Source: Candidatus Anaerostipes avistercoris
GTDB taxonomy: Bacteria; Bacillota; Clostridia; Lachnospirales; Lachnospiraceae
Assembly (NCBI GenBank): GCA_019119895.1
Contig: DWWD01000022.1
Span: 1 to 58,024 of the forward strand
Reading direction: 5' to 3'
DNA: 58,024 nt
Of the stretch, positions 1 to 58,024 are shown piece after piece. Numbering within the stretch: position 1 is the stretch's first letter; each line of letters opens with the position of its first letter. The translations under genes and the position numbers were made by a program. The notes below the pieces were generated by a model. It had not been told where the DNA came from, ran no database searches, and saw nothing but the letters and a program-made list of their open reading frames with translations.

Positions 1-209
1 CTTTATTATAGCATAAAACGCTATAAAACGCTAGTATAAAATGACAAAAAACAAAAATAAAAAAAGCTCGGAAGCCGCCAAACAAGAGGCTTTCAAGCTG
101 TCAGATGGCATATGCTACTGCAAAACTCCGGAGCTGGAATTTCCGGGGAATAGCTCAGAAATTTTGTTAAAAAAATTACTGTATACATGACAAAAATATG
201 AAAATACTC
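1..209. other. Non-coding region upstream of gap
   Basis: No gene is visible here. Two perfect tandem copies of ATAAAACGCT lie at 13-22 and 23-32, spaced one helical turn apart, so a regulator site is possible. A short inverted repeat CCGGA/TCCGG (128-132, 142-146) could form a hairpin in an upstream transcript. It may be the 3' region of a gene outside the window. Nothing more specific is supported. Confidence 0.4.
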
Positions 210-238
210 TTGAAATTTTAAGATGGATTGTTTACAAT
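210..238 (+). promoter_or_regulatory. Sigma-A-type promoter of gap
   Basis: TTGAAA (210-215) and TACAAT (233-238) are separated by 17 bp, a near-consensus vegetative promoter. It lies about 75 bases before the gap start codon, leaving a moderate 5' leader. Confidence 0.75.
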
Positions 239-264
239 AAAAAAGAAGTTTGTCAATAGATTAA

Positions 265-1332
<1,068 letters not shown>

Positions 1333-1390
1333 TTTTTGAGTAAAAAATGAGGACAAGACTGCCCTGGGCAGTTAATTAGACTCAGATTAG

Positions 1391-1425
1391 GGGTCCGGTC
1401 TTTTTGGACCGGATCCCTTTTTTTC
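1391..1425 (+). terminator. Intrinsic terminator after gap
   Basis: A GC-rich stem (TCCGGTC pairing with GACCGGA, extended by GGG/CCC) is followed by a run of seven T. It separates gap from pgk, so either partial readthrough or a separate pgk promoter is needed. Confidence 0.85.
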
Positions 1426-1480
1426 GATTACAGTGGGGAAATATACTCCATTGCGAAATTTATATTTCAGGAGGAAAAAC

Positions 1481-2686
1481 ATGTTAAACAAGAAATCCGT
1501 AGATGACATCAATGTAAAAGGAAAAAGAGTACTGGTACGCTGTGACTTCAATGTACCATTAAAAGACGGAAAAATTACAGACGAGAACCGTCTGGTTGCT
1601 GCACTTCCAACAATCAAAAAGCTGATCGCTGACGGAGGAAAAGTAATTCTCTGCTCTCATTTGGGAAAACCGAAAGGAGAGCCAAAACCTGAATTATCTC
1701 TTGCACCTGTTGCAGTTCGTTTAAGCGAATTATTAGGACAGGATGTAAAATTCGCAGCTGACGACAATGTTGTTGGAGACAACGCAAAAGCAGCCGTTGC
1801 TGAAATGAAAGACGGAGATGTTGTTCTTCTTCAGAATACACGTTACAGAGCAGAAGAAACTAAGAATGGCGAAGAATTAAGCAAAGAATTAGCCAGCCTC
1901 TGTGATGTATTTGTAAATGATGCATTTGGTACTGCGCATAGAGCGCACTGCTCTAACGTAGGTGTAACAAAATTCGTTGATACCGCTGTTGTTGGATATT
2001 TAATGCAGAAAGAGATTGACTTCTTAGGAAACGCAGTAAATAATCCGGAAAGACCTATGGTAGCTATCTTAGGCGGCGCAAAAGTTGCGGACAAATTAAA
2101 TGTAATCGACAACCTTCTTGAGAAATGTGATACGCTGATCATCGGCGGTGGAATGGCATATACATTCTTAAAAGCAAAAGGATATGAAGTAGGAACTTCT
2201 CTTGTAGATGATGAGAAGATTGACTACTGCAAAGAAATGATGGACAAAGCTGAGAAGTTAGGAAAGAACCTCTATCTTCCAGTTGATACAACCATTGCGA
2301 AAGCATTCCCGGATCCAATCGATGCTGAAATCGAAGTATCTGTAGTAGCATCTGATGCAATTCCAGCAGACATGATGGGATTAGATATCGGAACAGAGAC
2401 AGCAGCAAAATTCGCAGATGCAGTAAAATCTGCTAAGACTGTTGTATGGAATGGACCAATGGGTGTATTCGAGAACCCTATCCTTGCAAAAGGAACAATC
2501 GCAGTAGCAGAAGCTCTTGCAGAGACAGAAGCTACAACAATCATCGGTGGAGGAGACTCTGCAGCAGCTGTTAACCAGTTAGGATTCGGAGACAAGATGA
2601 CACATATCTCAACAGGTGGTGGAGCATCTCTTGAATTCTTAGAAGGAAAAGACCTTCCAGGTGTAGTTGCAGCCAACGACAAATAG
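1481..2686 (+). CDS. pgk: Phosphoglycerate kinase
   Basis: Transfers phosphate from 1,3-bisphosphoglycerate to ADP, the first ATP-yielding step of glycolysis, in the cytosol. The 401-residue product has the family's usual length. N-terminal substrate motifs VRCDFNVPL and SHLGKPKG and the C-terminal nucleotide-site motif GGGDSAAAV are present. An in-frame ATG exists 48 bases upstream at 1433, but the ATG at 1481 is preceded by AGGAGG with normal spacing and gives the canonical N terminus, so it was chosen. It lies between gap and tpiA. Confidence 0.97.
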
Positions 2687-2750
2687 GCATTGAACAACTG
2701 CTGAAAATCACAGACATTTAGAAACATTTTAAGAAAGAAGGATAAGTCGA

Positions 2751-3497
2751 ATGCGTAAAACAATCGTAGCAGGAAACTGGAAAATGAACAAAACTCCTAG
2801 CGAAGCAAAAGCTTTAATCGAGGAGTTAAAACCATTAGTAGCAAGCGAAACTTCAGATGTTGTATTTTGTGTACCGGCGATCGACATCCCAGCAGCTATT
2901 GAAGCAGCTGAAGGAAGCAATATCGCAATTGGTGCTGAGAATATGTACTTTGAGGAAAGCGGAGCTTACACAGGAGAAATCGCTCCAAACATGCTTACAG
3001 ATTTGGGCGTTAAATATGTCATCATCGGTCATTCCGAGAGAAGAGAATACTTTGCTGAAACAGATGAAACTGTAAACAAAAAAGTATTAAAAGCTTTCGA
3101 ACATGGAATTACACCGATCATCTGCTGTGGAGAAACTCTTACACAGAGAGAACAGGGCGTTACAATTGACTTCGTTCGCCAGCAGATCAAGATTGCATTC
3201 CAGGGTGTAACAGCTGATCAGGCAAAGACAGCCGTTATCGCTTACGAGCCAATCTGGGCAATTGGAACAGGAAAAGTTGCAACAACAGAACAGGCTCAGG
3301 AAGTATGTGCAGCAATCCGTGCATGCATCGCTGAAGTTTATGATGACGCAACAGCAGAAGCAATCCGTATCCAGTATGGTGGATCTGTATCAGCTGACAG
3401 CGCTCCGGAATTATTCGCACAGCCGGATATCGACGGAGGATTAGTTGGTGGAGCATCCTTAAAACCAGACTTTGGAAAAATTGTAAACTATAAATAA
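2751..3497 (+). CDS. tpiA: Triosephosphate isomerase
   Basis: Interconverts dihydroxyacetone phosphate and glyceraldehyde 3-phosphate. The 248-residue TIM barrel is full length. It has NWKMNK with substrate-binding Lys11, IIGHSERRE with electrophilic His94, and [10 protein letters not shown] with catalytic Glu166. GGSVS near the C terminus is the phosphate-binding loop. An AGAAGGA ribosome binding site precedes the ATG. The gene lies 64 bases after pgk and probably shares its transcript. A terminator follows. Confidence 0.97.
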
Positions 3498-3522
3498 GAT
3501 GAATGATTAATTATGAGATGGG

Positions 3523-3558
3523 TCTCCGGGCATGATAATGTCCGGGGATTTTTCTTTT
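3523..3558 (+). terminator. Intrinsic terminator after tpiA
   Basis: An 11-bp stem (arms 3523-3533 and 3538-3548, two G-U pairs, loop GATA) is followed by TTTTTCTTTT. It ends the pgk-tpiA transcript. Confidence 0.85.
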
Positions 3559-3570
3559 CAAAGTTAAATT

Positions 3571-4050
3571 TTGGATAGAAAAGGGCTGATTCAGCCGTCT
3601 GTCCGGGCATTTCAGAAAGGAGAGGGCTCAGACGGAGCCAATCTGCTGCGACAGGCAGAGATTTTTTCTGTTAAAACAGGAGAGAAAGACTATAAAAAAG
3701 CAATCCGATGGTTTATCAAAGAAGAAAATTTTCATTCTGCGTATTTGAGAAAATTTATGGATTTTCATAAAATACGTCCATTGAAAAAATCAAGGCTGGA
3801 TGATATTTTTCGTATCCTAAGGAAACTGGGAGGTTTAAAGTGTGAAGTCACAATCTTAGTAACTGCAGAAATCATAGCGTTAACATATTTCCGGTATGAT
3901 ATCATGACAGGTACAGCAGTATGTGTATGGGCAGCCTTTCATAAAATATATCTGATCGGAGGATATGGCTTTTGGAAGTATATGAGAGAAAATTTTGGAT
4001 ATCTGAAACAGTCTGTTCATTTATCACAGGTGGAATATCAGCCAATTTGA
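3571..4050 (+). pseudogene. Ferritin-like family protein, internally deleted remnant
   Basis: An open frame of 159 codons from a TTG with no ribosome binding site. The first part, with IQPSVRAFQKGEG, FIKEENFHS and the FRILRKLGGLKCEV / AEIIALTYFRYD segments, resembles the ferritin-like diiron family whose members usually carry a second helix pair with a D/E-x-x-H metal motif. The frame then jumps directly to the family's hydrophobic C-terminal segment ending GGYGFWKYM. The second metal-binding helix pair is missing, and so apparently is the true N terminus. It probably cannot bind a diiron centre. The family assignment rests on remembered motif patterns, so it is moderate. Confidence 0.5.
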
Positions 4051-4072
4051 AAAGGAGTCATTAGAAGCAGAG

Positions 4073-4681
4073 ATGAAAAGAGAAAATGAAAATATCAGGA
4101 TCAGGACAGCCAAAATTGAAGATGCCAGAGAACTTCTGGAAATTTACGCCCCGTATGTGGAAAATACGGCGATTACATTTGAATATGATGTTCCATCTCC
4201 TGAAGAATTTCAGCAGAGAATCAGGAGAACATTAAAGAAATATCCGTTTCTTGTGGCTGAACAGGAGGGAGAACCGGCAGGATATGTTTATGCCGGTCCG
4301 CTGAAAGAACGTGCGGCATATAACTGGGCAGTGGAAACGACCATCTATATCAGACAAGATAAAAGGGGAGAAGGAATCGGAAAGATCTTATATGAAACCC
4401 TGGAAGCAGTTCTGAAAGAGCAGGGAATCTTAAATTTATACGCCTGCATCGCCTATCCGGAACAGGAAGATGAATATTTAACCAAAGACAGCGTAAAATT
4501 TCACGAACATCTGGGTTACAAAATAATAGGGAAATTTCAAAACTGCGGATATAAATTCCATCAATGGTATCATATGGTCTGGATGGAAAAGGAAATCGGA
4601 GTGCATTTAGAAGAACAGCCGGAGGTCCGGTCGTTTGAAAAAATCAGGGATTATGTTATGGATAAAATTGCCAGGGGATAA
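4073..4681 (+). CDS. GNAT N-acetyltransferase, phosphinothricin acetyltransferase-like
   Basis: A 202-residue acetyl-CoA-dependent transferase. It opens with IRIRTAKIEDARELLEIYAPY, the typical start of the Pat/YwnH-type branch, and has VAEQEGEPAGYVYAG at strand 4 and the acetyl-CoA pyrophosphate loop RGEGIGK. The tail beyond about residue 170 is longer than in most relatives. These enzymes N-acetylate amino acid analogues such as methionine sulfoximine; the actual substrate here is unknown. The nearest AAAGGAG lies about 15 bases from the ATG, so translation initiation is probably weak. Confidence 0.8.
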   Translation: MKRENENIRIRTAKIEDARELLEIYAPYVENTAITFEYDVPSPEEFQQRIRRTLKKYPFLVAEQEGEPAGYVYAGPLKERAAYNWAVETTIYIRQDKRGEGIGKILYETLEAVLKEQGILNLYACIAYPEQEDEYLTKDSVKFHEHLGYKIIGKFQNCGYKFHQWYHMVWMEKEIGVHLEEQPEVRSFEKIRDYVMDKIARG

Positions 4682-4792
4682 AGCATTGACAGGTACTGTG
4701 CCGGGATGATACAATCAGCCAAAGTTCGGAAAGGGGAATACATAATCCGGACTTTGAGGGAACAAATGTATAAATGAAAAAGGGGGAAAAGA

Positions 4793-6925
4793 ATGAAAAA
4801 AGTATTGTTTGGCGCATGCTTTTTCGTGTGCGCGGCCGTTTTTACAGCGGCAGATAATACTGGCAGAGTACTGGCATCTGAAACCAATGGACAGATCCGG
4901 AATGCTTATGATCTTACAGGGTTTCAGGTGCTTTCTTTGCTCCAGGAAGAAAAGGTGGAATTAAACATCAGGAATTTTAAAGATCCTGCGGTGCTGGATA
5001 TGGCACGGAAATATGACCATGACGGTGATGGGGCTCTGGACCAGGAAGAAAGAGATTCTGTTACATCGGCCGGTCTCAGCGGACAGGGGATTCAGGATCC
5101 ATCCGGTTTGTATTATTTTCGCAGGATCCGGTGGATGAATTTGAATGAGAACAGAATCAGGAAGATAGAGCTGAAGCATTTTCCAGAGCTGGAAGTTCTG
5201 TATATCAATAATAATGAGCTGGAATCTCTGGATGGAAACTTCAATACGCAGCTGCAGGAAGTGACGCTGCTTGGGAACTATAATCTGCAGGGGACGCTTA
5301 GTTTTGTAAACAGTCCTGATTTGAGGCTTCTCCATTGCGGCGACACTGGTCTGGAGAAAATTAATCTTTCAGAAAACGGGGCGCTGGAAGCTTTTTCGGC
5401 TTCGCATACTCCATCGTTAAGAACTATTGTTTATCCAGAAATCCAAAAATCCGCAAAGCCGCTTTCTGTTTCTCCGAAAGACTTATATGCGCAGGATTTT
5501 GGAGAAAAAGGCAAACATATTCAGTGGAGAATATATGGCAACGGCACAGATGGAGAACTGCTTCAAGAAAATGCAGATTCTGTAAAAAGTTATGGACTGA
5601 CGTTAAAAAGCACCTGGGAAGCGAATGAGTATACGATAGAATACCAGATGCCAAAAGAAGCATCTTTTAAAGAACCGGAAAATGTTATAACTCAGGGAAA
5701 AGCAGCGGAAAAAATCCAGCTTCCCGATGTCCAGATAAAAGAGGGGTATCATTTTGTAAAATGGACAAGTTCGAAAGGAACCATTCAGAAAAATGAATTC
5801 CAGTATGCGCCGGATGGAAAAAAGGAAACGGTAAAGCTTACTTATGTGGTGGAAAAAGATCAGCCGGTGATTCCTGAACGCATCAAAGTCAACTTCCAGC
5901 CGGGAGCGGATCATGTCCAGGGAACAATGGAATCCATGGAAGCCGACAATGGAAAACGATTTTATTTCCCAAAGAACAGATATCAGAGAGAAGGATATTC
6001 TTTCCGGGGCTGGAAACTCATAAACGGTACGACGGTTTATCCGCAGGGCGGATCTATTTACGTCAGCGGACGGACACAGGATTTGGAAGTAACCGCTGTC
6101 TGGGAAAAAATCAAAGGTGTTCTGGTCATTGGTCAGAAAGAAAAAGAAATTGTTCAGCAGCATGTTCTGAGTGAAGAAGATCTGGAGACTCCGGAAAAAG
6201 AAGGTTATGAATTCCGGCGGTGGGAATTAGATGGAAAAACCGTACAGTCAGGAGATATGGTGAAAGTTACATCACAGGGAGAAAGAATCCGAATCCTTCC
6301 TGTCTATGAAGAAAGTATTTCGGAAGCTGAAGAGAAAATTCCGGAAGCAGCTCAGGAATCTGCCGCGGAGGAGACCGCTCCGGCAGCTTCTGAGGCATCT
6401 ACAGAAAAAGAGCCTGTGGTTCAGGAAAATGCCGTCAGAAAGAAAATGACAAAGGTATCTGTTGCAAAGATTAGCCAGCAGGTATATCAAAATCGTCCGG
6501 CAGCAGTAAAACCGGTACTTAAGGACGGAAAATATATATTAAAAGAAGGAAAAGATTACAGGACAACTTATTATAATCATAAGGGGCCGGGAACCGCGAA
6601 AATTAAATTCACAGGAATCGGACAGTATACAGGCTCACTGGAACGCTCGTTTGTTATTGTTCCAAAAGCGCCGTCTCTGAAAGCACAGGCGGGCAGAAAA
6701 TCCATTACCGTGTCCAGCAGTTCTGCAAAAGTCAGCGGATATCAGATATCTTATTCTTTGAGCAGAAATAAAAATTTCAGAACAGTAACCACGGGAAAGA
6801 AATATAAGATAAAAAATCTGAAATCGAAGAAGACATATTATATAAAGGTAAGAGCATATAAGACGGTTCAGGGTAGGAAAATATATAGTTCTTACAGCAA
6901 ACTGATCAAAATACGGGTAAAATAA
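4793..6925 (+). CDS. Secreted leucine-rich-repeat / bacterial-repeat / fn3-like surface protein
   Basis: A 710-residue exported protein. Residues 1-30 form a signal peptide (basic start, hydrophobic core, cleavage likely near ASE). An EF-hand-like or dockerin-like calcium loop DHDGDGALDQEE is at 75-86, followed by leucine-rich repeats at about 105-230 (LEVLYINNNELESL). Next come two or three Listeria-Bacteroides type repeats (EGYHFVKWTS, EGYSFRGWKL, EGYEFRRWEL), a Glu/Ala-rich linker near 510-550, and a C-terminal fibronectin-III-like module (ITVSSSSAKVSGYQISYS) common in Lachnospiraceae secreted proteins. There is no LPXTG anchor or transmembrane tail, so it is released or held non-covalently. 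An adhesion or host-binding role is inference. Confidence 0.8.
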   Translation: MKKVLFGACFFVCAAVFTAADNTGRVLASETNGQIRNAYDLTGFQVLSLLQEEKVELNIRNFKDPAVLDMARKYDHDGDGALDQEERDSVTSAGLSGQGIQDPSGLYYFRRIRWMNLNENRIRKIELKHFPELEVLYINNNELESLDGNFNTQLQEVTLLGNYNLQGTLSFVNSPDLRLLHCGDTGLEKINLSENGALEAFSASHTPSLRTIVYPEIQKSAKPLSVSPKDLYAQDFGEKGKHIQWRIYGNGTDGELLQENADSVKSYGLTLKSTWEANEYTIEYQMPKEASFKEPENVITQGKAAEKIQLPDVQIKEGYHFVKWTSSKGTIQKNEFQYAPDGKKETVKLTYVVEKDQPVIPERIKVNFQPGADHVQGTMESMEADNGKRFYFPKNRYQREGYSFRGWKLINGTTVYPQGGSIYVSGRTQDLEVTAVWEKIKGVLVIGQKEKEIVQQHVLSEEDLETPEKEGYEFRRWELDGKTVQSGDMVKVTSQGERIRILPVYEESISEAEEKIPEAAQESAAEETAPAASEASTEKEPVVQENAVRKKMTKVSVAKISQQVYQNRPAAVKPVLKDGKYILKEGKDYRTTYYNHKGPGTAKIKFTGIGQYTGSLERSFVIVPKAPSLKAQAGRKSITVSSSSAKVSGYQISYSLSRNKNFRTVTTGKKYKIKNLKSKKTYYIKVRAYKTVQGRKIYSSYSKLIKIRVK

Positions 6926-6931
6926 AAAATC

Positions 6932-6963
6932 GGACGGCGGGAGCAAAAACCGCCGTCCTTTTA
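6932..6963 (+). terminator. Bidirectional intrinsic terminator
   Basis: A perfect 9-bp stem GGACGGCGG/CCGCCGTCC with T-rich flanks on both sides. It lies between convergent genes and can serve both. Confidence 0.88.
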
Positions 6964-6972
6964 TGCAGTAAA

Positions 6973-7899
6973 TCAGGAAAGGATATCGTCCATAAAAGTG
7001 ATGATGCCTTCTTCCACTTCGTCTTTGATCGCAGAATAGTTATGGATTTCATGACGGTATCCGGAATAGACTTTTGTGACTACCTTGTGTCCTGTTTCAT
7101 ACAGCCAGTTGGATACTTCATAAATACCTTTTCCGTATTCACCTACAGGATCCTGATCGCCTCCTATATTATAAATCGGCAGGTCTTTTGGCACTTTTTC
7201 CGCCCACTGAGTTCCGACAATGGCTTCCATCATCTGTGTAAAGTAATAGAGAGCCTGATTGGTCGTCGGTTTTGTGAAGGCGTCAAACGGATCATCCGCA
7301 TGATCCCGCTGTACATATGGATCAGCGCAGATCCATTCGTTTCCAATGGAAACATCGCCGCAGCGTTCGCACATCCAGCCCATCAAATCTGTCGTAAAGT
7401 TTGGATCGGATTCCTTTCCTTTTCCTTCATCGACTGCTTTTTTCAAAGTTTCGGCAGTCTTGTCCGCTCCGCGGAAAATACCGGTTGTGCCGCATATGGT
7501 GATTCCGGCCAGCTCATCTCCGTATTTTGCGGCATAATCCCGTGTGATAAATGATCCCATGCTGTGACCGAAGAAAAAGTAAGGAAGATCAGGATATTTC
7601 TCACATACCAGTGTTTTCAGAGTGTGTTCGTCTTCCATCATAGTGCGGAAACCTTTATCGCCCCAGTCTCCCCAGGTATCATTCATCATTGCGGTTTTTC
7701 CGTGGCCCACATGGTCATCAGCCGCTACAATATAGCCTGCGTCCATAAATTTTACGATCATATGAAGATATCTTCTGGAATGTTCGCCAAATCCATGCAC
7801 AATCTGGACAATCCCTTTTGGCTCGGCGGCAGGAACATAAATCCATCCCTGTACTTCATCACGTTCATTGAAAGATTGAAAACTAACTTCATGCAACAT
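6973..7899 (-). CDS. Alpha/beta hydrolase, monoacylglycerol lipase / lysophospholipase type
   Basis: A 308-residue serine hydrolase without signal peptide, so cytosolic. GFGEHSRRY forms the oxyanion region, GHSMGS the nucleophile elbow, GGDQDPVG the acid residue and YRHEIHN the catalytic histidine, all in family order (Hydrolase_4 type). The ATG at 7899 follows GGAGGT with good spacing on the minus strand. It probably hydrolyses acylglycerols or lysophospholipids; the precise substrate cannot be read. It is a single-gene unit, convergent with the secreted LRR protein. Confidence 0.88.
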   Translation of the reverse strand: MLHEVSFQSFNERDEVQGWIYVPAAEPKGIVQIVHGFGEHSRRYLHMIVKFMDAGYIVAADDHVGHGKTAMMNDTWGDWGDKGFRTMMEDEHTLKTLVCEKYPDLPYFFFGHSMGSFITRDYAAKYGDELAGITICGTTGIFRGADKTAETLKKAVDEGKGKESDPNFTTDLMGWMCERCGDVSIGNEWICADPYVQRDHADDPFDAFTKPTTNQALYYFTQMMEAIVGTQWAEKVPKDLPIYNIGGDQDPVGEYGKGIYEVSNWLYETGHKVVTKVYSGYRHEIHNYSAIKDEVEEGIITFMDDILS

Positions 7900-8014
7900 A
7901 ACAGCACCTCCGATTCTATGGAAAATTTGTCAATATATTCCTGTTACTATTATACTACGTTCATAAAATGACGTCTAGAAAATAGAGAAGGAGTTCAGTG
8001 TGAAAAATTTCATA

Positions 8015-8053
8015 TTGACAAAATAGCTTTAAAATAATACGGTGTGTATACAC
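8015..8053 (+). promoter_or_regulatory. Promoter with overlapping palindrome
   Basis: TTGACA (8015-8020), 17-bp spacer and a weak -10 TACGGT (8038-8043), immediately followed by the perfect palindrome GTGTATACAC (8044-8053), a plausible operator. It would drive the HAD gene at 8100. Confidence 0.45.
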
Positions 8054-8099
8054 GATAGAGATAAAAATATGATTTCAAACAACGATGCGAGGGTGAATA

Positions 8100-8639
8100 A
8101 TGAAAGAAAAAAAGTATGATGCAGTTATTTTTGACAAAGATGGAGTGATAGCGGATTCAGAATATTGTAATGTTATGGCGAAGCATATCCTGCTGAAAAG
8201 AGCCGGAATTGAAGTGGGCTGGCATTACCATGATCAGTTTCTCGGAACAACTCACGAATATATGTGGACAGTGATGAAAGAGGAATTTCATCTTCCGGAA
8301 GAGGTTGGATATTATGTGAAACAGTGGTCAGAAGTCCGCAAAGAATTGATTGAAAAGGAAGGAATGAAGGCAATGCCGGGAAGTGTTGAACTCATAAGGA
8401 AACTTAAGGCAGACAGAATTCCGATGGCACTGGCATCTTCTTCCAATGTAACGGATATAGAAGGAGATCTGGAGGCTATTGGCATCACGGGCGTATTTGA
8501 TGCGGTCATCAGCGGAGAACACTGCAGGAAGGGCAAGCCGGATGCGATCAAACAGGATCTGCATATGGCGGATGAAGTCATTACTGATTTTGCGCAATTA
8601 TCCGTACAGGATATACTTTGCGGCAGAACGACGGAATAA
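8100..8639 (+). pseudogene. HAD-family phosphatase, beta-phosphoglucomutase-like, with in-frame internal deletion
   Basis: A 179-residue HAD hydrolase with motif I FDKDGVIADSE, a full helical cap, motif II LASSS and motif III lysine in GEHCRKGKPD. The sequence then passes straight from KPD to the family's C-terminal tail (QDLHMADEVITDF). Roughly 45 residues normally between them, including the acidic motif IV that binds Mg2+, are absent. The reading frame is intact across the gap. Relatives are about 220 residues. Catalysis is probably lost, so this is called a pseudogene although it may still be translated. Confidence 0.7.
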
Positions 8640-8727
8640 ATTGCAGTAATTCGGGGCATAAAATGACAATACAGATCAGATGAGAGAAATTGTCTGTAGA
8701 TTTTTTATATCATCACAGAATCTTATA

Positions 8728-8756
8728 TTGAATTTATTAAAAAAAATCGCTATAAT
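8728..8756 (+). promoter_or_regulatory. Promoter of gpmI
   Basis: TTGAAT (8728-8733), 17 bp, TATAAT (8751-8756). It lies 46 bases before the gpmI start codon. Confidence 0.75.
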
Positions 8757-8802
8757 ATTAACGGACTATAAAAGAAAAATTCATAAAATAAAGGAGATAA
8801 AA

Positions 8803-10344
8803 ATGAGTAGAAGACCAACTGTTCTTATGATTTTAGATGGATACGGATTAAATGACAAGGTAGAAGGAAATGCGGTAGCAGAAGCAAAAACTCCTGTTAT
8901 GGACAGACTGAAGAAAGAATATCCTTTTGTAAAAGGAAATGCTTCTGGTATGGCAGTCGGACTTCCGGAAGGACAGATGGGTAATTCTGAAGTAGGACAT
9001 CTGAATATGGGTGCAGGACGCATCGTATATCAGGAATTAACAAGAATTACAAAAGAAATTGAAGATGGAGATTTCTTTAAGAATGAAGCCCTGATGGAAG
9101 CAATGAATAACTGCAAAGAGCATGATTCCGCTCTTCATTGTTTTGGTCTGTTATCTGATGGCGGCGTACATAGCCACAATACACATCTGTACGGTGTTCT
9201 GGAAATGGCAAAGAGAAACGGACTTGATAAGGTATATGTACATCTGTTCCTGGACGGACGTGATACTCCGCCTACTTCCGGAGAAGGCTATGCAAAAGAA
9301 TTAGTTGAAAAAATGAAAGAAATCGGCGTTGGTGAAATCGCAACTGTTTCCGGACGTTATTATGCAATGGACCGTGACAACCGCTGGGATCGTGTTCAGA
9401 AAGCATATAACGCAATTGTTCTCGGACAGGGAAATACAGCAGAGGACGGCGTTGAGGCAATCGCTGCTTCATATAAAGAAGATGTAACAGACGAGTTCGT
9501 AGTTCCTACAGTTATCATGAAGGACGGCGCTCCGGTTGCAACATTAAAAGAAAATGATTCTGTTATTTTCTATAACTTCAGACCAGACCGTGCAAGAGAA
9601 ATCACACGTTCTATCTGTGATGACAAATTTGATCAGTTTGAGCGTCCGAATGGATATTTCAAGACAACATACGTGTGCTTCACAGAGTATGACGTTACAA
9701 TTCCTAACAAACTGGTAGCATTCCATAAAGTTGATGTTAAGAATACATTTGGTGAATATCTTGCGGCACACGGATTAAAACAGCTTCGTCTGGCAGAGAC
9801 AGAAAAATACGCTCACGTTACTTTCTTCTTCAATGGAGGAATCGAAGAGCCGAACGAAGGAGAAGAGCGCATCCTTGTTAATTCTCCAAAAGTCGCAACA
9901 TATGATCTTCAGCCGGAGATGAGCGCACCGGAAGTCGGAGCAAAATTAGTAGAAGCAATCAAATCCGACAAATATGACGTTATTATTGTTAACTTTGCCA
10001 ACAGCGATATGGTTGGTCATACAGGAATCGAAGAAGCAGCAATCAAAGCTGTAGAGACAGTAGATAAATGTGTGGGAGATGCGGTTGACGCAATCAAAGA
10101 AGTAAACGGACAGATGTTCATCTGCGCAGACCACGGAAATGCTGAGCAGCTGGTAGATTACGAAACAGGAGATCCATTTACAGCTCATACAACAAATCCG
10201 GTACCATTCATCCTTGTAAATTATGATGAAGGCGTTACATTAAGAGAAGGCGGATGCCTGGCAGACATTGTTCCGACATTGATCGAGATGATGGGAATGG
10301 AACAGCCGGAAGAAATGACAGGAAAATCTTTACTCGTAAAATAA
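8803..10344 (+). CDS. gpmI: 2,3-bisphosphoglycerate-independent phosphoglycerate mutase
   Basis: Converts 3- to 2-phosphoglycerate with two metal ions and a phosphoserine intermediate. The 513-residue product is full length. DGYGLND near the N terminus and MGNSEVGH carrying catalytic Ser62 are present, with FLDGRDTPP, RYYAMDRD and the C-terminal metal site CADHGNAEQ. The frame is open upstream to 8680, but the ATG at 8803 has AAGGAG at the correct distance and yields the canonical start. It has its own promoter and terminator. With the enolase downstream it continues the glycolytic series. Confidence 0.97.
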   Translation: MSRRPTVLMILDGYGLNDKVEGNAVAEAKTPVMDRLKKEYPFVKGNASGMAVGLPEGQMGNSEVGHLNMGAGRIVYQELTRITKEIEDGDFFKNEALMEAMNNCKEHDSALHCFGLLSDGGVHSHNTHLYGVLEMAKRNGLDKVYVHLFLDGRDTPPTSGEGYAKELVEKMKEIGVGEIATVSGRYYAMDRDNRWDRVQKAYNAIVLGQGNTAEDGVEAIAASYKEDVTDEFVVPTVIMKDGAPVATLKENDSVIFYNFRPDRAREITRSICDDKFDQFERPNGYFKTTYVCFTEYDVTIPNKLVAFHKVDVKNTFGEYLAAHGLKQLRLAETEKYAHVTFFFNGGIEEPNEGEERILVNSPKVATYDLQPEMSAPEVGAKLVEAIKSDKYDVIIVNFANSDMVGHTGIEEAAIKAVETVDKCVGDAVDAIKEVNGQMFICADHGNAEQLVDYETGDPFTAHTTNPVPFILVNYDEGVTLREGGCLADIVPTLIEMMGMEQPEEMTGKSLLVK

Positions 10345-10360
10345 ATATAAACAGGAAAGC

Positions 10361-10394
10361 AAAGGCGCTTATGTGAAAACATAGGCGCTTTTTG
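10361..10394 (+). terminator. Intrinsic terminator after gpmI
   Basis: AGGCGCTTATGT pairs with ACATAGGCGCTT across a GAAA loop, followed by TTTTT. Confidence 0.85.
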
Positions 10395-10445
10395 TGTGAT
10401 AGGCCCGAAAACAAAATTCTGATTATATACAGGGAGGTGAGTCAG

Positions 10446-12112
<1,667 letters not shown>

Positions 12113-12145
12113 ATGTAAAATTCATGATAAGCTTTAGAGTTTTTC

Positions 12146-12174
12146 TTGCATCCGTATCCTTTCTATGATAAAAT
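12146..12174 (+). promoter_or_regulatory. Promoter of secG-rnr-smpB
   Basis: TTGCAT (12146-12151), 17 bp, TAAAAT (12169-12174), 38 bases before the secG start. Confidence 0.6.
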
Positions 12175-12212
12175 GTTCCACAGCGAGTAGAAGTAGAATT
12201 AGGAGGCATATC

Positions 12213-12449
12213 GTGAGAACAGCGTTAACCGTAATATTTATTATAGCGTCAATTATATTAATTATATTAATCTTAATGCAAGAAGGAAAGGAAGCAGGAT
12301 TAGGCTCTTTGACAGGTACAGCAGATATGGGAACATACTGGAGCAAAAACAAAGGGCGTTCAAGACAGGGAGCATTGATTCGCGCCACTACAGTATTTAC
12401 CATCATTTTCTTTGTGGCAGCGGCAATTCTTTGTTCAAGATTTATTTAG
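12213..12449 (+). CDS. secG: Preprotein translocase subunit SecG
   Basis: A 78-residue membrane protein of the SecYEG channel. It has two transmembrane segments (residues 2-22 and about 55-76) linked by the loop MQEGKEAGLGSLTG, the SecG signature. The start is a GTG at 12213 preceded by AGGAGG at 12201-12206; the longer upstream frame lacks a binding site. The secG-rnr-smpB-ssrA order is conserved in many Bacillota. A hairpin terminator follows, so rnr is either read through or has its own promoter. Confidence 0.92.
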   Translation: MRTALTVIFIIASIILIILILMQEGKEAGLGSLTGTADMGTYWSKNKGRSRQGALIRATTVFTIIFFVAAAILCSRFI

Positions 12450-12459
12450 CGAGACAGTA

Positions 12460-12495
12460 AACACTTCTTAAAACTTGTTTTAAGGAGTGTTTTTC
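12460..12495 (+). terminator. Terminator-like hairpin between secG and rnr
   Basis: ACACTTCTTAAAAC pairs with a following TTTTAAGGAGTGT and is followed by TTTTTCTTT. It likely attenuates readthrough from secG to rnr. Confidence 0.75.
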
Positions 12496-12554
12496 TTTCG
12501 CAGGGAAGAATTTTTCTGCTTCCGGATATCAGAGGTATAAAAGAGGAGACAGAG

Positions 12555-14720
12555 ATGAAGAATAACAGAAATGAACGAAAAAAGAAAATAAAAGATTTAA
12601 TCTATGATAAGCACTATCGTCCGATGAAGCAGAAGGAAATCGGATATCTGATGCAGGTTGCGCCGGAAGACAGACCGGAATTTGTAAGCCTGCTGCAGGA
12701 ACTTGTGGAAGAAGGAAGTATAGAAGTTACAAAACGAGGGAAATATAAACCAATCGAAAAGGAAGTACTGACAGGAGTTTTTACCTGTACAAAGAATGGA
12801 TACGGATTTGTCACTGTGGAAGGCAGGGATGAAGATTATTATATTCATGAGAAGAATATAAACGGAGCTTTCCATGAAGATAAAGTATTGATCGAGACCA
12901 TTGACGGACAGCAAAGATCCGGACACCATACAGAAGCCAGGATTATCAAGATTCTGGAACGAGGGATGAAGACCATTGTCGGAACCCTGGAGAAAAATCA
13001 GAACTTTGGGTTCGTTGTTCCGGATAATCAGCGTTTTGACAGCGATATCTTTCTGTCGAAGGAAGAATGCAAGAATCTGACCAGCGGATTTAAAGTCCTT
13101 GTGGAAATTACAGACTATGGGGATAAAAAGCACAGTCCGGAAGGACGGATCATAGAGGTTCTGGGACACAGAGATGATCCCAGAGTGGATATTTTATCCA
13201 TTGTGAAGGCATATAATATCCCAACGGAATTCAATGAACAGATTGAAAAGCAGCTGGAAAAGATTCCGGCGGAGATTAACGGCGATGATTTTCCGGAGAG
13301 AAAAGACCTGAGAGAACTGCCGACGGTCACAATCGATGGAGAGGACGCAAAAGATCTGGATGACGCCATTACATTGTCCAGAAAAGGAAAGCATTATCTC
13401 TTAGGGGTGCATATTGCCGATGTATCGGAATATGTAAAAGAAGGATCAGCTCTGGATCAGGAAGCTTTAAAACGAGGCACCAGTGTTTATTTGGTAGACC
13501 GGGTGATTCCGATGCTGCCCCATCAGCTTTCCAATGGAATCTGTTCTTTAAATGCAGGCTGTGACCGGCTTGCACTCAGCTGTATCATGGAGATCGACGA
13601 AGAGGGAAAAGTGGTGGACCATGAAATTGCGGAAACGGTGATCCGGATCAATGAGCGAATGACCTATACCAGTGTTGCGGCAATTCTGGAAGGCGATGCG
13701 AAAGAACGAAAAAGATATGAGAATCTTGTTTCCATGTTTGAGCTGATGAAAGAGCTATCTGATATACTCAGGGAACGCCGTCACGCAAGGGGAAGTATTG
13801 ATTTTGATTTCCCGGAATCCAAGATTATTTTAGATAAAAACGGACATACTGTGGATGTATTCCCTCAGGTAAGAAATGCTGCGACTAAGATCATTGAAGA
13901 TTTCATGCTCTGCGCCAATGAGACGGTTGCAGAGGAATTTTACTGGAGAGAGATTCCTTTTCTTTATCGTACGCATGATATACCAGATGGAGAGAAAGTC
14001 GATAAACTGCAGGAATTTTTGCAGAATTTCGGAATTTATCTTAAAATTAACAGGGAAGAGCTGCATCCGATGGAAGTTCAGAAACTGCTGACAAGAATTG
14101 AAGGGACACCTGAGGAACCGTTGATCAGCAGATTAACTCTGCGCTCTATGAAACAGGCGAAATACACAGTGCAGTGTTCTCTGCATTTTGGCCTGTCTAC
14201 CAGATATTACTGTCACTTCACATCTCCGATTCGAAGATATCCGGATCTTCAGATCCATCGGATCATCAAAGAAAATCTCCGGGGAACTTTCACGCCGGAA
14301 AGATATGCACATTATGAAGCAATTCTTCCGAAAGTGGCGGAGCAGTCATCCAAAACGGAGAGACGGGCAGATGAGACAGAGCGGGAAGTTGAGAAACTGA
14401 AGAAAGCGGAATACATGAAACGCAGAATCGGAGAAGTGCACGAGGGAATTGTTTCAAGCATTACCAGCTGGGGTGTTTATGTGGAACTGCCAAATACGGT
14501 GGAGGGAATGATTCATGTTTCCAAACTGCCGGGCGACTTCTATTATTATGATGAAGCGACATATTCTATGGTCGGCGAACATACAGGACGTCAGTTTAAA
14601 TTGGGTGAGCACGTAAAGATTCGGGTAGCAGGCGTTGACATGCTCCTGAAAAATATAGATTTTGATTTGGAGGAGGATGATTATGGCGAAGACCAGTGGA
14701 ACGAAGCTGATAGCCAATAA
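12555..14720 (+). CDS. rnr: Ribonuclease R
   Basis: A 3'-5' exoribonuclease that degrades structured RNA and acts with SmpB and tmRNA on non-stop messages. The 721 residues show an N-terminal winged-helix region (about 1-65), cold-shock domains (about 70-230), the RNB catalytic domain with the Asp cluster in [23 protein letters not shown], and a C-terminal S1 domain ([16 protein letters not shown]). GAGGAGAC precedes the ATG. Its 3' end overlaps smpB by 38 bases, implying coupled translation. Confidence 0.96.
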
Positions 14721-15153
14721 TAAGAAGGCAAGACACGATTATTTTGTGGAAGATACATTTGAAGCTGGCATTGTACTGCACGGAACAGAAGTAAAATCTC
14801 TGAGGCAGGGACACTGCAGCATCAAAGAAGCGTTTATTGGAATCGATGATGGAGAAGCTTTTATCCATCAAATGCATATCAGCCCGTATGAGAAAGGAAA
14901 TATTTTCAATAAAGATCCGCTGCGAGTCCGGAAACTTCTGCTCCACAGATCAGAGATTTCCAAAATGACAGGGCAGGTAAAGCAAAAAGGGTATACGTTG
15001 ATTCCGCTGAAAGTATACTTTAAGGGAAGCCTTGTAAAAGTAGAAATAGGACTCTGCCGCGGAAAGAAATTGTATGACAAACGTCAGGATATAGCCAAAA
15101 GAGACCAGCTCAGAGAAGCTCAGAGAGACTTCAAAGTGCGGAATTTCGGTTAA
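14683..15153 (+). CDS. smpB: SsrA-binding protein SmpB
   Basis: A 156-residue tmRNA-binding protein required for trans-translation. [28 protein letters not shown] and the C-terminal [15 protein letters not shown] tail that enters the ribosomal decoding site are all present. The ATG at 14683 is chosen because GGAGGAGGA (14669-14677) sits at the right distance; both lie inside rnr. ssrA follows directly. Confidence 0.97.
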
Positions 15154-15166
15154 TCTTCAGGGCATC

Positions 15167-15195
15167 TTGACATACAGAAAGAAAAAAGATATAAT
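15167..15195 (+). promoter_or_regulatory. Consensus promoter of ssrA
   Basis: Perfect TTGACA (15167-15172) and TATAAT (15190-15195) with a 17-bp spacer. Transcription would start near 15202, immediately before a hairpin CGGGACTG/CAGTCCCG (15203-15228) in the precursor leader. Confidence 0.88.
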
Positions 15196-15244
15196 TACAG
15201 TTCGGGACTGGAAGTGTTTTCAGTCCCGCAGGTTTCAATATTCA

Positions 15245-15589
15245 GGGCCAGTACTGGTTTCGACAGGGATCTTGAAGCTTGAGGAGCCATTGGGAGGGAC
15301 CACCTTACGGTACAAACTTAAATATAAACGCAGATAATAATAAATTAGCGTACGCTGCAGCCTAATTGCAGCAGCTGCCTTCGGATCACCTGCAGTCTGA
15401 AGATACAGCTTCAATGATGCAGGACACTCGTCTGCTTAAGCTTTGCGGCAGATGAAGTATTTATGAAGCTACTGAAGCAGCCATCCCGTCTGCCGGAGTG
15501 CTGTGGAGGGAATGTCAGTAGGCAGACTGTAATGGGAGAGCCTTAAGTGAACGGATTTTTGGACGCGGGTTCGACTCCCGCCTGGTCCA
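15245..15589 (+). ncRNA. ssrA: Transfer-messenger RNA (tmRNA)
   Basis: Rescues stalled ribosomes. The 5' GGGCCAG (15245-15251) pairs with 3' CTGGTCC (15582-15588) as the acceptor stem, with discriminator A at 15589. The conserved TACTGGTTTCGACAGGG and the T arm GCGGGTTCGACTCCCGC are present. The tag frame starts at the resume codon GCA (15330) and reads ADNNKLAYAAA, then TAA at 15363-15365. The CCA end is not encoded. It follows rnr and smpB. The 3' boundary is one edge of a direct repeat. Confidence 0.96.
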
Positions 15590-15619
15590 TCTCAAAACTC
15601 ACGTATTTACGTGGGTTTT
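15588..15619 (+). repeat. 32-bp direct repeat, copy 1, at the 3' end of ssrA (also terminator)
   Basis: Identical to 16824-16855. It starts on the last two bases of tmRNA and contains the ACTCACGTA/TACGTGGGT stem followed by a T-rich run, so it also ends ssrA transcription. Just downstream lie GTGTTGCA (15628) and GTGCTGCA (15639), spaced like arm sites of tyrosine integrases. It is a likely attachment-site relic. Confidence 0.75.
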
Positions 15620-15676
15620 ATTTTTTTGTGTTGCATTTGTGCTGCATAAAATATATGTTGAAAGAGAGTATTTGGC

Positions 15677-15892
15677 ATGAGTGATGAATTTGCAAAAATG
15701 AAAAGAGATTTCATGAATGTAAAAAACGGATATGAGTGGAATGAATTCAAGGAAAAATATGCAGATTATTCTCTCAGAGATATCGATGAGGAGATGAGAA
15801 TACATTTTAATGAAATACTGAGGAGCAATGTAGCAAAAGAGATGCTGGAGAACCCTCATATTCATTATGATGTAAAAAGGAAGAAAAGATAG
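15677..15892 (+). CDS. Small protein of unknown function in the ssrA island
   Basis: A 71-residue charged, helical, soluble protein (FAKMKRDFMNVKNGYEWNEF, then YADYSLRDIDEEM and a basic C terminus). No family is recognised. An AGAGAG upstream of the ATG is a weak binding site. It lies between the two 32-bp repeats and ahead of the toxin-antitoxin-like pair, so it is probably part of the inserted segment. Confidence 0.5.
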   Translation: MSDEFAKMKRDFMNVKNGYEWNEFKEKYADYSLRDIDEEMRIHFNEILRSNVAKEMLENPHIHYDVKRKKR

Positions 15893-15927
15893 TCTGTTTG
15901 AATATAATTAAAAAATTTTAAAAATAC

Positions 15928-15957
15928 TTGATTTGTTTTCCTGTGTTTGTGTATAAT
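15928..15957 (+). promoter_or_regulatory. Promoter of the TA-like pair
   Basis: TTGATT (15928-15933), 18 bp, TATAAT (15952-15957). It is followed by an 80-base leader to the first start codon. Confidence 0.6.
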
Positions 15958-16036
15958 TTAAATGTAGGAGAAATAGAGTTTTAGTGTTTAATTTTTGCTT
16001 TATTGAACAATGCTAAAAGTGAAAGGAGTGAATCGT

Positions 16037-16207
16037 ATGGCAACAAGTAGTATTTTAAAAAGTGTAAATATTAAAAAAAGAAAATCTGGCCGTACATTTA
16101 TCGATGCTTTGGCGAAATCAAAAAAAAGTAAAGGTAAGACGGTTAAGATGAGTAGACCTTGCAGAGAAGTAGTAGATGGAAAGACAATAAAGGAATTATT
16201 CAAATAG
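16037..16207 (+). CDS. Small basic protein, putative antitoxin partner of a GNAT toxin
   Basis: A 56-residue, very lysine-rich protein beginning MATSSILKSVNIKKRKSG and ending VVDGKTIKELFK. Similar short MATSSI-type proteins occur upstream of GNAT acetyltransferases in gut Firmicutes, as far as I recall. It has no visible ribbon-helix-helix or helix-turn-helix, unlike classical antitoxins of GNAT toxins. The ATG at 16037 follows AAAGGAG with standard spacing; a longer frame starts at 16010. The stop is three bases before the next ATG, implying translational coupling. The antitoxin role is inference. Confidence 0.6.
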   Translation: MATSSILKSVNIKKRKSGRTFIDALAKSKKSKGKTVKMSRPCREVVDGKTIKELFK

Positions 16208-16210
16208 ACG

Positions 16211-16813
16211 ATGGAAGAGTATATACAAATTAATTTGGGTCACCTATTGGAGGAGAAAGGAGAGAATGGAACAAATTCTATTCTCTCTACTTTTTCGTGT
16301 CCGGTTAATAAAGACATAGAAGATTTTTTAAAAAACAAAGCAATTAGTTTCAGTAATATGGGTTTTGCAAAAACACATTTAGTATTTTTAAAAAAGGATG
16401 CAGAATTAGATCTTGTTGGATATTTTGCTATTGCAAATAAACCTTTAGAAATTAAAGGTTCGGCTTTATCGCAGACAATGCGAAAAAAAATAAAAAACCA
16501 TGGAGCTTTTGATCCGATTACAAAAAGGTATGTAGTTCCAGCAATTTTGATCGCTCAGTTTGGGAAAAATTTCAACGATGGGAATCAAAAACAAATACGG
16601 GGTGATGAATTAATGCATTTAACGTTAGAAAAGGTAAAATCTGTTCAGTCAGATGTAGGGAGCAGATTTGCTTATGTTGAATGTGAAAATAAGAGTAAGT
16701 TGATTAATTTTTATGAAAGACATGGTTTTGTAAAATTTGGAGAAAGAGAAACAGATCGTAAATCTGAAAGTAGTAATAGAACACTAGTACAACTATTAAA
16801 ATACATACGTTAG
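16211..16813 (+). CDS. GNAT-family protein, putative acetyltransferase toxin
   Basis: A 200-residue protein with a C-terminal GNAT fold: LVGYFAIANKPLEIKGSAL, an AILIAQFGKNF segment (strand 4), and VGSRFAYVECENKSKLINFYERHGFVKFG, the strand/helix after the acetyl-CoA site that ends most GNAT domains. Residues 1-60 form a separate helical part (DIEDFLKNKAISFSNMG). It is coupled to the small basic protein upstream, as in toxin-antitoxin operons where GNAT toxins acetylate aminoacyl-tRNA. Within the 32-bp-repeat-bounded segment, AT-rich compared with neighbours. Toxicity is not proven. Confidence 0.65.
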   Translation: MEEYIQINLGHLLEEKGENGTNSILSTFSCPVNKDIEDFLKNKAISFSNMGFAKTHLVFLKKDAELDLVGYFAIANKPLEIKGSALSQTMRKKIKNHGAFDPITKRYVVPAILIAQFGKNFNDGNQKQIRGDELMHLTLEKVKSVQSDVGSRFAYVECENKSKLINFYERHGFVKFGERETDRKSESSNRTLVQLLKYIR

Positions 16814-16823
16814 ATTTCAATTT

Positions 16824-16855
16824 CATCTCAAAACTCACGTATTTACGTGGGTTTT
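16824..16855 (+). repeat. 32-bp direct repeat, copy 2 (also terminator)
   Basis: Perfect copy of 15588-15619, again followed by TTCTTTT, so it terminates the GNAT transcript. The sequence beyond it (TTTTGCGTTTATGTTC) is weakly similar to that beyond copy 1, suggesting a duplicated attachment region that has partly diverged. Confidence 0.75.
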
Positions 16856-16912
16856 TCTTTTCCATTTTGCGTTTATGTTCTTTGAAATATATAATGAAAA
16901 AGAGGTGGTAGT

Positions 16913-17116
16913 ATGATGATAGATGATTTGATTAAAAGATGGGAAAATAAAGAAAACACAGATGAGGGATGGTTACAGCTTGAAAAAGATATGATTCAAT
17001 TTTTGCATGAAGATCATCCGCTGGAAGAGAAAAGGAAACTGTCGCCTTTAGGAATATTAGAGTCAACAGTGGTAGTCTGCGACGGAATAAAAAGAAGAAA
17101 AGGTTTAATTAAATAG
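16913..17116 (+). CDS. Small protein of unknown function
   Basis: A 67-residue acidic/charged soluble protein (DLIKRWENKENTDEGWLQLEK, then FLHEDHPLEEKRKLSPLGI). GAGGTGG precedes the ATG; ATG 16916 is an alternative. It lies just outside the second repeat and may be the old neighbour of ssrA or part of a larger insertion. No family is recognised. Confidence 0.5.
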   Translation: MMIDDLIKRWENKENTDEGWLQLEKDMIQFLHEDHPLEEKRKLSPLGILESTVVVCDGIKRRKGLIK

Positions 17117-17210
17117 ATTGACGGAATTATCACGGATCACAATTTATCACCGGGCCTTTACAGTAAATTTTGTAAAAAAGTACCAATTTATGTAGCTCGG
17201 GAGGAAGAAA

Positions 17211-18176
17211 ATGAAGAGAATCGTTAAAATTGAACCATTTTATGAACCACGAATCTGGGGAGGAGGAACAAGGCTTGCAGAAGAATTTCATTATAAAACA
17301 GATGTGGAACCATTGGGAGAAGTGTATAATGTAGTTGCACTTGCCGGACATGCCGATTGTTTTGTACCGGAAATGAATCGAACTCTGTCACAATTATATA
17401 TTGATTGTCCGGAATGGTTTCAATGTGAAACGCCGGAACTTCCGGTTCGAGTGAATATTCTGGATCCGGTGGAGGACTTGTCCATACAAATTCATCCAGA
17501 CGATGATTTTGCTGCGAAATATAACGGAGGACGCGGAAAACCGGAAGCATGGGTTATTCTGGACACCCCGGAAGACGGTGAGATTGAATTTGGACACTAT
17601 GCTGAAACAAAAGAAGAATTTAAGAATTGGACGGAGAATCACAGATGGGATAAATTGCTGCGTTATTTAAAAGCTGAGAAAGATGGATTTATTAACATTC
17701 CAGCAGGAACTTTACATGCGATCGGGAAAGGAGTGCTTACCTATAATGTTTCCAGAAATGCTGACTGTACGCTGCGTTTATATGATTATGACAGAATTGA
17801 TCCTTCCACAGGACAAAAACGGGAGATTCAGCCGGAAGAAGTATATGACAATGTGAATCTGCCGGATAAAATGATTTCATTTCAGCAATTTCCGGAAGCA
17901 GATGAATTCGGAGTTAAAGTAACACGCTATTGGGATGAGCCGGGACTTTATACACTATACAGGCTGCGGGTAGAGAAAAAAGGAAAATTCCTTCATGATC
18001 AGTTTGCGTTTTATACTTGTGTCAAAGGAGAAGGAAAAATTCATGGAGTACCTGTCCGGCAGGGAGAAACACTCCTGGTTCCTGCGGAAATGGGCTGGGT
18101 TTGCTTTGAAGGTAATATGGATTTATTCTTAGCTTCCTATCGCAATGAAATGCTGCGGTGGGAAGAGTGTCAATAG
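17211..18176 (+). CDS. manA: Mannose-6-phosphate isomerase, class I
   Basis: Interconverts mannose 6-phosphate and fructose 6-phosphate, feeding mannose into glycolysis. The 321-residue zinc cupin enzyme has RIWGG near the start, the metal site SIQIHPDD, GKPEAWVI, and PAGTLHAIGKG in the catalytic cupin, with a smaller C-terminal cupin. Length matches the short Bacillota form. GGGAGGAAG precedes the ATG. A terminator follows, so it is probably monocistronic. Confidence 0.94.
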   Translation: MKRIVKIEPFYEPRIWGGGTRLAEEFHYKTDVEPLGEVYNVVALAGHADCFVPEMNRTLSQLYIDCPEWFQCETPELPVRVNILDPVEDLSIQIHPDDDFAAKYNGGRGKPEAWVILDTPEDGEIEFGHYAETKEEFKNWTENHRWDKLLRYLKAEKDGFINIPAGTLHAIGKGVLTYNVSRNADCTLRLYDYDRIDPSTGQKREIQPEEVYDNVNLPDKMISFQQFPEADEFGVKVTRYWDEPGLYTLYRLRVEKKGKFLHDQFAFYTCVKGEGKIHGVPVRQGETLLVPAEMGWVCFEGNMDLFLASYRNEMLRWEECQ

Positions 18177-18188
18177 AGAGCAGATTTT

Positions 18189-18216
18189 GAGCCTGGAAAC
18201 TGCCAGGCTCTCTTTT
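18189..18216 (+). terminator. Intrinsic terminator after manA
   Basis: GAGCCTGG/CCAGGCTC perfect 8-bp stem followed by TCTTTTT. Confidence 0.85.
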
Positions 18217-18845
18217 TATGCATTTTTTACAGCTTCCAGAAAACGCTGTTTTGCCGCATCCCAGTTTATAACATGGAGCCAGTCATCAAAATAATCGCCC
18301 CGGAGATTATAATGTTTCAGATAATAGGCGTGCTCCCATACATCAACATTCAGAATAGGATGCAGATTTTCACCGATGGGAGTATCCTGATTGGCGGTTG
18401 TCATGATTTTCAAATTGCCGTGATCCAGCACAACCCAGGCATATCCTGAGCCGAAAACAGACAAAGCAGCCTGCTTGAGCCGTTCGGAGAAATCATGAAA
18501 GTCCGGGAAATATTTTTCAATTTCCCGAACGACGGAAAGATTGATCAAAGATTTTTCAGGCGGAGTCATTCCATCAAAAAAGAAACGATGATTATATACG
18601 CCGCCGGCCTGTCTGCGGATTGGAACCTGCAGAGAAGGAGGAAGCTCCTGCCAGCGGTATAAAAGTTCTTCCAGACTCCATGTCTGGTACTGGGGATTTT
18701 CCTTCAGAAGCGCATTCAGATTGTCAATATATGTCTGCAAATGACGGTCATGATGCAGATGCATGGTCTTTTGATCAATATATGGTTCCAGTGCATCATA
18801 ACTGTAGGGAAGAGGTTTATTGACGAAAGGGTAGTGATAGTTCAT
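18216..18845 (-). CDS. sod: Superoxide dismutase, Fe/Mn family
   Basis: Dismutates superoxide in the cytosol. The 209-residue product has the family pattern of metal ligands: His31 in the HLHHDRH segment, the His of YNHRFFF, and Asp/His in DVWEHAYY. FGSGYAWVV and PILNVDVWEHAYYLKHYN are strongly conserved. The mid region (GGVYNHRFFFDGM) is slightly unusual, so the preferred metal cannot be told. GGAG lies just ahead of the minus-strand ATG. It is convergent with manA. Confidence 0.9.
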   Translation of the reverse strand: MNYHYPFVNKPLPYSYDALEPYIDQKTMHLHHDRHLQTYIDNLNALLKENPQYQTWSLEELLYRWQELPPSLQVPIRRQAGGVYNHRFFFDGMTPPEKSLINLSVVREIEKYFPDFHDFSERLKQAALSVFGSGYAWVVLDHGNLKIMTTANQDTPIGENLHPILNVDVWEHAYYLKHYNLRGDYFDDWLHVINWDAAKQRFLEAVKNA

Positions 18846-18872
18846 GGGATCTCCTTAAAATATTTTATGATG

Positions 18873-18899
18873 AAGAGCCCGGGAAAGTCCCAGGCTCTT
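18873..18899 (-). other. Long hairpin in the sod leader
   Basis: A 12-bp inverted repeat with a three-base loop (arms 18873-18884 and 18888-18899, one G-U or mismatch). No T run follows on either strand, so it is not a classical terminator. It lies about 30 bases upstream of the sod start on the minus strand and may be an mRNA-stabilising or regulatory leader structure. Confidence 0.4.
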
Positions 18900-18937
18900 G
18901 AGATATATCGAAGTGTAAAGAACGGTTTTTAAATGAA

Positions 18938-19105
18938 TCATTCAGGTTTCTTTGGCGGTCTGATATCACATTTCTCACATTTTTCGCATTTTTTCAGAAG
19001 AGGAAGAACCATTTCTAATTTTGATTTTAAAACCATTTCCAGATTGGTAACTTTCTCAACCATACTTTCCACGGACCGATTAACTTCGATCAGGTCTTTC
19101 TGGCT
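18938..19105 (-). pseudogene. 3' remnant of an unidentified minus-strand gene
   Basis: A minus-strand open frame encodes a helical C-terminal tail rich in Leu, Lys and Cys (DLIEVNRSVESMVEKVTNLEM, then LLKKCEKCEKCDIRPP). Its upstream codons run backwards through the flavodoxin gene at 19084-19749, where the reading is not meaningful. Hence only the 3' part of the gene survives. The repeated CEKCEKC suggests metal binding. The family is not recognised. Confidence 0.4.
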
Positions 19106-19749
19106 GCAGTAATTCCAATGAGGAGAGTACTCAGTCAGAATCAACCAGGGAAACTACTACAGAGGAAGCGGCGTCTTCCGGTACGGCGGCAGATTCCGGC
19201 CGGCAGACGGACGGTAAGGTTCTCGTAGCTTATTTTTCTTGGGCGGATAATGCGGTTCTGGATGAAGATGTGGATGCAGTGATTTCACCAAGCGTTATTG
19301 CACCGGGAAATGTAGAAGAGCTTGCAGGATGGGTCCAGGAAGAAACAGGAGGAGATTTATTTTCCATTCGTGTGACGGATCCGTATCCAAGTGACTGGGA
19401 TGACTGTCTGGAGCGGGCGAATGAAGAACGGGGTGATGATGCCAGACCGGAACTGGAAGAGAACGTAGAAAATCTGGATGATTATGACACAGTTTATCTT
19501 GGATATCCAAACTGGTGGTATGGCGTCCCAATGGCACTGTTGTCATTTCTGGAAGAAAATGATCTTTCCGGAAAACAGGTATATCTGTTCTGCTCTCATG
19601 GTACAGGAGGGCTTGCCAATAGTGTTGATATTATCACAGATGCTCTTCCGGATGCGGAAATATCAGACAATATCTTTGACTGTTACGAAGAAGATGCATC
19701 CTCATCTGAAAATGATATAAAGCAATGGGTGTCTCAGACAAATTCTTAA
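19084..19749 (+). pseudogene. Flavodoxin lipoprotein gene, 5' truncated
   Basis: The frame opens just after a TAA at 19081 and encodes the end of a lipoprotein signal (LSGC lipobox), a Ser/Thr/Glu linker, and a complete flavodoxin-like domain (VLVAYFSWADN, DYDTVYLGYPNWWYGVP, FCSHGTGGLANS). No ATG, GTG or TTG exists upstream of the lipobox in frame, so start codon and signal peptide are missing. Translation could begin only at an internal GTG (19270), giving a truncated domain. The junction near 19090-19105 abuts a minus-strand gene remnant. It would have been the first gene of the DUF362-permease unit. Confidence 0.6.
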
Positions 19750-19762
19750 AAAGGAGGCGGCA

Positions 19763-20767
19763 ATGAGAAAGAAATTTTGCTTCATTATATTTACAATATT
19801 GCTGACAGGAGCAGTATCTGTGGGGTGCGGATCGAGGAATGATAATGCGTCAGAGATGGAAACATCTTCATCCTCAGAAACAGATGCCAGACAGTGGAAT
19901 ACCGGAGACGGTCCGGAAGTTTATATGACCGAAGATATCAGCTCGGACGGTCTGATGCAGGTGTATGAAGCTCTGGACGTGAAAAACATGGGAAACCATG
20001 CGGGTGTCAAGATCAGTACAGGTGAAACCGGAAGCAACTATCTGCGTCCGGAATTGATACAGAATCTTGTGGAAGAAGTAAACGGAACCATCGTAGAATG
20101 CAATACAGCCTATGGCGGAGACCGGGCGAATACGGCTTATCATATGCAGCTGGCGGAAGATCACGGCTATACGGAGATTGCGGACGTAGATATTATGGAT
20201 GCAGACGGTTCCATGACAATTCCGGTGGAAGGCGGCAGCCGCCTGGAAGAAAATCAGGTAGGTTCTCATTTTACAGATTATGACTATTATGTCGTTTTGT
20301 CTCACTTTAAAGGGCACGCGATGGCAGGATATGGAGGAGCCATTAAAAATATTTCCATCGGCATGGCGTCTGCGGAAGGAAAATCTTTTATCCATTCAGG
20401 CGGCACCGGGGGAGATATGTGGAGCGGTGAACAGGATGCGTTTCTGGAATCTATGGCGGAAGCGGGAAAATCTGTCAGTGATTATATGGACGGAAATATG
20501 CTGTATATTAACGTGATGAACCGCCTTTCTGTGGACTGTGACTGTGACAGCAATCCTGCCGAACCGGATATGCACGACATCGGAATTCTAGCCTCTTTTG
20601 ATCCGGTGGCGCTGGATCAGGCATGTATTGATCTGGTGGATGCAGCGGAAGACGGAGATTCTCTGATGGAAAGAATTGAATCAAGAAACGGACTGCTGAC
20701 GCTGGAACACGCCGAGGAAATCGGCCTTGGCAGCAGAAGCTATTCATTGATCAATATCGATGAGTAA
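19763..20767 (+). CDS. DUF362-domain lipoprotein
   Basis: A 334-residue exported lipoprotein: residues 1-21 form a signal peptide ending in a VGC lipobox with Cys22, then an acidic/Ser linker. The body matches the DUF362 family (VKISTGETGSNYLRPELI, YYVVLSHFKGHAMAGYGGAIKN, IGMASAEGKS). Relatives often carry ferredoxin-type Fe-S clusters; here only a DCDCDSNP segment holds cysteines. It is 13 bases after the flavodoxin remnant and 15 before a permease, so likely one operon. An electron-transfer role is inference from family and context. Confidence 0.75.
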   Translation: MRKKFCFIIFTILLTGAVSVGCGSRNDNASEMETSSSSETDARQWNTGDGPEVYMTEDISSDGLMQVYEALDVKNMGNHAGVKISTGETGSNYLRPELIQNLVEEVNGTIVECNTAYGGDRANTAYHMQLAEDHGYTEIADVDIMDADGSMTIPVEGGSRLEENQVGSHFTDYDYYVVLSHFKGHAMAGYGGAIKNISIGMASAEGKSFIHSGGTGGDMWSGEQDAFLESMAEAGKSVSDYMDGNMLYINVMNRLSVDCDCDSNPAEPDMHDIGILASFDPVALDQACIDLVDAAEDGDSLMERIESRNGLLTLEHAEEIGLGSRSYSLINIDE

Positions 20768-20782
20768 ACGGGAGGACTTGCA

Positions 20783-21676
20783 ATGCTGCGGCGGGAATTG
20801 ATTTATCTTTGGTATTATTTTAATATCCAGCTGGAACAGATTTTCTGGTACTGGATATTAGGAATGGTGATTGGCTCTGCGGTCTCTGTTTTTGCAAAAG
20901 ATCGTATCCACGATGCATTTCGCTCACTGGGGAATAAAAAAATAGGTATTCTGGGCATCGTGATTTCCAGCGGCCTTGGCATGCTGTCACCTTTGTGCAT
21001 GTATGGAACGATTCCCATTGCCGCTTCTTTTTCCAGAAGCGGAATCAGGGATGACTGGCTGGCGGCATTTATGATGTCCTCTATCCTGTTAAATCCCCAG
21101 CTGATGATTTACAGCGCGGCTTTGGGAGAGACTGTTCTTGCGATACGAATCATATCATGCTTTCTCTGCGGGATAACGGCGGGACTTTTGATCCGGATAT
21201 TTTACCGGAGAAAATCATTTTTTAATTTTCATGGATTTGATGAACCGGAAAATCACGATGTTGACACGAATATCTTTTTGAGGTATATCAAAAATCTCGG
21301 AAGAAATATTAGGGCGACAGGTCCTTATTTCCTGATCGGAATTATTCTTTCTGCTTTGTTCCAGCGGTATGTTCCGACAGAACTTATGACAAATCTGTTT
21401 GGCGGAAATGAAGCATTTGGAATTTTGATGGCAGCAACAGTGGGAGTTCCTCTTTATGCCTGCGGAGGCGGTACGATTCCTCTTCTGCAGCAGTGGCTGT
21501 GGGAAGGAATGAGTATGGGAAGCGCTGCTTCCTTTATGATTACAGGTCCGGCAACCAAGATTACGAATCTCGGAGCATTAAAAATTGTTCTGGGAATCCG
21601 CCGGTTCCTGATATACCTTATATTTATTATGGTCTTCGCTTTTGCGGCGGGGATGATCATTAATCTGGTGATTTAA
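20783..21676 (+). CDS. Permease of the DUF318/ArsP-like family (PF03773 type)
   Basis: A 297-residue integral membrane protein with about eight hydrophobic segments. Two related halves carry the family motifs: SPLCMYGTIPIAAS in the first and VPLYACGGGTIPLLQQWL in the second, followed by GPATKITNLGAL. Some members export trivalent organoarsenicals; others have unknown cargo. Translation is probably coupled to the DUF362 gene. A terminator follows. Confidence 0.8.
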   Translation: MLRRELIYLWYYFNIQLEQIFWYWILGMVIGSAVSVFAKDRIHDAFRSLGNKKIGILGIVISSGLGMLSPLCMYGTIPIAASFSRSGIRDDWLAAFMMSSILLNPQLMIYSAALGETVLAIRIISCFLCGITAGLLIRIFYRRKSFFNFHGFDEPENHDVDTNIFLRYIKNLGRNIRATGPYFLIGIILSALFQRYVPTELMTNLFGGNEAFGILMAATVGVPLYACGGGTIPLLQQWLWEGMSMGSAASFMITGPATKITNLGALKIVLGIRRFLIYLIFIMVFAFAAGMIINLVI

Positions 21677-21696
21677 CTGAATTTAGAGACAGTGAA

Positions 21697-21732
21697 AACC
21701 CGGCAGAATTATTTTTTTCTGCCGGGTTATAC
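21697..21732. terminator. Bidirectional intrinsic terminator
   Basis: CCCGGCAGAA/TTCTGCCGGG, a perfect 10-bp stem between convergent genes, with T-rich sequence on each strand. Confidence 0.85.
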
Positions 21733-21741
21733 TTGTTTTAA

Positions 21742-22272
21742 CTAGGATTCTGTGTCCATTTGACTGATTTCAATGGTTCCTGATATGTCTTCGATCCATT
21801 CACTGCCGGAAACAACACGGCCCAGTTCATACAGACTGCTGTTGGAATCAAAATCGTCATAGAACATAACAACATCGCCCCAAGGTTCATAATAAGCAAG
21901 AACCCCTGCGCCGCCCTCGGCTTCGGGAGCGTCGTTTACATCCAGTTCTTTCGATGGATAAAAGATTTTTTCGTTGTCGCTGTAATCTTCAGATTCTACA
22001 GATAAAGGAAGCTGGTCATACAGATCCTGTGCCGCCTGGCTGTCATTTAATTCAAAAACGATGGTATTTCCATCATATTCGATGGAGATTCTCCCGGCGG
22101 ATTCAGAATCTGAAGTGTCTGCGGTATCCGCTGCTGTATCTGTTCCGGAATTTTCTGCCTGAGCGGATGTTTCTTCCTCAGAAGAGGATTCTGAGGAAGA
22201 ATCGGAAGTCCCGCAGGAGGTCATGGAAAACATCAGAACAGAAGATATTAATAGTATAAAGAACTTTCTCAT
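21742..22272 (-). CDS. Lipoprotein with cyclophilin-like fold
   Basis: A 176-residue secreted lipoprotein. The signal peptide ends at a TSC lipobox (Cys20), followed by a long Ser/Glu/Thr linker to residue 58. Residues 60-170 match the bacterial cyclophilin-like fold family (GNTIVFELNDSQAAQDLYDQL, EKIFYPSKELD, GVLAYYEPWGDVVMFYDDF). These domains commonly neighbour flavodoxin and aldo-keto reductase genes in Lachnospiraceae. Activity is unknown. It diverges from the LysR gene. Confidence 0.72.
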   Translation of the reverse strand: MRKFFILLISSVLMFSMTSCGTSDSSSESSSEEETSAQAENSGTDTAADTADTSDSESAGRISIEYDGNTIVFELNDSQAAQDLYDQLPLSVESEDYSDNEKIFYPSKELDVNDAPEAEGGAGVLAYYEPWGDVVMFYDDFDSNSSLYELGRVVSGSEWIEDISGTIEISQMDTES

Positions 22273-22491
22273 GCTGGGCTCCTTTCGTGTTTATTTATTT
22301 GCTGATTTTATTATATAAATGAATCTGCGGAATATCCAATGCTTATCCCAAATAGAAACACATGCCTGAAAGGAATAGAATTCGGAAGGAAGTCAGCGGA
22401 GCAGCAGATTCCATGGTTTGACATGCCAGCTTAGATTCGATATATTTAAATTAATGAAAAGAACGGGCATAAGAAGAAAGGCAGGAGATTT

Positions 22492-23388
22492 ATGTATAAT
22501 CCTCAATTGGAAACTTTTATCAGCGTAGCAGATGCCGGAAGTTTTAACAAAGCGGCGGAACAGCTTTATATTACTCCTCCGGCAGTGATCAAACAGATTA
22601 ATTTACTGGAAACAAGCCTTGGATTAGAGTTGTTTGTCCGGACGCACCGCGGACTGAAACTGACCGCATCCGGGAAATCTTTATATAAGGATGCAAAATA
22701 TGTGATTCAATACTGCAAAGAATCGGTAGAAAGAGCAAAACGTGCCATGGAAGAAGAACAGAATGTGATCCGGATCGGCACATCTCCGATGACGCCTGCA
22801 CAGGTTCTGGTAGAATTATGGCCGAAGATTCACGAACAGTGTGAGGATATCAAATTTCAGATCATACCTTTTGAAAATACACCGGAAAACGCAAGAGAGA
22901 TCTTAAAAAATCTGGGCCAGAATATCGATATCGTAGCGGGAATTTTTGATGAAACAATGCTTCAGTACCGGCAGTGTGAGGGACAGGAATTGTTTAAAGT
23001 ACCGATCTGCTGTGCCTGCTCCGTCCATCACCGTCTGGCAGCGAAAGGTTCTCTTAAGATTGAAGATCTGTATGGAGAGAAATTACTGCTGATGCGTCCC
23101 GGCTGGAGCCATTATGTTGATATGCTGAGAGAGGACCTGGAAGAAAATCATCCGGACATTACAGTTGTGGATTTTGATTTTTATAATGTCGATATTTTTA
23201 ACCGCTGTGAAAACAGCGATGACCTGTTAATGGCCATTGATAACTGGAAATCCGTTCATCCGCTGTTAAAAATTCTGAGGGTGGACTGGGATTATCAGAT
23301 TCCGTTCGGTCTGCTGTACTCAAAAGAACCGACCCATACGGTAAAGCGGTTTTTAAAGGCTGCTTCTGCTGTGATGAAACCGGAATAA
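22492..23388 (+). CDS. LysR-family transcriptional regulator
   Basis: A 298-residue regulator. The N-terminal winged helix-turn-helix (LETFISVADAGSFNKAAEQLY to LELFVRTHRG) is followed by a LysR substrate-binding domain with a CCACSVHHRLA segment. The divergent cyclophilin-like lipoprotein and the redox cluster downstream are the likely targets, in line with the LysR habit of regulating adjacent genes. The inducer is unknown. Confidence 0.85.
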   Translation: MYNPQLETFISVADAGSFNKAAEQLYITPPAVIKQINLLETSLGLELFVRTHRGLKLTASGKSLYKDAKYVIQYCKESVERAKRAMEEEQNVIRIGTSPMTPAQVLVELWPKIHEQCEDIKFQIIPFENTPENAREILKNLGQNIDIVAGIFDETMLQYRQCEGQELFKVPICCACSVHHRLAAKGSLKIEDLYGEKLLLMRPGWSHYVDMLREDLEENHPDITVVDFDFYNVDIFNRCENSDDLLMAIDNWKSVHPLLKILRVDWDYQIPFGLLYSKEPTHTVKRFLKAASAVMKPE

Positions 23389-23398
23389 GAATGTAATT

Positions 23399-23415
23399 AC
23401 CTTAAGGTATATACT
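23399..23415 (+). promoter_or_regulatory. Candidate promoter with ACCTTAAGGT palindrome
   Basis: The palindrome ACCTTAAGGT (23399-23408) is followed by TATACT (23410-23415). The same layout, ACCTTTTGGT then TATACT, recurs at 28267-28283 before the SDR gene. No good -35 box is visible in either, as expected for activator-dependent promoters. Confidence 0.4.
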
Positions 23416-23423
23416 GAATAACG

Positions 23424-23457
23424 AAGAGAGACTTCTGTGAAAGTCTCTTTTTTTTTA
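23424..23457 (+). terminator. Terminator/attenuator between LysR gene and hydrolase lipoprotein
   Basis: AGAGACTT/AAGTCTCT with a 6-base loop and nine T. It ends only 32 bases before the next start codon, so any promoter for that gene must lie upstream of the hairpin. Confidence 0.8.
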
Positions 23458-23489
23458 TGATAAAGATAAGAAGAACGGAGGTGAAGCAA

Positions 23490-24503
23490 TTGAGAAAAGC
23501 AATTTTATGGATTACAATTCTGTGCATGGTTTTGTGCCTGTCGGGATGTTCTGCCCGCAGATCAGGAGAAAATAATGAAACCTCATCGCAAAATGAGGTG
23601 ACGATCAATAAAGAAATTACGGCGGATACAAAGGTAGTCGATGTGATCAATGATGAAGATTTTCAGGGGTTCGGTCAGTATCTGTTTCCGGTGGAAGATG
23701 GAATGCCGGATGAGAATATGACACTGGATAATATTGATTCTCTGCTGCCGTATCACAGCCATATCAATGTGAATACAACAATTGATGTCATCCGTTCGAT
23801 GAAAAATGAGGTAGAAAACGGAGAAACGATTTTCTACGATATTTATACAGATGAAGAAAAAGAAGAAGATCCATCCAAGGAAGATACCGGATTATTCTTT
23901 TTCCGGGGAAAAGAAAACGCCCCGTTTGCCATAGTGAATGCAGGAGGAGGTTTTTCTTATGTGGGTTCCATTCATGAAAGTTTCCCGCATGCGCTGGAAT
24001 TAAGCCGTCAGGACTACAATGCATTTGCTCTTCAGTACAGGACAGGAGGAGAGCAGGAAGCCTGTGAAGATCTGGCAGCAGCTATTTCCTATATATTCGA
24101 ACACGCAGATGAATTAGGTGTCAGCACAGAAAATTATTCTCTGTGGGGAGGATCCGCAGGCGCAAGAATGGCAGCGAATCTGGGATCTTATGGCCCTCAG
24201 AGATATGGCGGAGATAATCTCCCAAGACCGGCAGCAGTAATTATGCAGTATACAGGACACAGTGATTATACGAAAAATGATCCTCCGACTTATGCCTGTG
24301 TAGGAGAGGATGATGGAATCGCTGATTGGAAAGTGATGCAGGAAAGAATTGATCATCTGAACGATCTGGGAATCGAAACGGAGTTTCACAAATATGAAAA
24401 TCTGGGACACGGATTCGGACTTGGAATCGGGACTTCCGCCGAAGGCTGGATTGACGATGCCATTGATTTCTGGGTAAAACAGATACAGGATAACGAATTC
24501 TGA
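23490..24503 (+). CDS. Secreted alpha/beta hydrolase lipoprotein
   Basis: A 337-residue serine hydrolase anchored outside the membrane. A TTG start at 23490 is chosen since GGAGGTG lies 8 bases ahead and it gives a normal signal peptide ending at an LSGC lipobox (Cys20); an ATG at 23457 lies in the terminator. The GGGFSYVG oxyanion motif, GGSAGARMAA nucleophile elbow, DDGIADW acid and GHGFGLG histidine are in order, as in BD-FAE/acetyl esterases. The gene at 30185 is a close paralogue without signal peptide. The substrate is unknown. Confidence 0.8.
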   Translation: MRKAILWITILCMVLCLSGCSARRSGENNETSSQNEVTINKEITADTKVVDVINDEDFQGFGQYLFPVEDGMPDENMTLDNIDSLLPYHSHINVNTTIDVIRSMKNEVENGETIFYDIYTDEEKEEDPSKEDTGLFFFRGKENAPFAIVNAGGGFSYVGSIHESFPHALELSRQDYNAFALQYRTGGEQEACEDLAAAISYIFEHADELGVSTENYSLWGGSAGARMAANLGSYGPQRYGGDNLPRPAAVIMQYTGHSDYTKNDPPTYACVGEDDGIADWKVMQERIDHLNDLGIETEFHKYENLGHGFGLGIGTSAEGWIDDAIDFWVKQIQDNEF

Positions 24504-24563
24504 GAATAATGAACAGTGGCTGTCAGAGATTTTTAAATAGAAATAAAGAAAGGACAAAAGATT

Positions 24564-25562
<999 letters not shown>

Positions 25563-25580
25563 GATAGGAGGATGATAGAA

Positions 25581-26216
25581 ATGAAAGTTTTGCTGGTATA
25601 TGGCAGTCCGCATAAAAACGGATGCACAAAGACAGCCCTGGATGAGATTGCGGAAGAACTGAAGAAAAACGGTGTAGATTCCGATTATTTCTGGGTGGAA
25701 AACAAACCGCTGTCCGGCTGTATTGCCTGCAAATCATGCATCAAAAACAACAAATGTGTATTTGATGACAGAGTGAATGAATTCCTGGAAATCGCAGGAG
25801 ATTATGACGGTTATATTTTTGGAACCCCGGTGCACTGGGGAGGACCATCCGGAGCGATCACTTCATTTCTGGACAGGGCATTTTACGCAGATTTAAATGG
25901 CGGCGGAGGCAGATTTTATATGAAACCGGCAGCTGCTGTTGTCTCTGCAAGGCGTGCAGGAACCACCGCCACCTGGGATCAGATCAATAAGTATTTTGCC
26001 CTGATGCAGATGCCGATCATTACTTCCAGATATTGGACAATTGTCCATGGAACCAATCCGGAGGAAGTAAAACAGGATCGGGAAGGAATGCAGACGATGC
26101 GGATTCTTGCCAAAAATATGGCCTATCATCTGAAGTGCCGAGAGGCAGCCGACAAAGCAGGAGTCTGTCTTCCGGAAGCAGAACCAGTAACAGAATTTAC
26201 AAATTTTATTCATTAG
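25581..26216 (+). CDS. NAD(P)H-dependent FMN reductase-like flavoprotein
   Basis: A 211-residue flavodoxin-fold protein of the NADPH-dependent FMN reductase/iron-sulfur flavoprotein type. VLLVYGSPHKNGCTKTAL binds FMN phosphate; GCIACKSCIKNNKC is a four-cysteine segment as in flavoproteins with an Fe-S site or redox cysteines; FGTPVHWGGPSG binds the flavin ring. ATG 25581 is chosen over 25572 because AGGAGG overlaps the latter. Cytosolic. Co-transcribed with the aldo/keto reductase. Confidence 0.82.
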   Translation: MKVLLVYGSPHKNGCTKTALDEIAEELKKNGVDSDYFWVENKPLSGCIACKSCIKNNKCVFDDRVNEFLEIAGDYDGYIFGTPVHWGGPSGAITSFLDRAFYADLNGGGGRFYMKPAAAVVSARRAGTTATWDQINKYFALMQMPIITSRYWTIVHGTNPEEVKQDREGMQTMRILAKNMAYHLKCREAADKAGVCLPEAEPVTEFTNFIH

Positions 26217-26231
26217 AAGGGAGATATCAGA

Positions 26232-27395
26232 ATGAATAATTTTACTTACAGTTATCCAGTCAAAGTATATTTTGGAAAGGACACAACAGAGACCGCGCTG
26301 ACAACAGAACTGAAAAAATATGGAAAAAATGTGCTGTTAGCTTACGGAGGAGGCTCTGTTAAGAAAAATGGTGTCTATGATGCTGTAAAAGGCATTCTGG
26401 AAAAAGAAGGAAAAACAGTTTTTGATTTCTCAGGAATCATGCCGAATCCAACTTATGCAAAAGTACAGGAAGGCGCCAAAATGGCGAAAGAAAATAACAT
26501 TGATTTCATTCTGGCAGTAGGCGGCGGATCTGTCATTGACTGCTGCAAGATTGTTTCTGCGCAGGCGCTGGAGGAAAAAAATCTGTGGGAGATGGAATTT
26601 GACCAGGGAACCTATCCGTCAAATTTCCTGCCGATGGGAGCCATTGTTACAGCATCCGGTACCGGAGCTGAAATGAACAATGGAGCCGTTATTACTAATG
26701 AAGAAAGAAAAATCAAGGGCGGAATGCTGGGCGCTTTTGCTGATTTCGCAGTTCTGGATCCGGAACTTACAATGTCACTTCCGATGAAACAGGTGATTTC
26801 CGGAGCTTTTGATACTCTCAGCCACTGTATGGAAACTTATTTCGGACAGCCGCAGGAAGATAATCTCTCAGATGATATCAATGAAGCCATCATGAAGAGC
26901 GTGATCCAGAATATCCGGACCCTCTTAAAAGACGAGAAGAATTATCATGCAAGAAGCGAACTTATGTGGGCTTCCGCCATGGGAGAAAATGGTATTTTGA
27001 AGATTGGAAAAGTAACAGACTTCCAGGCTCATCAGATCGAGCATCAGCTGGGAGCATATACGGACTGCAATCATGGTCAGGGACTGGCAGTCATCCATCC
27101 GACGCTTTACCGCCATATTTATAAAGAAGCTGCCGGCAAATTCGCCCGTTTCGCAAAAGAAGTATGGGGAATTTCCGGTGAAGGCAAGAGCGATGAACAG
27201 ACAGCAGCAGAGGGAATCGATGCGCTGGAAGCCTTTATCAAAGAAATCGGAATGCCGTCTACTCTGAAAGAAATGGGAATCAAGGATAAAGAAATGCTGA
27301 GAAAAGTTGCAGATTCTTCCAACGTAACAGCCGGATGCTGCAAGAAACTGACAGCAGATGAGATTTTTGAAATCCTGGAAGAGTGTGCTGAGTAA
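26232..27395 (+). CDS. Iron-containing alcohol dehydrogenase (BdhA/YqhD-like)
   Basis: A 387-residue group III alcohol dehydrogenase reducing aldehydes with NAD(P)H. GGGSVIDCCK binds the nucleotide, TASGTGAEMNNGAVIT is characteristic, and the metal ligands appear in GAFDTLSHCMETYF and in HQIEHQLGAYTDCNHGQGLA. The length and N terminus (YSYPVKVYFGK) match NADPH-type butanol dehydrogenases. It is last in the 24.5-27.4 kb unit. Confidence 0.9.
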   Translation: MNNFTYSYPVKVYFGKDTTETALTTELKKYGKNVLLAYGGGSVKKNGVYDAVKGILEKEGKTVFDFSGIMPNPTYAKVQEGAKMAKENNIDFILAVGGGSVIDCCKIVSAQALEEKNLWEMEFDQGTYPSNFLPMGAIVTASGTGAEMNNGAVITNEERKIKGGMLGAFADFAVLDPELTMSLPMKQVISGAFDTLSHCMETYFGQPQEDNLSDDINEAIMKSVIQNIRTLLKDEKNYHARSELMWASAMGENGILKIGKVTDFQAHQIEHQLGAYTDCNHGQGLAVIHPTLYRHIYKEAAGKFARFAKEVWGISGEGKSDEQTAAEGIDALEAFIKEIGMPSTLKEMGIKDKEMLRKVADSSNVTAGCCKKLTADEIFEILEECAE

Positions 27396-27437
27396 TTGCC
27401 CCAGTCAGTATAACGGGTAAAGAAAAGAAAAAAGTGC

Positions 27438-27468
27438 TTGACCGATAGTAACTACCGCAAATTATACT
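27438..27468 (+). promoter_or_regulatory. Promoter with 19-bp spacer, MerR-type
   Basis: TTGACC (27438-27443) and TATACT (27463-27468) are 19 bp apart and the spacer holds a dyad TAGT-A-ACTA. Over-long spacers with dyads are the hallmark of MerR-family activated promoters. A similar promoter is at 33174. Confidence 0.55.
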
Positions 27469-27516
27469 GAGATTGTAGAAACAAAGACAGAGTTAAGGAA
27501 CGAAAGGATATTGCTT

Positions 27517-28194
27517 ATGAAGAAAAAATGGATGGTATTTGTATGCCTTTTATGTCTGAGTGCTGTCAGCTGGGGATGCAGCGGCGGCGGTTCAGGCGCA
27601 AGCACAGAAACAGAGACCCAGGCAGTGGATGCGGCAAAAAATGGTGACGCTAAAATTCTGACAGTTTATTTCACAATGCCGGAAACAGACGGAACCGACG
27701 CGGTATCCGGAGCCAGCCGAATCGTAGAAAATGGAGATGTGGTTGGAAATACACAGTTTGTGGCACAGCAGATTCAGGACACAGCAGGCGGGGACCTGTT
27801 CCAGATTGAGACAACAAAAACTTACCCAGGCGATCATGATGCCCTGGTAGATGAGGCATCACAGGAACAGGATGAGGACGCCAGACCGGAACTATCTTCA
27901 GAAATTGATAATTTTGACCAGTATGATGTTGTATTTGTAGGCTATCCGAACTGGTGGGGTGATATGCCGCAGGCAATGTACACATTCTTTGATACTTATG
28001 ATTTCAGCGGCAAAACGATTATTCCATTCGTCACACACGGCGGCAGTGGATTTTCTGATACAATATCATCCATTGAGACACTGGAACCAGATGCGGAAGT
28101 CGTATCAAGCGGACTTTCCATCGCCAGAGATGACGTGGCAGATGCCGGGGGCGATATCAAAACATGGGTAGAAGACCTCGGATTTGCAAAATAA
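27517..28194 (+). CDS. Flavodoxin-domain lipoprotein
   Basis: A 225-residue exported flavodoxin. The signal peptide ends at WGC (Cys21), followed by a Gly/Ser/Thr linker and a flavodoxin fold (ILTVYFTMPETDG, YDVVFVGYPNWWGDMPQ, IPFVTHGGSGF). The PNWWG motif is typical of this flavodoxin_4 class. ATG 27517 is preferred over TTG 27511 on AAAGGA spacing. An extracytoplasmic electron-transfer role is inference. Confidence 0.8.
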   Translation: MKKKWMVFVCLLCLSAVSWGCSGGGSGASTETETQAVDAAKNGDAKILTVYFTMPETDGTDAVSGASRIVENGDVVGNTQFVAQQIQDTAGGDLFQIETTKTYPGDHDALVDEASQEQDEDARPELSSEIDNFDQYDVVFVGYPNWWGDMPQAMYTFFDTYDFSGKTIIPFVTHGGSGFSDTISSIETLEPDAEVVSSGLSIARDDVADAGGDIKTWVEDLGFAK

Positions 28195-28221
28195 ATATTT
28201 CCATAATAGCAGCGGAAGAGT

Positions 28222-28247
28222 CAGGGCAGCAACTGCCCTGGCTTTTC
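28222..28247 (+). terminator. Intrinsic terminator
   Basis: CAGGGCAG/CTGCCCTG with a CAA loop, followed by GCTTTTCT. Confidence 0.75.
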
Positions 28248-28354
28248 TGTATCTTTATAACCGGAAACCTTTTGGTATATACTAGGCAACTTATTGTTTC
28301 TTCAATCAGAACAGATGCTAATTTATAATGATAATAAGAAAGGTGGAATTAGAA

Positions 28355-29185
28355 ATGAAAACATGGCTGATTACCGGATGTTCCAGCGGACTTGGAAGAG
28401 GAATCGCAATGGCTGCCCTGAAGCGCGGGGAAAAGGTTGCGGTAACTGCCAGGGACGTGAAGAAACTTCGGGAATTTACAAAAAAATATCCGAAACAGGT
28501 TTTGACACTTAAATTGGATCTTCAGGATAAGAAGAGTATGGAACAGGCAGTCTGGGATACATATGAATGTTTTGGAAACATCGATGTGCTTGTCAATAAT
28601 GCCGGCCATGGTTATCGGGCGGCTGTGGAGGAAAGTGAACCGGAGAAAATCCGGGAACTTTTTGAAACGAATTTCTTCGCTCCGGCGGAGCTGATCCAGA
28701 TGGTTCTTCCGTTCATGCGTTCGAAAAAAAGCGGTTTTATCGTGAATGTAACATCCATCGGAGCCGTAAGAGGAGCTCTTGGCAATGGATATTATTCAGC
28801 TGCCAAAGGTGCCATGGAACTGCTGACGGAAGCATTGGAAAAAGAAACAGCACACCTTGGAATCCGGACCATGCTGGTAGAGCCGGGCGCCTTTCGGACC
28901 CATTTTTACGATGATTCGCTCAGGCAGGCAGACACGAAAATTTCTGATTATGATGTGATTGCTGACTGGTACAGAAAAGATTGTATGGAAAGCAGACACG
29001 ATCAGCCGGGAGATCCGGAAAAAGGGGGAGAAATTATTGTGGATACTGTTCTGGGAGATAATCCGCCCCTCCGGCTTCTTCTTGGAAGCGATGCGGTAAA
29101 AGCCGCAGAAGAAGTATTAAAACAGCGGTGGGAGGAAGTAGAAAACTGGAAACATGTCAGTCAGAAATCAGATTACGATGTATGA
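28355..29185 (+). CDS. Short-chain dehydrogenase/reductase
   Basis: A 276-residue classical SDR. TGCSSGLGRGIA is the nucleotide-binding motif, NNAGHGY follows, the active site is the Ser of VNVTSIGA plus YYSAAKGA, and EPGAFRT closes the pocket. RRxTG-type basic residues after strand 2 (TARDVKK) suggest NADP(H). The ATG at 28355 follows AAGGTGG. It is 10 bases upstream of the esterase lipoprotein, with which it is probably co-transcribed. Confidence 0.88.
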   Translation: MKTWLITGCSSGLGRGIAMAALKRGEKVAVTARDVKKLREFTKKYPKQVLTLKLDLQDKKSMEQAVWDTYECFGNIDVLVNNAGHGYRAAVEESEPEKIRELFETNFFAPAELIQMVLPFMRSKKSGFIVNVTSIGAVRGALGNGYYSAAKGAMELLTEALEKETAHLGIRTMLVEPGAFRTHFYDDSLRQADTKISDYDVIADWYRKDCMESRHDQPGDPEKGGEIIVDTVLGDNPPLRLLLGSDAVKAAEEVLKQRWEEVENWKHVSQKSDYDV

Positions 29186-29195
29186 GGATAAGGAA

Positions 29196-30206
29196 ATGAA
29201 ATTTGCAAAAATAAAAAAAACGGCGGTGATTCTTATGGCATTGACTTTTTTATTCACAGGATGTTCCGGACAGAAAGCCGGAAATGACAGTACAGAAGAT
29301 AGTACAGAAAGAGCAGAAAGCAGCAGTGCAGATCATCAGTTTCCATCAGAACTGGCGGAAATTCCGGATGAATATATGGGTGAGGCTGACCAGCAGGGAC
29401 AGCTGAAAGACCTGTATTATGACACATATGAATCCAAAACCTATGATCAGAAAACAACAAAATTAAGAAAACACGCAGTGGTATATCTTCCGTACGGATA
29501 TTCTGAAGACCAGCAGTACAATGTGTTTTATCTGATGCATGGAGGATGGAGCAATGAAAATACGTATCTGGGAACGCCGGATCATCCGGAAGATTTTAAG
29601 AATGTACTGGATCACGCCATAGAAGATGGAAAAATGCAGCCAATGATCGTCGTATGCCCTACTTATAACAACGAAAGTGAAGATGACAGCAGCGACTACA
29701 GTCTGGCACTGGAATTAACGCAAAATTATCATAATGAATTGATCAATGACCTGATTCCCGCAGTCGAAGGAACTTACAGTACATATGCCAAAGATACATC
29801 AGAAGAAGGCCTTCGGGATTCCAGAGATCACAGAGTATTTTGCGGTTTTTCCATGGGTTCAGTGGCAACCTGGAGAACCTTTGAATACTGTCTGGATTAT
29901 TTCCGGTATTTCATGCCGTCCAGCGGCAGTCTGACGACAGACGGAGATTATATGGCATCCATCGTGGAAAGATCCGGACATGACTGGAATGACTTTTTCA
30001 TTTTTGCGGCATCCGGAACCGATGATTTTGCATATTCCTCCTTCAAACAGCAGATCAATGCCATGAGAGAAGAAGATGTTTTTCATTATGCAGACAATGA
30101 GACAGAAGGGAACCTTTATTTTCTGGAACAAGAAGGAGGAACCCATAACGGAAGGTATGCAGAGCAGTACTTTTATAACGGTTTATGCTGGATATGGAAC
30201 GAATAG
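29196..30206 (+). CDS. Esterase lipoprotein (PF00756 esterase type)
   Basis: A 336-residue exported hydrolase. The signal peptide ends at a TGC lipobox (Cys23), with a Ser/Glu linker. The esterase fold shows VVYLPYGYS and VFYLMHGG near the start, CGFSMGSVATW (nucleophile Ser), SGTDDFA (acid) and GGTHNGRYA (His), as in feruloyl/acetylxylan esterases attached to xylanase systems. The ATG at 29196 gives the signal peptide; earlier starts lie in the SDR gene. The substrate could be a feruloyl or acetyl ester, which is inference. Confidence 0.78.
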   Translation: MKFAKIKKTAVILMALTFLFTGCSGQKAGNDSTEDSTERAESSSADHQFPSELAEIPDEYMGEADQQGQLKDLYYDTYESKTYDQKTTKLRKHAVVYLPYGYSEDQQYNVFYLMHGGWSNENTYLGTPDHPEDFKNVLDHAIEDGKMQPMIVVCPTYNNESEDDSSDYSLALELTQNYHNELINDLIPAVEGTYSTYAKDTSEEGLRDSRDHRVFCGFSMGSVATWRTFEYCLDYFRYFMPSSGSLTTDGDYMASIVERSGHDWNDFFIFAASGTDDFAYSSFKQQINAMREEDVFHYADNETEGNLYFLEQEGGTHNGRYAEQYFYNGLCWIWNE

Positions 30207-31108
30207 GAGATGATAGCATCAGTTACGGTGAATTTACAGAAAATACAAGAGTAGGCGAGGTCATCAGGGATCCTGCATTCCGGGGATTTGGACGGCTGCT
30301 GTTTCCGATGGATTTGTCTATTTCAGAAAGAATGACATTAAAACAATTAAGTTCCAGCAGCATTTATCTGTGGTATTCGGATATCAGGACAGAAAAAACA
30401 GTGGAAATCCTGAACTATCTGAAACATGAGGTCCAAAAAGGACATCAGATATTTTATCCGATTTATACGGACAAAGAGATGCAGCAGGAGCCCTCCAGAA
30501 AAAATACAGGACTTTTTTATTTCCGGGGAGAACCAGGGAAGCCGTTTGGAATTATGAATGCCGGCGGAGGGTTCTACTATGTAGGAGCCATGCATGACAG
30601 TTTTCCTCATGCTCTGGAAGTGAGCAGACAGGGATATCATGGTTTTGCTTTGATTTACAGGACGCAGGAACCGTACGATGATCTGGCAAGAGCCATCTGC
30701 TTCCTGCATGATCATGCGGCAGAATTTCAAATGGATCCGGACTATTATTCTTTATGGGGCGGATCGGCAGGCGCCAGGATGGCTGCGGTACTGGGAAACC
30801 GGGATTACCTCCTTCAGCTGACGGGAAGACCGGATATCTCTCAGGCTGCGGCAGTGATCATGCAATATACAGGTTACTCTTCGGCATCCTACAGTGACGC
30901 GCCGACCTATGCGTGCGTCGGCACCAGAGATGGGATTGCCGATTGGAGAGTCATGAAACATCGTCTGAGAATCCTGGATGAAATTGGGATACCGACGGAA
31001 TTTCATGTATATAAAGGATTGAGGCATGGATTTGGACTTGGCACGAAAACAGTGGCAGAGGGGTGGATCAATGATGCACTCAGATTTTGGAAACAACAAT
31101 TAAGTTAA
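30185..31108 (+). CDS. Cytosolic alpha/beta hydrolase, paralogue of the 23490 lipoprotein
   Basis: A 307-residue serine hydrolase closely matching the lipoprotein at 23490 over the whole catalytic part (GGGFYYVGAMHDSFPHALE, GGSAGARMAA, RDGIADWRVM, RHGFGLGTKT), but with no signal peptide. It overlaps the esterase gene by 22 bases. The start is uncertain: ATG 30185 or 30194, neither with a clear ribosome binding site. Either a domain pair acting in different compartments or a 5'-truncated duplicate. Confidence 0.7.
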   Translation: MLDMERIGDDSISYGEFTENTRVGEVIRDPAFRGFGRLLFPMDLSISERMTLKQLSSSSIYLWYSDIRTEKTVEILNYLKHEVQKGHQIFYPIYTDKEMQQEPSRKNTGLFYFRGEPGKPFGIMNAGGGFYYVGAMHDSFPHALEVSRQGYHGFALIYRTQEPYDDLARAICFLHDHAAEFQMDPDYYSLWGGSAGARMAAVLGNRDYLLQLTGRPDISQAAAVIMQYTGYSSASYSDAPTYACVGTRDGIADWRVMKHRLRILDEIGIPTEFHVYKGLRHGFGLGTKTVAEGWINDALRFWKQQLS

Positions 31109-31131
31109 GCGTAATGCAGAAAGGAAAAGTG

Positions 31132-31800
31132 ATGCAGATGAAACTGAAAAAATTGATGATGATGATTCTCTGCGGCGTTATGGTGGGAATGCTGGCAGGA
31201 TGCAGTTCGAGCGGCGGAAGCAGTACCACAGAAGAGAATACAACGGAAAGCACAACAGAAAGCACCACAGCGGCAGACAGTTCTTCTGAGGATGCACAGA
31301 ATACAGAAGGAAGCGGCGGAAAAACACTGGTTGTTTATTATTCCGCAACAGGAAATACAGAGCGTGTGGCAAAAGTCATAGCAGACGCCACGGACGCAGA
31401 TATTTTTGAACTGCAGCCGACGGATCCATATACAGATGATGATCTGGACTGGACCAATGATAACAGCCGTGTGTCTCAGGAATATGCAAATGAAGACCAG
31501 AGAGACGTAGAATTAGAGTCAACAACGGTCGATAACTGGGATTCTTATGATACGGTCTTTATCGGTTATCCAATCTGGTGGGGAATCGCAGCATGGCCGG
31601 TCAATGGATTTGCAGAGAATAATGATTTCACAGGAAAAACCGTGATTCCGTTCTGTACCGCTGCATCTTCAGGAATCGGAGAAAGCGGAGACCTGCTGGA
31701 AGAAATGGCAGGAACCGGAAACTGGCAGGAAGGAGAACGATTCGGTTCAGGATCTTCTGATGCGGATATCCAGGAATGGGTTGACGGACTGAATTTATAA
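31132..31800 (+). CDS. Flavodoxin lipoprotein
   Basis: A 222-residue exported flavodoxin. The signal peptide ends at LAGC (Cys24); a Ser/Thr/Glu linker to about 62 follows, then a full flavodoxin: LVVYYSATGNTERVAK is the canonical FMN phosphate loop, YDTVFIGYPIWWGIAAWP the ring-binding loop, and FCTAASSGIG a third loop. AAAGG precedes ATG 31132. It ends the cluster segment that starts at 28355; a terminator follows. Confidence 0.85.
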   Translation: MQMKLKKLMMMILCGVMVGMLAGCSSSGGSSTTEENTTESTTESTTAADSSSEDAQNTEGSGGKTLVVYYSATGNTERVAKVIADATDADIFELQPTDPYTDDDLDWTNDNSRVSQEYANEDQRDVELESTTVDNWDSYDTVFIGYPIWWGIAAWPVNGFAENNDFTGKTVIPFCTAASSGIGESGDLLEEMAGTGNWQEGERFGSGSSDADIQEWVDGLNL

Positions 31801-31833
31801 AATAAAAACTACTTTGATAGAGGCAAACTATCT

Positions 31834-31862
31834 GTTGTAAATGAATCCGGTTCGAAGTATAA
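31834..31862 (+). promoter_or_regulatory. Candidate promoter upstream of the serine dehydratase remnant
   Basis: TTGTAA (31834-31839), 17 bp, TATAAT (31857-31862). The transcript would meet two hairpin terminators before the sda start, so a controlled leader is possible. Confidence 0.45.
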
Positions 31863-31869
31863 TGATTTC

Positions 31870-31911
31870 AGGCAGAGAGGCCGAAAGGCTTTCTTTGCCT
31901 TTCTTTATTTC
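31870..31911 (+). terminator. Terminator-like hairpin
   Basis: AGGCAGAGAGGCC and GGCTTTCTTTGCCT pair imperfectly around GAAA and are followed by TTCTTTATTT. Confidence 0.6.
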
Positions 31912-31915
31912 ATAG

Positions 31916-31944
31916 AAAAATCCTGCAGAAACAGGATTTTTTCT
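31916..31944 (+). terminator. Second terminator-like hairpin
   Basis: AAATCCTG/CAGGATTT with a CAGAAA loop and a run of T, 40 bases before the sda start. Confidence 0.7.
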
Positions 31945-31985
31945 GTAAAATCGGGAGATTATAACAACAGAAGAGGAGTGCAGAT

Positions 31986-32204
31986 ATGAATGTTTTTGAA
32001 ATACTTGGCCCGGTTATGGTCGGGCCGTCCAGTTCACATACGGCCGGAGCCGTGCGGATCGGGCTGATGACCAGAAAGCTGCTGGCACAGCGGCCTGTTG
32101 AAGCTGTCATTGGCATGTATGGTTCTTTTGCGGCAACAGGACGGGGGCATGGAACAGACAGAGCACTGGTCGCCGGACTGCTGGGAATGTGGAAGAATAC
32201 GTAA
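31986..32204 (+). pseudogene. sdaAB: L-serine dehydratase beta subunit, 3' truncated
   Basis: Residues 1-68 are the unmistakable N terminus of the iron-sulfur L-serine dehydratase beta subunit ([22 protein letters not shown], then [23 protein letters not shown]). The frame then runs four further codons into the alpha-subunit sequence in the wrong frame and stops. About two thirds of the beta subunit is missing. It is fused by deletion to the alpha-subunit remnant. GAGGAGTG precedes the ATG. The enzyme would deaminate serine to pyruvate; this copy cannot. Confidence 0.8.
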
Positions 32205-32833
32205 AAGAAGGAAAGGCGCTCTGCGGGCCGCTTGTCGGCAAAGTCATTGCCGGAGCGCTGCAAATGGGAGAATCAAATGCCTGTATGAAAAGAATCGTGG
32301 CAGCTCCTACGGCAGGTGCCTGCGGAGTGCTGCCGGCAGTTCTTGTGCCGTATGAGCAGGAACAAAAGATACCGGAACAAAAGATCCTGGAAGCTTTATA
32401 CACGGCATCGGGCATCGGGCAGGTGATTGCGCTGCGGGCAAGTATTGCAGGGGCTTCCGGCGGCTGTCAGGCAGAGATCGGAACTGCCAGCGCCATGGCG
32501 GCAGGAGCTGTGATTCATCTTCAGGAAGGAACCGGTGAACAGATCATACATGGAGCCGCCATGTCACTGAAAAACCTGCTTGGTCTTGTCTGCGATCCGG
32601 TTGCCGGCTTGGTGGAAATTCCCTGCGTAAAACGAAATGTGGCGGGAGCTGTCATTGCCTTATCGTCAGCTGACATGGCTCTGGCAGGAATCAAAAGCCG
32701 GATTTCGCCGGATCAGGTCATTGACGCCATGAAAGAAGTCGGCGATCTGATGGACGTCAGATTAAAAGAAACCGGCCGCGGAGGACTGGCGGGAACGCGG
32801 GAAGGACAGGAAATGGCAGAGACTCTGACTTGA
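32189..32833 (+). pseudogene. sdaAA: L-serine dehydratase alpha subunit, 5' truncated
   Basis: 214 codons matching the alpha subunit from about a quarter of the way in: MGESNACMKRIVAAPTAGACGV, ASIAGASGGCQAEIGTASAMAA and CDPVAGLVEIPCVKRNVAG with the cluster cysteines. The N-terminal 70-80 residues are absent; the open frame begins at a GTG in the junction. The 16-base overlap with the beta remnant in another frame marks a deletion joining the two genes. The usual bicistron or single fusion is about 500 residues. Confidence 0.8.
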
Positions 32834-32868
32834 CAAACTATCAATGGAGTGTAAGGGAGGTGAAACAA

Positions 32869-33111
32869 ATGGAGACTGGTACATTATTGAGGAAAATTCA
32901 TATGGACTGTCCTTTGTGTGGAAAAACACATGAAGTTGAAGAAAGAAAACGTGTTACATCAATTGTGTTAAAGGGTGAAGAAGTAACTTATGAAGAAAGG
33001 TTTTATTTTTGCGCCAATGCAAAAGAAGATGAAAATGAGTTTGAAACAGGATCGATGACCAACGAAAACCTTTTAAATGCGAGAAATAAGAAGTTTTTAA
33101 AGATATCTTAA
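32869..33111 (+). CDS. YgiT/MqsA-type zinc-ribbon protein lacking the HTH domain
   Basis: An 80-residue protein with a zinc ribbon (CPLC near residue 14 and a later FC) and the segment FETGSMTNENLLNARN, which in YgiT/MqsA-type antitoxins leads into a helix-turn-helix. Here it ends six residues later (KKFLKIS), so DNA binding is absent. GGGAGGTG precedes the ATG. No toxin gene is adjacent. It may be a truncated remnant or a small zinc-binding protein. Confidence 0.6.
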   Translation: METGTLLRKIHMDCPLCGKTHEVEERKRVTSIVLKGEEVTYEERFYFCANAKEDENEFETGSMTNENLLNARNKKFLKIS

Positions 33112-33173
33112 TTCAATCTATGATTTTTTAGTTTGTCAAAATTATGATGCTGAACAGAAAAATAGTTTTGCTC

Positions 33174-33204
33174 TTGACCGGTTGTTGCCATCGGTTGCTA
33201 TAAT
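33174..33204 (+). promoter_or_regulatory. Promoter with 19-bp spacer, MerR-type
   Basis: TTGACC (33174-33179) and TATAAT (33199-33204), 19 bp apart, with ACCG/CGGT half-sites in the spacer. Similar to 27438-27468. Confidence 0.55.
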
Positions 33205-33235
33205 ATTGAAAAATTCAATGGAAAGGAAGAATAGG

Positions 33236-33769
33236 ATGAATAAGAAACTGATTATATATTATTCAATGGATGGCAACACAAAGATAATCGCAGACATGAT
33301 ACAAAAAGAAACCGGCGCAGACAGCGTTATGCTTCGTCCGGCTGTTCCATATACAGGAACCGACGAAGAGATTGTAAGTCAGGGAAAGGATGAAACAAAC
33401 CGGGGATTTATGCCGGAGCTGGAAGAGATTCCGGTAAATATCGACGATTATGACACGATCATGATTGGAACTCCTACATGGTGGTACACAATGGCTCCAG
33501 TCATCTTATCATTTATTGCCCATCATGATCTGTCAGGGAAAACAGTCATTCCATTTCAGACACATGCCGGATGGCCAGGACATGCATTAGAGGATATAAA
33601 GGAAGCAACAAAGGGAGCGGAAGTGAAAAACGGGATGAAAATTCAATTCAGCGCACAGGAATTTGGAAAGCTGGTGACCCCGGAAAAAGAAGTAGAAAAA
33701 TGGATGAAACATTATAAGAAGAAAGAGATATCGGTTGAGACAGCCGGTATCTTTTTATTTATGTTTTAA
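33236..33769 (+). CDS. Cytosolic flavodoxin
   Basis: A 177-residue flavodoxin without signal peptide. LIIYYSMDGNTKIIADM is the FMN phosphate loop, YDTIMIGTPTWWYTMAP the ring loop, and FQTHAGWPGHALEDI a later loop. ATG 33236 follows AAAGGAAG. The C-terminal residues are encoded within the terminator hairpin (33727 onward), so the end is compactly arranged. Electron carrier for partner reductases is inference. Confidence 0.83.
   Translation: MNKKLIIYYSMDGNTKIIADMIQKETGADSVMLRPAVPYTGTDEEIVSQGKDETNRGFMPELEEIPVNIDDYDTIMIGTPTWWYTMAPVILSFIAHHDLSGKTVIPFQTHAGWPGHALEDIKEATKGAEVKNGMKIQFSAQEFGKLVTPEKEVEKWMKHYKKKEISVETAGIFLFMF
33727..33759 (+). terminator. Terminator overlapping the flavodoxin 3' end
   Basis: GATATCGG/CCGGTATC stem and TTTTTATTT, located inside the last codons of the flavodoxin gene. 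Confidence 0.7.
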
Positions 33770-33874
33770 AAGCATGATGAAAGATAAAAACTGGGTATTG
33801 GAAATCTTTATGACGCTGTGTCAAAATAATAGTAGAAGAATGAAAACAGGATGAAAGAAAATGGAGGCGCTATA

Positions 33875-34408
33875 ATGAAGATTATTGTTTTACAGGGAAG
33901 TCCCAATAAAAACGGATCCACTCATATTTTAACAGAGGCATTTACAAAGGGAGCCGAAGAAGCAGGACATCAGGTTCAGCGATTTGACCTGACAGATTAT
34001 AAAGTCAATCCATGTACCGGATGTGTGGCGTGCGGCTATGAAGGACCGTGTGTGCAGAAAGACGATAATCAGAAAATCCGGAAAGCAGTTCTGGGCGCGG
34101 ATATGATTGTGTTTGCAACTCCGCTCTATTATTATGGAATGTCAGCGCAGCTTAAGATTGTCATTGACCGTTTCTGCGCTTATAACAGCAGCATTACACG
34201 GAAACATATGAAGTCAGCCCTGCTGACTGTCGCATGGAACAGCGATGACTGGACGTTTGACGCACTGGAAAGCCATTACAAGACGCTGGTGAGATATCTG
34301 GATTTCGAAGACCAGGGAATGGTTCTGGGAAGAGGCTGCGGAAGCCCTTCCATGACGAGAAACAGCGGTTATCCGGAAAAAGCCTATGAACTGGGCAGAC
34401 AGTTATAG
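33875..34408 (+). CDS. NADPH-dependent FMN reductase family flavoprotein
   Basis: A 177-residue flavodoxin-fold protein: IIVLQGSPNKNGSTHIL is the FMN loop, NPCTGCVACGYEGPC a cysteine segment and ATPLYYYGMSAQLKIVIDRF the dimer/flavin region. ATG 33875 follows GGAGG. It is 16 bases upstream of an aldo/keto reductase and probably co-expressed with it. Confidence 0.83.
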   Translation: MKIIVLQGSPNKNGSTHILTEAFTKGAEEAGHQVQRFDLTDYKVNPCTGCVACGYEGPCVQKDDNQKIRKAVLGADMIVFATPLYYYGMSAQLKIVIDRFCAYNSSITRKHMKSALLTVAWNSDDWTFDALESHYKTLVRYLDFEDQGMVLGRGCGSPSMTRNSGYPEKAYELGRQL

Positions 34409-34424
34409 AAAAGAAGGTGTTGGA

Positions 34425-35420
<996 letters not shown>

Positions 35421-35425
35421 TCAAC

Positions 35426-36325
35426 ATGGAGACCATTTGTTTAAATAATAATGTAGATATGCCGCAGCTGGGATTCGGTGTTTTTCAGATCACCGATGAA
35501 GAGGTGTGCAGACAGAGTGTTTTAAATGCGCTTAAGACCGGATACCGGCTGATTGATACCGCAGCATGTTATGGAAATGAAAGAGCAGTGGGCGCTGCAG
35601 TCAGAGACAGCGGAATCGCAAGGGAAGAAATATTTCTTACTTCCAAAGTATGGATCCAGGATGCAGGTTATGAGAAAACGAAAAAATCGTTTGAGAAGAC
35701 TCTGGAAAATCTGGGAACAGATTATCTGGATCTTTATCTGATCCATATGCCATACGGTGATTATTACGGAAGCTGGAAGGCCATGGAAGAATTATATAAA
35801 GAAGGAAAAATCAGAGCCATTGGAGTCTGCAATTTTGAGGCAGACCGGCTGACGGATCTCATTTTAAACAATGAAGTGACGCCGGCAGTCAATCAGATGG
35901 AAATGCATCCGTTCTGTCAGCAGAAAAACCTGAGAGACGTCATGGAACAGTATCAGATAAAAATGATGGCGTGGGCGCCGTTTGCCGAGGGAATGAATGG
36001 GATTTTTACAAATGAACTGCTGAAAAGCATCGGCGAAAAATATGGAAAGAGTCCGGCGCAGGTTATCTTAAGGTGGATGAGACAGAATGGAATTATAGCC
36101 ATTCCGAAATCCGTCCATGAAGAAAGAATCAGAGAAAACTATGCTATTGATGATTTTGTATTATCTCCGGAAGATATGATACAGATTTCCCAGATGGATA
36201 CAGGCAGAAGTCACATTCTGGAAATCAGAAATCTGGCAGAGGTATACCGGCTAAGCCATGGAAATGGATCTTTCTTCAAGGGAATCTATCAAAAATCTGA
36301 TTGCAAAAGCACAGGAATATGGTGA
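35426..36325 (+). CDS. Aldo/keto reductase, diketogluconate reductase-like, with altered C terminus
   Basis: An AKR5-type enzyme of 299 residues: IDTAACYGNE (Asp, Tyr), LTSKVW (Lys), YLIHMPYGDYY (His) and IPKSVHEERIREN (cofactor phosphate). ATG 35426 follows AAAGGAG. After EVYRLS, where relatives end, about 25 residues (HGNGSFFKGIYQK onward) come from reading a downstream SDR gene in the wrong frame, so a deletion removed the original stop. The catalytic part looks intact and the enzyme may be active. Confidence 0.75.
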   Translation: METICLNNNVDMPQLGFGVFQITDEEVCRQSVLNALKTGYRLIDTAACYGNERAVGAAVRDSGIAREEIFLTSKVWIQDAGYEKTKKSFEKTLENLGTDYLDLYLIHMPYGDYYGSWKAMEELYKEGKIRAIGVCNFEADRLTDLILNNEVTPAVNQMEMHPFCQQKNLRDVMEQYQIKMMAWAPFAEGMNGIFTNELLKSIGEKYGKSPAQVILRWMRQNGIIAIPKSVHEERIRENYAIDDFVLSPEDMIQISQMDTGRSHILEIRNLAEVYRLSHGNGSFFKGIYQKSDCKSTGIW

Positions 36326-36941
36326 TATTACGATGCTTGTTAATGCGGCGGGGGTATCTCCAAGTCAGGCTCCGATTGAAGCTATCTTAAAAGTTGATTT
36401 ATATGGAACAGCTGTTCTTCTGGAGGAAGTCGGAAAAGTCATCAAAGAAGGCGGCGTGGGAGTTACGATTTCCAGCCAGTCCGGACATAGAATGCCGGCG
36501 CTTACCCCGGAAGAAGACGAGCAGCTTGCATGTACTCCAACAGAAGAATTATTAAATCTGGAAATTCTCCAGCCGGAAAATATCAAAGATACACTGCATG
36601 CTTATCAGATGGCAAAACGCTGCAATGAAAAACGAGTGATGGCAGAGTCTGTGAAATGGGGAGAAAAGGGAGCCCGTGTTAATTCTATCTCTCCGGGAAT
36701 CATTGTGACGCCGCTGGCAATCGATGAGTTCAATGGTCCGCGTGGTGATTTCTATAAAAATATGTTTGCAAAATGCCCTGCCGGACGTCCGGGAACCGCA
36801 GATGAAGTTGCCAATGTGGCAGAACTGCTGATGAGCGATAAAGGGGCCTTCATTACCGGTTCAGATTTCCTGATCGATGGCGGTGCAACAGCATCTTATT
36901 TCTATGGACCGCTGAAACCAGAGGAATCAAATGTCAGATAA
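36258..36941 (+). pseudogene. Short-chain dehydrogenase, 5' truncated and fused to the AKR gene
   Basis: 227 codons matching an SDR from strand 3 onward: DITMLVNAAGVSPSQ, TISSQSGH (catalytic Ser), YQMAKRCNEK (Tyr and Lys), SPGIIVTPL and a C-terminal ITGSDFLIDGGATASY. The N-terminal Rossmann region with the GxxxGxG loop (about 55 residues) is missing, and the frame begins inside the AKR coding sequence. Cofactor binding is therefore lost. Confidence 0.72.
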
Positions 36942-37215
36942 AGATAAAATCAGAAACCGTTATATACAAATGTACCAGACAAAGGAAGAATTTATTCAGG
37001 CAGTTCAGAATGGAACGCTTAACTATGACTCTGTCCGCCATCGATCCATTGATGTCCGCCTTCATGAGAATGAGGCAGAACTGACCGGGAAGAGCCTGGT
37101 CCATGCATCGGTATTTGGAGGCAGATGGAATACATGGCGCCTGCAGATTAACTGTTCCCTGAAAAAAGAAAATAATATCTGGATGATCACAAGCGCAAAA
37201 GCTTCAACGTTTTGA
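36931..37215 (+). pseudogene. DUF4440/NTF2-like protein with internal deletion
   Basis: 94 codons starting within the SDR stop region. The C-terminal part (QTKEEFIQAVQNGTLNY, FGGRWNTWRLQINCSLKK, ITSAKASTF) matches the DUF4440 NTF2-like family of about 125 residues. The N-terminal helices are shortened: MSDKDKIRNRYIQM joins directly to YQTKEEF, dropping about 30 residues that normally contain an LVHMTG-type motif. The frame is preserved, so a product may still form. Confidence 0.55.
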
Positions 37216-37233
37216 TATATCCTGATATACAAC

Positions 37234-37294
37234 AAAACAGGCATTTCCATGCTGTCTGCGAAAGGCAGAAGCAGCAGAGGGAATGCCTGTTTTG
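37234..37294. terminator. Long bidirectional terminator hairpin
   Basis: AAAACAGGCATT and AATGCCTGTTTT form the base of a long stem-loop with an inner CTGC/GCAG stem, between convergent genes. A-rich and T-rich flanks allow use from both sides. Confidence 0.7.
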
Positions 37295-37369
37295 CAGTTC
37301 AAATGTATAAAAAGAATTTGGGAACAGAGCAGAAAATTACGATCTTCTGTATCGGAAGACAGTATTCTT

Positions 37370-38629
37370 TTACGGGAAAATTCCCTTGATCTGTTCGGTA
37401 TAAACGAGTTTTCGAAGAGCCACGATATATGCGGCCATACGGAAAGAACAGTGACATTCTTCGGTTACATCCAGAATGCTCTGAAAAGATCTGCTCATAA
37501 GTTTTTCCAGCATTTTATTAACCTGATCACGGTCCCAGGTCAGTTCCTGTATATTTTGAACCCACTCGAAGTAAGAAACAATGACGCCGCCGCTGTTGGC
37601 AAAAATATCAGGAATCAGTATAATGCCTCTTTTTTCCAATATAGCGTCTGCTTCTTCTGTAGTTGGACCGTTGGCGGCTTCTACAATATAAGAGCAGCGG
37701 AGCTGATCTGCGTTTTGTTCTGTGATCTGATTTTCCATGGCAGCCGGGACAAGAACATCGCATGGACAGGTCAGAACTTCTTCGTTGGAAATATGCCGGA
37801 TGCCCGGTGCGTCATAGTCCTTTAAAAGTGCATTTTCTTTTTCCAGAAAAACAGAAATGGTATCAATATCAAGACCATCCTCACAAAAAAGACCTCCGGA
37901 AATATCACTGATGGCAACGACTTTCACCCCTCTGTGGTAAAATACACGGGCAGCGTTTGCCCCTACATTTCCCATTCCCTGAATTGCAGCGGTAGTTCCT
38001 GCAAGCTGTTTTCCTTCTCTGGCGAGAAGAAGTTTGGTGCTGATCACAACACCGCGGCCGGTAGCGGAATTCCTTCCTCTGGAACCGGCAAGTTCCACTG
38101 GTTTTCCGGTTACAACGCCCGGACACGGATGGCCTTTAAGCTGACTGTAGGTGTCCAGAACCCAGGCCATGGTCTGGGGATTGGTATTTATGTCCGGCGC
38201 AGGAATATCAGTATCGGAACCGATGATCGGGGCAATGGCAAAGGTATAGCGGCGGGTAAGGCTTCTGAGCTCTCTTTTGGAAAGGGTGTGAGGATCTACC
38301 TTGATGCCGCCTTTAGCGCCGCCGTATGGAATATCCGCAACGGCGCATTTCAGCGTCATCCATGTGGCCAGTGCTTTTACTTCATTTAAATTACAATCCT
38401 GGTGATAGCGGATTCCTCCTTTAAAAGGACCGCGGATGTTGGAATGCTGCACCCTGTATCCCTCAAAAACTTTTACGCTTCCATCATCCATCTCCACGGG
38501 AAGATAGACTTTGGTCTCGCGCTGAGGATTTTTTAATATTTCGAACATGGACTGGTCAATATGGCCGATTTCCATTGCTTTTGTCATAGTGTCAATTACA
38601 TTTGTGTACGGGTCATAAGTGTGTGACAT
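37370..38629 (-). CDS. gdhA: Glutamate dehydrogenase
   Basis: A 419-residue hexameric-type enzyme interconverting glutamate and 2-oxoglutarate plus ammonia. GPFKGGIRYHQ and PYGGAKGGI (catalytic Lys) form the N-terminal substrate site; SATGRGV and QGMGNVGANAA form the Rossmann nucleotide site; DIFANSGGVIVSYFEW is the C-terminal signature. ATG 38629 follows AAGGAG; the track start nine codons upstream has no binding site. It diverges from an Lrp/AsnC regulator, its probable regulator. Confidence 0.94.
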   Translation of the reverse strand: MSHTYDPYTNVIDTMTKAMEIGHIDQSMFEILKNPQRETKVYLPVEMDDGSVKVFEGYRVQHSNIRGPFKGGIRYHQDCNLNEVKALATWMTLKCAVADIPYGGAKGGIKVDPHTLSKRELRSLTRRYTFAIAPIIGSDTDIPAPDINTNPQTMAWVLDTYSQLKGHPCPGVVTGKPVELAGSRGRNSATGRGVVISTKLLLAREGKQLAGTTAAIQGMGNVGANAARVFYHRGVKVVAISDISGGLFCEDGLDIDTISVFLEKENALLKDYDAPGIRHISNEEVLTCPCDVLVPAAMENQITEQNADQLRCSYIVEAANGPTTEEADAILEKRGIILIPDIFANSGGVIVSYFEWVQNIQELTWDRDQVNKMLEKLMSRSFQSILDVTEECHCSFRMAAYIVALRKLVYTEQIKGIFP

Positions 38630-38804
38630 GTTTGTTCTCCTTGGTTGTAGATTCATTGGTGCGCATCAACTATAGAAATCGTAAAACTTTTGCAGAAAGA
38701 AAGTCAAGAAAAGCAAAAAATAACAAAAAATAATCAGGGATTTGAAAAAAATACTTAAAAACAAAAGGCAAAAGAGGATCTTTTCATAAAAAAATGAACC
38801 GGCA

Positions 38805-38833
38805 TTGACAATTAGAAAACAGACTGTTATCCT
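38805..38833 (+). promoter_or_regulatory. Promoter of the leader peptide-Lrp unit
   Basis: TTGACA (38805-38810), 17 bp, TATCCT (38828-38833). Confidence 0.65.
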
Positions 38834-38869
38834 GAAAATGTAAAATAATTACAGAATGTGAGAGGTACA

Positions 38870-38938
38870 ATGGCGTATCCACCAAAGTGGTGGAACGCCT
38901 TTTTCTTTTGCTGGGCAAAAGGAGATCCGGTATTTTAA
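38870..38938 (+). CDS. Candidate 22-residue leader peptide
   Basis: A short frame from ATG 38870 to TAA 38936-38938 after an AGAGG-like binding site. It encodes MAYPPKWWNAFFFCWAKG followed by DPVF, extraordinarily rich in Trp and Phe (three and four). The terminator hairpin 38872-38899 is formed by its own first ten codons. It lies 32 bases before the Lrp/AsnC start. A leader-peptide attenuator is a good hypothesis but unproven. Confidence 0.5.
   Translation: MAYPPKWWNAFFFCWAKGDPVF
38872..38909 (+). terminator. Attenuator/terminator inside the leader peptide
   Basis: GGCGT and CCACC pair with GGTGG and ACGCC around an AAAGT loop, followed by TTTTTCTTTT. It lies between promoter and Lrp gene with no other gene before it, so it acts as an attenuator. 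Confidence 0.75.
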
Positions 38939-38970
38939 ATAAACCAGGATAGAAGGAGAAGTGACATACG

Positions 38971-39420
38971 ATGAAAAAAGACATTTTGGACAAAATCGAT
39001 CAGACAATACTGAAAATCCTGCAGGAAAACGCAAAAACACCTTTAAAAGAAATTGCAAATCAGGTCTATTTGTCCACACCGGCTGTATCCGCAAGAATTG
39101 AAAAGATGGAAAAAGAAGGAATTATCACAGGATATCAGGCGCAGATCAATCCGGAGGCACTGGGATACCATATAAAAGCATTTATCAATCTGGAAGTTGC
39201 ACCGGAAGATAAAAAGGAATTCTATCCCTATGTAAAAGCGTGTCCGAATGTGATTGAGTGCAATTGTGTGACCGGCGATTATTCCATGATCCTGGAAGTG
39301 TTATTCAGAAGCACGGTAGAACTGGATCAGTTTATCGGAGAACTGCAGAGATTTGGAAGAACAAAAACCCTGATCGTATTCTCCACATCAGTGGAACACA
39401 GAGGAATTCATGTGCTTTGA
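38971..39420 (+). CDS. Lrp/AsnC family transcriptional regulator
   Basis: A 149-residue feast/famine regulator. The N-terminal helix-turn-helix (DKIDQTILKILQENAKTPLKE, IANQVYLSTPAVSARIEKME) is followed by the RAM effector domain (YVKACPNVIECNCVTGDYSMIL). These proteins sense amino acids as octamers. It is divergent from glutamate dehydrogenase, a fitting target. A promoter, leader peptide and attenuator lie immediately upstream. Confidence 0.9.
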   Translation: MKKDILDKIDQTILKILQENAKTPLKEIANQVYLSTPAVSARIEKMEKEGIITGYQAQINPEALGYHIKAFINLEVAPEDKKEFYPYVKACPNVIECNCVTGDYSMILEVLFRSTVELDQFIGELQRFGRTKTLIVFSTSVEHRGIHVL

Positions 39421-39520
39421 ATTGTTTATGCTTGATTCTGACAATGTAATAAGATACGATAATTTAAAAACAAGAGATATTAACCATAAATAAATATATT
39501 GCAGCAGGAGGCAGAATGAA

Positions 39521-40081
39521 ATGGCACTGGAAGCAGAAATTAAAATTCCTGTGAATGATCTGGAAACAGTGATAAAACGGCTGAAACAGGAAGGATTTCA
39601 GGAAACAGAGGTTTGTCGGGAAGAAGATACGTACTTTAATAGTCCATATTATGATATGAAGGAAAAGGACAAGGCTCTGAGAATTCGCAGAAGCCGGAAT
39701 ATGCAGACAGGTGAAGAATGGGCTCAGCTGAACTGCAAAGGAGCAAAATTAGATCAGATCTCCATGGCAAGAAAAGAACTGGAAACAGAGATCCGGGAGC
39801 CGGAAATCATAGAAGGAATCTTAAAAGAACTGGGATTTGAACCGCTGAGCATTCAGGTCATCAAAACAAGGCGTACACTCTCTAATGGGGAGATCACGGC
39901 AGCTGCAGACCGGGTGGAAGGACTGGGAGAATTTCTGGAACTGGAGATCATAGCAGAAAGAGAGAGTCAGAGGGAAGAATGTCTGGAAAAAATTAGCCGG
40001 GTTCTGCGGGCGATCGGATATAAAATGGAGCAGACCGTCAGGACATCTTATCTGTCCATGCTGTTTGGAAAGAGGGGCTGA
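39521..40081 (+). CDS. CYTH domain protein (class IV adenylate cyclase/thiamine triphosphatase-like)
   Basis: A 186-residue soluble protein with the N-terminal E-x-E-x-K motif (EAEIKI), REEDTYFNSP, ALRIRR, and LGEFLELEI, all typical of CyaB/thiamine-triphosphatase tunnel-fold enzymes acting on triphosphorylated substrates. The substrate cannot be told. CAGGAGG precedes the ATG. The AraC gene begins one base after its stop. Confidence 0.85.
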   Translation: MALEAEIKIPVNDLETVIKRLKQEGFQETEVCREEDTYFNSPYYDMKEKDKALRIRRSRNMQTGEEWAQLNCKGAKLDQISMARKELETEIREPEIIEGILKELGFEPLSIQVIKTRRTLSNGEITAAADRVEGLGEFLELEIIAERESQREECLEKISRVLRAIGYKMEQTVRTSYLSMLFGKRG

Positions 40082-40082
40082 T

Positions 40083-41039
40083 ATGCTGGAAGATGCGGTA
40101 ATACCTGTTGTGAAGAAAAAGCAGGTGAATTCTTATGAAACAAAATATTATGTTGGAGGAATTTCCGGGGATGCGGTAATGGACTGCATGATTGTGTATC
40201 CGGGGATCCAGGTCATCCATAACCGGTTTCACAGTTTTGATACGCCATCGAACAGTACCGGAGAAAAACGGCATATTGAAATCAATCACTGTCTGCGCGG
40301 AAAATATGAGGGCATGCTGGATAAGAAATATTATGCGTATTTATCTCCCGGTGAATTATCAGTCAGTAAATGGTCGATGGACAGGGGGGATGAATCTTTT
40401 CCTCTTGGATATTATGAAGGAATGGAAATTCTGATTGATCTGGAGCGGGCGGTGGAGAATCCTGTTCTTTCTTATTTCCATATTGACCTGGAGGAACTGG
40501 AGCAAAGGCTGTTAAGCAGTCATAATCTTGTCTTGTTTGGAGCCACTGATCAGATTCAGCATATCTTTTTGGAAATGTATGAAGTAGAAGAAAATATCAA
40601 ATTGGATTATTTGAAGATCAAAGTACTGGAGCTTCTGCTGTTTTTATCCAATACGGATTTTAAAATTCCTCAGAGAAGCAGAAGTTATTATCCGAGAAAG
40701 CAGATTGAGCTGATAAAGGAAATGAAGAAGTATATGGCGGAACATTTATCGGAGCATCATGACATCCGGAAACTGGCAGAAGCCTATCATATCAATGTTC
40801 ACACTCTTCGAAAGACATTCAAAGATATTTATGGGGTTGCCATATATCGATGGCTGAAAGAGTACCGGATGGAATGCAGCGCAAAACTTCTTCTGGAAAC
40901 CGGACAGAGTATTCTGGAAATAGCAAATCAGGTGGGATATTCCAATCCGAGCAAATATACGGAAGCATTTGTAAAATCTTTTGGCATAACACCTCAGAAG
41001 TATCGGAAGTCCCATATTAAAATGGATGGATTTCAATAA
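40083..41039 (+). CDS. AraC-family transcriptional regulator
   Basis: A 318-residue regulator with a C-terminal double helix-turn-helix (IRKLAEAYHINVHTLRKTFKD and ILEIANQVGYSNPSKYTEAFVKSFG). The N-terminal part (residues 1-200) is of the kind found in regulators of iron-siderophore exporter/importer pairs such as YbtA, which is an inference from its neighbours. ATG 40083 follows AAAGAGGGG. It directly precedes two ABC half-transporters and may activate them. Confidence 0.85.
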   Translation: MLEDAVIPVVKKKQVNSYETKYYVGGISGDAVMDCMIVYPGIQVIHNRFHSFDTPSNSTGEKRHIEINHCLRGKYEGMLDKKYYAYLSPGELSVSKWSMDRGDESFPLGYYEGMEILIDLERAVENPVLSYFHIDLEELEQRLLSSHNLVLFGATDQIQHIFLEMYEVEENIKLDYLKIKVLELLLFLSNTDFKIPQRSRSYYPRKQIELIKEMKKYMAEHLSEHHDIRKLAEAYHINVHTLRKTFKDIYGVAIYRWLKEYRMECSAKLLLETGQSILEIANQVGYSNPSKYTEAFVKSFGITPQKYRKSHIKMDGFQ

Positions 41040-41077
41040 AATGGAGTAGAAAAAAGCAGCGGAGAGAGATACACTTC

Positions 41078-41103
41078 TACCATAAAGTTAGTAAAAGCTA
41101 ACT
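41078..41103 (+). promoter_or_regulatory. -10 box and TTAG-N6-CTAA operator, ABC transporter operon
   Basis: TACCAT (41078-41083) is followed by AGTTAG (41086-41091), six bases, CTAACT (41098-41103). The same dyad follows the -10 of the second enolase (44694-44717) and of the methyltransferase (57708-57723). The -35 region is poor, which fits AraC activation. Confidence 0.6.
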
Positions 41104-41124
41104 AAAAAAGGAGGAGATATTTCA

Positions 41125-42888
41125 ATGTCAGTATTAAGATCACTGTTTGCATATGCAGGCAGACATAAGTATCTGACGATGCTCTCACTGCTTTTTTCTT
41201 TTATCAGTGCGGTATTTCTGCTGATGCCGTTTCTGTGGATTTGGAAAGTAGTGGAAGAAATTTTAAAAGTGTATCCTGATTTTGGGCAGGCGGCAGACGC
41301 GGCAAAATATGGCTGGTACGCACTGATAAGCGCGGCAGCAGGAATCCTTATTTATGTAGCATCGCTGCTGTGTTCTCATCTTGCGGCATTTCGGATTGCG
41401 GCAAATATGAGAAAAACGGCCATGCACCATGTGGTTACACTGCCGCTGGGATACTTTTCAAAAGAAGGAAGCGGAAAACTGCGTAAGATCATCGATGAAT
41501 CCGCCGCTTCCACTGAGACATATCTGGCGCATCAGCTGCCGGACAGTGTCCAGCTTATGACGACAGTGATTGGAGTCCTGATCTGTCTGTTTGTCTTTAA
41601 CTGGAGATTCGGTGCAGCAGTTCTGATCGCTCTTATTTTTGCTTTCCTAAATATGATGAAGATGGTTGGAAAGGGACTGCAGGAATCTATGAAAGCTTAT
41701 ATGGATGCCCTGGAGGGAATGAGCAATGAAGCGGTGGAATACATCCGGGGGATTCCTGTAGTAAAAACATTTCAGCAGACAGTGTATTCTTTTGAGCGAT
41801 TTTATAAGTCGATTAAAAATTATGAGAAATTTGCTCTTGGGTATACCAACCAGATGAGGATGCCGATGACGCTGTTTACAACATTGATCAACAGCGTATT
41901 TGTCTTTTTGATTGGAACCATGGCCCTGCTTATAGCTTATGGATTCGACGCAGGAGCGCTGATGCCGGATTTTATGTTTTATGTGATCTTTACCCCGATC
42001 GTAGCGGTTACTGCCAATAAAATGATGTTTGCCAGTGAAAATAACATGCTGGCAAAAGACGCGGTGCAGAGAATGGAAGGGATTACAAAAGAAAAAGCAT
42101 TTCAGTATCCGGAAAAGGGCCGGAAGATAAAGAATCACGATATTGTATTTGATCACGTGTCCTTTACCTATCCGGGAAGCGAAGCGGAAGTGCTTCACGA
42201 TATCAGCCTGGAGATAAAAGAGAATACCACGGTGGCATTTGTAGGAAAGAGTGGAGGCGGCAAATCGACGCTGGTCTCTCTGATCCCAAGATTTTATGAC
42301 GTGACAGAAGGAGCTGTTTTGATTGGCGGTGTGAATGTAAAAAATATGACAGAAGAAGAACTGATGGATCAGGTTTCTTTCGTGTTCCAGGATAACCGGC
42401 TCCTGAAAAAAACGCTGAGAGAAAATATCAAAATGGGGCTGGAAGCAGATGATCCGGCTGTTCTGGAAGCTGCCAAAAAGGCGCAGTGCATGGAAATACT
42501 GGAGAAATTTCCGCAGGGACTGGATACAGAGATTGGAAGCAGCGGCGTTTACCTGTCCGGCGGAGAAACTCAGCGAATGACTCTTGCCAGAGCGATTCTT
42601 AAAAATGCGCCGATCCTGCTTCTTGACGAAGCAACGGCATATGCGGACAGCGACAATGAACTTCTGATGCAGAGAGCAATCCGGGAACTGTCCCAAAATA
42701 AAACAACGATCATGATTGCACACCGTTTGTCCACCATTGTAAATGCGGATTGTATTTATGTGATCGATGACGGCAGGATCCTGGAAGCAGGTTCCCATAA
42801 GGAATTGTTAAAGAAAAATGGAGAATATGCTCGGATGTGGCGTCAATACAGCCAGTCCGTTGAGTGGAAAGCAGGTGAGACAGCATGA
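41125..42888 (+). CDS. ABC half-transporter, permease plus ATPase (1)
   Basis: A 587-residue exporter-type subunit: six transmembrane helices (about 15-300) followed by an ATPase domain with Walker A GKSGGGKST, signature LSGGE, Walker B ILLLDEATA and the switch IMIAHRLST. The Q of the signature LSGGQ is replaced by E. It forms a heterodimer with the next gene, whose start overlaps the stop (ATGA). Resembles YbtP/YbtQ-type pairs that import metal-siderophores despite the exporter fold; the substrate is unproven. Confidence 0.88.
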   Translation: MSVLRSLFAYAGRHKYLTMLSLLFSFISAVFLLMPFLWIWKVVEEILKVYPDFGQAADAAKYGWYALISAAAGILIYVASLLCSHLAAFRIAANMRKTAMHHVVTLPLGYFSKEGSGKLRKIIDESAASTETYLAHQLPDSVQLMTTVIGVLICLFVFNWRFGAAVLIALIFAFLNMMKMVGKGLQESMKAYMDALEGMSNEAVEYIRGIPVVKTFQQTVYSFERFYKSIKNYEKFALGYTNQMRMPMTLFTTLINSVFVFLIGTMALLIAYGFDAGALMPDFMFYVIFTPIVAVTANKMMFASENNMLAKDAVQRMEGITKEKAFQYPEKGRKIKNHDIVFDHVSFTYPGSEAEVLHDISLEIKENTTVAFVGKSGGGKSTLVSLIPRFYDVTEGAVLIGGVNVKNMTEEELMDQVSFVFQDNRLLKKTLRENIKMGLEADDPAVLEAAKKAQCMEILEKFPQGLDTEIGSSGVYLSGGETQRMTLARAILKNAPILLLDEATAYADSDNELLMQRAIRELSQNKTTIMIAHRLSTIVNADCIYVIDDGRILEAGSHKELLKKNGEYARMWRQYSQSVEWKAGETA

Positions 42889-44624
42889 TAGAGAAAATTC
42901 AAAGAAGATTTGCGCTGACACGGCCCGGCGCGGTGAACCTTGTAAAAGCGTGTGTGTCCTGTACCATATCATACCTTGTCATAGCCATGTCCATAGGTAT
43001 TTTGTATTTCTTTACCTGTGATCTGATCGGAATATTCCGGACCGGCACCGGAATGCCGGAATATGGAATCTATGCGGTACAATGTGCGGTTGTAGTGATT
43101 CTGATTTTTGCGGCGCATTATGTACAGTATAATATGACATTTTTTAATACTTATACAGAGAGTGCAAGACTGAGGATCAGTGTAGCAGAGCGGCTTAGGA
43201 AGTTCCCGCTTCGATTCTTTTCCAGAAGAGATCTGTCTGATCTGACAACAACGATTTTATCGGATGTCACAGGAATGGAGCAGGCATTGTCACATTTTAT
43301 TCCGGAATTTGCCGGCTCGGTCATTTCAACTGCGCTGCTTTCCATTGGAATGTTTTTCTTTGATGTGAAAATGGCGGCAGCAGCCGTATGGTGTGTGCCG
43401 GTATCTTTTCTGCTGGTATTTCTGGCGAAGAAAAAATTAAGCCAGGCAGGGAAGAAAGACCGGAAGATCCAGCTGGTAAGAACAGAAAAAATTCAGGAAG
43501 GACTGGAGTCTGTAAAAGATCTGAAGGCCGGCCGGTATATGGAATCTTATATAAAAGAAGTGGATGACGCCATTGACCGGTGTGAAAAAAGTCAGATTGT
43601 AACGGAACTGACCAATGCCTTGTTTGTTGTAAGCTCTCAGCTGATATTGAAACTTGGAATTGCGACCGTAGTGATTTTTGGAGTGAAATATCTGATCAGC
43701 GGAGAGATTTCTCTGGAAATTTTTATGCTGTTTTTAATTGTAGCTTCCAGGCTTTATGATCCGTTAAATGCGACGCTTCAGAATCTGGCTGCGATCATAA
43801 GCTGTGATCCGAAGATTGACCGTCTGAATGAAATCAATGAATACCCGCTCCAGGAAGGAAAAGACCGTATGGAACCGGACGGATATGATATCCAATTTGA
43901 AAATGTAACATTTTCTTATGAAAAAGGAAAGCCGGTCCTTAAAAATGTCAGTTTTACGGCGAAACAGAATGAAATCACCGCATTGATCGGCGGCAGCGGA
44001 GGCGGAAAGACAACCTGCGCGTCTCTTGCGGCCAGGTTTTATGAGCCGGATGCCGGAAGGATCACAGTTGGAGGAGTTGATATTTCCACGGTGGATCCGG
44101 AAGTGCTTTTATCTGATTTTTCCATTGTATTTCAGGATGTGGTTTTATTTAATGCAAGTATTATGGAAAATATCCGAATCGGGAAAAAGGACGCCACAGA
44201 CGAAGAGGTTATGAGAGCCGCCCAAATGGCCTTTTGTGATGAATTTGTCCGGGAAATGCCCGATGGATATCAGACCGTCATAGGAGAAAACGGATCCAGA
44301 CTGTCCGGAGGACAGCGGCAGAGGATCTCTATTGCCAGAGCCATGTTAAAAGATGCGCCGATGATTCTGCTGGATGAAGCCAGCGCTTCATTAGATGTGG
44401 AAAGTGAGACCTATGTTCAGCAGGCATTATCGAAGTTGATCGAAGGCAAAACGGTTATTATGATCGCTCATCGCATGCGTACTGTGGCAAAAGCCTCCCA
44501 TCTGATTGTTTTGGAAGACGGGCAGATTGCGGAGGAAGGCACGCCGGAAGAACTGCTGAAACAGGATGGTATTTATAAACGGATGACGGATCTGCAGCAC
44601 GCAGCCGGACAGTGGAAGATATAG
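42885..44624 (+). CDS. ABC half-transporter, permease plus ATPase (2)
   Basis: A 579-residue partner subunit with six N-terminal membrane helices and an ATPase domain: Walker A IGGSGGGKTT, LSGGQRQRISIARA, Walker B MILLDEASASLD, IMIAHRMRT. It overlaps the previous gene by four bases (ATGA), so the two are translationally coupled and expected to pair. Together with the AraC gene upstream this is a regulator-transporter cassette, plausibly for iron or another metal complex. Confidence 0.88.
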   Translation: MIEKIQRRFALTRPGAVNLVKACVSCTISYLVIAMSIGILYFFTCDLIGIFRTGTGMPEYGIYAVQCAVVVILIFAAHYVQYNMTFFNTYTESARLRISVAERLRKFPLRFFSRRDLSDLTTTILSDVTGMEQALSHFIPEFAGSVISTALLSIGMFFFDVKMAAAAVWCVPVSFLLVFLAKKKLSQAGKKDRKIQLVRTEKIQEGLESVKDLKAGRYMESYIKEVDDAIDRCEKSQIVTELTNALFVVSSQLILKLGIATVVIFGVKYLISGEISLEIFMLFLIVASRLYDPLNATLQNLAAIISCDPKIDRLNEINEYPLQEGKDRMEPDGYDIQFENVTFSYEKGKPVLKNVSFTAKQNEITALIGGSGGGKTTCASLAARFYEPDAGRITVGGVDISTVDPEVLLSDFSIVFQDVVLFNASIMENIRIGKKDATDEEVMRAAQMAFCDEFVREMPDGYQTVIGENGSRLSGGQRQRISIARAMLKDAPMILLDEASASLDVESETYVQQALSKLIEGKTVIMIAHRMRTVAKASHLIVLEDGQIAEEGTPEELLKQDGIYKRMTDLQHAAGQWKI

Positions 44625-44661
44625 CGGAAGAATAAATGAGAAAAATAGCCGGCAGCATGTC

Positions 44662-46090
<1,429 letters not shown>

Positions 46091-46125
46091 AGACTGAGAA
46101 TAAGAGACGCAGAAAGGAGATGGAT

Positions 46126-46689
46126 ATGTCGTTTATCCAGAAAGAAATCAGTGATTTTACCGTTCAGGCATATGTGGACGGCGGCTTTAAAGAAGTGACC
46201 AAAGAAGATGTTTTAGGAAAATGGAGCGTATTTTTCTTCTATCCGGCAGATTTTACATTTGTGTGCCCGACAGAACTGGAAGATCTGGCAGATAAATATG
46301 AAGAATTCAAAAACATCAATTGTGAGATTTACAGTGTATCCTGTGATACGCACTATGTTCATAAAGCATGGCATGACGCTTCCAAAACCATCCAGAAGAT
46401 TCAGTATCCGATGCTGGCGGATCCGACAGGAGCGCTTGCAAGAAGCTTTGATGTGATGATCGAAGAGGACGGAGTGGCAGAGAGAGCCAGCTTTATCGTG
46501 AATCCGGAAGGAAAGATCGTGGCGTATGAAGTGATTGCCGGAAATGTCGGAAGAAACGCGGACGAACTGTTCCGCCGGGTTCAGGCGTCACAGTTTGTTG
46601 CTCAGCACGGAGATGAGGTTTGCCCGGCAAAATGGAAACCGGGAGCAGAGACCTTAAAGCCAAGTCTCGATCTTGTAGGACTGATCTGA
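46126..46689 (+). CDS. ahpC: Alkyl hydroperoxide reductase C, 2-Cys peroxiredoxin
   Basis: A 187-residue peroxidase reducing H2O2 and organic hydroperoxides. Peroxidatic Cys47 lies in DFTFVCPTELE, the resolving Cys in GDEVCPAKWKPG. The canonical length of 187 and MSFIQKE support ATG 46126 (AAAGGAG 7 bases ahead) over 46120. It is followed by a reductase partner after a hairpin. Confidence 0.96.
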   Translation: MSFIQKEISDFTVQAYVDGGFKEVTKEDVLGKWSVFFFYPADFTFVCPTELEDLADKYEEFKNINCEIYSVSCDTHYVHKAWHDASKTIQKIQYPMLADPTGALARSFDVMIEEDGVAERASFIVNPEGKIVAYEVIAGNVGRNADELFRRVQASQFVAQHGDEVCPAKWKPGAETLKPSLDLVGLI

Positions 46690-46711
46690 TTTCAATTACA
46701 TATTTACAGAT

Positions 46712-46745
46712 GTTTCCCGCCTTTTCATGGAAGGCGGGAAATTTT
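46712..46745 (+). terminator. Hairpin between ahpC and the AhpF-like gene
   Basis: TTTCCCGCCTT/AAGGCGGGAAA, perfect 11 bp, followed by TTTT. It probably sets the AhpC excess over its reductase. Confidence 0.8.
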
Positions 46746-46764
46746 ATCAAAAAGGAGAAACATT

Positions 46765-48402
46765 ATGGAAATAGAAAAGAATCTTTACGATGCGGTCATC
46801 GTCGGAGGCGGACCGGCAGGATTGTCAGCAGCGATTTATCTTGCCCGCGCAAAATATCGTGTGCTGGTTGTGGCTAAGGATGGAACTGGGGGACAGATTT
46901 CCATCACATCAGAAGTTGTTAATTATCCGGGAATTGAGAAGATCAGCGGGAAGGAACTGACCGCTTCCATGCGAAGACAGGCAGAAAATTTCGGCGCAGA
47001 ATTTGTGACCGGGGAAGTTCTTCATATGGAACTTGAAAAAGAAATTAAGGAAATTAAAACAACCCGGGGAGATTACAAAGCCCTGGGAGTGGTCCTGGCA
47101 ACCGGAGCCAATCCAAGGAAAATCGGATTCAAAGGGGAACGGGAGTTTCAGGGAAGAGGCGTCGCTTACTGTGCCACCTGCGACGGTGAATTTTTCACCG
47201 GAAAGAAAGTGTTTGTAATCGGAGGAGGATTTGCCGCGGTGGAAGAGGCCATTTTTCTGACAAGATATGCCAGAGAAGTAACGATTCTGGTGAGGGGTGA
47301 TTCTTTCTCCTGCGCGAAATCAGTGTCGGATCGGCTGGAAAATTACGATAAGATTGAAGTGAAATTCCATACAGAGCTGGTGGAGGCCGATGGAGATCAG
47401 CTGGTGACCCGGGCAGAATTTTATAATAATCAGACGAAAGAAACATGGGAATATGAAGCCGGAGCCGATGGAAATTTTGGAATCTTTGTATTTGCGGGAT
47501 ATGTGCCGAACACCGAGTGGATCGGTCCGGAAGTGGAGAAAAATGAACAGGGATACCTGCTCACTGACAGCAATCAGAAAACAAATCTGGACGGCGTATA
47601 TGCGGCAGGTGATGTATGCGTCAAACAATTAAGACAGGTGGTAACAGCAGTCTCCGATGGCGCTTCTGCGGCGACCGCACTGGAAAAAGCCGCGGCAGAA
47701 CTGCATACAAAGCTGAATCTTCCGGATCTGGTGCAGGAAAAAACTGCTGAAACTGCAGTAGAAGATGAGACGCCGGGCCTGCAGGAAAACGGATTTTTCG
47801 ATGCTTCCATTTATCGTCAGCTGGAGCCGGTTTTCCGGAAGTTTGAACAGAAAGTAAAGATCAGGGCATGGCTGGATGATCAGCCGCTCTCCGGAGAAAT
47901 CCGGGGATTTCTGAGGGAACTGACGGGTATGACCGATCAGGTAACATGGGAAGAAATAAAAGGATCAGAAGGCAGAGCGCCGATGCTTCCGGCCATGGAA
48001 TTATGCTATGAAAATGGGCAAAGCAGCGGCATTTGGTTTCACGGGGTTCCGGGAGGCCACGAATTTAATTCCTTTGTGGTAGCTCTTTATAATACGGCAG
48101 GACCGGGGCAGGAAATCAGTCCGGAACTGGAAGAAAGGATCCGAAAGATCGATCAGCCGGTCAATATAAAAGTATTGGTATCCTTATCCTGCACCATGTG
48201 CCCGGAACTGGTCATGGCATCACAGAAAGCAGCATCTGTTTCTGATAAAATAGAAGCGGAAATGTTCGATTTGATGCATTATTCGGAATTGAAGGAAAAA
48301 TACCAGCTGATGAGCGTTCCGTGCATGATCATAAACGATAAGGACGTATACTTTGGAAAGAAAAATCTGGAAGAACTGATAGGAATACTGGAAGGGGAAT
48401 AA
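46765..48402 (+). CDS. AhpF-like disulfide reductase with permuted domain order
   Basis: A 545-residue flavoprotein. Residues 1-310 are a thioredoxin-reductase module: FAD loop GGGPAG (14-19), redox pair CATC (136-139), NAD(P)H loop GGGFAAVEEA and GVYAAGDVC. Residues 345-545 are a tandem thioredoxin-fold module with redox pair CTMC (476-479) and ENGQSSGIWFHGVPGGHEF, as in the N-terminal domain of AhpF. In E. coli AhpF the order is reversed. Placed next to ahpC, it most likely recycles oxidised AhpC with NAD(P)H. The cytosolic function is well supported by context. Confidence 0.88.
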   Translation: MEIEKNLYDAVIVGGGPAGLSAAIYLARAKYRVLVVAKDGTGGQISITSEVVNYPGIEKISGKELTASMRRQAENFGAEFVTGEVLHMELEKEIKEIKTTRGDYKALGVVLATGANPRKIGFKGEREFQGRGVAYCATCDGEFFTGKKVFVIGGGFAAVEEAIFLTRYAREVTILVRGDSFSCAKSVSDRLENYDKIEVKFHTELVEADGDQLVTRAEFYNNQTKETWEYEAGADGNFGIFVFAGYVPNTEWIGPEVEKNEQGYLLTDSNQKTNLDGVYAAGDVCVKQLRQVVTAVSDGASAATALEKAAAELHTKLNLPDLVQEKTAETAVEDETPGLQENGFFDASIYRQLEPVFRKFEQKVKIRAWLDDQPLSGEIRGFLRELTGMTDQVTWEEIKGSEGRAPMLPAMELCYENGQSSGIWFHGVPGGHEFNSFVVALYNTAGPGQEISPELEERIRKIDQPVNIKVLVSLSCTMCPELVMASQKAASVSDKIEAEMFDLMHYSELKEKYQLMSVPCMIINDKDVYFGKKNLEELIGILEGE

Positions 48403-48448
48403 AAGTTTATTAGAATCTGTATTAAGGGCAAAAGAATAACTTAAATAA

Positions 48449-48495
48449 AGCAGCAAATCGGGATTTTATGTCCTGGTCTGCTGTTTTCTTTAAAA
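48449..48495 (+). terminator. Probable terminator after the AhpF-like gene
   Basis: An AGCAG ... CTGCT based imperfect stem with inner GGGA/TCCT, then TTTTCTTT. Confidence 0.5.
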
Positions 48496-48585
48496 TGACG
48501 GAAAATATAGAAAGAAGTCTGAAAAAACAATGACCGGATTTGCAGACTATGATATGATGTAGAAAAAAGGAGAAGGGGTGGAGTT

Positions 48586-49416
48586 ATGTCCGTTGCTGTA
48601 GAAATAAAACAGAATCAAGATGACAGTAAAAAATTGACATTAGAGGATATCATACGGATTTCAGGATTGTCTTATGGAATAGCGGATGCCAATTACCGGC
48701 TGATTGACAATGAAACCGGGGATTATACGCTGTTGTTTGAAACAGGACGGCTGGCCAGAGGCATTGAAGTTTCATTTGATCAGCAGAATATTCTGCTGAG
48801 ACTCAGTCTGCCGACCAGCAGGAAAGAGATTCATTGTTTTTATGAAACGATTCGTAAAATATGTGATCGGAAGGAAACCAGACAATTTCTCCACGAGGAG
48901 GGATGGAAGGATTTGGATGATATTCCCGGTCTCATAGAAAATGATATCCGGGCAAGTACTGGTGCGCTGGAAGATCTGTGGGAGAAAGTAAAGGAAGATG
49001 AATATAAACATTTTCAGGTATTTGGTGTGTGTTTCCCCATTTCACTGGGAAAGAGAGAACTGGAAGAGATTGCGAACGATTTGAATCAATTTGCTGATTT
49101 TATGAATCGGCTGCAGTCGATGAATGTTTACTATTCTGCGCCTAAAGTTTATGATGTCCGCGGCAGGCTGACCGGTATTTATTTTACAGACGCTAATCTT
49201 CCAACGGTTTTTCCGACGGAACCATATATTGTCATGAACCAGGTGGAAGGAATCGAGGAATGGTATGTTATGTTGAAAGACCAGAGGACTATACCGTATC
49301 AGGATTTTATTGGATTCATCCGTGATATGGAATATTTTGACGCTGATCATATTCTGTTTGTGCTGACAGAAGAAGAGGTACAGATGCTGGCGGATCATTA
49401 TGCAGTGGAGATTTAA
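48586..49416 (+). CDS. DUF4299-like protein
   Basis: A 276-residue soluble protein. It opens with basic/acidic linker then LTLEDIIRISGLSYGIADANYRL and contains repeated acidic helical stretches, with FPTEPYIVMNQVEG near residue 210. This matches my memory of the DUF4299 family in Firmicutes. No catalytic motif can be identified. A GGGGTGG binding site precedes the ATG. It is followed by a small membrane protein. Confidence 0.55.
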   Translation: MSVAVEIKQNQDDSKKLTLEDIIRISGLSYGIADANYRLIDNETGDYTLLFETGRLARGIEVSFDQQNILLRLSLPTSRKEIHCFYETIRKICDRKETRQFLHEEGWKDLDDIPGLIENDIRASTGALEDLWEKVKEDEYKHFQVFGVCFPISLGKRELEEIANDLNQFADFMNRLQSMNVYYSAPKVYDVRGRLTGIYFTDANLPTVFPTEPYIVMNQVEGIEEWYVMLKDQRTIPYQDFIGFIRDMEYFDADHILFVLTEEEVQMLADHYAVEI

Positions 49417-49439
49417 AAATACGGAAGGTGAGCAATCAT

Positions 49440-49775
49440 ATGAATATAGGTTTTTGGTGCTGTATTGCTTTAGTGCCTGTTTTTTTCATTACAGCAATTT
49501 TATTTGCGGTTTTTAAAGGAAAATGTACGAAATATATTACTGGATTTAACAGTCTGCCTAAAAAAGAACAGCCTCTCTATGATCAGGAGGCAATGGCGAA
49601 AGATATGAGAAATTCTTATTTGCTGTACGCATTGATTATGCTGCTTGGAGCAGTTTTTTCTGTGATTCTCAGTCCATATTCAGCGGCGGCAGCTTATCTT
49701 ATCTGGGGATATTTCTTTTTCCGGGAGGTTCATGTGGATCCGCACAAAGCGTTCGAAAAGTATCTGATAAAATAG
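49440..49775 (+). CDS. DUF3784-like small membrane protein
   Basis: A 111-residue protein with three hydrophobic segments (about 6-27, 60-78, 80-95) separated by a loop KYITGFNSLPKKEQPLYDQE, typical of DUF3784-type small membrane proteins. ATG 49440 is chosen over GTG 49428 by the position of GGAAGGTG. Function unknown. A related protein is at 55741. Confidence 0.6.
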   Translation: MNIGFWCCIALVPVFFITAILFAVFKGKCTKYITGFNSLPKKEQPLYDQEAMAKDMRNSYLLYALIMLLGAVFSVILSPYSAAAAYLIWGYFFFREVHVDPHKAFEKYLIK

Positions 49776-49912
49776 GGATAGAAGCGCAGAGAAAGAAACT
49801 GGAAGCGGAAGGGCATACCATCATTCAAAAAGGACGTAAGAATATCAGATATTTTGTAAAAGACTATGAGAATGTTCTGTTTGACTGCAGGGAGATAGAA
49901 AATGAAGGGTAA
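49768..49912 (+). pseudogene. Remnant encoding a short basic protein tail
   Basis: In frame 2 the sequence reads DKIGIEAQRKKLEAEGHTII then GRKNIRYFVKDYENVLFD and stops at TAA 49910-49912, clearly coding in character, but no start codon or ribosome binding site exists. It is probably a 5'-deleted gene end. No family is recognised. Confidence 0.4.
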
Positions 49913-49992
49913 TGTTTCTGCGTTTTGTTGCGAGATCATCTGGGTCTCCAACATGCAGGCAGGCCTGCTGGGAATAAAAGGGAGGGATTATA

Positions 49993-51429
49993 ATGAAAAT
50001 ACGTTTCATCGAACCGGGAAATCGTCCGTATAAACCTACGCCATTAAATTATTTTGTGTATGACAGATATATCAGAACACCGTCGGTCGGTCTGAATACT
50101 CTGGCAACCATCGTGAAAAAAGAGGAAGAAGATACTTTAATGTACAGTGAAGCCATTTCCAGAATTCCAAAGGATGATATATTGGACGCGGATGTTATAT
50201 TTATAGGAATTTTCACTTTTGCTGCAGTCCGGGGTTACCAGATTGCCCGGTATCTGAAAAAAAGAAGCCGTGCAGTGATTGTAATGGGAGGCCTTCATGC
50301 TTCTATGAATTACAAGGAAGCGGTGCGCTATTGTGACTATGTGCTGATCGGAGAAGGAGATGAGACGATTCTTACATTTCTCAGGGCACTGAAGAATAAG
50401 AAACCGATGGACTTCCCGGGGATTGCATACCGGCGGAATGGAAAAAATGTGTATACAGGATACCCTTGTCCACCGAAGAATATTGAGACAATCCCTGATC
50501 GTAATCTGGTGTACCGGTACCAGAAAATGGCCGGGCACAGCACTATATGGCCGCAGGTGCATGCATCCAGAGGATGTCCGCATAATTGTGATTATTGCGC
50601 TTTAGTTCGTCATTTCGGTCATAAAGTCCGGACCAGGTCACCTGAGAATGTTGTGGAAGATATCCGCCGGTCTATTGAATTTTTTGATAAAAAACATTTT
50701 CGCCTGACCAAAGGCCTCTGGATTACCGATGACAATTTTTTTGCAGACAGGGAATGGGCAAAAGCGGTATTAAATGAAATCATTGACAGCAAAATCCGGT
50801 ATCGGTTTAATGTTCAGGCCAGATATGAAGTGGGATTTGATGATGAAATGCTGGATCTGTTGAAAAAAGCCGGATTTTTCGAACTTGACATGGGGATTGA
50901 ATTTCTGGACGATCAGTCTTTTCAGACCTATCACAAGAAAAGCACCAGGGACGAGATTATTAAATCCATTCGGAACATCCAGAGGCATGGTCTCAGTGTC
51001 AGAGGGCTTTTTATTCTGGGATCAGATGATCAGCGGAAGGGCGTAGGGGATCAGCTTGCAGAGTTTGTGATAGAAAATCACATCCAGGGTGTGCTGATTC
51101 AATCCATGTATTTTGTTCCGGGGACTCCTGTTTACAAAACTCACAGGAAGAGTCTTCTGCATACGAACTGGGCTCTTTACAATGGAAATGTTGTTCATCA
51201 TCCGAAAAATATGACGGCATATGAACTGCAGCTGGAACATATCCGGGCAAGCAAAAAAATTTATTCCGTAAAACGGCTGATTCATGCATTGATTCATGAA
51301 GACTATATCCATAAAGTTTTGTTTTTGGGAGAATTTTTCTGGCATATGAGTGTGCGGTCGGATTTGAGAAAACAGCTTCCGTATCTGAAAGAAGCATCGC
51401 GAAAAAGACAGAAGAGGATTAGAACATGA
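49993..51429 (+). CDS. B12-binding radical SAM enzyme
   Basis: A 478-residue enzyme. Residues 1-150 form a cobalamin-binding Rossmann domain (DADVIFIGIFTFAAV, GGLHASMNYKEA, DYVLIGEGDET). The radical SAM domain has the cluster motif CPHNCDYC (Cys195, Cys199, Cys202) preceded by SRG. GRDYN-type binding site GGGAGG precedes the ATG. These enzymes methylate unactivated carbons or catalyse related chemistry; the substrate is unknown. It overlaps the next gene by 4 bases (ATGA), which encodes a membrane methyltransferase. Confidence 0.85.
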   Translation: MKIRFIEPGNRPYKPTPLNYFVYDRYIRTPSVGLNTLATIVKKEEEDTLMYSEAISRIPKDDILDADVIFIGIFTFAAVRGYQIARYLKKRSRAVIVMGGLHASMNYKEAVRYCDYVLIGEGDETILTFLRALKNKKPMDFPGIAYRRNGKNVYTGYPCPPKNIETIPDRNLVYRYQKMAGHSTIWPQVHASRGCPHNCDYCALVRHFGHKVRTRSPENVVEDIRRSIEFFDKKHFRLTKGLWITDDNFFADREWAKAVLNEIIDSKIRYRFNVQARYEVGFDDEMLDLLKKAGFFELDMGIEFLDDQSFQTYHKKSTRDEIIKSIRNIQRHGLSVRGLFILGSDDQRKGVGDQLAEFVIENHIQGVLIQSMYFVPGTPVYKTHRKSLLHTNWALYNGNVVHHPKNMTAYELQLEHIRASKKIYSVKRLIHALIHEDYIHKVLFLGEFFWHMSVRSDLRKQLPYLKEASRKRQKRIRT

Positions 51430-51962
51430 AGGAGAAAACATTGAACGGATTTTTGTTACTGATTCCTTTCTTATTGATAAGGTTCCTGCTGCTTTCGATT
51501 TTAAATAAAGAAGCAGTTGGCAGAGCGGCCTATTTTGCGCCAATGCAGGGAAGGGAACGAACAGCATACTGGATCTATCAGATATCAAATGTCGGAATTT
51601 TTGCAGGCCCATTCTTTTTGAACGTTCCAATTGATTTTTCGATGCCATTTTATCTGGGGATATTTCTGTATTCTCTTGGCCTGTTTTTATGCGCTGCTGC
51701 CATGGTAAGTTTCTCTTCACCGGACCGTTCGGGATTCAGTAAAAACGGAATTTATCGATTTTCACGAAATCCAATGTATCTGGCATATTTCATCTGTTTC
51801 CTTGGAATGTGTCTTTTAACCCGATCTCTGATTCTGCTGGGGATTGTATTGATATTTCAGTTTTCCGCCCATTGGATTATTCTTGCGGAAGAGAGATGGT
51901 GTATAGAAAAGTTTGGAGAAGAGTATATCGAATATATGAAGCAGGTGCGACGCTATATATGA
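51426..51962 (+). CDS. Membrane methyltransferase, ICMT/PEMT-like
   Basis: A 178-residue protein with four to five membrane segments and the isoprenylcysteine-methyltransferase/PEMT motif: GIYRFSRNPMYLAYF, then EERWCIEKFGEEYIEYMKQVRRY. Such enzymes use SAM to methylate lipid-like or prenyl substrates in the membrane. Translation is coupled to the upstream radical SAM gene, suggesting a two-step modification of a shared hydrophobic substrate, which is inference. Confidence 0.72.
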   Translation: MKEKTLNGFLLLIPFLLIRFLLLSILNKEAVGRAAYFAPMQGRERTAYWIYQISNVGIFAGPFFLNVPIDFSMPFYLGIFLYSLGLFLCAAAMVSFSSPDRSGFSKNGIYRFSRNPMYLAYFICFLGMCLLTRSLILLGIVLIFQFSAHWIILAEERWCIEKFGEEYIEYMKQVRRYI

Positions 51963-52015
51963 TTGATTCATTTTTGCTGCAGAAAGTTTATCTTGAGATA
52001 TTGAAGAGATGAAAA

Positions 52016-52465
52016 ATGGAGATTAGGAAATATAAACAATCAGACTGCAGGATTTTAACAGACTTGTTTTATAATACAGTTCATACTGTTAATGCCAAAG
52101 ATTATACAAAGGAGCAGCTTGACGTATGGGCAGATGGAAAAGCAGATTTAAAAAAATGGAACCGGTTACTCCAGGAACATTACAGTATAGTAGCTGTTGA
52201 AAATGAAACGATTGCAGGATTTGGTGATATAGATCTGACAGGTTACCTTGATCACTTATTTGTTCATGCAGATTATCAGGGAAAAGGGATTGCAACAGCT
52301 ATTTGCGATCAATTGGAGCAGGCGGTTCAGGGAAATATTACCACTCACGCCTCTATTACAGCAAAAGCTTTTTTTGAAAAAAGAGGATATAGAGTTCTCA
52401 AAGAACAGCAGATAGAAAGACAGGGAATTTTCCTGACAAATTATGTTATGGTGAAAGAACGATAA
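52016..52465 (+). CDS. GNAT acetyltransferase
   Basis: A 149-residue single-domain GNAT: IRKYKQSDCRILTDLFYNTV, VENETIAGFGDID, LFVHADYQGKGIATAICDQLE (acetyl-CoA loop QGKGIA), AFFEKRGYRVLK. It looks complete. The substrate is unknown; possibly antibiotic or protein N-acetylation. A second GNAT follows after 19 bases. Confidence 0.82.
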   Translation: MEIRKYKQSDCRILTDLFYNTVHTVNAKDYTKEQLDVWADGKADLKKWNRLLQEHYSIVAVENETIAGFGDIDLTGYLDHLFVHADYQGKGIATAICDQLEQAVQGNITTHASITAKAFFEKRGYRVLKEQQIERQGIFLTNYVMVKER

Positions 52466-52484
52466 GTGGAAAAGGGATTATAAC

Positions 52485-52946
52485 ATGAAAAATGAGATTT
52501 TATTACTTGATGAAAAATCGGTAAATGATTTTTGGCGTTTAAGAATAGAGTTGTTTCAAGAATTAGAGGAAGTCAGCAAAGATGCAGACTGCACCCAATT
52601 AGAATCAGCAACGAAACAATATTATGTATCACATATAAATAAAGATTTGATCAGCTGGGGAGTCTTTCAGGAAGGACAACTGGCCGCGACAGGATCTTTA
52701 TGTCTGTTTACTCGAATTCCGTATAATGAAAATCTAAGTGGGTTGGAGGGATATATTTTAAATATATATACTTCTAAACAATTTAGAGGAAATGGTTTTG
52801 CAAATCAGATTTTAGATAATATGATTGAATACAGTTATAAAAATAATATCAAAAGATTATGGCTCAACAGTAGTGAACAGGGAAAACACTTATATACGAA
52901 AAAGGGATTCATCCAGAAAAATAATGAAATGGAGCTTTTTTTATAA
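52485..52946 (+). CDS. GNAT acetyltransferase
   Basis: A 153-residue GNAT: VFQEGQLAATGSLCLF, GYILNIYTSKQFRGNGFANQILDN (acetyl-CoA loop RGNGFA) and HLYTKKGFIQKNNEMEL. It follows another GNAT, probably in one transcript, and precedes a GNAT remnant. Function unknown. Confidence 0.8.
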   Translation: MKNEILLLDEKSVNDFWRLRIELFQELEEVSKDADCTQLESATKQYYVSHINKDLISWGVFQEGQLAATGSLCLFTRIPYNENLSGLEGYILNIYTSKQFRGNGFANQILDNMIEYSYKNNIKRLWLNSSEQGKHLYTKKGFIQKNNEMELFL

Positions 52947-52956
52947 GTGACTTTCA

Positions 52957-53148
52957 ATGGAAATGTTTAGATATGTCCGTTTTGCAGGAGGGAAAATGTA
53001 TCGTAATGTAAAGGAACATTTTGAATATTTTTGGTGTTTGTTTGACGGAAGTCATATGATTGGCACGGCGGCGCTGAAGAAATTAGATGAAAAACGATAT
53101 GAATTAAAATCGCTGTATCTTCTGAAGAAATATCATAAAAGAGGAGAG
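52957..53148 (+). pseudogene. GNAT-domain remnant
   Basis: The frame encodes a GNAT middle segment (FDGSHMIGTAALKKLDEKRYELKS, LYLLKKYHKRG), then ends at the position where the acetyl-CoA loop should begin and continues into the ankyrin gene's ribosome binding site. No binding site precedes the ATG. Both ends of the gene are lost. Confidence 0.6.
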
Positions 53149-53152
53149 GGAA

Positions 53153-53520
53153 ATGAAGAAATTGTTTACTGTAATTCGACAGGGAAAACTGGACGAAGTG
53201 AAGCGGCTGATTGAAAAAAGCCTGAATTGGTTCATTGTGTTTCAGGACCGCAGCCAAAGAAAGATCATGGACAGTCGCCTCTTCAGGTTGCGCTGAAAAC
53301 AGGAAAATATGAAATTGCCGATTATTTAATTGAGCATGGTGCAGACTATGCAGCCTGGGCGAGAAGAGGATGTTATGCACAACCGTATCCAGGACCCAGC
53401 AATAAGAGCATGTATCTGGACGATTTTGTGCCGGGAGAAGGAATAACTATTGATAAAAAGAAAGAAATGAGAGCGTTTATGCAGGAATACTTCAGAAACA
53501 GAAATTTGCATGTTGAATGA
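53153..53520 (+). pseudogene. Ankyrin-repeat protein gene with a frameshift
   Basis: ATG 53153 after GAGGAGAG starts MKKLFTVIRQGKLDEVKRLIEK. At an A6 tract near 53213-53218 one base appears missing: the next frame continues with ELVHCVSGPQPKKDHGQSPL and ALKTGKYEIADYLIEHGAD, a normal ankyrin repeat. The sequence after that (YAAWARRGCYAQPYPG) no longer looks ankyrin-like, suggesting a further deletion. The gene is broken. Confidence 0.65.
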
Positions 53521-53657
53521 AAGGTTGACACTCCCGGGATAAAATCAGGAAAGCCCTGTTTTGGCGGATGCAACCCCTCGTTGCGCATCTGCAACCGTAT
53601 TTTGGTGGCGTGTTGTCAGTAAAAGCTGTATGCTGACAGCGAAAGGAGGACATAAAA

Positions 53658-54401
53658 ATGACTTTTGGAGAAAAAATACAGAAATTAAGAAAAGAAGCGG
53701 GATTGTCTCAGGAAGAACTTTCTTATCAGCTGGGAGTATCCAGGCAGGCAATCAGCAAATGGGAGCGCGACAAGGGATATCCTGAAACAGAAAAGATTGT
53801 TCGCATGAGCAGGATTTTTCATGTGACGCTGGATTATCTGCTGAATGAGGAACAGGAATCAGAACAGGCTCTAGAATCAGGAGAACAGGGTTTTTATGTA
53901 AGCAGGGAAACAGCAGATGGTTTTCTTCTGTATCAGAAACATAAATTTCTGAGAATAGCGATTGCAGCAGGTATATTGGTCGAAAGCCTTGCACTCTCAT
54001 TTATGTCTTCAGATATTTCCATGCTTTTGTTTATGCTGCTGGTAATCGCTGGTATTGTTCTTTTGTTTTCTGTTAAGCTGGATGATAATCCCTATCGGAA
54101 ACTCTGGAAGGAGCCGCTCTTATTTGATCAGGAAGTAAAAGCCGAATTGAATACAGCCTACGCTGAAAAGAAAAAGACCCTGCAGCTGTTTCATCTTACA
54201 GGGATAGCACTGATAGCATTAGGTTTTCTCTTTTTTCCACTGATTGTTCCGGCTGAGTTTGTCCTGCTGGACAACATCGCTTTGGCTGCGGGTATGCTTG
54301 CTGCAGGAATCGGAACATTTTTATGTATTTATATGTCCGGTCTGATACGGGCTTTTCGGCTTTTGGTTATGAATGAAAATGTTCAGCGGAAGAAAGGGTG
54401 A
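53658..54401 (+). CDS. XRE-family regulator with C-terminal membrane domain
   Basis: A 247-residue protein: N-terminal XRE helix-turn-helix (IQKLRKEAGLSQEELSYQLGV, SRQAISKWERDKGYPETE) to about 62, linker, then four hydrophobic segments (about 95-135 and 172-235). Such membrane-tethered regulators usually control a neighbouring lipoprotein or transporter. AAAGGAGG precedes the ATG. It is followed at 54409 by a lipoprotein gene. The sensed signal is unknown. Confidence 0.82.
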   Translation: MTFGEKIQKLRKEAGLSQEELSYQLGVSRQAISKWERDKGYPETEKIVRMSRIFHVTLDYLLNEEQESEQALESGEQGFYVSRETADGFLLYQKHKFLRIAIAAGILVESLALSFMSSDISMLLFMLLVIAGIVLLFSVKLDDNPYRKLWKEPLLFDQEVKAELNTAYAEKKKTLQLFHLTGIALIALGFLFFPLIVPAEFVLLDNIALAAGMLAAGIGTFLCIYMSGLIRAFRLLVMNENVQRKKG

Positions 54402-54408
54402 GGATATT

Positions 54409-54849
54409 ATGAAAAAATCAATGATGATCATGCTGACAGCAGTGCTGGTGCTGCTTTGCGGCTGTCAGACGGGAGAGGGTGCGGATACTTCCGATTATAA
54501 GGATGATATGGCAAAGGCACAGGAAATCACAGTTGTTTCGGCCGATACGTCGGAGGTTCTTGAGACTATGACCGCTAAAGAAGATATCGAAGATTTTGTT
54601 CAGACACTGCGCCTGGACGAATGGGAATCAAAGGAGCTTCCGGAAGGAGCAGATCCGGTTGGTGAATTTGTATTCTCCCAGGAAGAAACCGTAAAAAACG
54701 GACAGACAGAAACGGATGGAAGATTATATGACATGGCAGCTGTCACTCTTTATGAGGATTCTTATATTCAGTTTGAGATAAGCGGTCTGGACATGACATT
54801 TAAAGTGAGTCAGAAAACTGCGGATGATTTAAATAGATATTTCAAATAA
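54409..54849 (+). CDS. Lipoprotein of unknown function
   Basis: A 146-residue exported lipoprotein. The signal peptide ends at a CGC lipobox (Cys19), then an acidic domain containing ITVVSADTSEVLETMTAKED and a C-terminal MTFKVSQKTADDLNRYF. No domain is recognised. GGGTGAGGA precedes ATG 54409. It is 7 bases after the XRE membrane regulator and is its likely partner. Confidence 0.65.
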   Translation: MKKSMMIMLTAVLVLLCGCQTGEGADTSDYKDDMAKAQEITVVSADTSEVLETMTAKEDIEDFVQTLRLDEWESKELPEGADPVGEFVFSQEETVKNGQTETDGRLYDMAAVTLYEDSYIQFEISGLDMTFKVSQKTADDLNRYFK

Positions 54850-54864
54850 ATTTGGAGGATGGAT

Positions 54865-55650
54865 ATGAATATTACGAATAAAAAGATAGATGAAGGGAAG
54901 CCGTTTGACTGGGGAAGGACCTCTCTGGATTATGCAAAGTATCGTGATATATATCCACAGCTTTTCTATGATAAGATTATCAGCCGCGGATTATGTATCA
55001 CGGGACAGAAGGTTCTTGATCTGGGAACAGGCACGGGAGTGCTGCCAAGAAATTTGTATCGTTATGGTGCAAAATGGACAGCTGTGGATATTTCAGAAAA
55101 TCAGATTGAACAGGCTGAAATTCTTTCAAAAGATATGGAAATTGATTATTATGCTGTTTCAGCAGAAAATATCTGTTTCCAAGATCAATATTTTGATGTT
55201 ATTACGGCGTGCCAATGCTTTTGGTATTTTGATCATCAGCAGGTAATGCCTGAATTATTTCGTGTGTTGAAAGATGGAGGCAGCATACTTGTGCTGTATA
55301 TGGCATGGCTGCCTTTTGAAGATAAAATTGCCGGAGCCAGTGAGAAACTTGTTTTGAAATATAATCCCAAATGGAGCGGAGCGGGAGAGAAAGTTCATCC
55401 GATTAACATACCTGCCTGCTACGGAGAGAGGTTCGAACTGGTTTATCATGATGAATACCGATTAAAAGTGCCGTTTACCCGTGAAAGCTGGAACGGAAGA
55501 ATGAAGGCATGCCGAGGAATCGGTGCTTCGCTGACAGAAAAAGAAATAGCCATGTGGGAACAGGAACACAGAGAACTTCTTAACCGCATTGCTCCTGAAA
55601 AATTTGATATTTTACATTATGGAGCGCTTGCTGAGCTGAGAAAGGGATAG
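54865..55650 (+). CDS. SAM-dependent methyltransferase, class I
   Basis: A 261-residue methyltransferase. VLDLGTGTGVLPRNLYRYGAK is SAM motif I, AVDISENQIEQAE motif II, and ENICFQDQYFDVITACQCFWYFD motif post-II. The C-terminal half has no second recognised domain. ATG 54865 is preferred over 54859 on GGAGGA spacing. It is soluble; substrate unknown. A related small DUF gene follows. Confidence 0.82.
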   Translation: MNITNKKIDEGKPFDWGRTSLDYAKYRDIYPQLFYDKIISRGLCITGQKVLDLGTGTGVLPRNLYRYGAKWTAVDISENQIEQAEILSKDMEIDYYAVSAENICFQDQYFDVITACQCFWYFDHQQVMPELFRVLKDGGSILVLYMAWLPFEDKIAGASEKLVLKYNPKWSGAGEKVHPINIPACYGERFELVYHDEYRLKVPFTRESWNGRMKACRGIGASLTEKEIAMWEQEHRELLNRIAPEKFDILHYGALAELRKG

Positions 55651-55740
55651 ACAGTTCTTTTCTGTCTGATAACTTTTTACTAATTGTACCTCTGCCATAT
55701 CCTCCGTTATAATAGACTTAAGAGGAAGGGGTGATGCGGT

Positions 55741-56061
55741 ATGGAAAATGTACTTTTTTTTGTTGTGATGGAAGGGTGCAGCGCATTGTTTTTATACCTG
55801 GGATATTTGCTGTGGAAAAAAGAAAAAATTAATGTGATGCATGATTACCATTATACAAAGGTAAAAGAAAAAGATAAAAAAGCATACACAAGCGTTATGG
55901 GAAAAGCCATGATATTAATGGGAATCGGAATGACTATTTCAGGAGTGATCGGCGTGTTCACAGTTTCGGTTAAGAGTGGAATTCCGGCATGTGTTACGTT
56001 TGTTGCTGGACTATGCATTATGATATACGGACAAATAAAATATAACCATGGTATTTTTTAG
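55741..56061 (+). CDS. DUF3784-like small membrane protein
   Basis: A 106-residue protein with three hydrophobic segments (about 3-24, 55-75, 83-98) and the loop KVKEKDKKAYTSVMGKAMIL, which is the DUF3784 pattern. GGAAGGGG precedes the ATG. Function unknown; similar in type to 49440. Confidence 0.6.
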   Translation: MENVLFFVVMEGCSALFLYLGYLLWKKEKINVMHDYHYTKVKEKDKKAYTSVMGKAMILMGIGMTISGVIGVFTVSVKSGIPACVTFVAGLCIMIYGQIKYNHGIF

Positions 56062-56156
56062 AGAGGTTGGTTTATAAGATAAGTTGCTTAAAACCAATGG
56101 AAATATGAGATGGTAATATAAAGAAGATGAGTTTTGTTGATTGAAGTCTTTGCAAA

Positions 56157-56294
56157 ATGCTGCGAAAATCCATTGCGAAAAAGAATCCGGACGAGTATGA
56201 AATTTGGGAAAAGACACTGATGGCAGCAGGCGATGAAGATCGTAACTGGACAGACAGAAAATATCTCAGGCCCATATTAGAGGCAATTCGATAA
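56157..56294 (+). pseudogene. C-terminal gene remnant
   Basis: A coding-like frame MLRKSIAKKNPDEYEIWEKT, then GDEDRNWTDRKYLRPILEAIR, stop at 56292-56294. No ribosome binding site; the initial Met is incidental. It resembles the tail of a longer protein. Family not recognised. Confidence 0.4.
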
Positions 56295-56391
56295 ATTGTA
56301 AAGAATCCGGGCATCTTTGATGACGATACTTGGTAGAAGCAGTTCCTATCTGATTGTATGATAGAAAGGTATAAATGATAGGAGGAGAACG

Positions 56392-56520
56392 ATGAATTTA
56401 GGAAACAGTTTATTTCATGCAAGAAAAAAATGCAGTCTTTCACAGGAAAAAGTCGCAGAGAAATTAGGTGTCAGCAGACAGACGGTTTCGAAATGGGAAA
56501 CCGGGGTTTCACTTAGTTAA
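56392..56520 (+). pseudogene. XRE regulator interrupted by mobile element
   Basis: ATG 56392 follows GGAGGAG. Residues 1-37 are a complete XRE start (LFHARKKCSLSQEKVAEKLG, VSRQTVSKWETG). After WETG the sequence becomes SLVSLS-type foreign code and stops at TAA 56518-56520, where element sequence begins. The regulator has lost its C-terminal part. Confidence 0.75.
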
Positions 56521-56580
56521 AGATACCACATCAATCCCACGCTGACTTTTGCTCAACCGATACAGCCGGAGGGCTGGATA

Positions 56581-56634
56581 ACAAGAAAAGGCGGTATGCG
56601 CCCCTTGGAGGGGTAGCGTACCGCCTTTTCTTGT
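56581..56634. repeat. Perfect 16-bp inverted repeat
   Basis: ACAAGAAAAGGCGGTA (56581-56596) and its exact complement (56619-56634) enclose a CCCC/GGGG inner stem. It can act as a bidirectional terminator or an element-end structure. Confidence 0.7.
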
Positions 56635-56642
56635 GGGGGTTT

Positions 56643-56715
56643 CCAAAGGGGGCAACGCCCCCATTTGGCACACGACTTTGCGAAGCAAAGTGTAGTGTGT
56701 TATACGCTCTGACTT
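56643..56715. other. oriT-like region of the element
   Basis: A hairpin with GGGGGC/GCCCCC (56643-56668) is followed by the dyad ACTTTGC-GAA-GCAAAGT (56675-56691) and GTGTGTTATACGC, a nick-region-like tail. MOB-P conjugative elements have such an inverted repeat immediately ahead of the nick. No relaxase gene is in the window to confirm. Confidence 0.4.
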
Positions 56716-57070
56716 GTGGACAAAGTGTCCCGAAGTTGTGGCCACACTCTCGGAAAAATAGCAGAACAGCGGGCAACCGTCAAGACTGAAATGAACGGGT
56801 TTACACCCGGCCTTGACCGCCGCCCGCCGTTCCGCTGAATGGATGGACAAGGCGACCAATCCCTCAAAGTGCTTGGCCGCACTCTTTCCAATTTTGAAGT
56901 GCTTCTTTTCTCGAAATTGAAATGGGAGGGAAGCCATTTTAGGGCTTTCCCGCCTTGATTACCCTTTAGCAAAGACGGGCGGGGCTGTCAACGGCGGCGC
57001 ACTTGTGCGCCGTTCATCTTGACCGTTGACTGGCTCGGCTGGCTTTGCTATTTCACGAATAATAAAAGAA

Positions 57071-57688
57071 TTACATCTTAATTTTTTTACAAACTACGCA
57101 GAGCCAGCCTTTTTTATTTTTGTGTATTTTTATGTCTGTAAAACCAGCGTTCTCTAAAGATTTTTTAACTTGTTCAGAATTGTATATTTTCATTCCTTGT
57201 ATCATTTTAGTCCACTTTTCTTCTTTGGGATTTTCTCCATTTGACTCGTTGCAAATCATAAAAGTTCCAGTATTTTTTAAAACTCTATATACTTGCTTAA
57301 AAGCGCCACTAATATCAGGCCAAAAATATATTGTTTCAAATGCAGTAATCACATCAAAAGTTTCATTTTCAAACGGAAGTTCCATTACATTACCTTGTAA
57401 GATTTTGCAACGCTTATTTGATATTTCTGCTTTGTTGATTTTTTGAGATTTTTCCACACTGATTTCTGAGTAATCAATACCCGTCACTTTGCCGTGAGGA
57501 CTTTTTTCTAACAGTTTTTTAACATTGGCACCACCGCCACACCCAATATCCAGACATATATTATTCTCAGCAATTTCTATATGTGTAAAGCCCCATTCAG
57601 CCATAGATGAATGTCCTGAATTCATCATATTAACCATAATTTTCCCGCCAATTCCTTTTGGCTTGCAAGTATTTTGAAAAAAAGACAT
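57071..57688 (-). CDS. SAM-dependent methyltransferase, element cargo
   Basis: A 205-residue class I methyltransferase: ICLDIGCGGGANVKKLLE (motif I), VTGIDYSEISVEKSQKI (motif II), ELPFENETFDVITAFETIYFWPD (motif post-II). AAAGGAG precedes the ATG at 57688 on the minus strand. AT-rich compared with its surroundings. A TTAG-N6-CTAA operator lies in its promoter, linking it to the ABC transporter and enolase/ahpC promoters. Substrate unknown. Confidence 0.82.
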   Translation of the reverse strand: MSFFQNTCKPKGIGGKIMVNMMNSGHSSMAEWGFTHIEIAENNICLDIGCGGGANVKKLLEKSPHGKVTGIDYSEISVEKSQKINKAEISNKRCKILQGNVMELPFENETFDVITAFETIYFWPDISGAFKQVYRVLKNTGTFMICNESNGENPKEEKWTKMIQGMKIYNSEQVKKSLENAGFTDIKIHKNKKGWLCVVCKKIKM

Positions 57689-57707
57689 ACACAATGCTCC
57701 TTTCGGC

Positions 57708-57756
57708 GTTAGTTGTAGCTAATTTAGATTATATCTCACTTCCTTTTTGGCGGCAA
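57708..57756 (-). promoter_or_regulatory. Promoter and TTAG-N6-CTAA operator of the methyltransferase
   Basis: On the minus strand TTGCCG (57756-57751), 17 bp, TATAAT (57733-57728), then after 4 bases ATTAG (57723-57719), six bases, CTAAC (57712-57708). The same dyad and position occur at 41086 and 44694. Confidence 0.68.
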
Positions 57757-57794
57757 TATGAAAATTTCATTTTCGGTTTCTGCACTTTTTATGC

Positions 57795-58024
57795 TTACTT
57801 TCTTGTCTGCTCCATCATCTTCTTCGCCAGCTTTTGAAACAGGTCGGCGGCTTCCTCGTCCATCGGCGCAAGCTGTCCGATCTGTCCGGCAACCATCGCC
57901 GTTACATCGTCAATGGAAAGCGGTTTTTGTTTCTGCTCCGCCAGTGCGTCCCGCATGGCTTGGAACATAGCGGCGGTCACAGCTTCCCCCGGCTGTTCCC
58001 CGTTGTCAATATCTTTCTTAATAT
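57795..58024 (-). CDS. Partial element gene, C-terminal end
   Basis: The last 75 or so codons of a minus-strand gene that starts beyond the window. It is soluble and acidic/helical (AMFQAMRDALAEQKQKPL, then GQIGQLAPMDEEAADLFQKL, KKMMEQTRK). Codon use and GC content match the element rather than the host. It resembles C-terminal tails of proteins of conjugative transposons, but no family is assigned. Confidence 0.5.
   Translation of the reverse strand, partial: IKKDIDNGEQPGEAVTAAMFQAMRDALAEQKQKPLSIDDVTAMVAGQIGQLAPMDEEAADLFQKLAKKMMEQTRK

Follow-up and report, generated by a model that had tools for sequence, protein, structure and literature searches.

EqbA, encoded on ICESe2 of Streptococcus equi, is a DtxR-like protein without an SH3 domain that carries Asn13 and Cys104, and it is reported with a palindrome of 36 bp and a single operon of siderophore type (PMC3672683). 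The palindrome printed there for the eqbB operator includes GTTAG-ATGTAT-CTAAC. For IdeR and DtxR, PMC8464063 gives a 19-bp iron box, TTAGGTTAGSCTAACCTAA, and a one-dimer half-site, TTAGGNNNNCCTAA; by inspection, the 19-bp box is a pair of such dyads, shifted by 5 bp against each other. An iron-repressed small RNA, IsrR, is described for Staphylococcus aureus (PMC9410917). The literature searched for DtxR with feo, or for DtxR with this kind of bacterium (title and abstract start, with partial coverage), yielded no description of a regulon such as the one proposed below.

The window, meaning the whole stretch of 58,024 nucleotides analyzed here, contains three dyads with the core TTAG-N6-CTAA, found exactly where the original prediction had placed them. 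These are very probably the landing sites, as predicted from sequence, of a small iron-sensing repressor of iron-uptake and iron-saving genes. Operator 1 (41086..41103, no strand assigned; AGTTAG-TAAAAG-CTAACT, 6-bp arms) lies 23 bp 5' of the first gene of an ABC pair and starts three bases past a possible but weak -10 element recognized by eye (TACCAT, 41078..41083, plus strand, no clear -35). The pair comprises a half-transporter of exporter fold (41125..42888, plus strand), with IrtA among its solved relatives, and a second half-transporter (42885..44624, plus strand), whose solved relatives include YbtQ; it is preceded by an AraC-family regulator gene (40065..41039, plus strand; Pfam HTH_18 and HTH_AraC). 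Operator 2 (44694..44717, no strand assigned) reads GATAGTTAG-CGATGA-CTAACTATC, its perfect 9-bp arms being just as had been claimed, and precedes enolase-2 (44795..46090, plus strand; TIGR01060 above cut-off). It begins three bases past a possible promoter, TTGATT-17-TACATT (44662..44690, plus strand), which was recognized by eye, matches 8 of 12 consensus positions and falls under the scan threshold. Downstream lie ahpC (46120..46689, plus strand; domain match), judged by position to be probably in the same operon, and a gene for an AhpF-like flavoprotein with a thioredoxin domain (46765..48402, plus strand). The other enolase of the window (10829..12100, plus strand), 57% identical to enolase-2, is without an operator and serves as an internal control. 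Operator 3 (57708..57723, no strand assigned) is an imperfect GTTAG-TTGTAG-CTAAT, with symmetry confined to the 4-bp core. It precedes a SAM methyltransferase gene on acquired DNA (57071..57694, minus strand; domain match) and sits four bases past TTGCCG-17-TATAAT (57728..57756, minus strand; 10 of 12), the only one of the three promoters recovered by the consensus scan. The earlier claim that the dyads stand just after -10 boxes is therefore borne out at site 3 and weak at sites 1 and 2, both of which the scan missed.

Within the window, TTAG-N6-CTAA occurs three times against 0.52 expected, with at least three in 1 of 100 shuffles, and GTTAG-N6-CTAAC with up to one mismatch also occurs three times against 0.52 (4 of 100 shuffles). 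Across the genome the 4-bp core by itself is not enriched, its 26 places being close to the window shuffle expectation scaled to 2.83 Mb, and the argument therefore rests on the 5-bp arms, for which the enrichment sought by the original prediction was found: GTTAG-N6-CTAAC occurs 14 times in the host genome, against a total of 2 at the twelve other spacers from 0 to 12, one of these overlapping a spacer-6 site. Other spacers were used as the main control because the reversed pattern differs in dinucleotide make-up; the latter, applied only to the fixed-spacer family count, outnumbers the real pattern when spacers 0–12 are pooled, and likewise for the 4-bp core. All 14 sites are intergenic, the one ORF that any of them overlaps being an improbable antisense frame of 73 codons, and a called gene lies downstream of 13. 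The dyads are single or 15–26 bp and more apart, and are never interleaved. Their core and geometry are identical to those of the one-dimer IdeR site (PMC8464063), whereas the canonical box, with two interleaved dyads and GG inside each half, is not matched; the G that flanks the core on its outer side is invariant, and an inner G is present in only 1 of 28 half-sites. It had been stated that the box is unlike those of IdeR, which holds for the full 19-bp box but not for the core, and GTTAG-N6-CTAAC is also contained in the EqbA palindrome as printed (PMC3672683).

A search with PF02742 identified two DtxR-family repressor genes in the host genome, and the operator is found upstream of both, so a regulator with the site at its own promoter, as had been anticipated, is present. 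P0001 is encoded outside the window beside feoAB (contig C3:33346-33720), and its paralog P0002 among ABC pairs (C29:61273). Both have PF01325 and PF02742 above cut-off, and a third, SH3-like domain was not found in the Pfam search of either protein (124 and 128 aa, respectively). The AlphaFold model of P0001 (pLDDT 91) aligns with MntR, IdeR and DtxR at TM scores of up to 0.90. Its metal-site residues are Asn9 and Cys100, with Asp9 in P0002 and in two further relatives (L076 and L079). Compared by described features, P0001 and EqbA both lack SH3 and share the Asn/Cys pair at an equal distance of 91 residues, and a further likeness is that EqbA sits with ABC transporters on mobile DNA (PMC3672683). 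In contrast to EqbA with its one reported operon, P0001 is chromosomal, feo-linked and has about 14 sites. In the genus, the feo-linked DtxR gene has a dyad upstream in 11/11 genomes and feoB within 3 kb in the same number; the remaining DtxR-type genes have no site in 13 of 15 cases.

The targets in the host genome include feoAB, with three dyads upstream, flavodoxin, pyruvate formate-lyase (pflB), ABC pairs and enolase-2/ahpCF. Orthologous promoters retain the site, as the original prediction would have it: a dyad lies 5' of ABC homologs at 12 of 14 loci, and in the genus it is present at all seven enolase-2 promoters and at none of the 13 other enolases. Site 2 had been assigned to enolase-2 and ahpC together; the operator belongs with enolase-2 rather than with ahpC, which begins 30 bp beyond enolase-2 and is not adjacent to it in one relative (G003). 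The bacterial structure matches of the ABC proteins include IrtA, YbtQ and 6p6i. Import of siderophores is not proven by these matches, since exporter-fold transporters all match one another.

The same operators occur repeatedly in a large bacterial family, and acquired DNA carries them too. Among named loci, 56 dyads have a spacer of 6 compared with 7 at twenty other spacers up to 20. A site is present at 29 of 30 loci with feoB and at 10 of 50 without it, the other 40 having no site at all. Of the 77 named loci that could be tested, no more than 25 have a dyad in the 300 bp before the repressor gene. In 200 family genomes, the mean number of sites was 6.2 in the 188 with a relative of P0001 (9 of which have no perfect site) versus 1.7 in the 12 without, while counts of the reversed pattern were similar in both groups.

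Spacer enrichment, sites at the repressors' own genes and conservation all support the idea of one metal-responsive repressor, for which a DtxR-type protein had been among the candidates. We consider it highly likely that the dyads, as predicted operators, form one iron regulon under an SH3-less DtxR protein. The imperfection of site 3 and the loci, genomes and other DtxR-type genes that lack a site count against it. Repressor binding, metal dependence and iron as the signal are what we infer from these sequence patterns. The repressor would be the two-domain P0001, and P0002 may use the same sites. Dimers loaded with a metal, probably Fe(II), would bind GTTAG-N6-CTAAC, one dimer per dyad, and block RNA polymerase at the promoter start region. 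When iron drops, the dimers would leave the dyads, allowing expression of iron import (feoAB and probably the ABC pairs) and of iron-poor substitutes for iron-rich functions (flavodoxin, pyruvate formate-lyase and AhpCF). The regulon would further take in enolase-2 and a methyltransferase, and it may include a small RNA.

The operators may be of DtxR type and the metal sensed in the cell manganese (or zinc), as in an MntR-like regulon, a reading to which we give a minor share of probability. Asn9 or Asp9, an MntR-like ligand, stands where DtxR has Met10, and P0001 resembles MntR in two-domain size and fold. MntR also provides its best NCBIfam models, although below their cut-offs (91 bits against a required 153, and 63 against 138). 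A ZIP transporter occurs in one cluster (G092), and EqbA is described as answering also to Zn2+ and partly to Mn2+ in vitro (PMC3672683). According to a review, SH3-less members reported so far are unresponsive to Fe2+ in vivo (PMC7762939), which counts against iron. Against manganese or zinc, the position of the MntR Glu ligand is occupied by Cys in P0001, a Cys being found at the DtxR C102 position in 14/14 aligned sequences, and the linkage to feoAB in every genus genome and targets such as flavodoxin and pflB are of iron type.

For site 3, a chance match to the core is similarly improbable. It is symmetrical over just the 4-bp core that is unenriched genome-wide, and 5 of 12 distant methyltransferase homologs have no site at gene or operon. 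It nevertheless has the best promoter of the three, and equally imperfect GTTAG...CTAAT dyads precede dtxR in three genus genomes. The core lies within 150 bp upstream of 4 of the 12 distant homologs, or of 7 when they are counted more loosely and operon promoters are included. The DNA that holds site 3 has counterparts in two other genera (G045 and G038), with identities of 99.5% and 96.8%, and the core is retained there; judged from these identities, the site travels with its acquired DNA. The methyltransferase would arrive with its own site and so plug into the host repressor. A fresh capture of the element's gene by a host regulator, as earlier suggested, is not apparent, given this identity and the sites borne by some chromosomal homologs elsewhere. 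No NCBIfam model scored above cut-off to indicate the substrate of the methyltransferase.

That the true binder is instead a FUR-family protein whose gene adjoins that of the repressor seems very improbable. Its ORF (C3:34033-34293) uses the same divergent operator region, and a site also occurs at a FUR-family gene in G092, but the FUR profile is matched over only about 60 residues, the second of the two FUR-family genes in the genome (C3:91060) has none of the 26 core places nearby, and the dyad agrees with DtxR-family sites as published (PMC8464063 and PMC3672683). Equally hard to sustain is a separate local regulator (AraC, TetR or MarR) for each site: AraC or TetR genes do stand ahead of several ABC pairs, but the sites lie 3' of these genes rather than before them, and one dyad is common to feoAB, enolase-2, pflB and others that share no such neighbor. 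A MarR operator, the initial guess from the dyad shape, was rejected, since each of the 27 MarR-profile matches is over 1.6 kb away from the nearest of the 26 core sites. Least credible are RNA hairpins, for although the arms could form short stems, no Rfam family matches at the dyads, the dyad at C3:29691 overlaps a likely -10, and across the seven enolase-2 promoters the arms are constant and the spacers vary with no compensated changes. A riboswitch was also rejected, the sole Rfam match in the window being a tmRNA.

One of the 14 genomic sites precedes no gene and sits at the promoter of a candidate small RNA of 76–92 nt, present in all four genomes examined and placed downstream of the gene for pyruvate formate-lyase activase. 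No Rfam family was matched at gathering threshold, with two weak matches at chance level. The four-sequence alignment, in which G004 is misregistered, contains no compensated pair. A model (R1) built for this RNA recovered its own four sources, L053 being a repeat of the G007 copy, and no further convincing copy among 55 + 80 sources. Likened by description, the candidate resembles IsrR as a small RNA beside an iron-sparing response, its iron repression being presumed; it differs in that its operator is of DtxR type and the RNA itself is only predicted (PMC9410917).

Under the preferred reading of an iron regulon, these results give a concrete predicted regulator and a list of targets, together with an operator by which any genome of the host family can be searched, and they point to a candidate small RNA. 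They would provide a natural case of a regulon built as a rule on one-dimer DtxR sites, bear on the review's statement that SH3-less members are not iron sensors in vivo, and link metal supply to a second enolase and to a methyltransferase that was acquired. Taken at its broadest, we give an even chance to the proposal that the host family and wider Clostridia have as their main iron repressor a DtxR protein of the EqbA class, without SH3. Acting through single-dimer dyads, it would switch the cell fully to sparing iron, by way of iron import, flavodoxin, pyruvate formate-lyase, AhpCF, the second enolase and a previously undescribed small RNA that is repressed by iron and encoded downstream of the pyruvate formate-lyase genes. 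The hairpin loop of this RNA (UCUUCCUUCC and variants) could block the ribosome-binding sites on mRNAs for iron proteins, and acquired genes would come with ready-made operators that connect them to the same control.

The three dyads of the original prediction were located in the window sequence at 41086-41103 (site 1, upstream of an ABC pair), 44694-44717 (site 2, upstream of enolase-2 with ahpC and an ahpF-like gene) and 57708-57723 on the minus strand (site 3, upstream of a methyltransferase gene). Sites 1 and 2 have AGTTAG-N6-CTAACT in common, and site 3 is imperfect, its symmetry being limited to the 4-bp core. This core, TTAG-N6-CTAA, occurs three times in the window against 0.52 expected, and at least three times in 1 of 100 shuffles. 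In the host genome (2.83 Mb on 49 contigs, the window being all of contig 48) it was found in 26 places, about the shuffle expectation of the window scaled up, and therefore the core alone proves nothing. The form with 5-bp arms, GTTAG-N6-CTAAC (the perfect dyad), occurs 14 times, against two matches in total at spacers 0-5 and 7-12, one of which overlaps a spacer-6 site. The proposed genome-wide enrichment thus held for 5-bp arms at spacer 6 and failed for the 4-bp core; it is the arms, not the core alone, that carry the proof of a real motif. All 14 perfect dyads are intergenic, with 13 of them preceding a called gene.

Target genes were named by Pfam, NCBIfam and ORF reading. The region upstream of feoA-feoA-feoB contains two perfect dyads and one near-perfect dyad, one of the three overlapping a likely -10 box as judged by eye. 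Sites were also found upstream of a DUF3793 gene followed by a flavodoxin-like gene, a pyruvate formate-lyase (TIGR01255, over cut-off) with its radical-SAM activase, three contig-29 ABC genes preceded by TetR or AraC genes, a gene for a metallo-beta-lactamase-fold protein, a gene for an uncharacterised 359-aa protein opposite a phosphorylase, and the genes of two DtxR-family repressors, P0001 and P0002. On contig 29, the dyad at C29:62709 (L027:7690-7740) is embedded in a longer inverted repeat with a T run behind it, so that the operator and a possible terminator coincide. A second enolase in the window (10829-12100), with 57% identity to enolase-2 (44795-46090), has no site, and the tmRNA gene (15245-15592) is ordinary.

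The fourteenth site (C7:41833) lies 3' of the activase gene, in a region where two genes converge. Read on the coding strand of the activase, a 10-of-12 promoter (TGGACA-17-TATGAT) is followed by the dyad, then by an A-rich tract and last by a hairpin resembling a terminator (L022:9298-9408), with no ORF. G001, G004 and G007 show this order 3' of their activase genes too, which makes 4/4 of the genomes examined, and all of them have a 10-of-12 promoter on the same strand; identity between the host and G001 falls directly past the hairpin. The predicted RNAs are 76-92 nt long, with ends chosen by us, contain no ORF of more than 6 codons, and are predicted to fold into a dyad stem, an open stretch and a 3' hairpin with a U/C-rich loop. 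A correct-strand terminator was called in two of the four genomes; the scan excludes loops of more than 8 and so missed those of G004 (none called) and G007 (opposite strand only), whose hairpins come from folding of the predicted RNAs. Alignment of the four copies gave no compensated pair backing the fold, and no further copies were found in the other sequence searched. It is no more than a fair guess that this candidate is an iron-repressed sRNA like IsrR of Staphylococcus aureus.

The search for a regulator with the site in its own promoter was successful, as the host genome has two PF02742 genes, both with a dyad upstream. P0001 (C3:33346-33720), encoded beside feoAB, has one perfect and one near-perfect dyad, common to a divergent FUR-family ORF; P0002 (C29:61273) has a site 75 bp upstream. 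The divergent ORF (L020:11534-11794) encodes 86 aa and matches only part of the FUR profile. The feo-linked relative is present in 11/11 genus genomes, in every case with a FeoB_C match within 3 kb and TTAG-N6-CTAA upstream, solely in the GTTAG...CTAAT form in G002, G005 and G006. Only two of the other 15 DtxR-type rows in these genomes carry a site, the remaining 13 lacking one. G003, G008, G009 and G010 have a single DtxR-type row each, yet 9-24 dyad matches (spacers 0-12 scanned, the spacer mostly not itemised except for G003), and P0001 is therefore the likelier general binder.

Among 80 named DtxR loci, kept of 574 relatives, GTTAG-Nk-CTAAC occurs 56 times at k=6 and 7 times in total at the twenty other values of k to 20. 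As evidence against the reading, only 25 of 77 testable loci have a dyad in the 300 bp preceding the repressor; 52 have none there, and three loci are too short. Anywhere in the locus, it was found in 29/30 with feoB vs 10/50 without (Fisher p 3e-12, the species not being independent). In ten loci (L130, L134, L152, L153, L155, L156, L159, L171, L174, L176) the region upstream of the repressor gene contains a pair of dyads spaced by exactly 25 bp, perhaps reflecting two promoters or dimers paired on one face of the helix. In many named loci a one-sided ATTAG-N6-CTAAC on the plus strand lies between feoA and feoB, just upstream of feoB (L130:3223, L153:3207, L155:3236 and others), a possible internal operator. 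The perfect dyad occurs at least once in 186 of 200 family genomes, and the reversed pattern used as control in 145, with means of 5.9 and 1.8. Perfect dyads average 6.2 in the 188 genomes with a P0001 relative (E up to 1e-10) and 1.7 in the 12 without (p 7e-5), or 6.5 (162 genomes) and 1.3 (6 genomes) at ≥90% completeness (p 8e-4), these p values being generous owing to relatedness; the reversed pattern does not differ between the two groups. In nine of the genomes with a relative, perfect dyads are absent. G167, with 43 in 3.5 Mb, far over the mean, has what we read as an expanded predicted regulon.

P0001 (124 aa) and P0002 (128 aa) consist solely of the two N-terminal DtxR domains and reach no NCBIfam cut-off. 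The P0001 model (14-row alignment, pLDDT 91) fits chains of MntR, IdeR and DtxR. All 14 aligned sequences keep Cys100 and the Glu103-His104 that follows it, with Asn or Asp at the position of DtxR Met10. Met10 and Cys102 have been linked with selectivity for Fe, the combination of Asp/Asn and Glu being linked with MntR (PMC10317159); P0001 mixes both types of ligand residue, as does EqbA of Streptococcus equi, which lacks SH3 and has Asn13 and Cys104 (PMC3672683). The same paper prints GTTAG-ATGTAT-CTAAC at the centre of the EqbA operator, with binding in the presence of Fe2+ and Zn2+ and incompletely with Mn2+. For IdeR, each dimer reads two out of four CCTAA repeats, and a single dimer is able to bind TTAGGNNNNCCTAA, which is TTAG-N6-CTAA (PMC8464063). 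Compared to that site, the inner G is nearly absent here (1/28 half-sites of the genomic dyads), the outer G being fixed by our search pattern. The SH3-less members reported so far are described as not Fe2+-responsive in vivo (PMC7762939), which counts against a simple iron reading.

Conservation was checked at the promoters of homologues of all three targets. ABC homologues (34-100% identity) have a dyad within 110 bp upstream in 12/14 loci, the 12 including the window's own locus and one nearly identical to it; of the other two, one has a dyad ~1 kb upstream and one has none. All seven enolase-2 relatives (≥80% identity) carry GTTAG-N6-CTAAC at a distance of 74-155 bp ahead of the match, and their spacers are of six different sequences; the core was found in 0/13 other enolases (250 bp searched). 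The methyltransferase gave 15 matches in 14/200 family genomes (E up to 1e-60). Three have this stretch of DNA in common, with 99.5% identity over 1181 bp with G045 and 96.8% over 950 bp with G038, and retain the core. The 12 distant homologues have the core within 150 bp upstream in four cases; a looser count, admitting promoters of the operon and one site at a distance of 200 bp, gives seven, and five have no site even so. Among the positives, G127 and G143 have near-identical upstream DNA. One homologue shares a strand (L224:1876-7180) with genes for an HMA-domain protein, AraC, DUF6110, a P-type ATPase and TetR, a neighbourhood that hints at a metal-related role. In G092 one dyad each stands before enolase-2, the methyltransferase, a FUR-family gene followed by a ZIP transporter, and DUF3793 followed by a flavodoxin, in this order along the DNA, and therefore two of the three window targets adjoin in one regulon there.

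Arm and spacer specificity, position, placement upstream of repressor genes, co-occurrence and footprints are observed in the sequence; the dyads very probably represent a DtxR-type operator, and iron is the likely signal. We consider the original reading, one metal-responsive repressor, to be right, with binding and metal inferred. A DtxR-family protein would bind the dyads with Fe(II) as co-repressor, and the bound repressor would block transcription. Flavodoxin substitutes for ferredoxin, pyruvate formate-lyase replaces the iron-sulfur oxidoreductase, and AhpCF takes over from iron peroxidases. Together the targets would constitute an iron-sparing response, which does not account for the membership of enolase-2; the regulon is of a known general type, and its scope is apparently undescribed so far.
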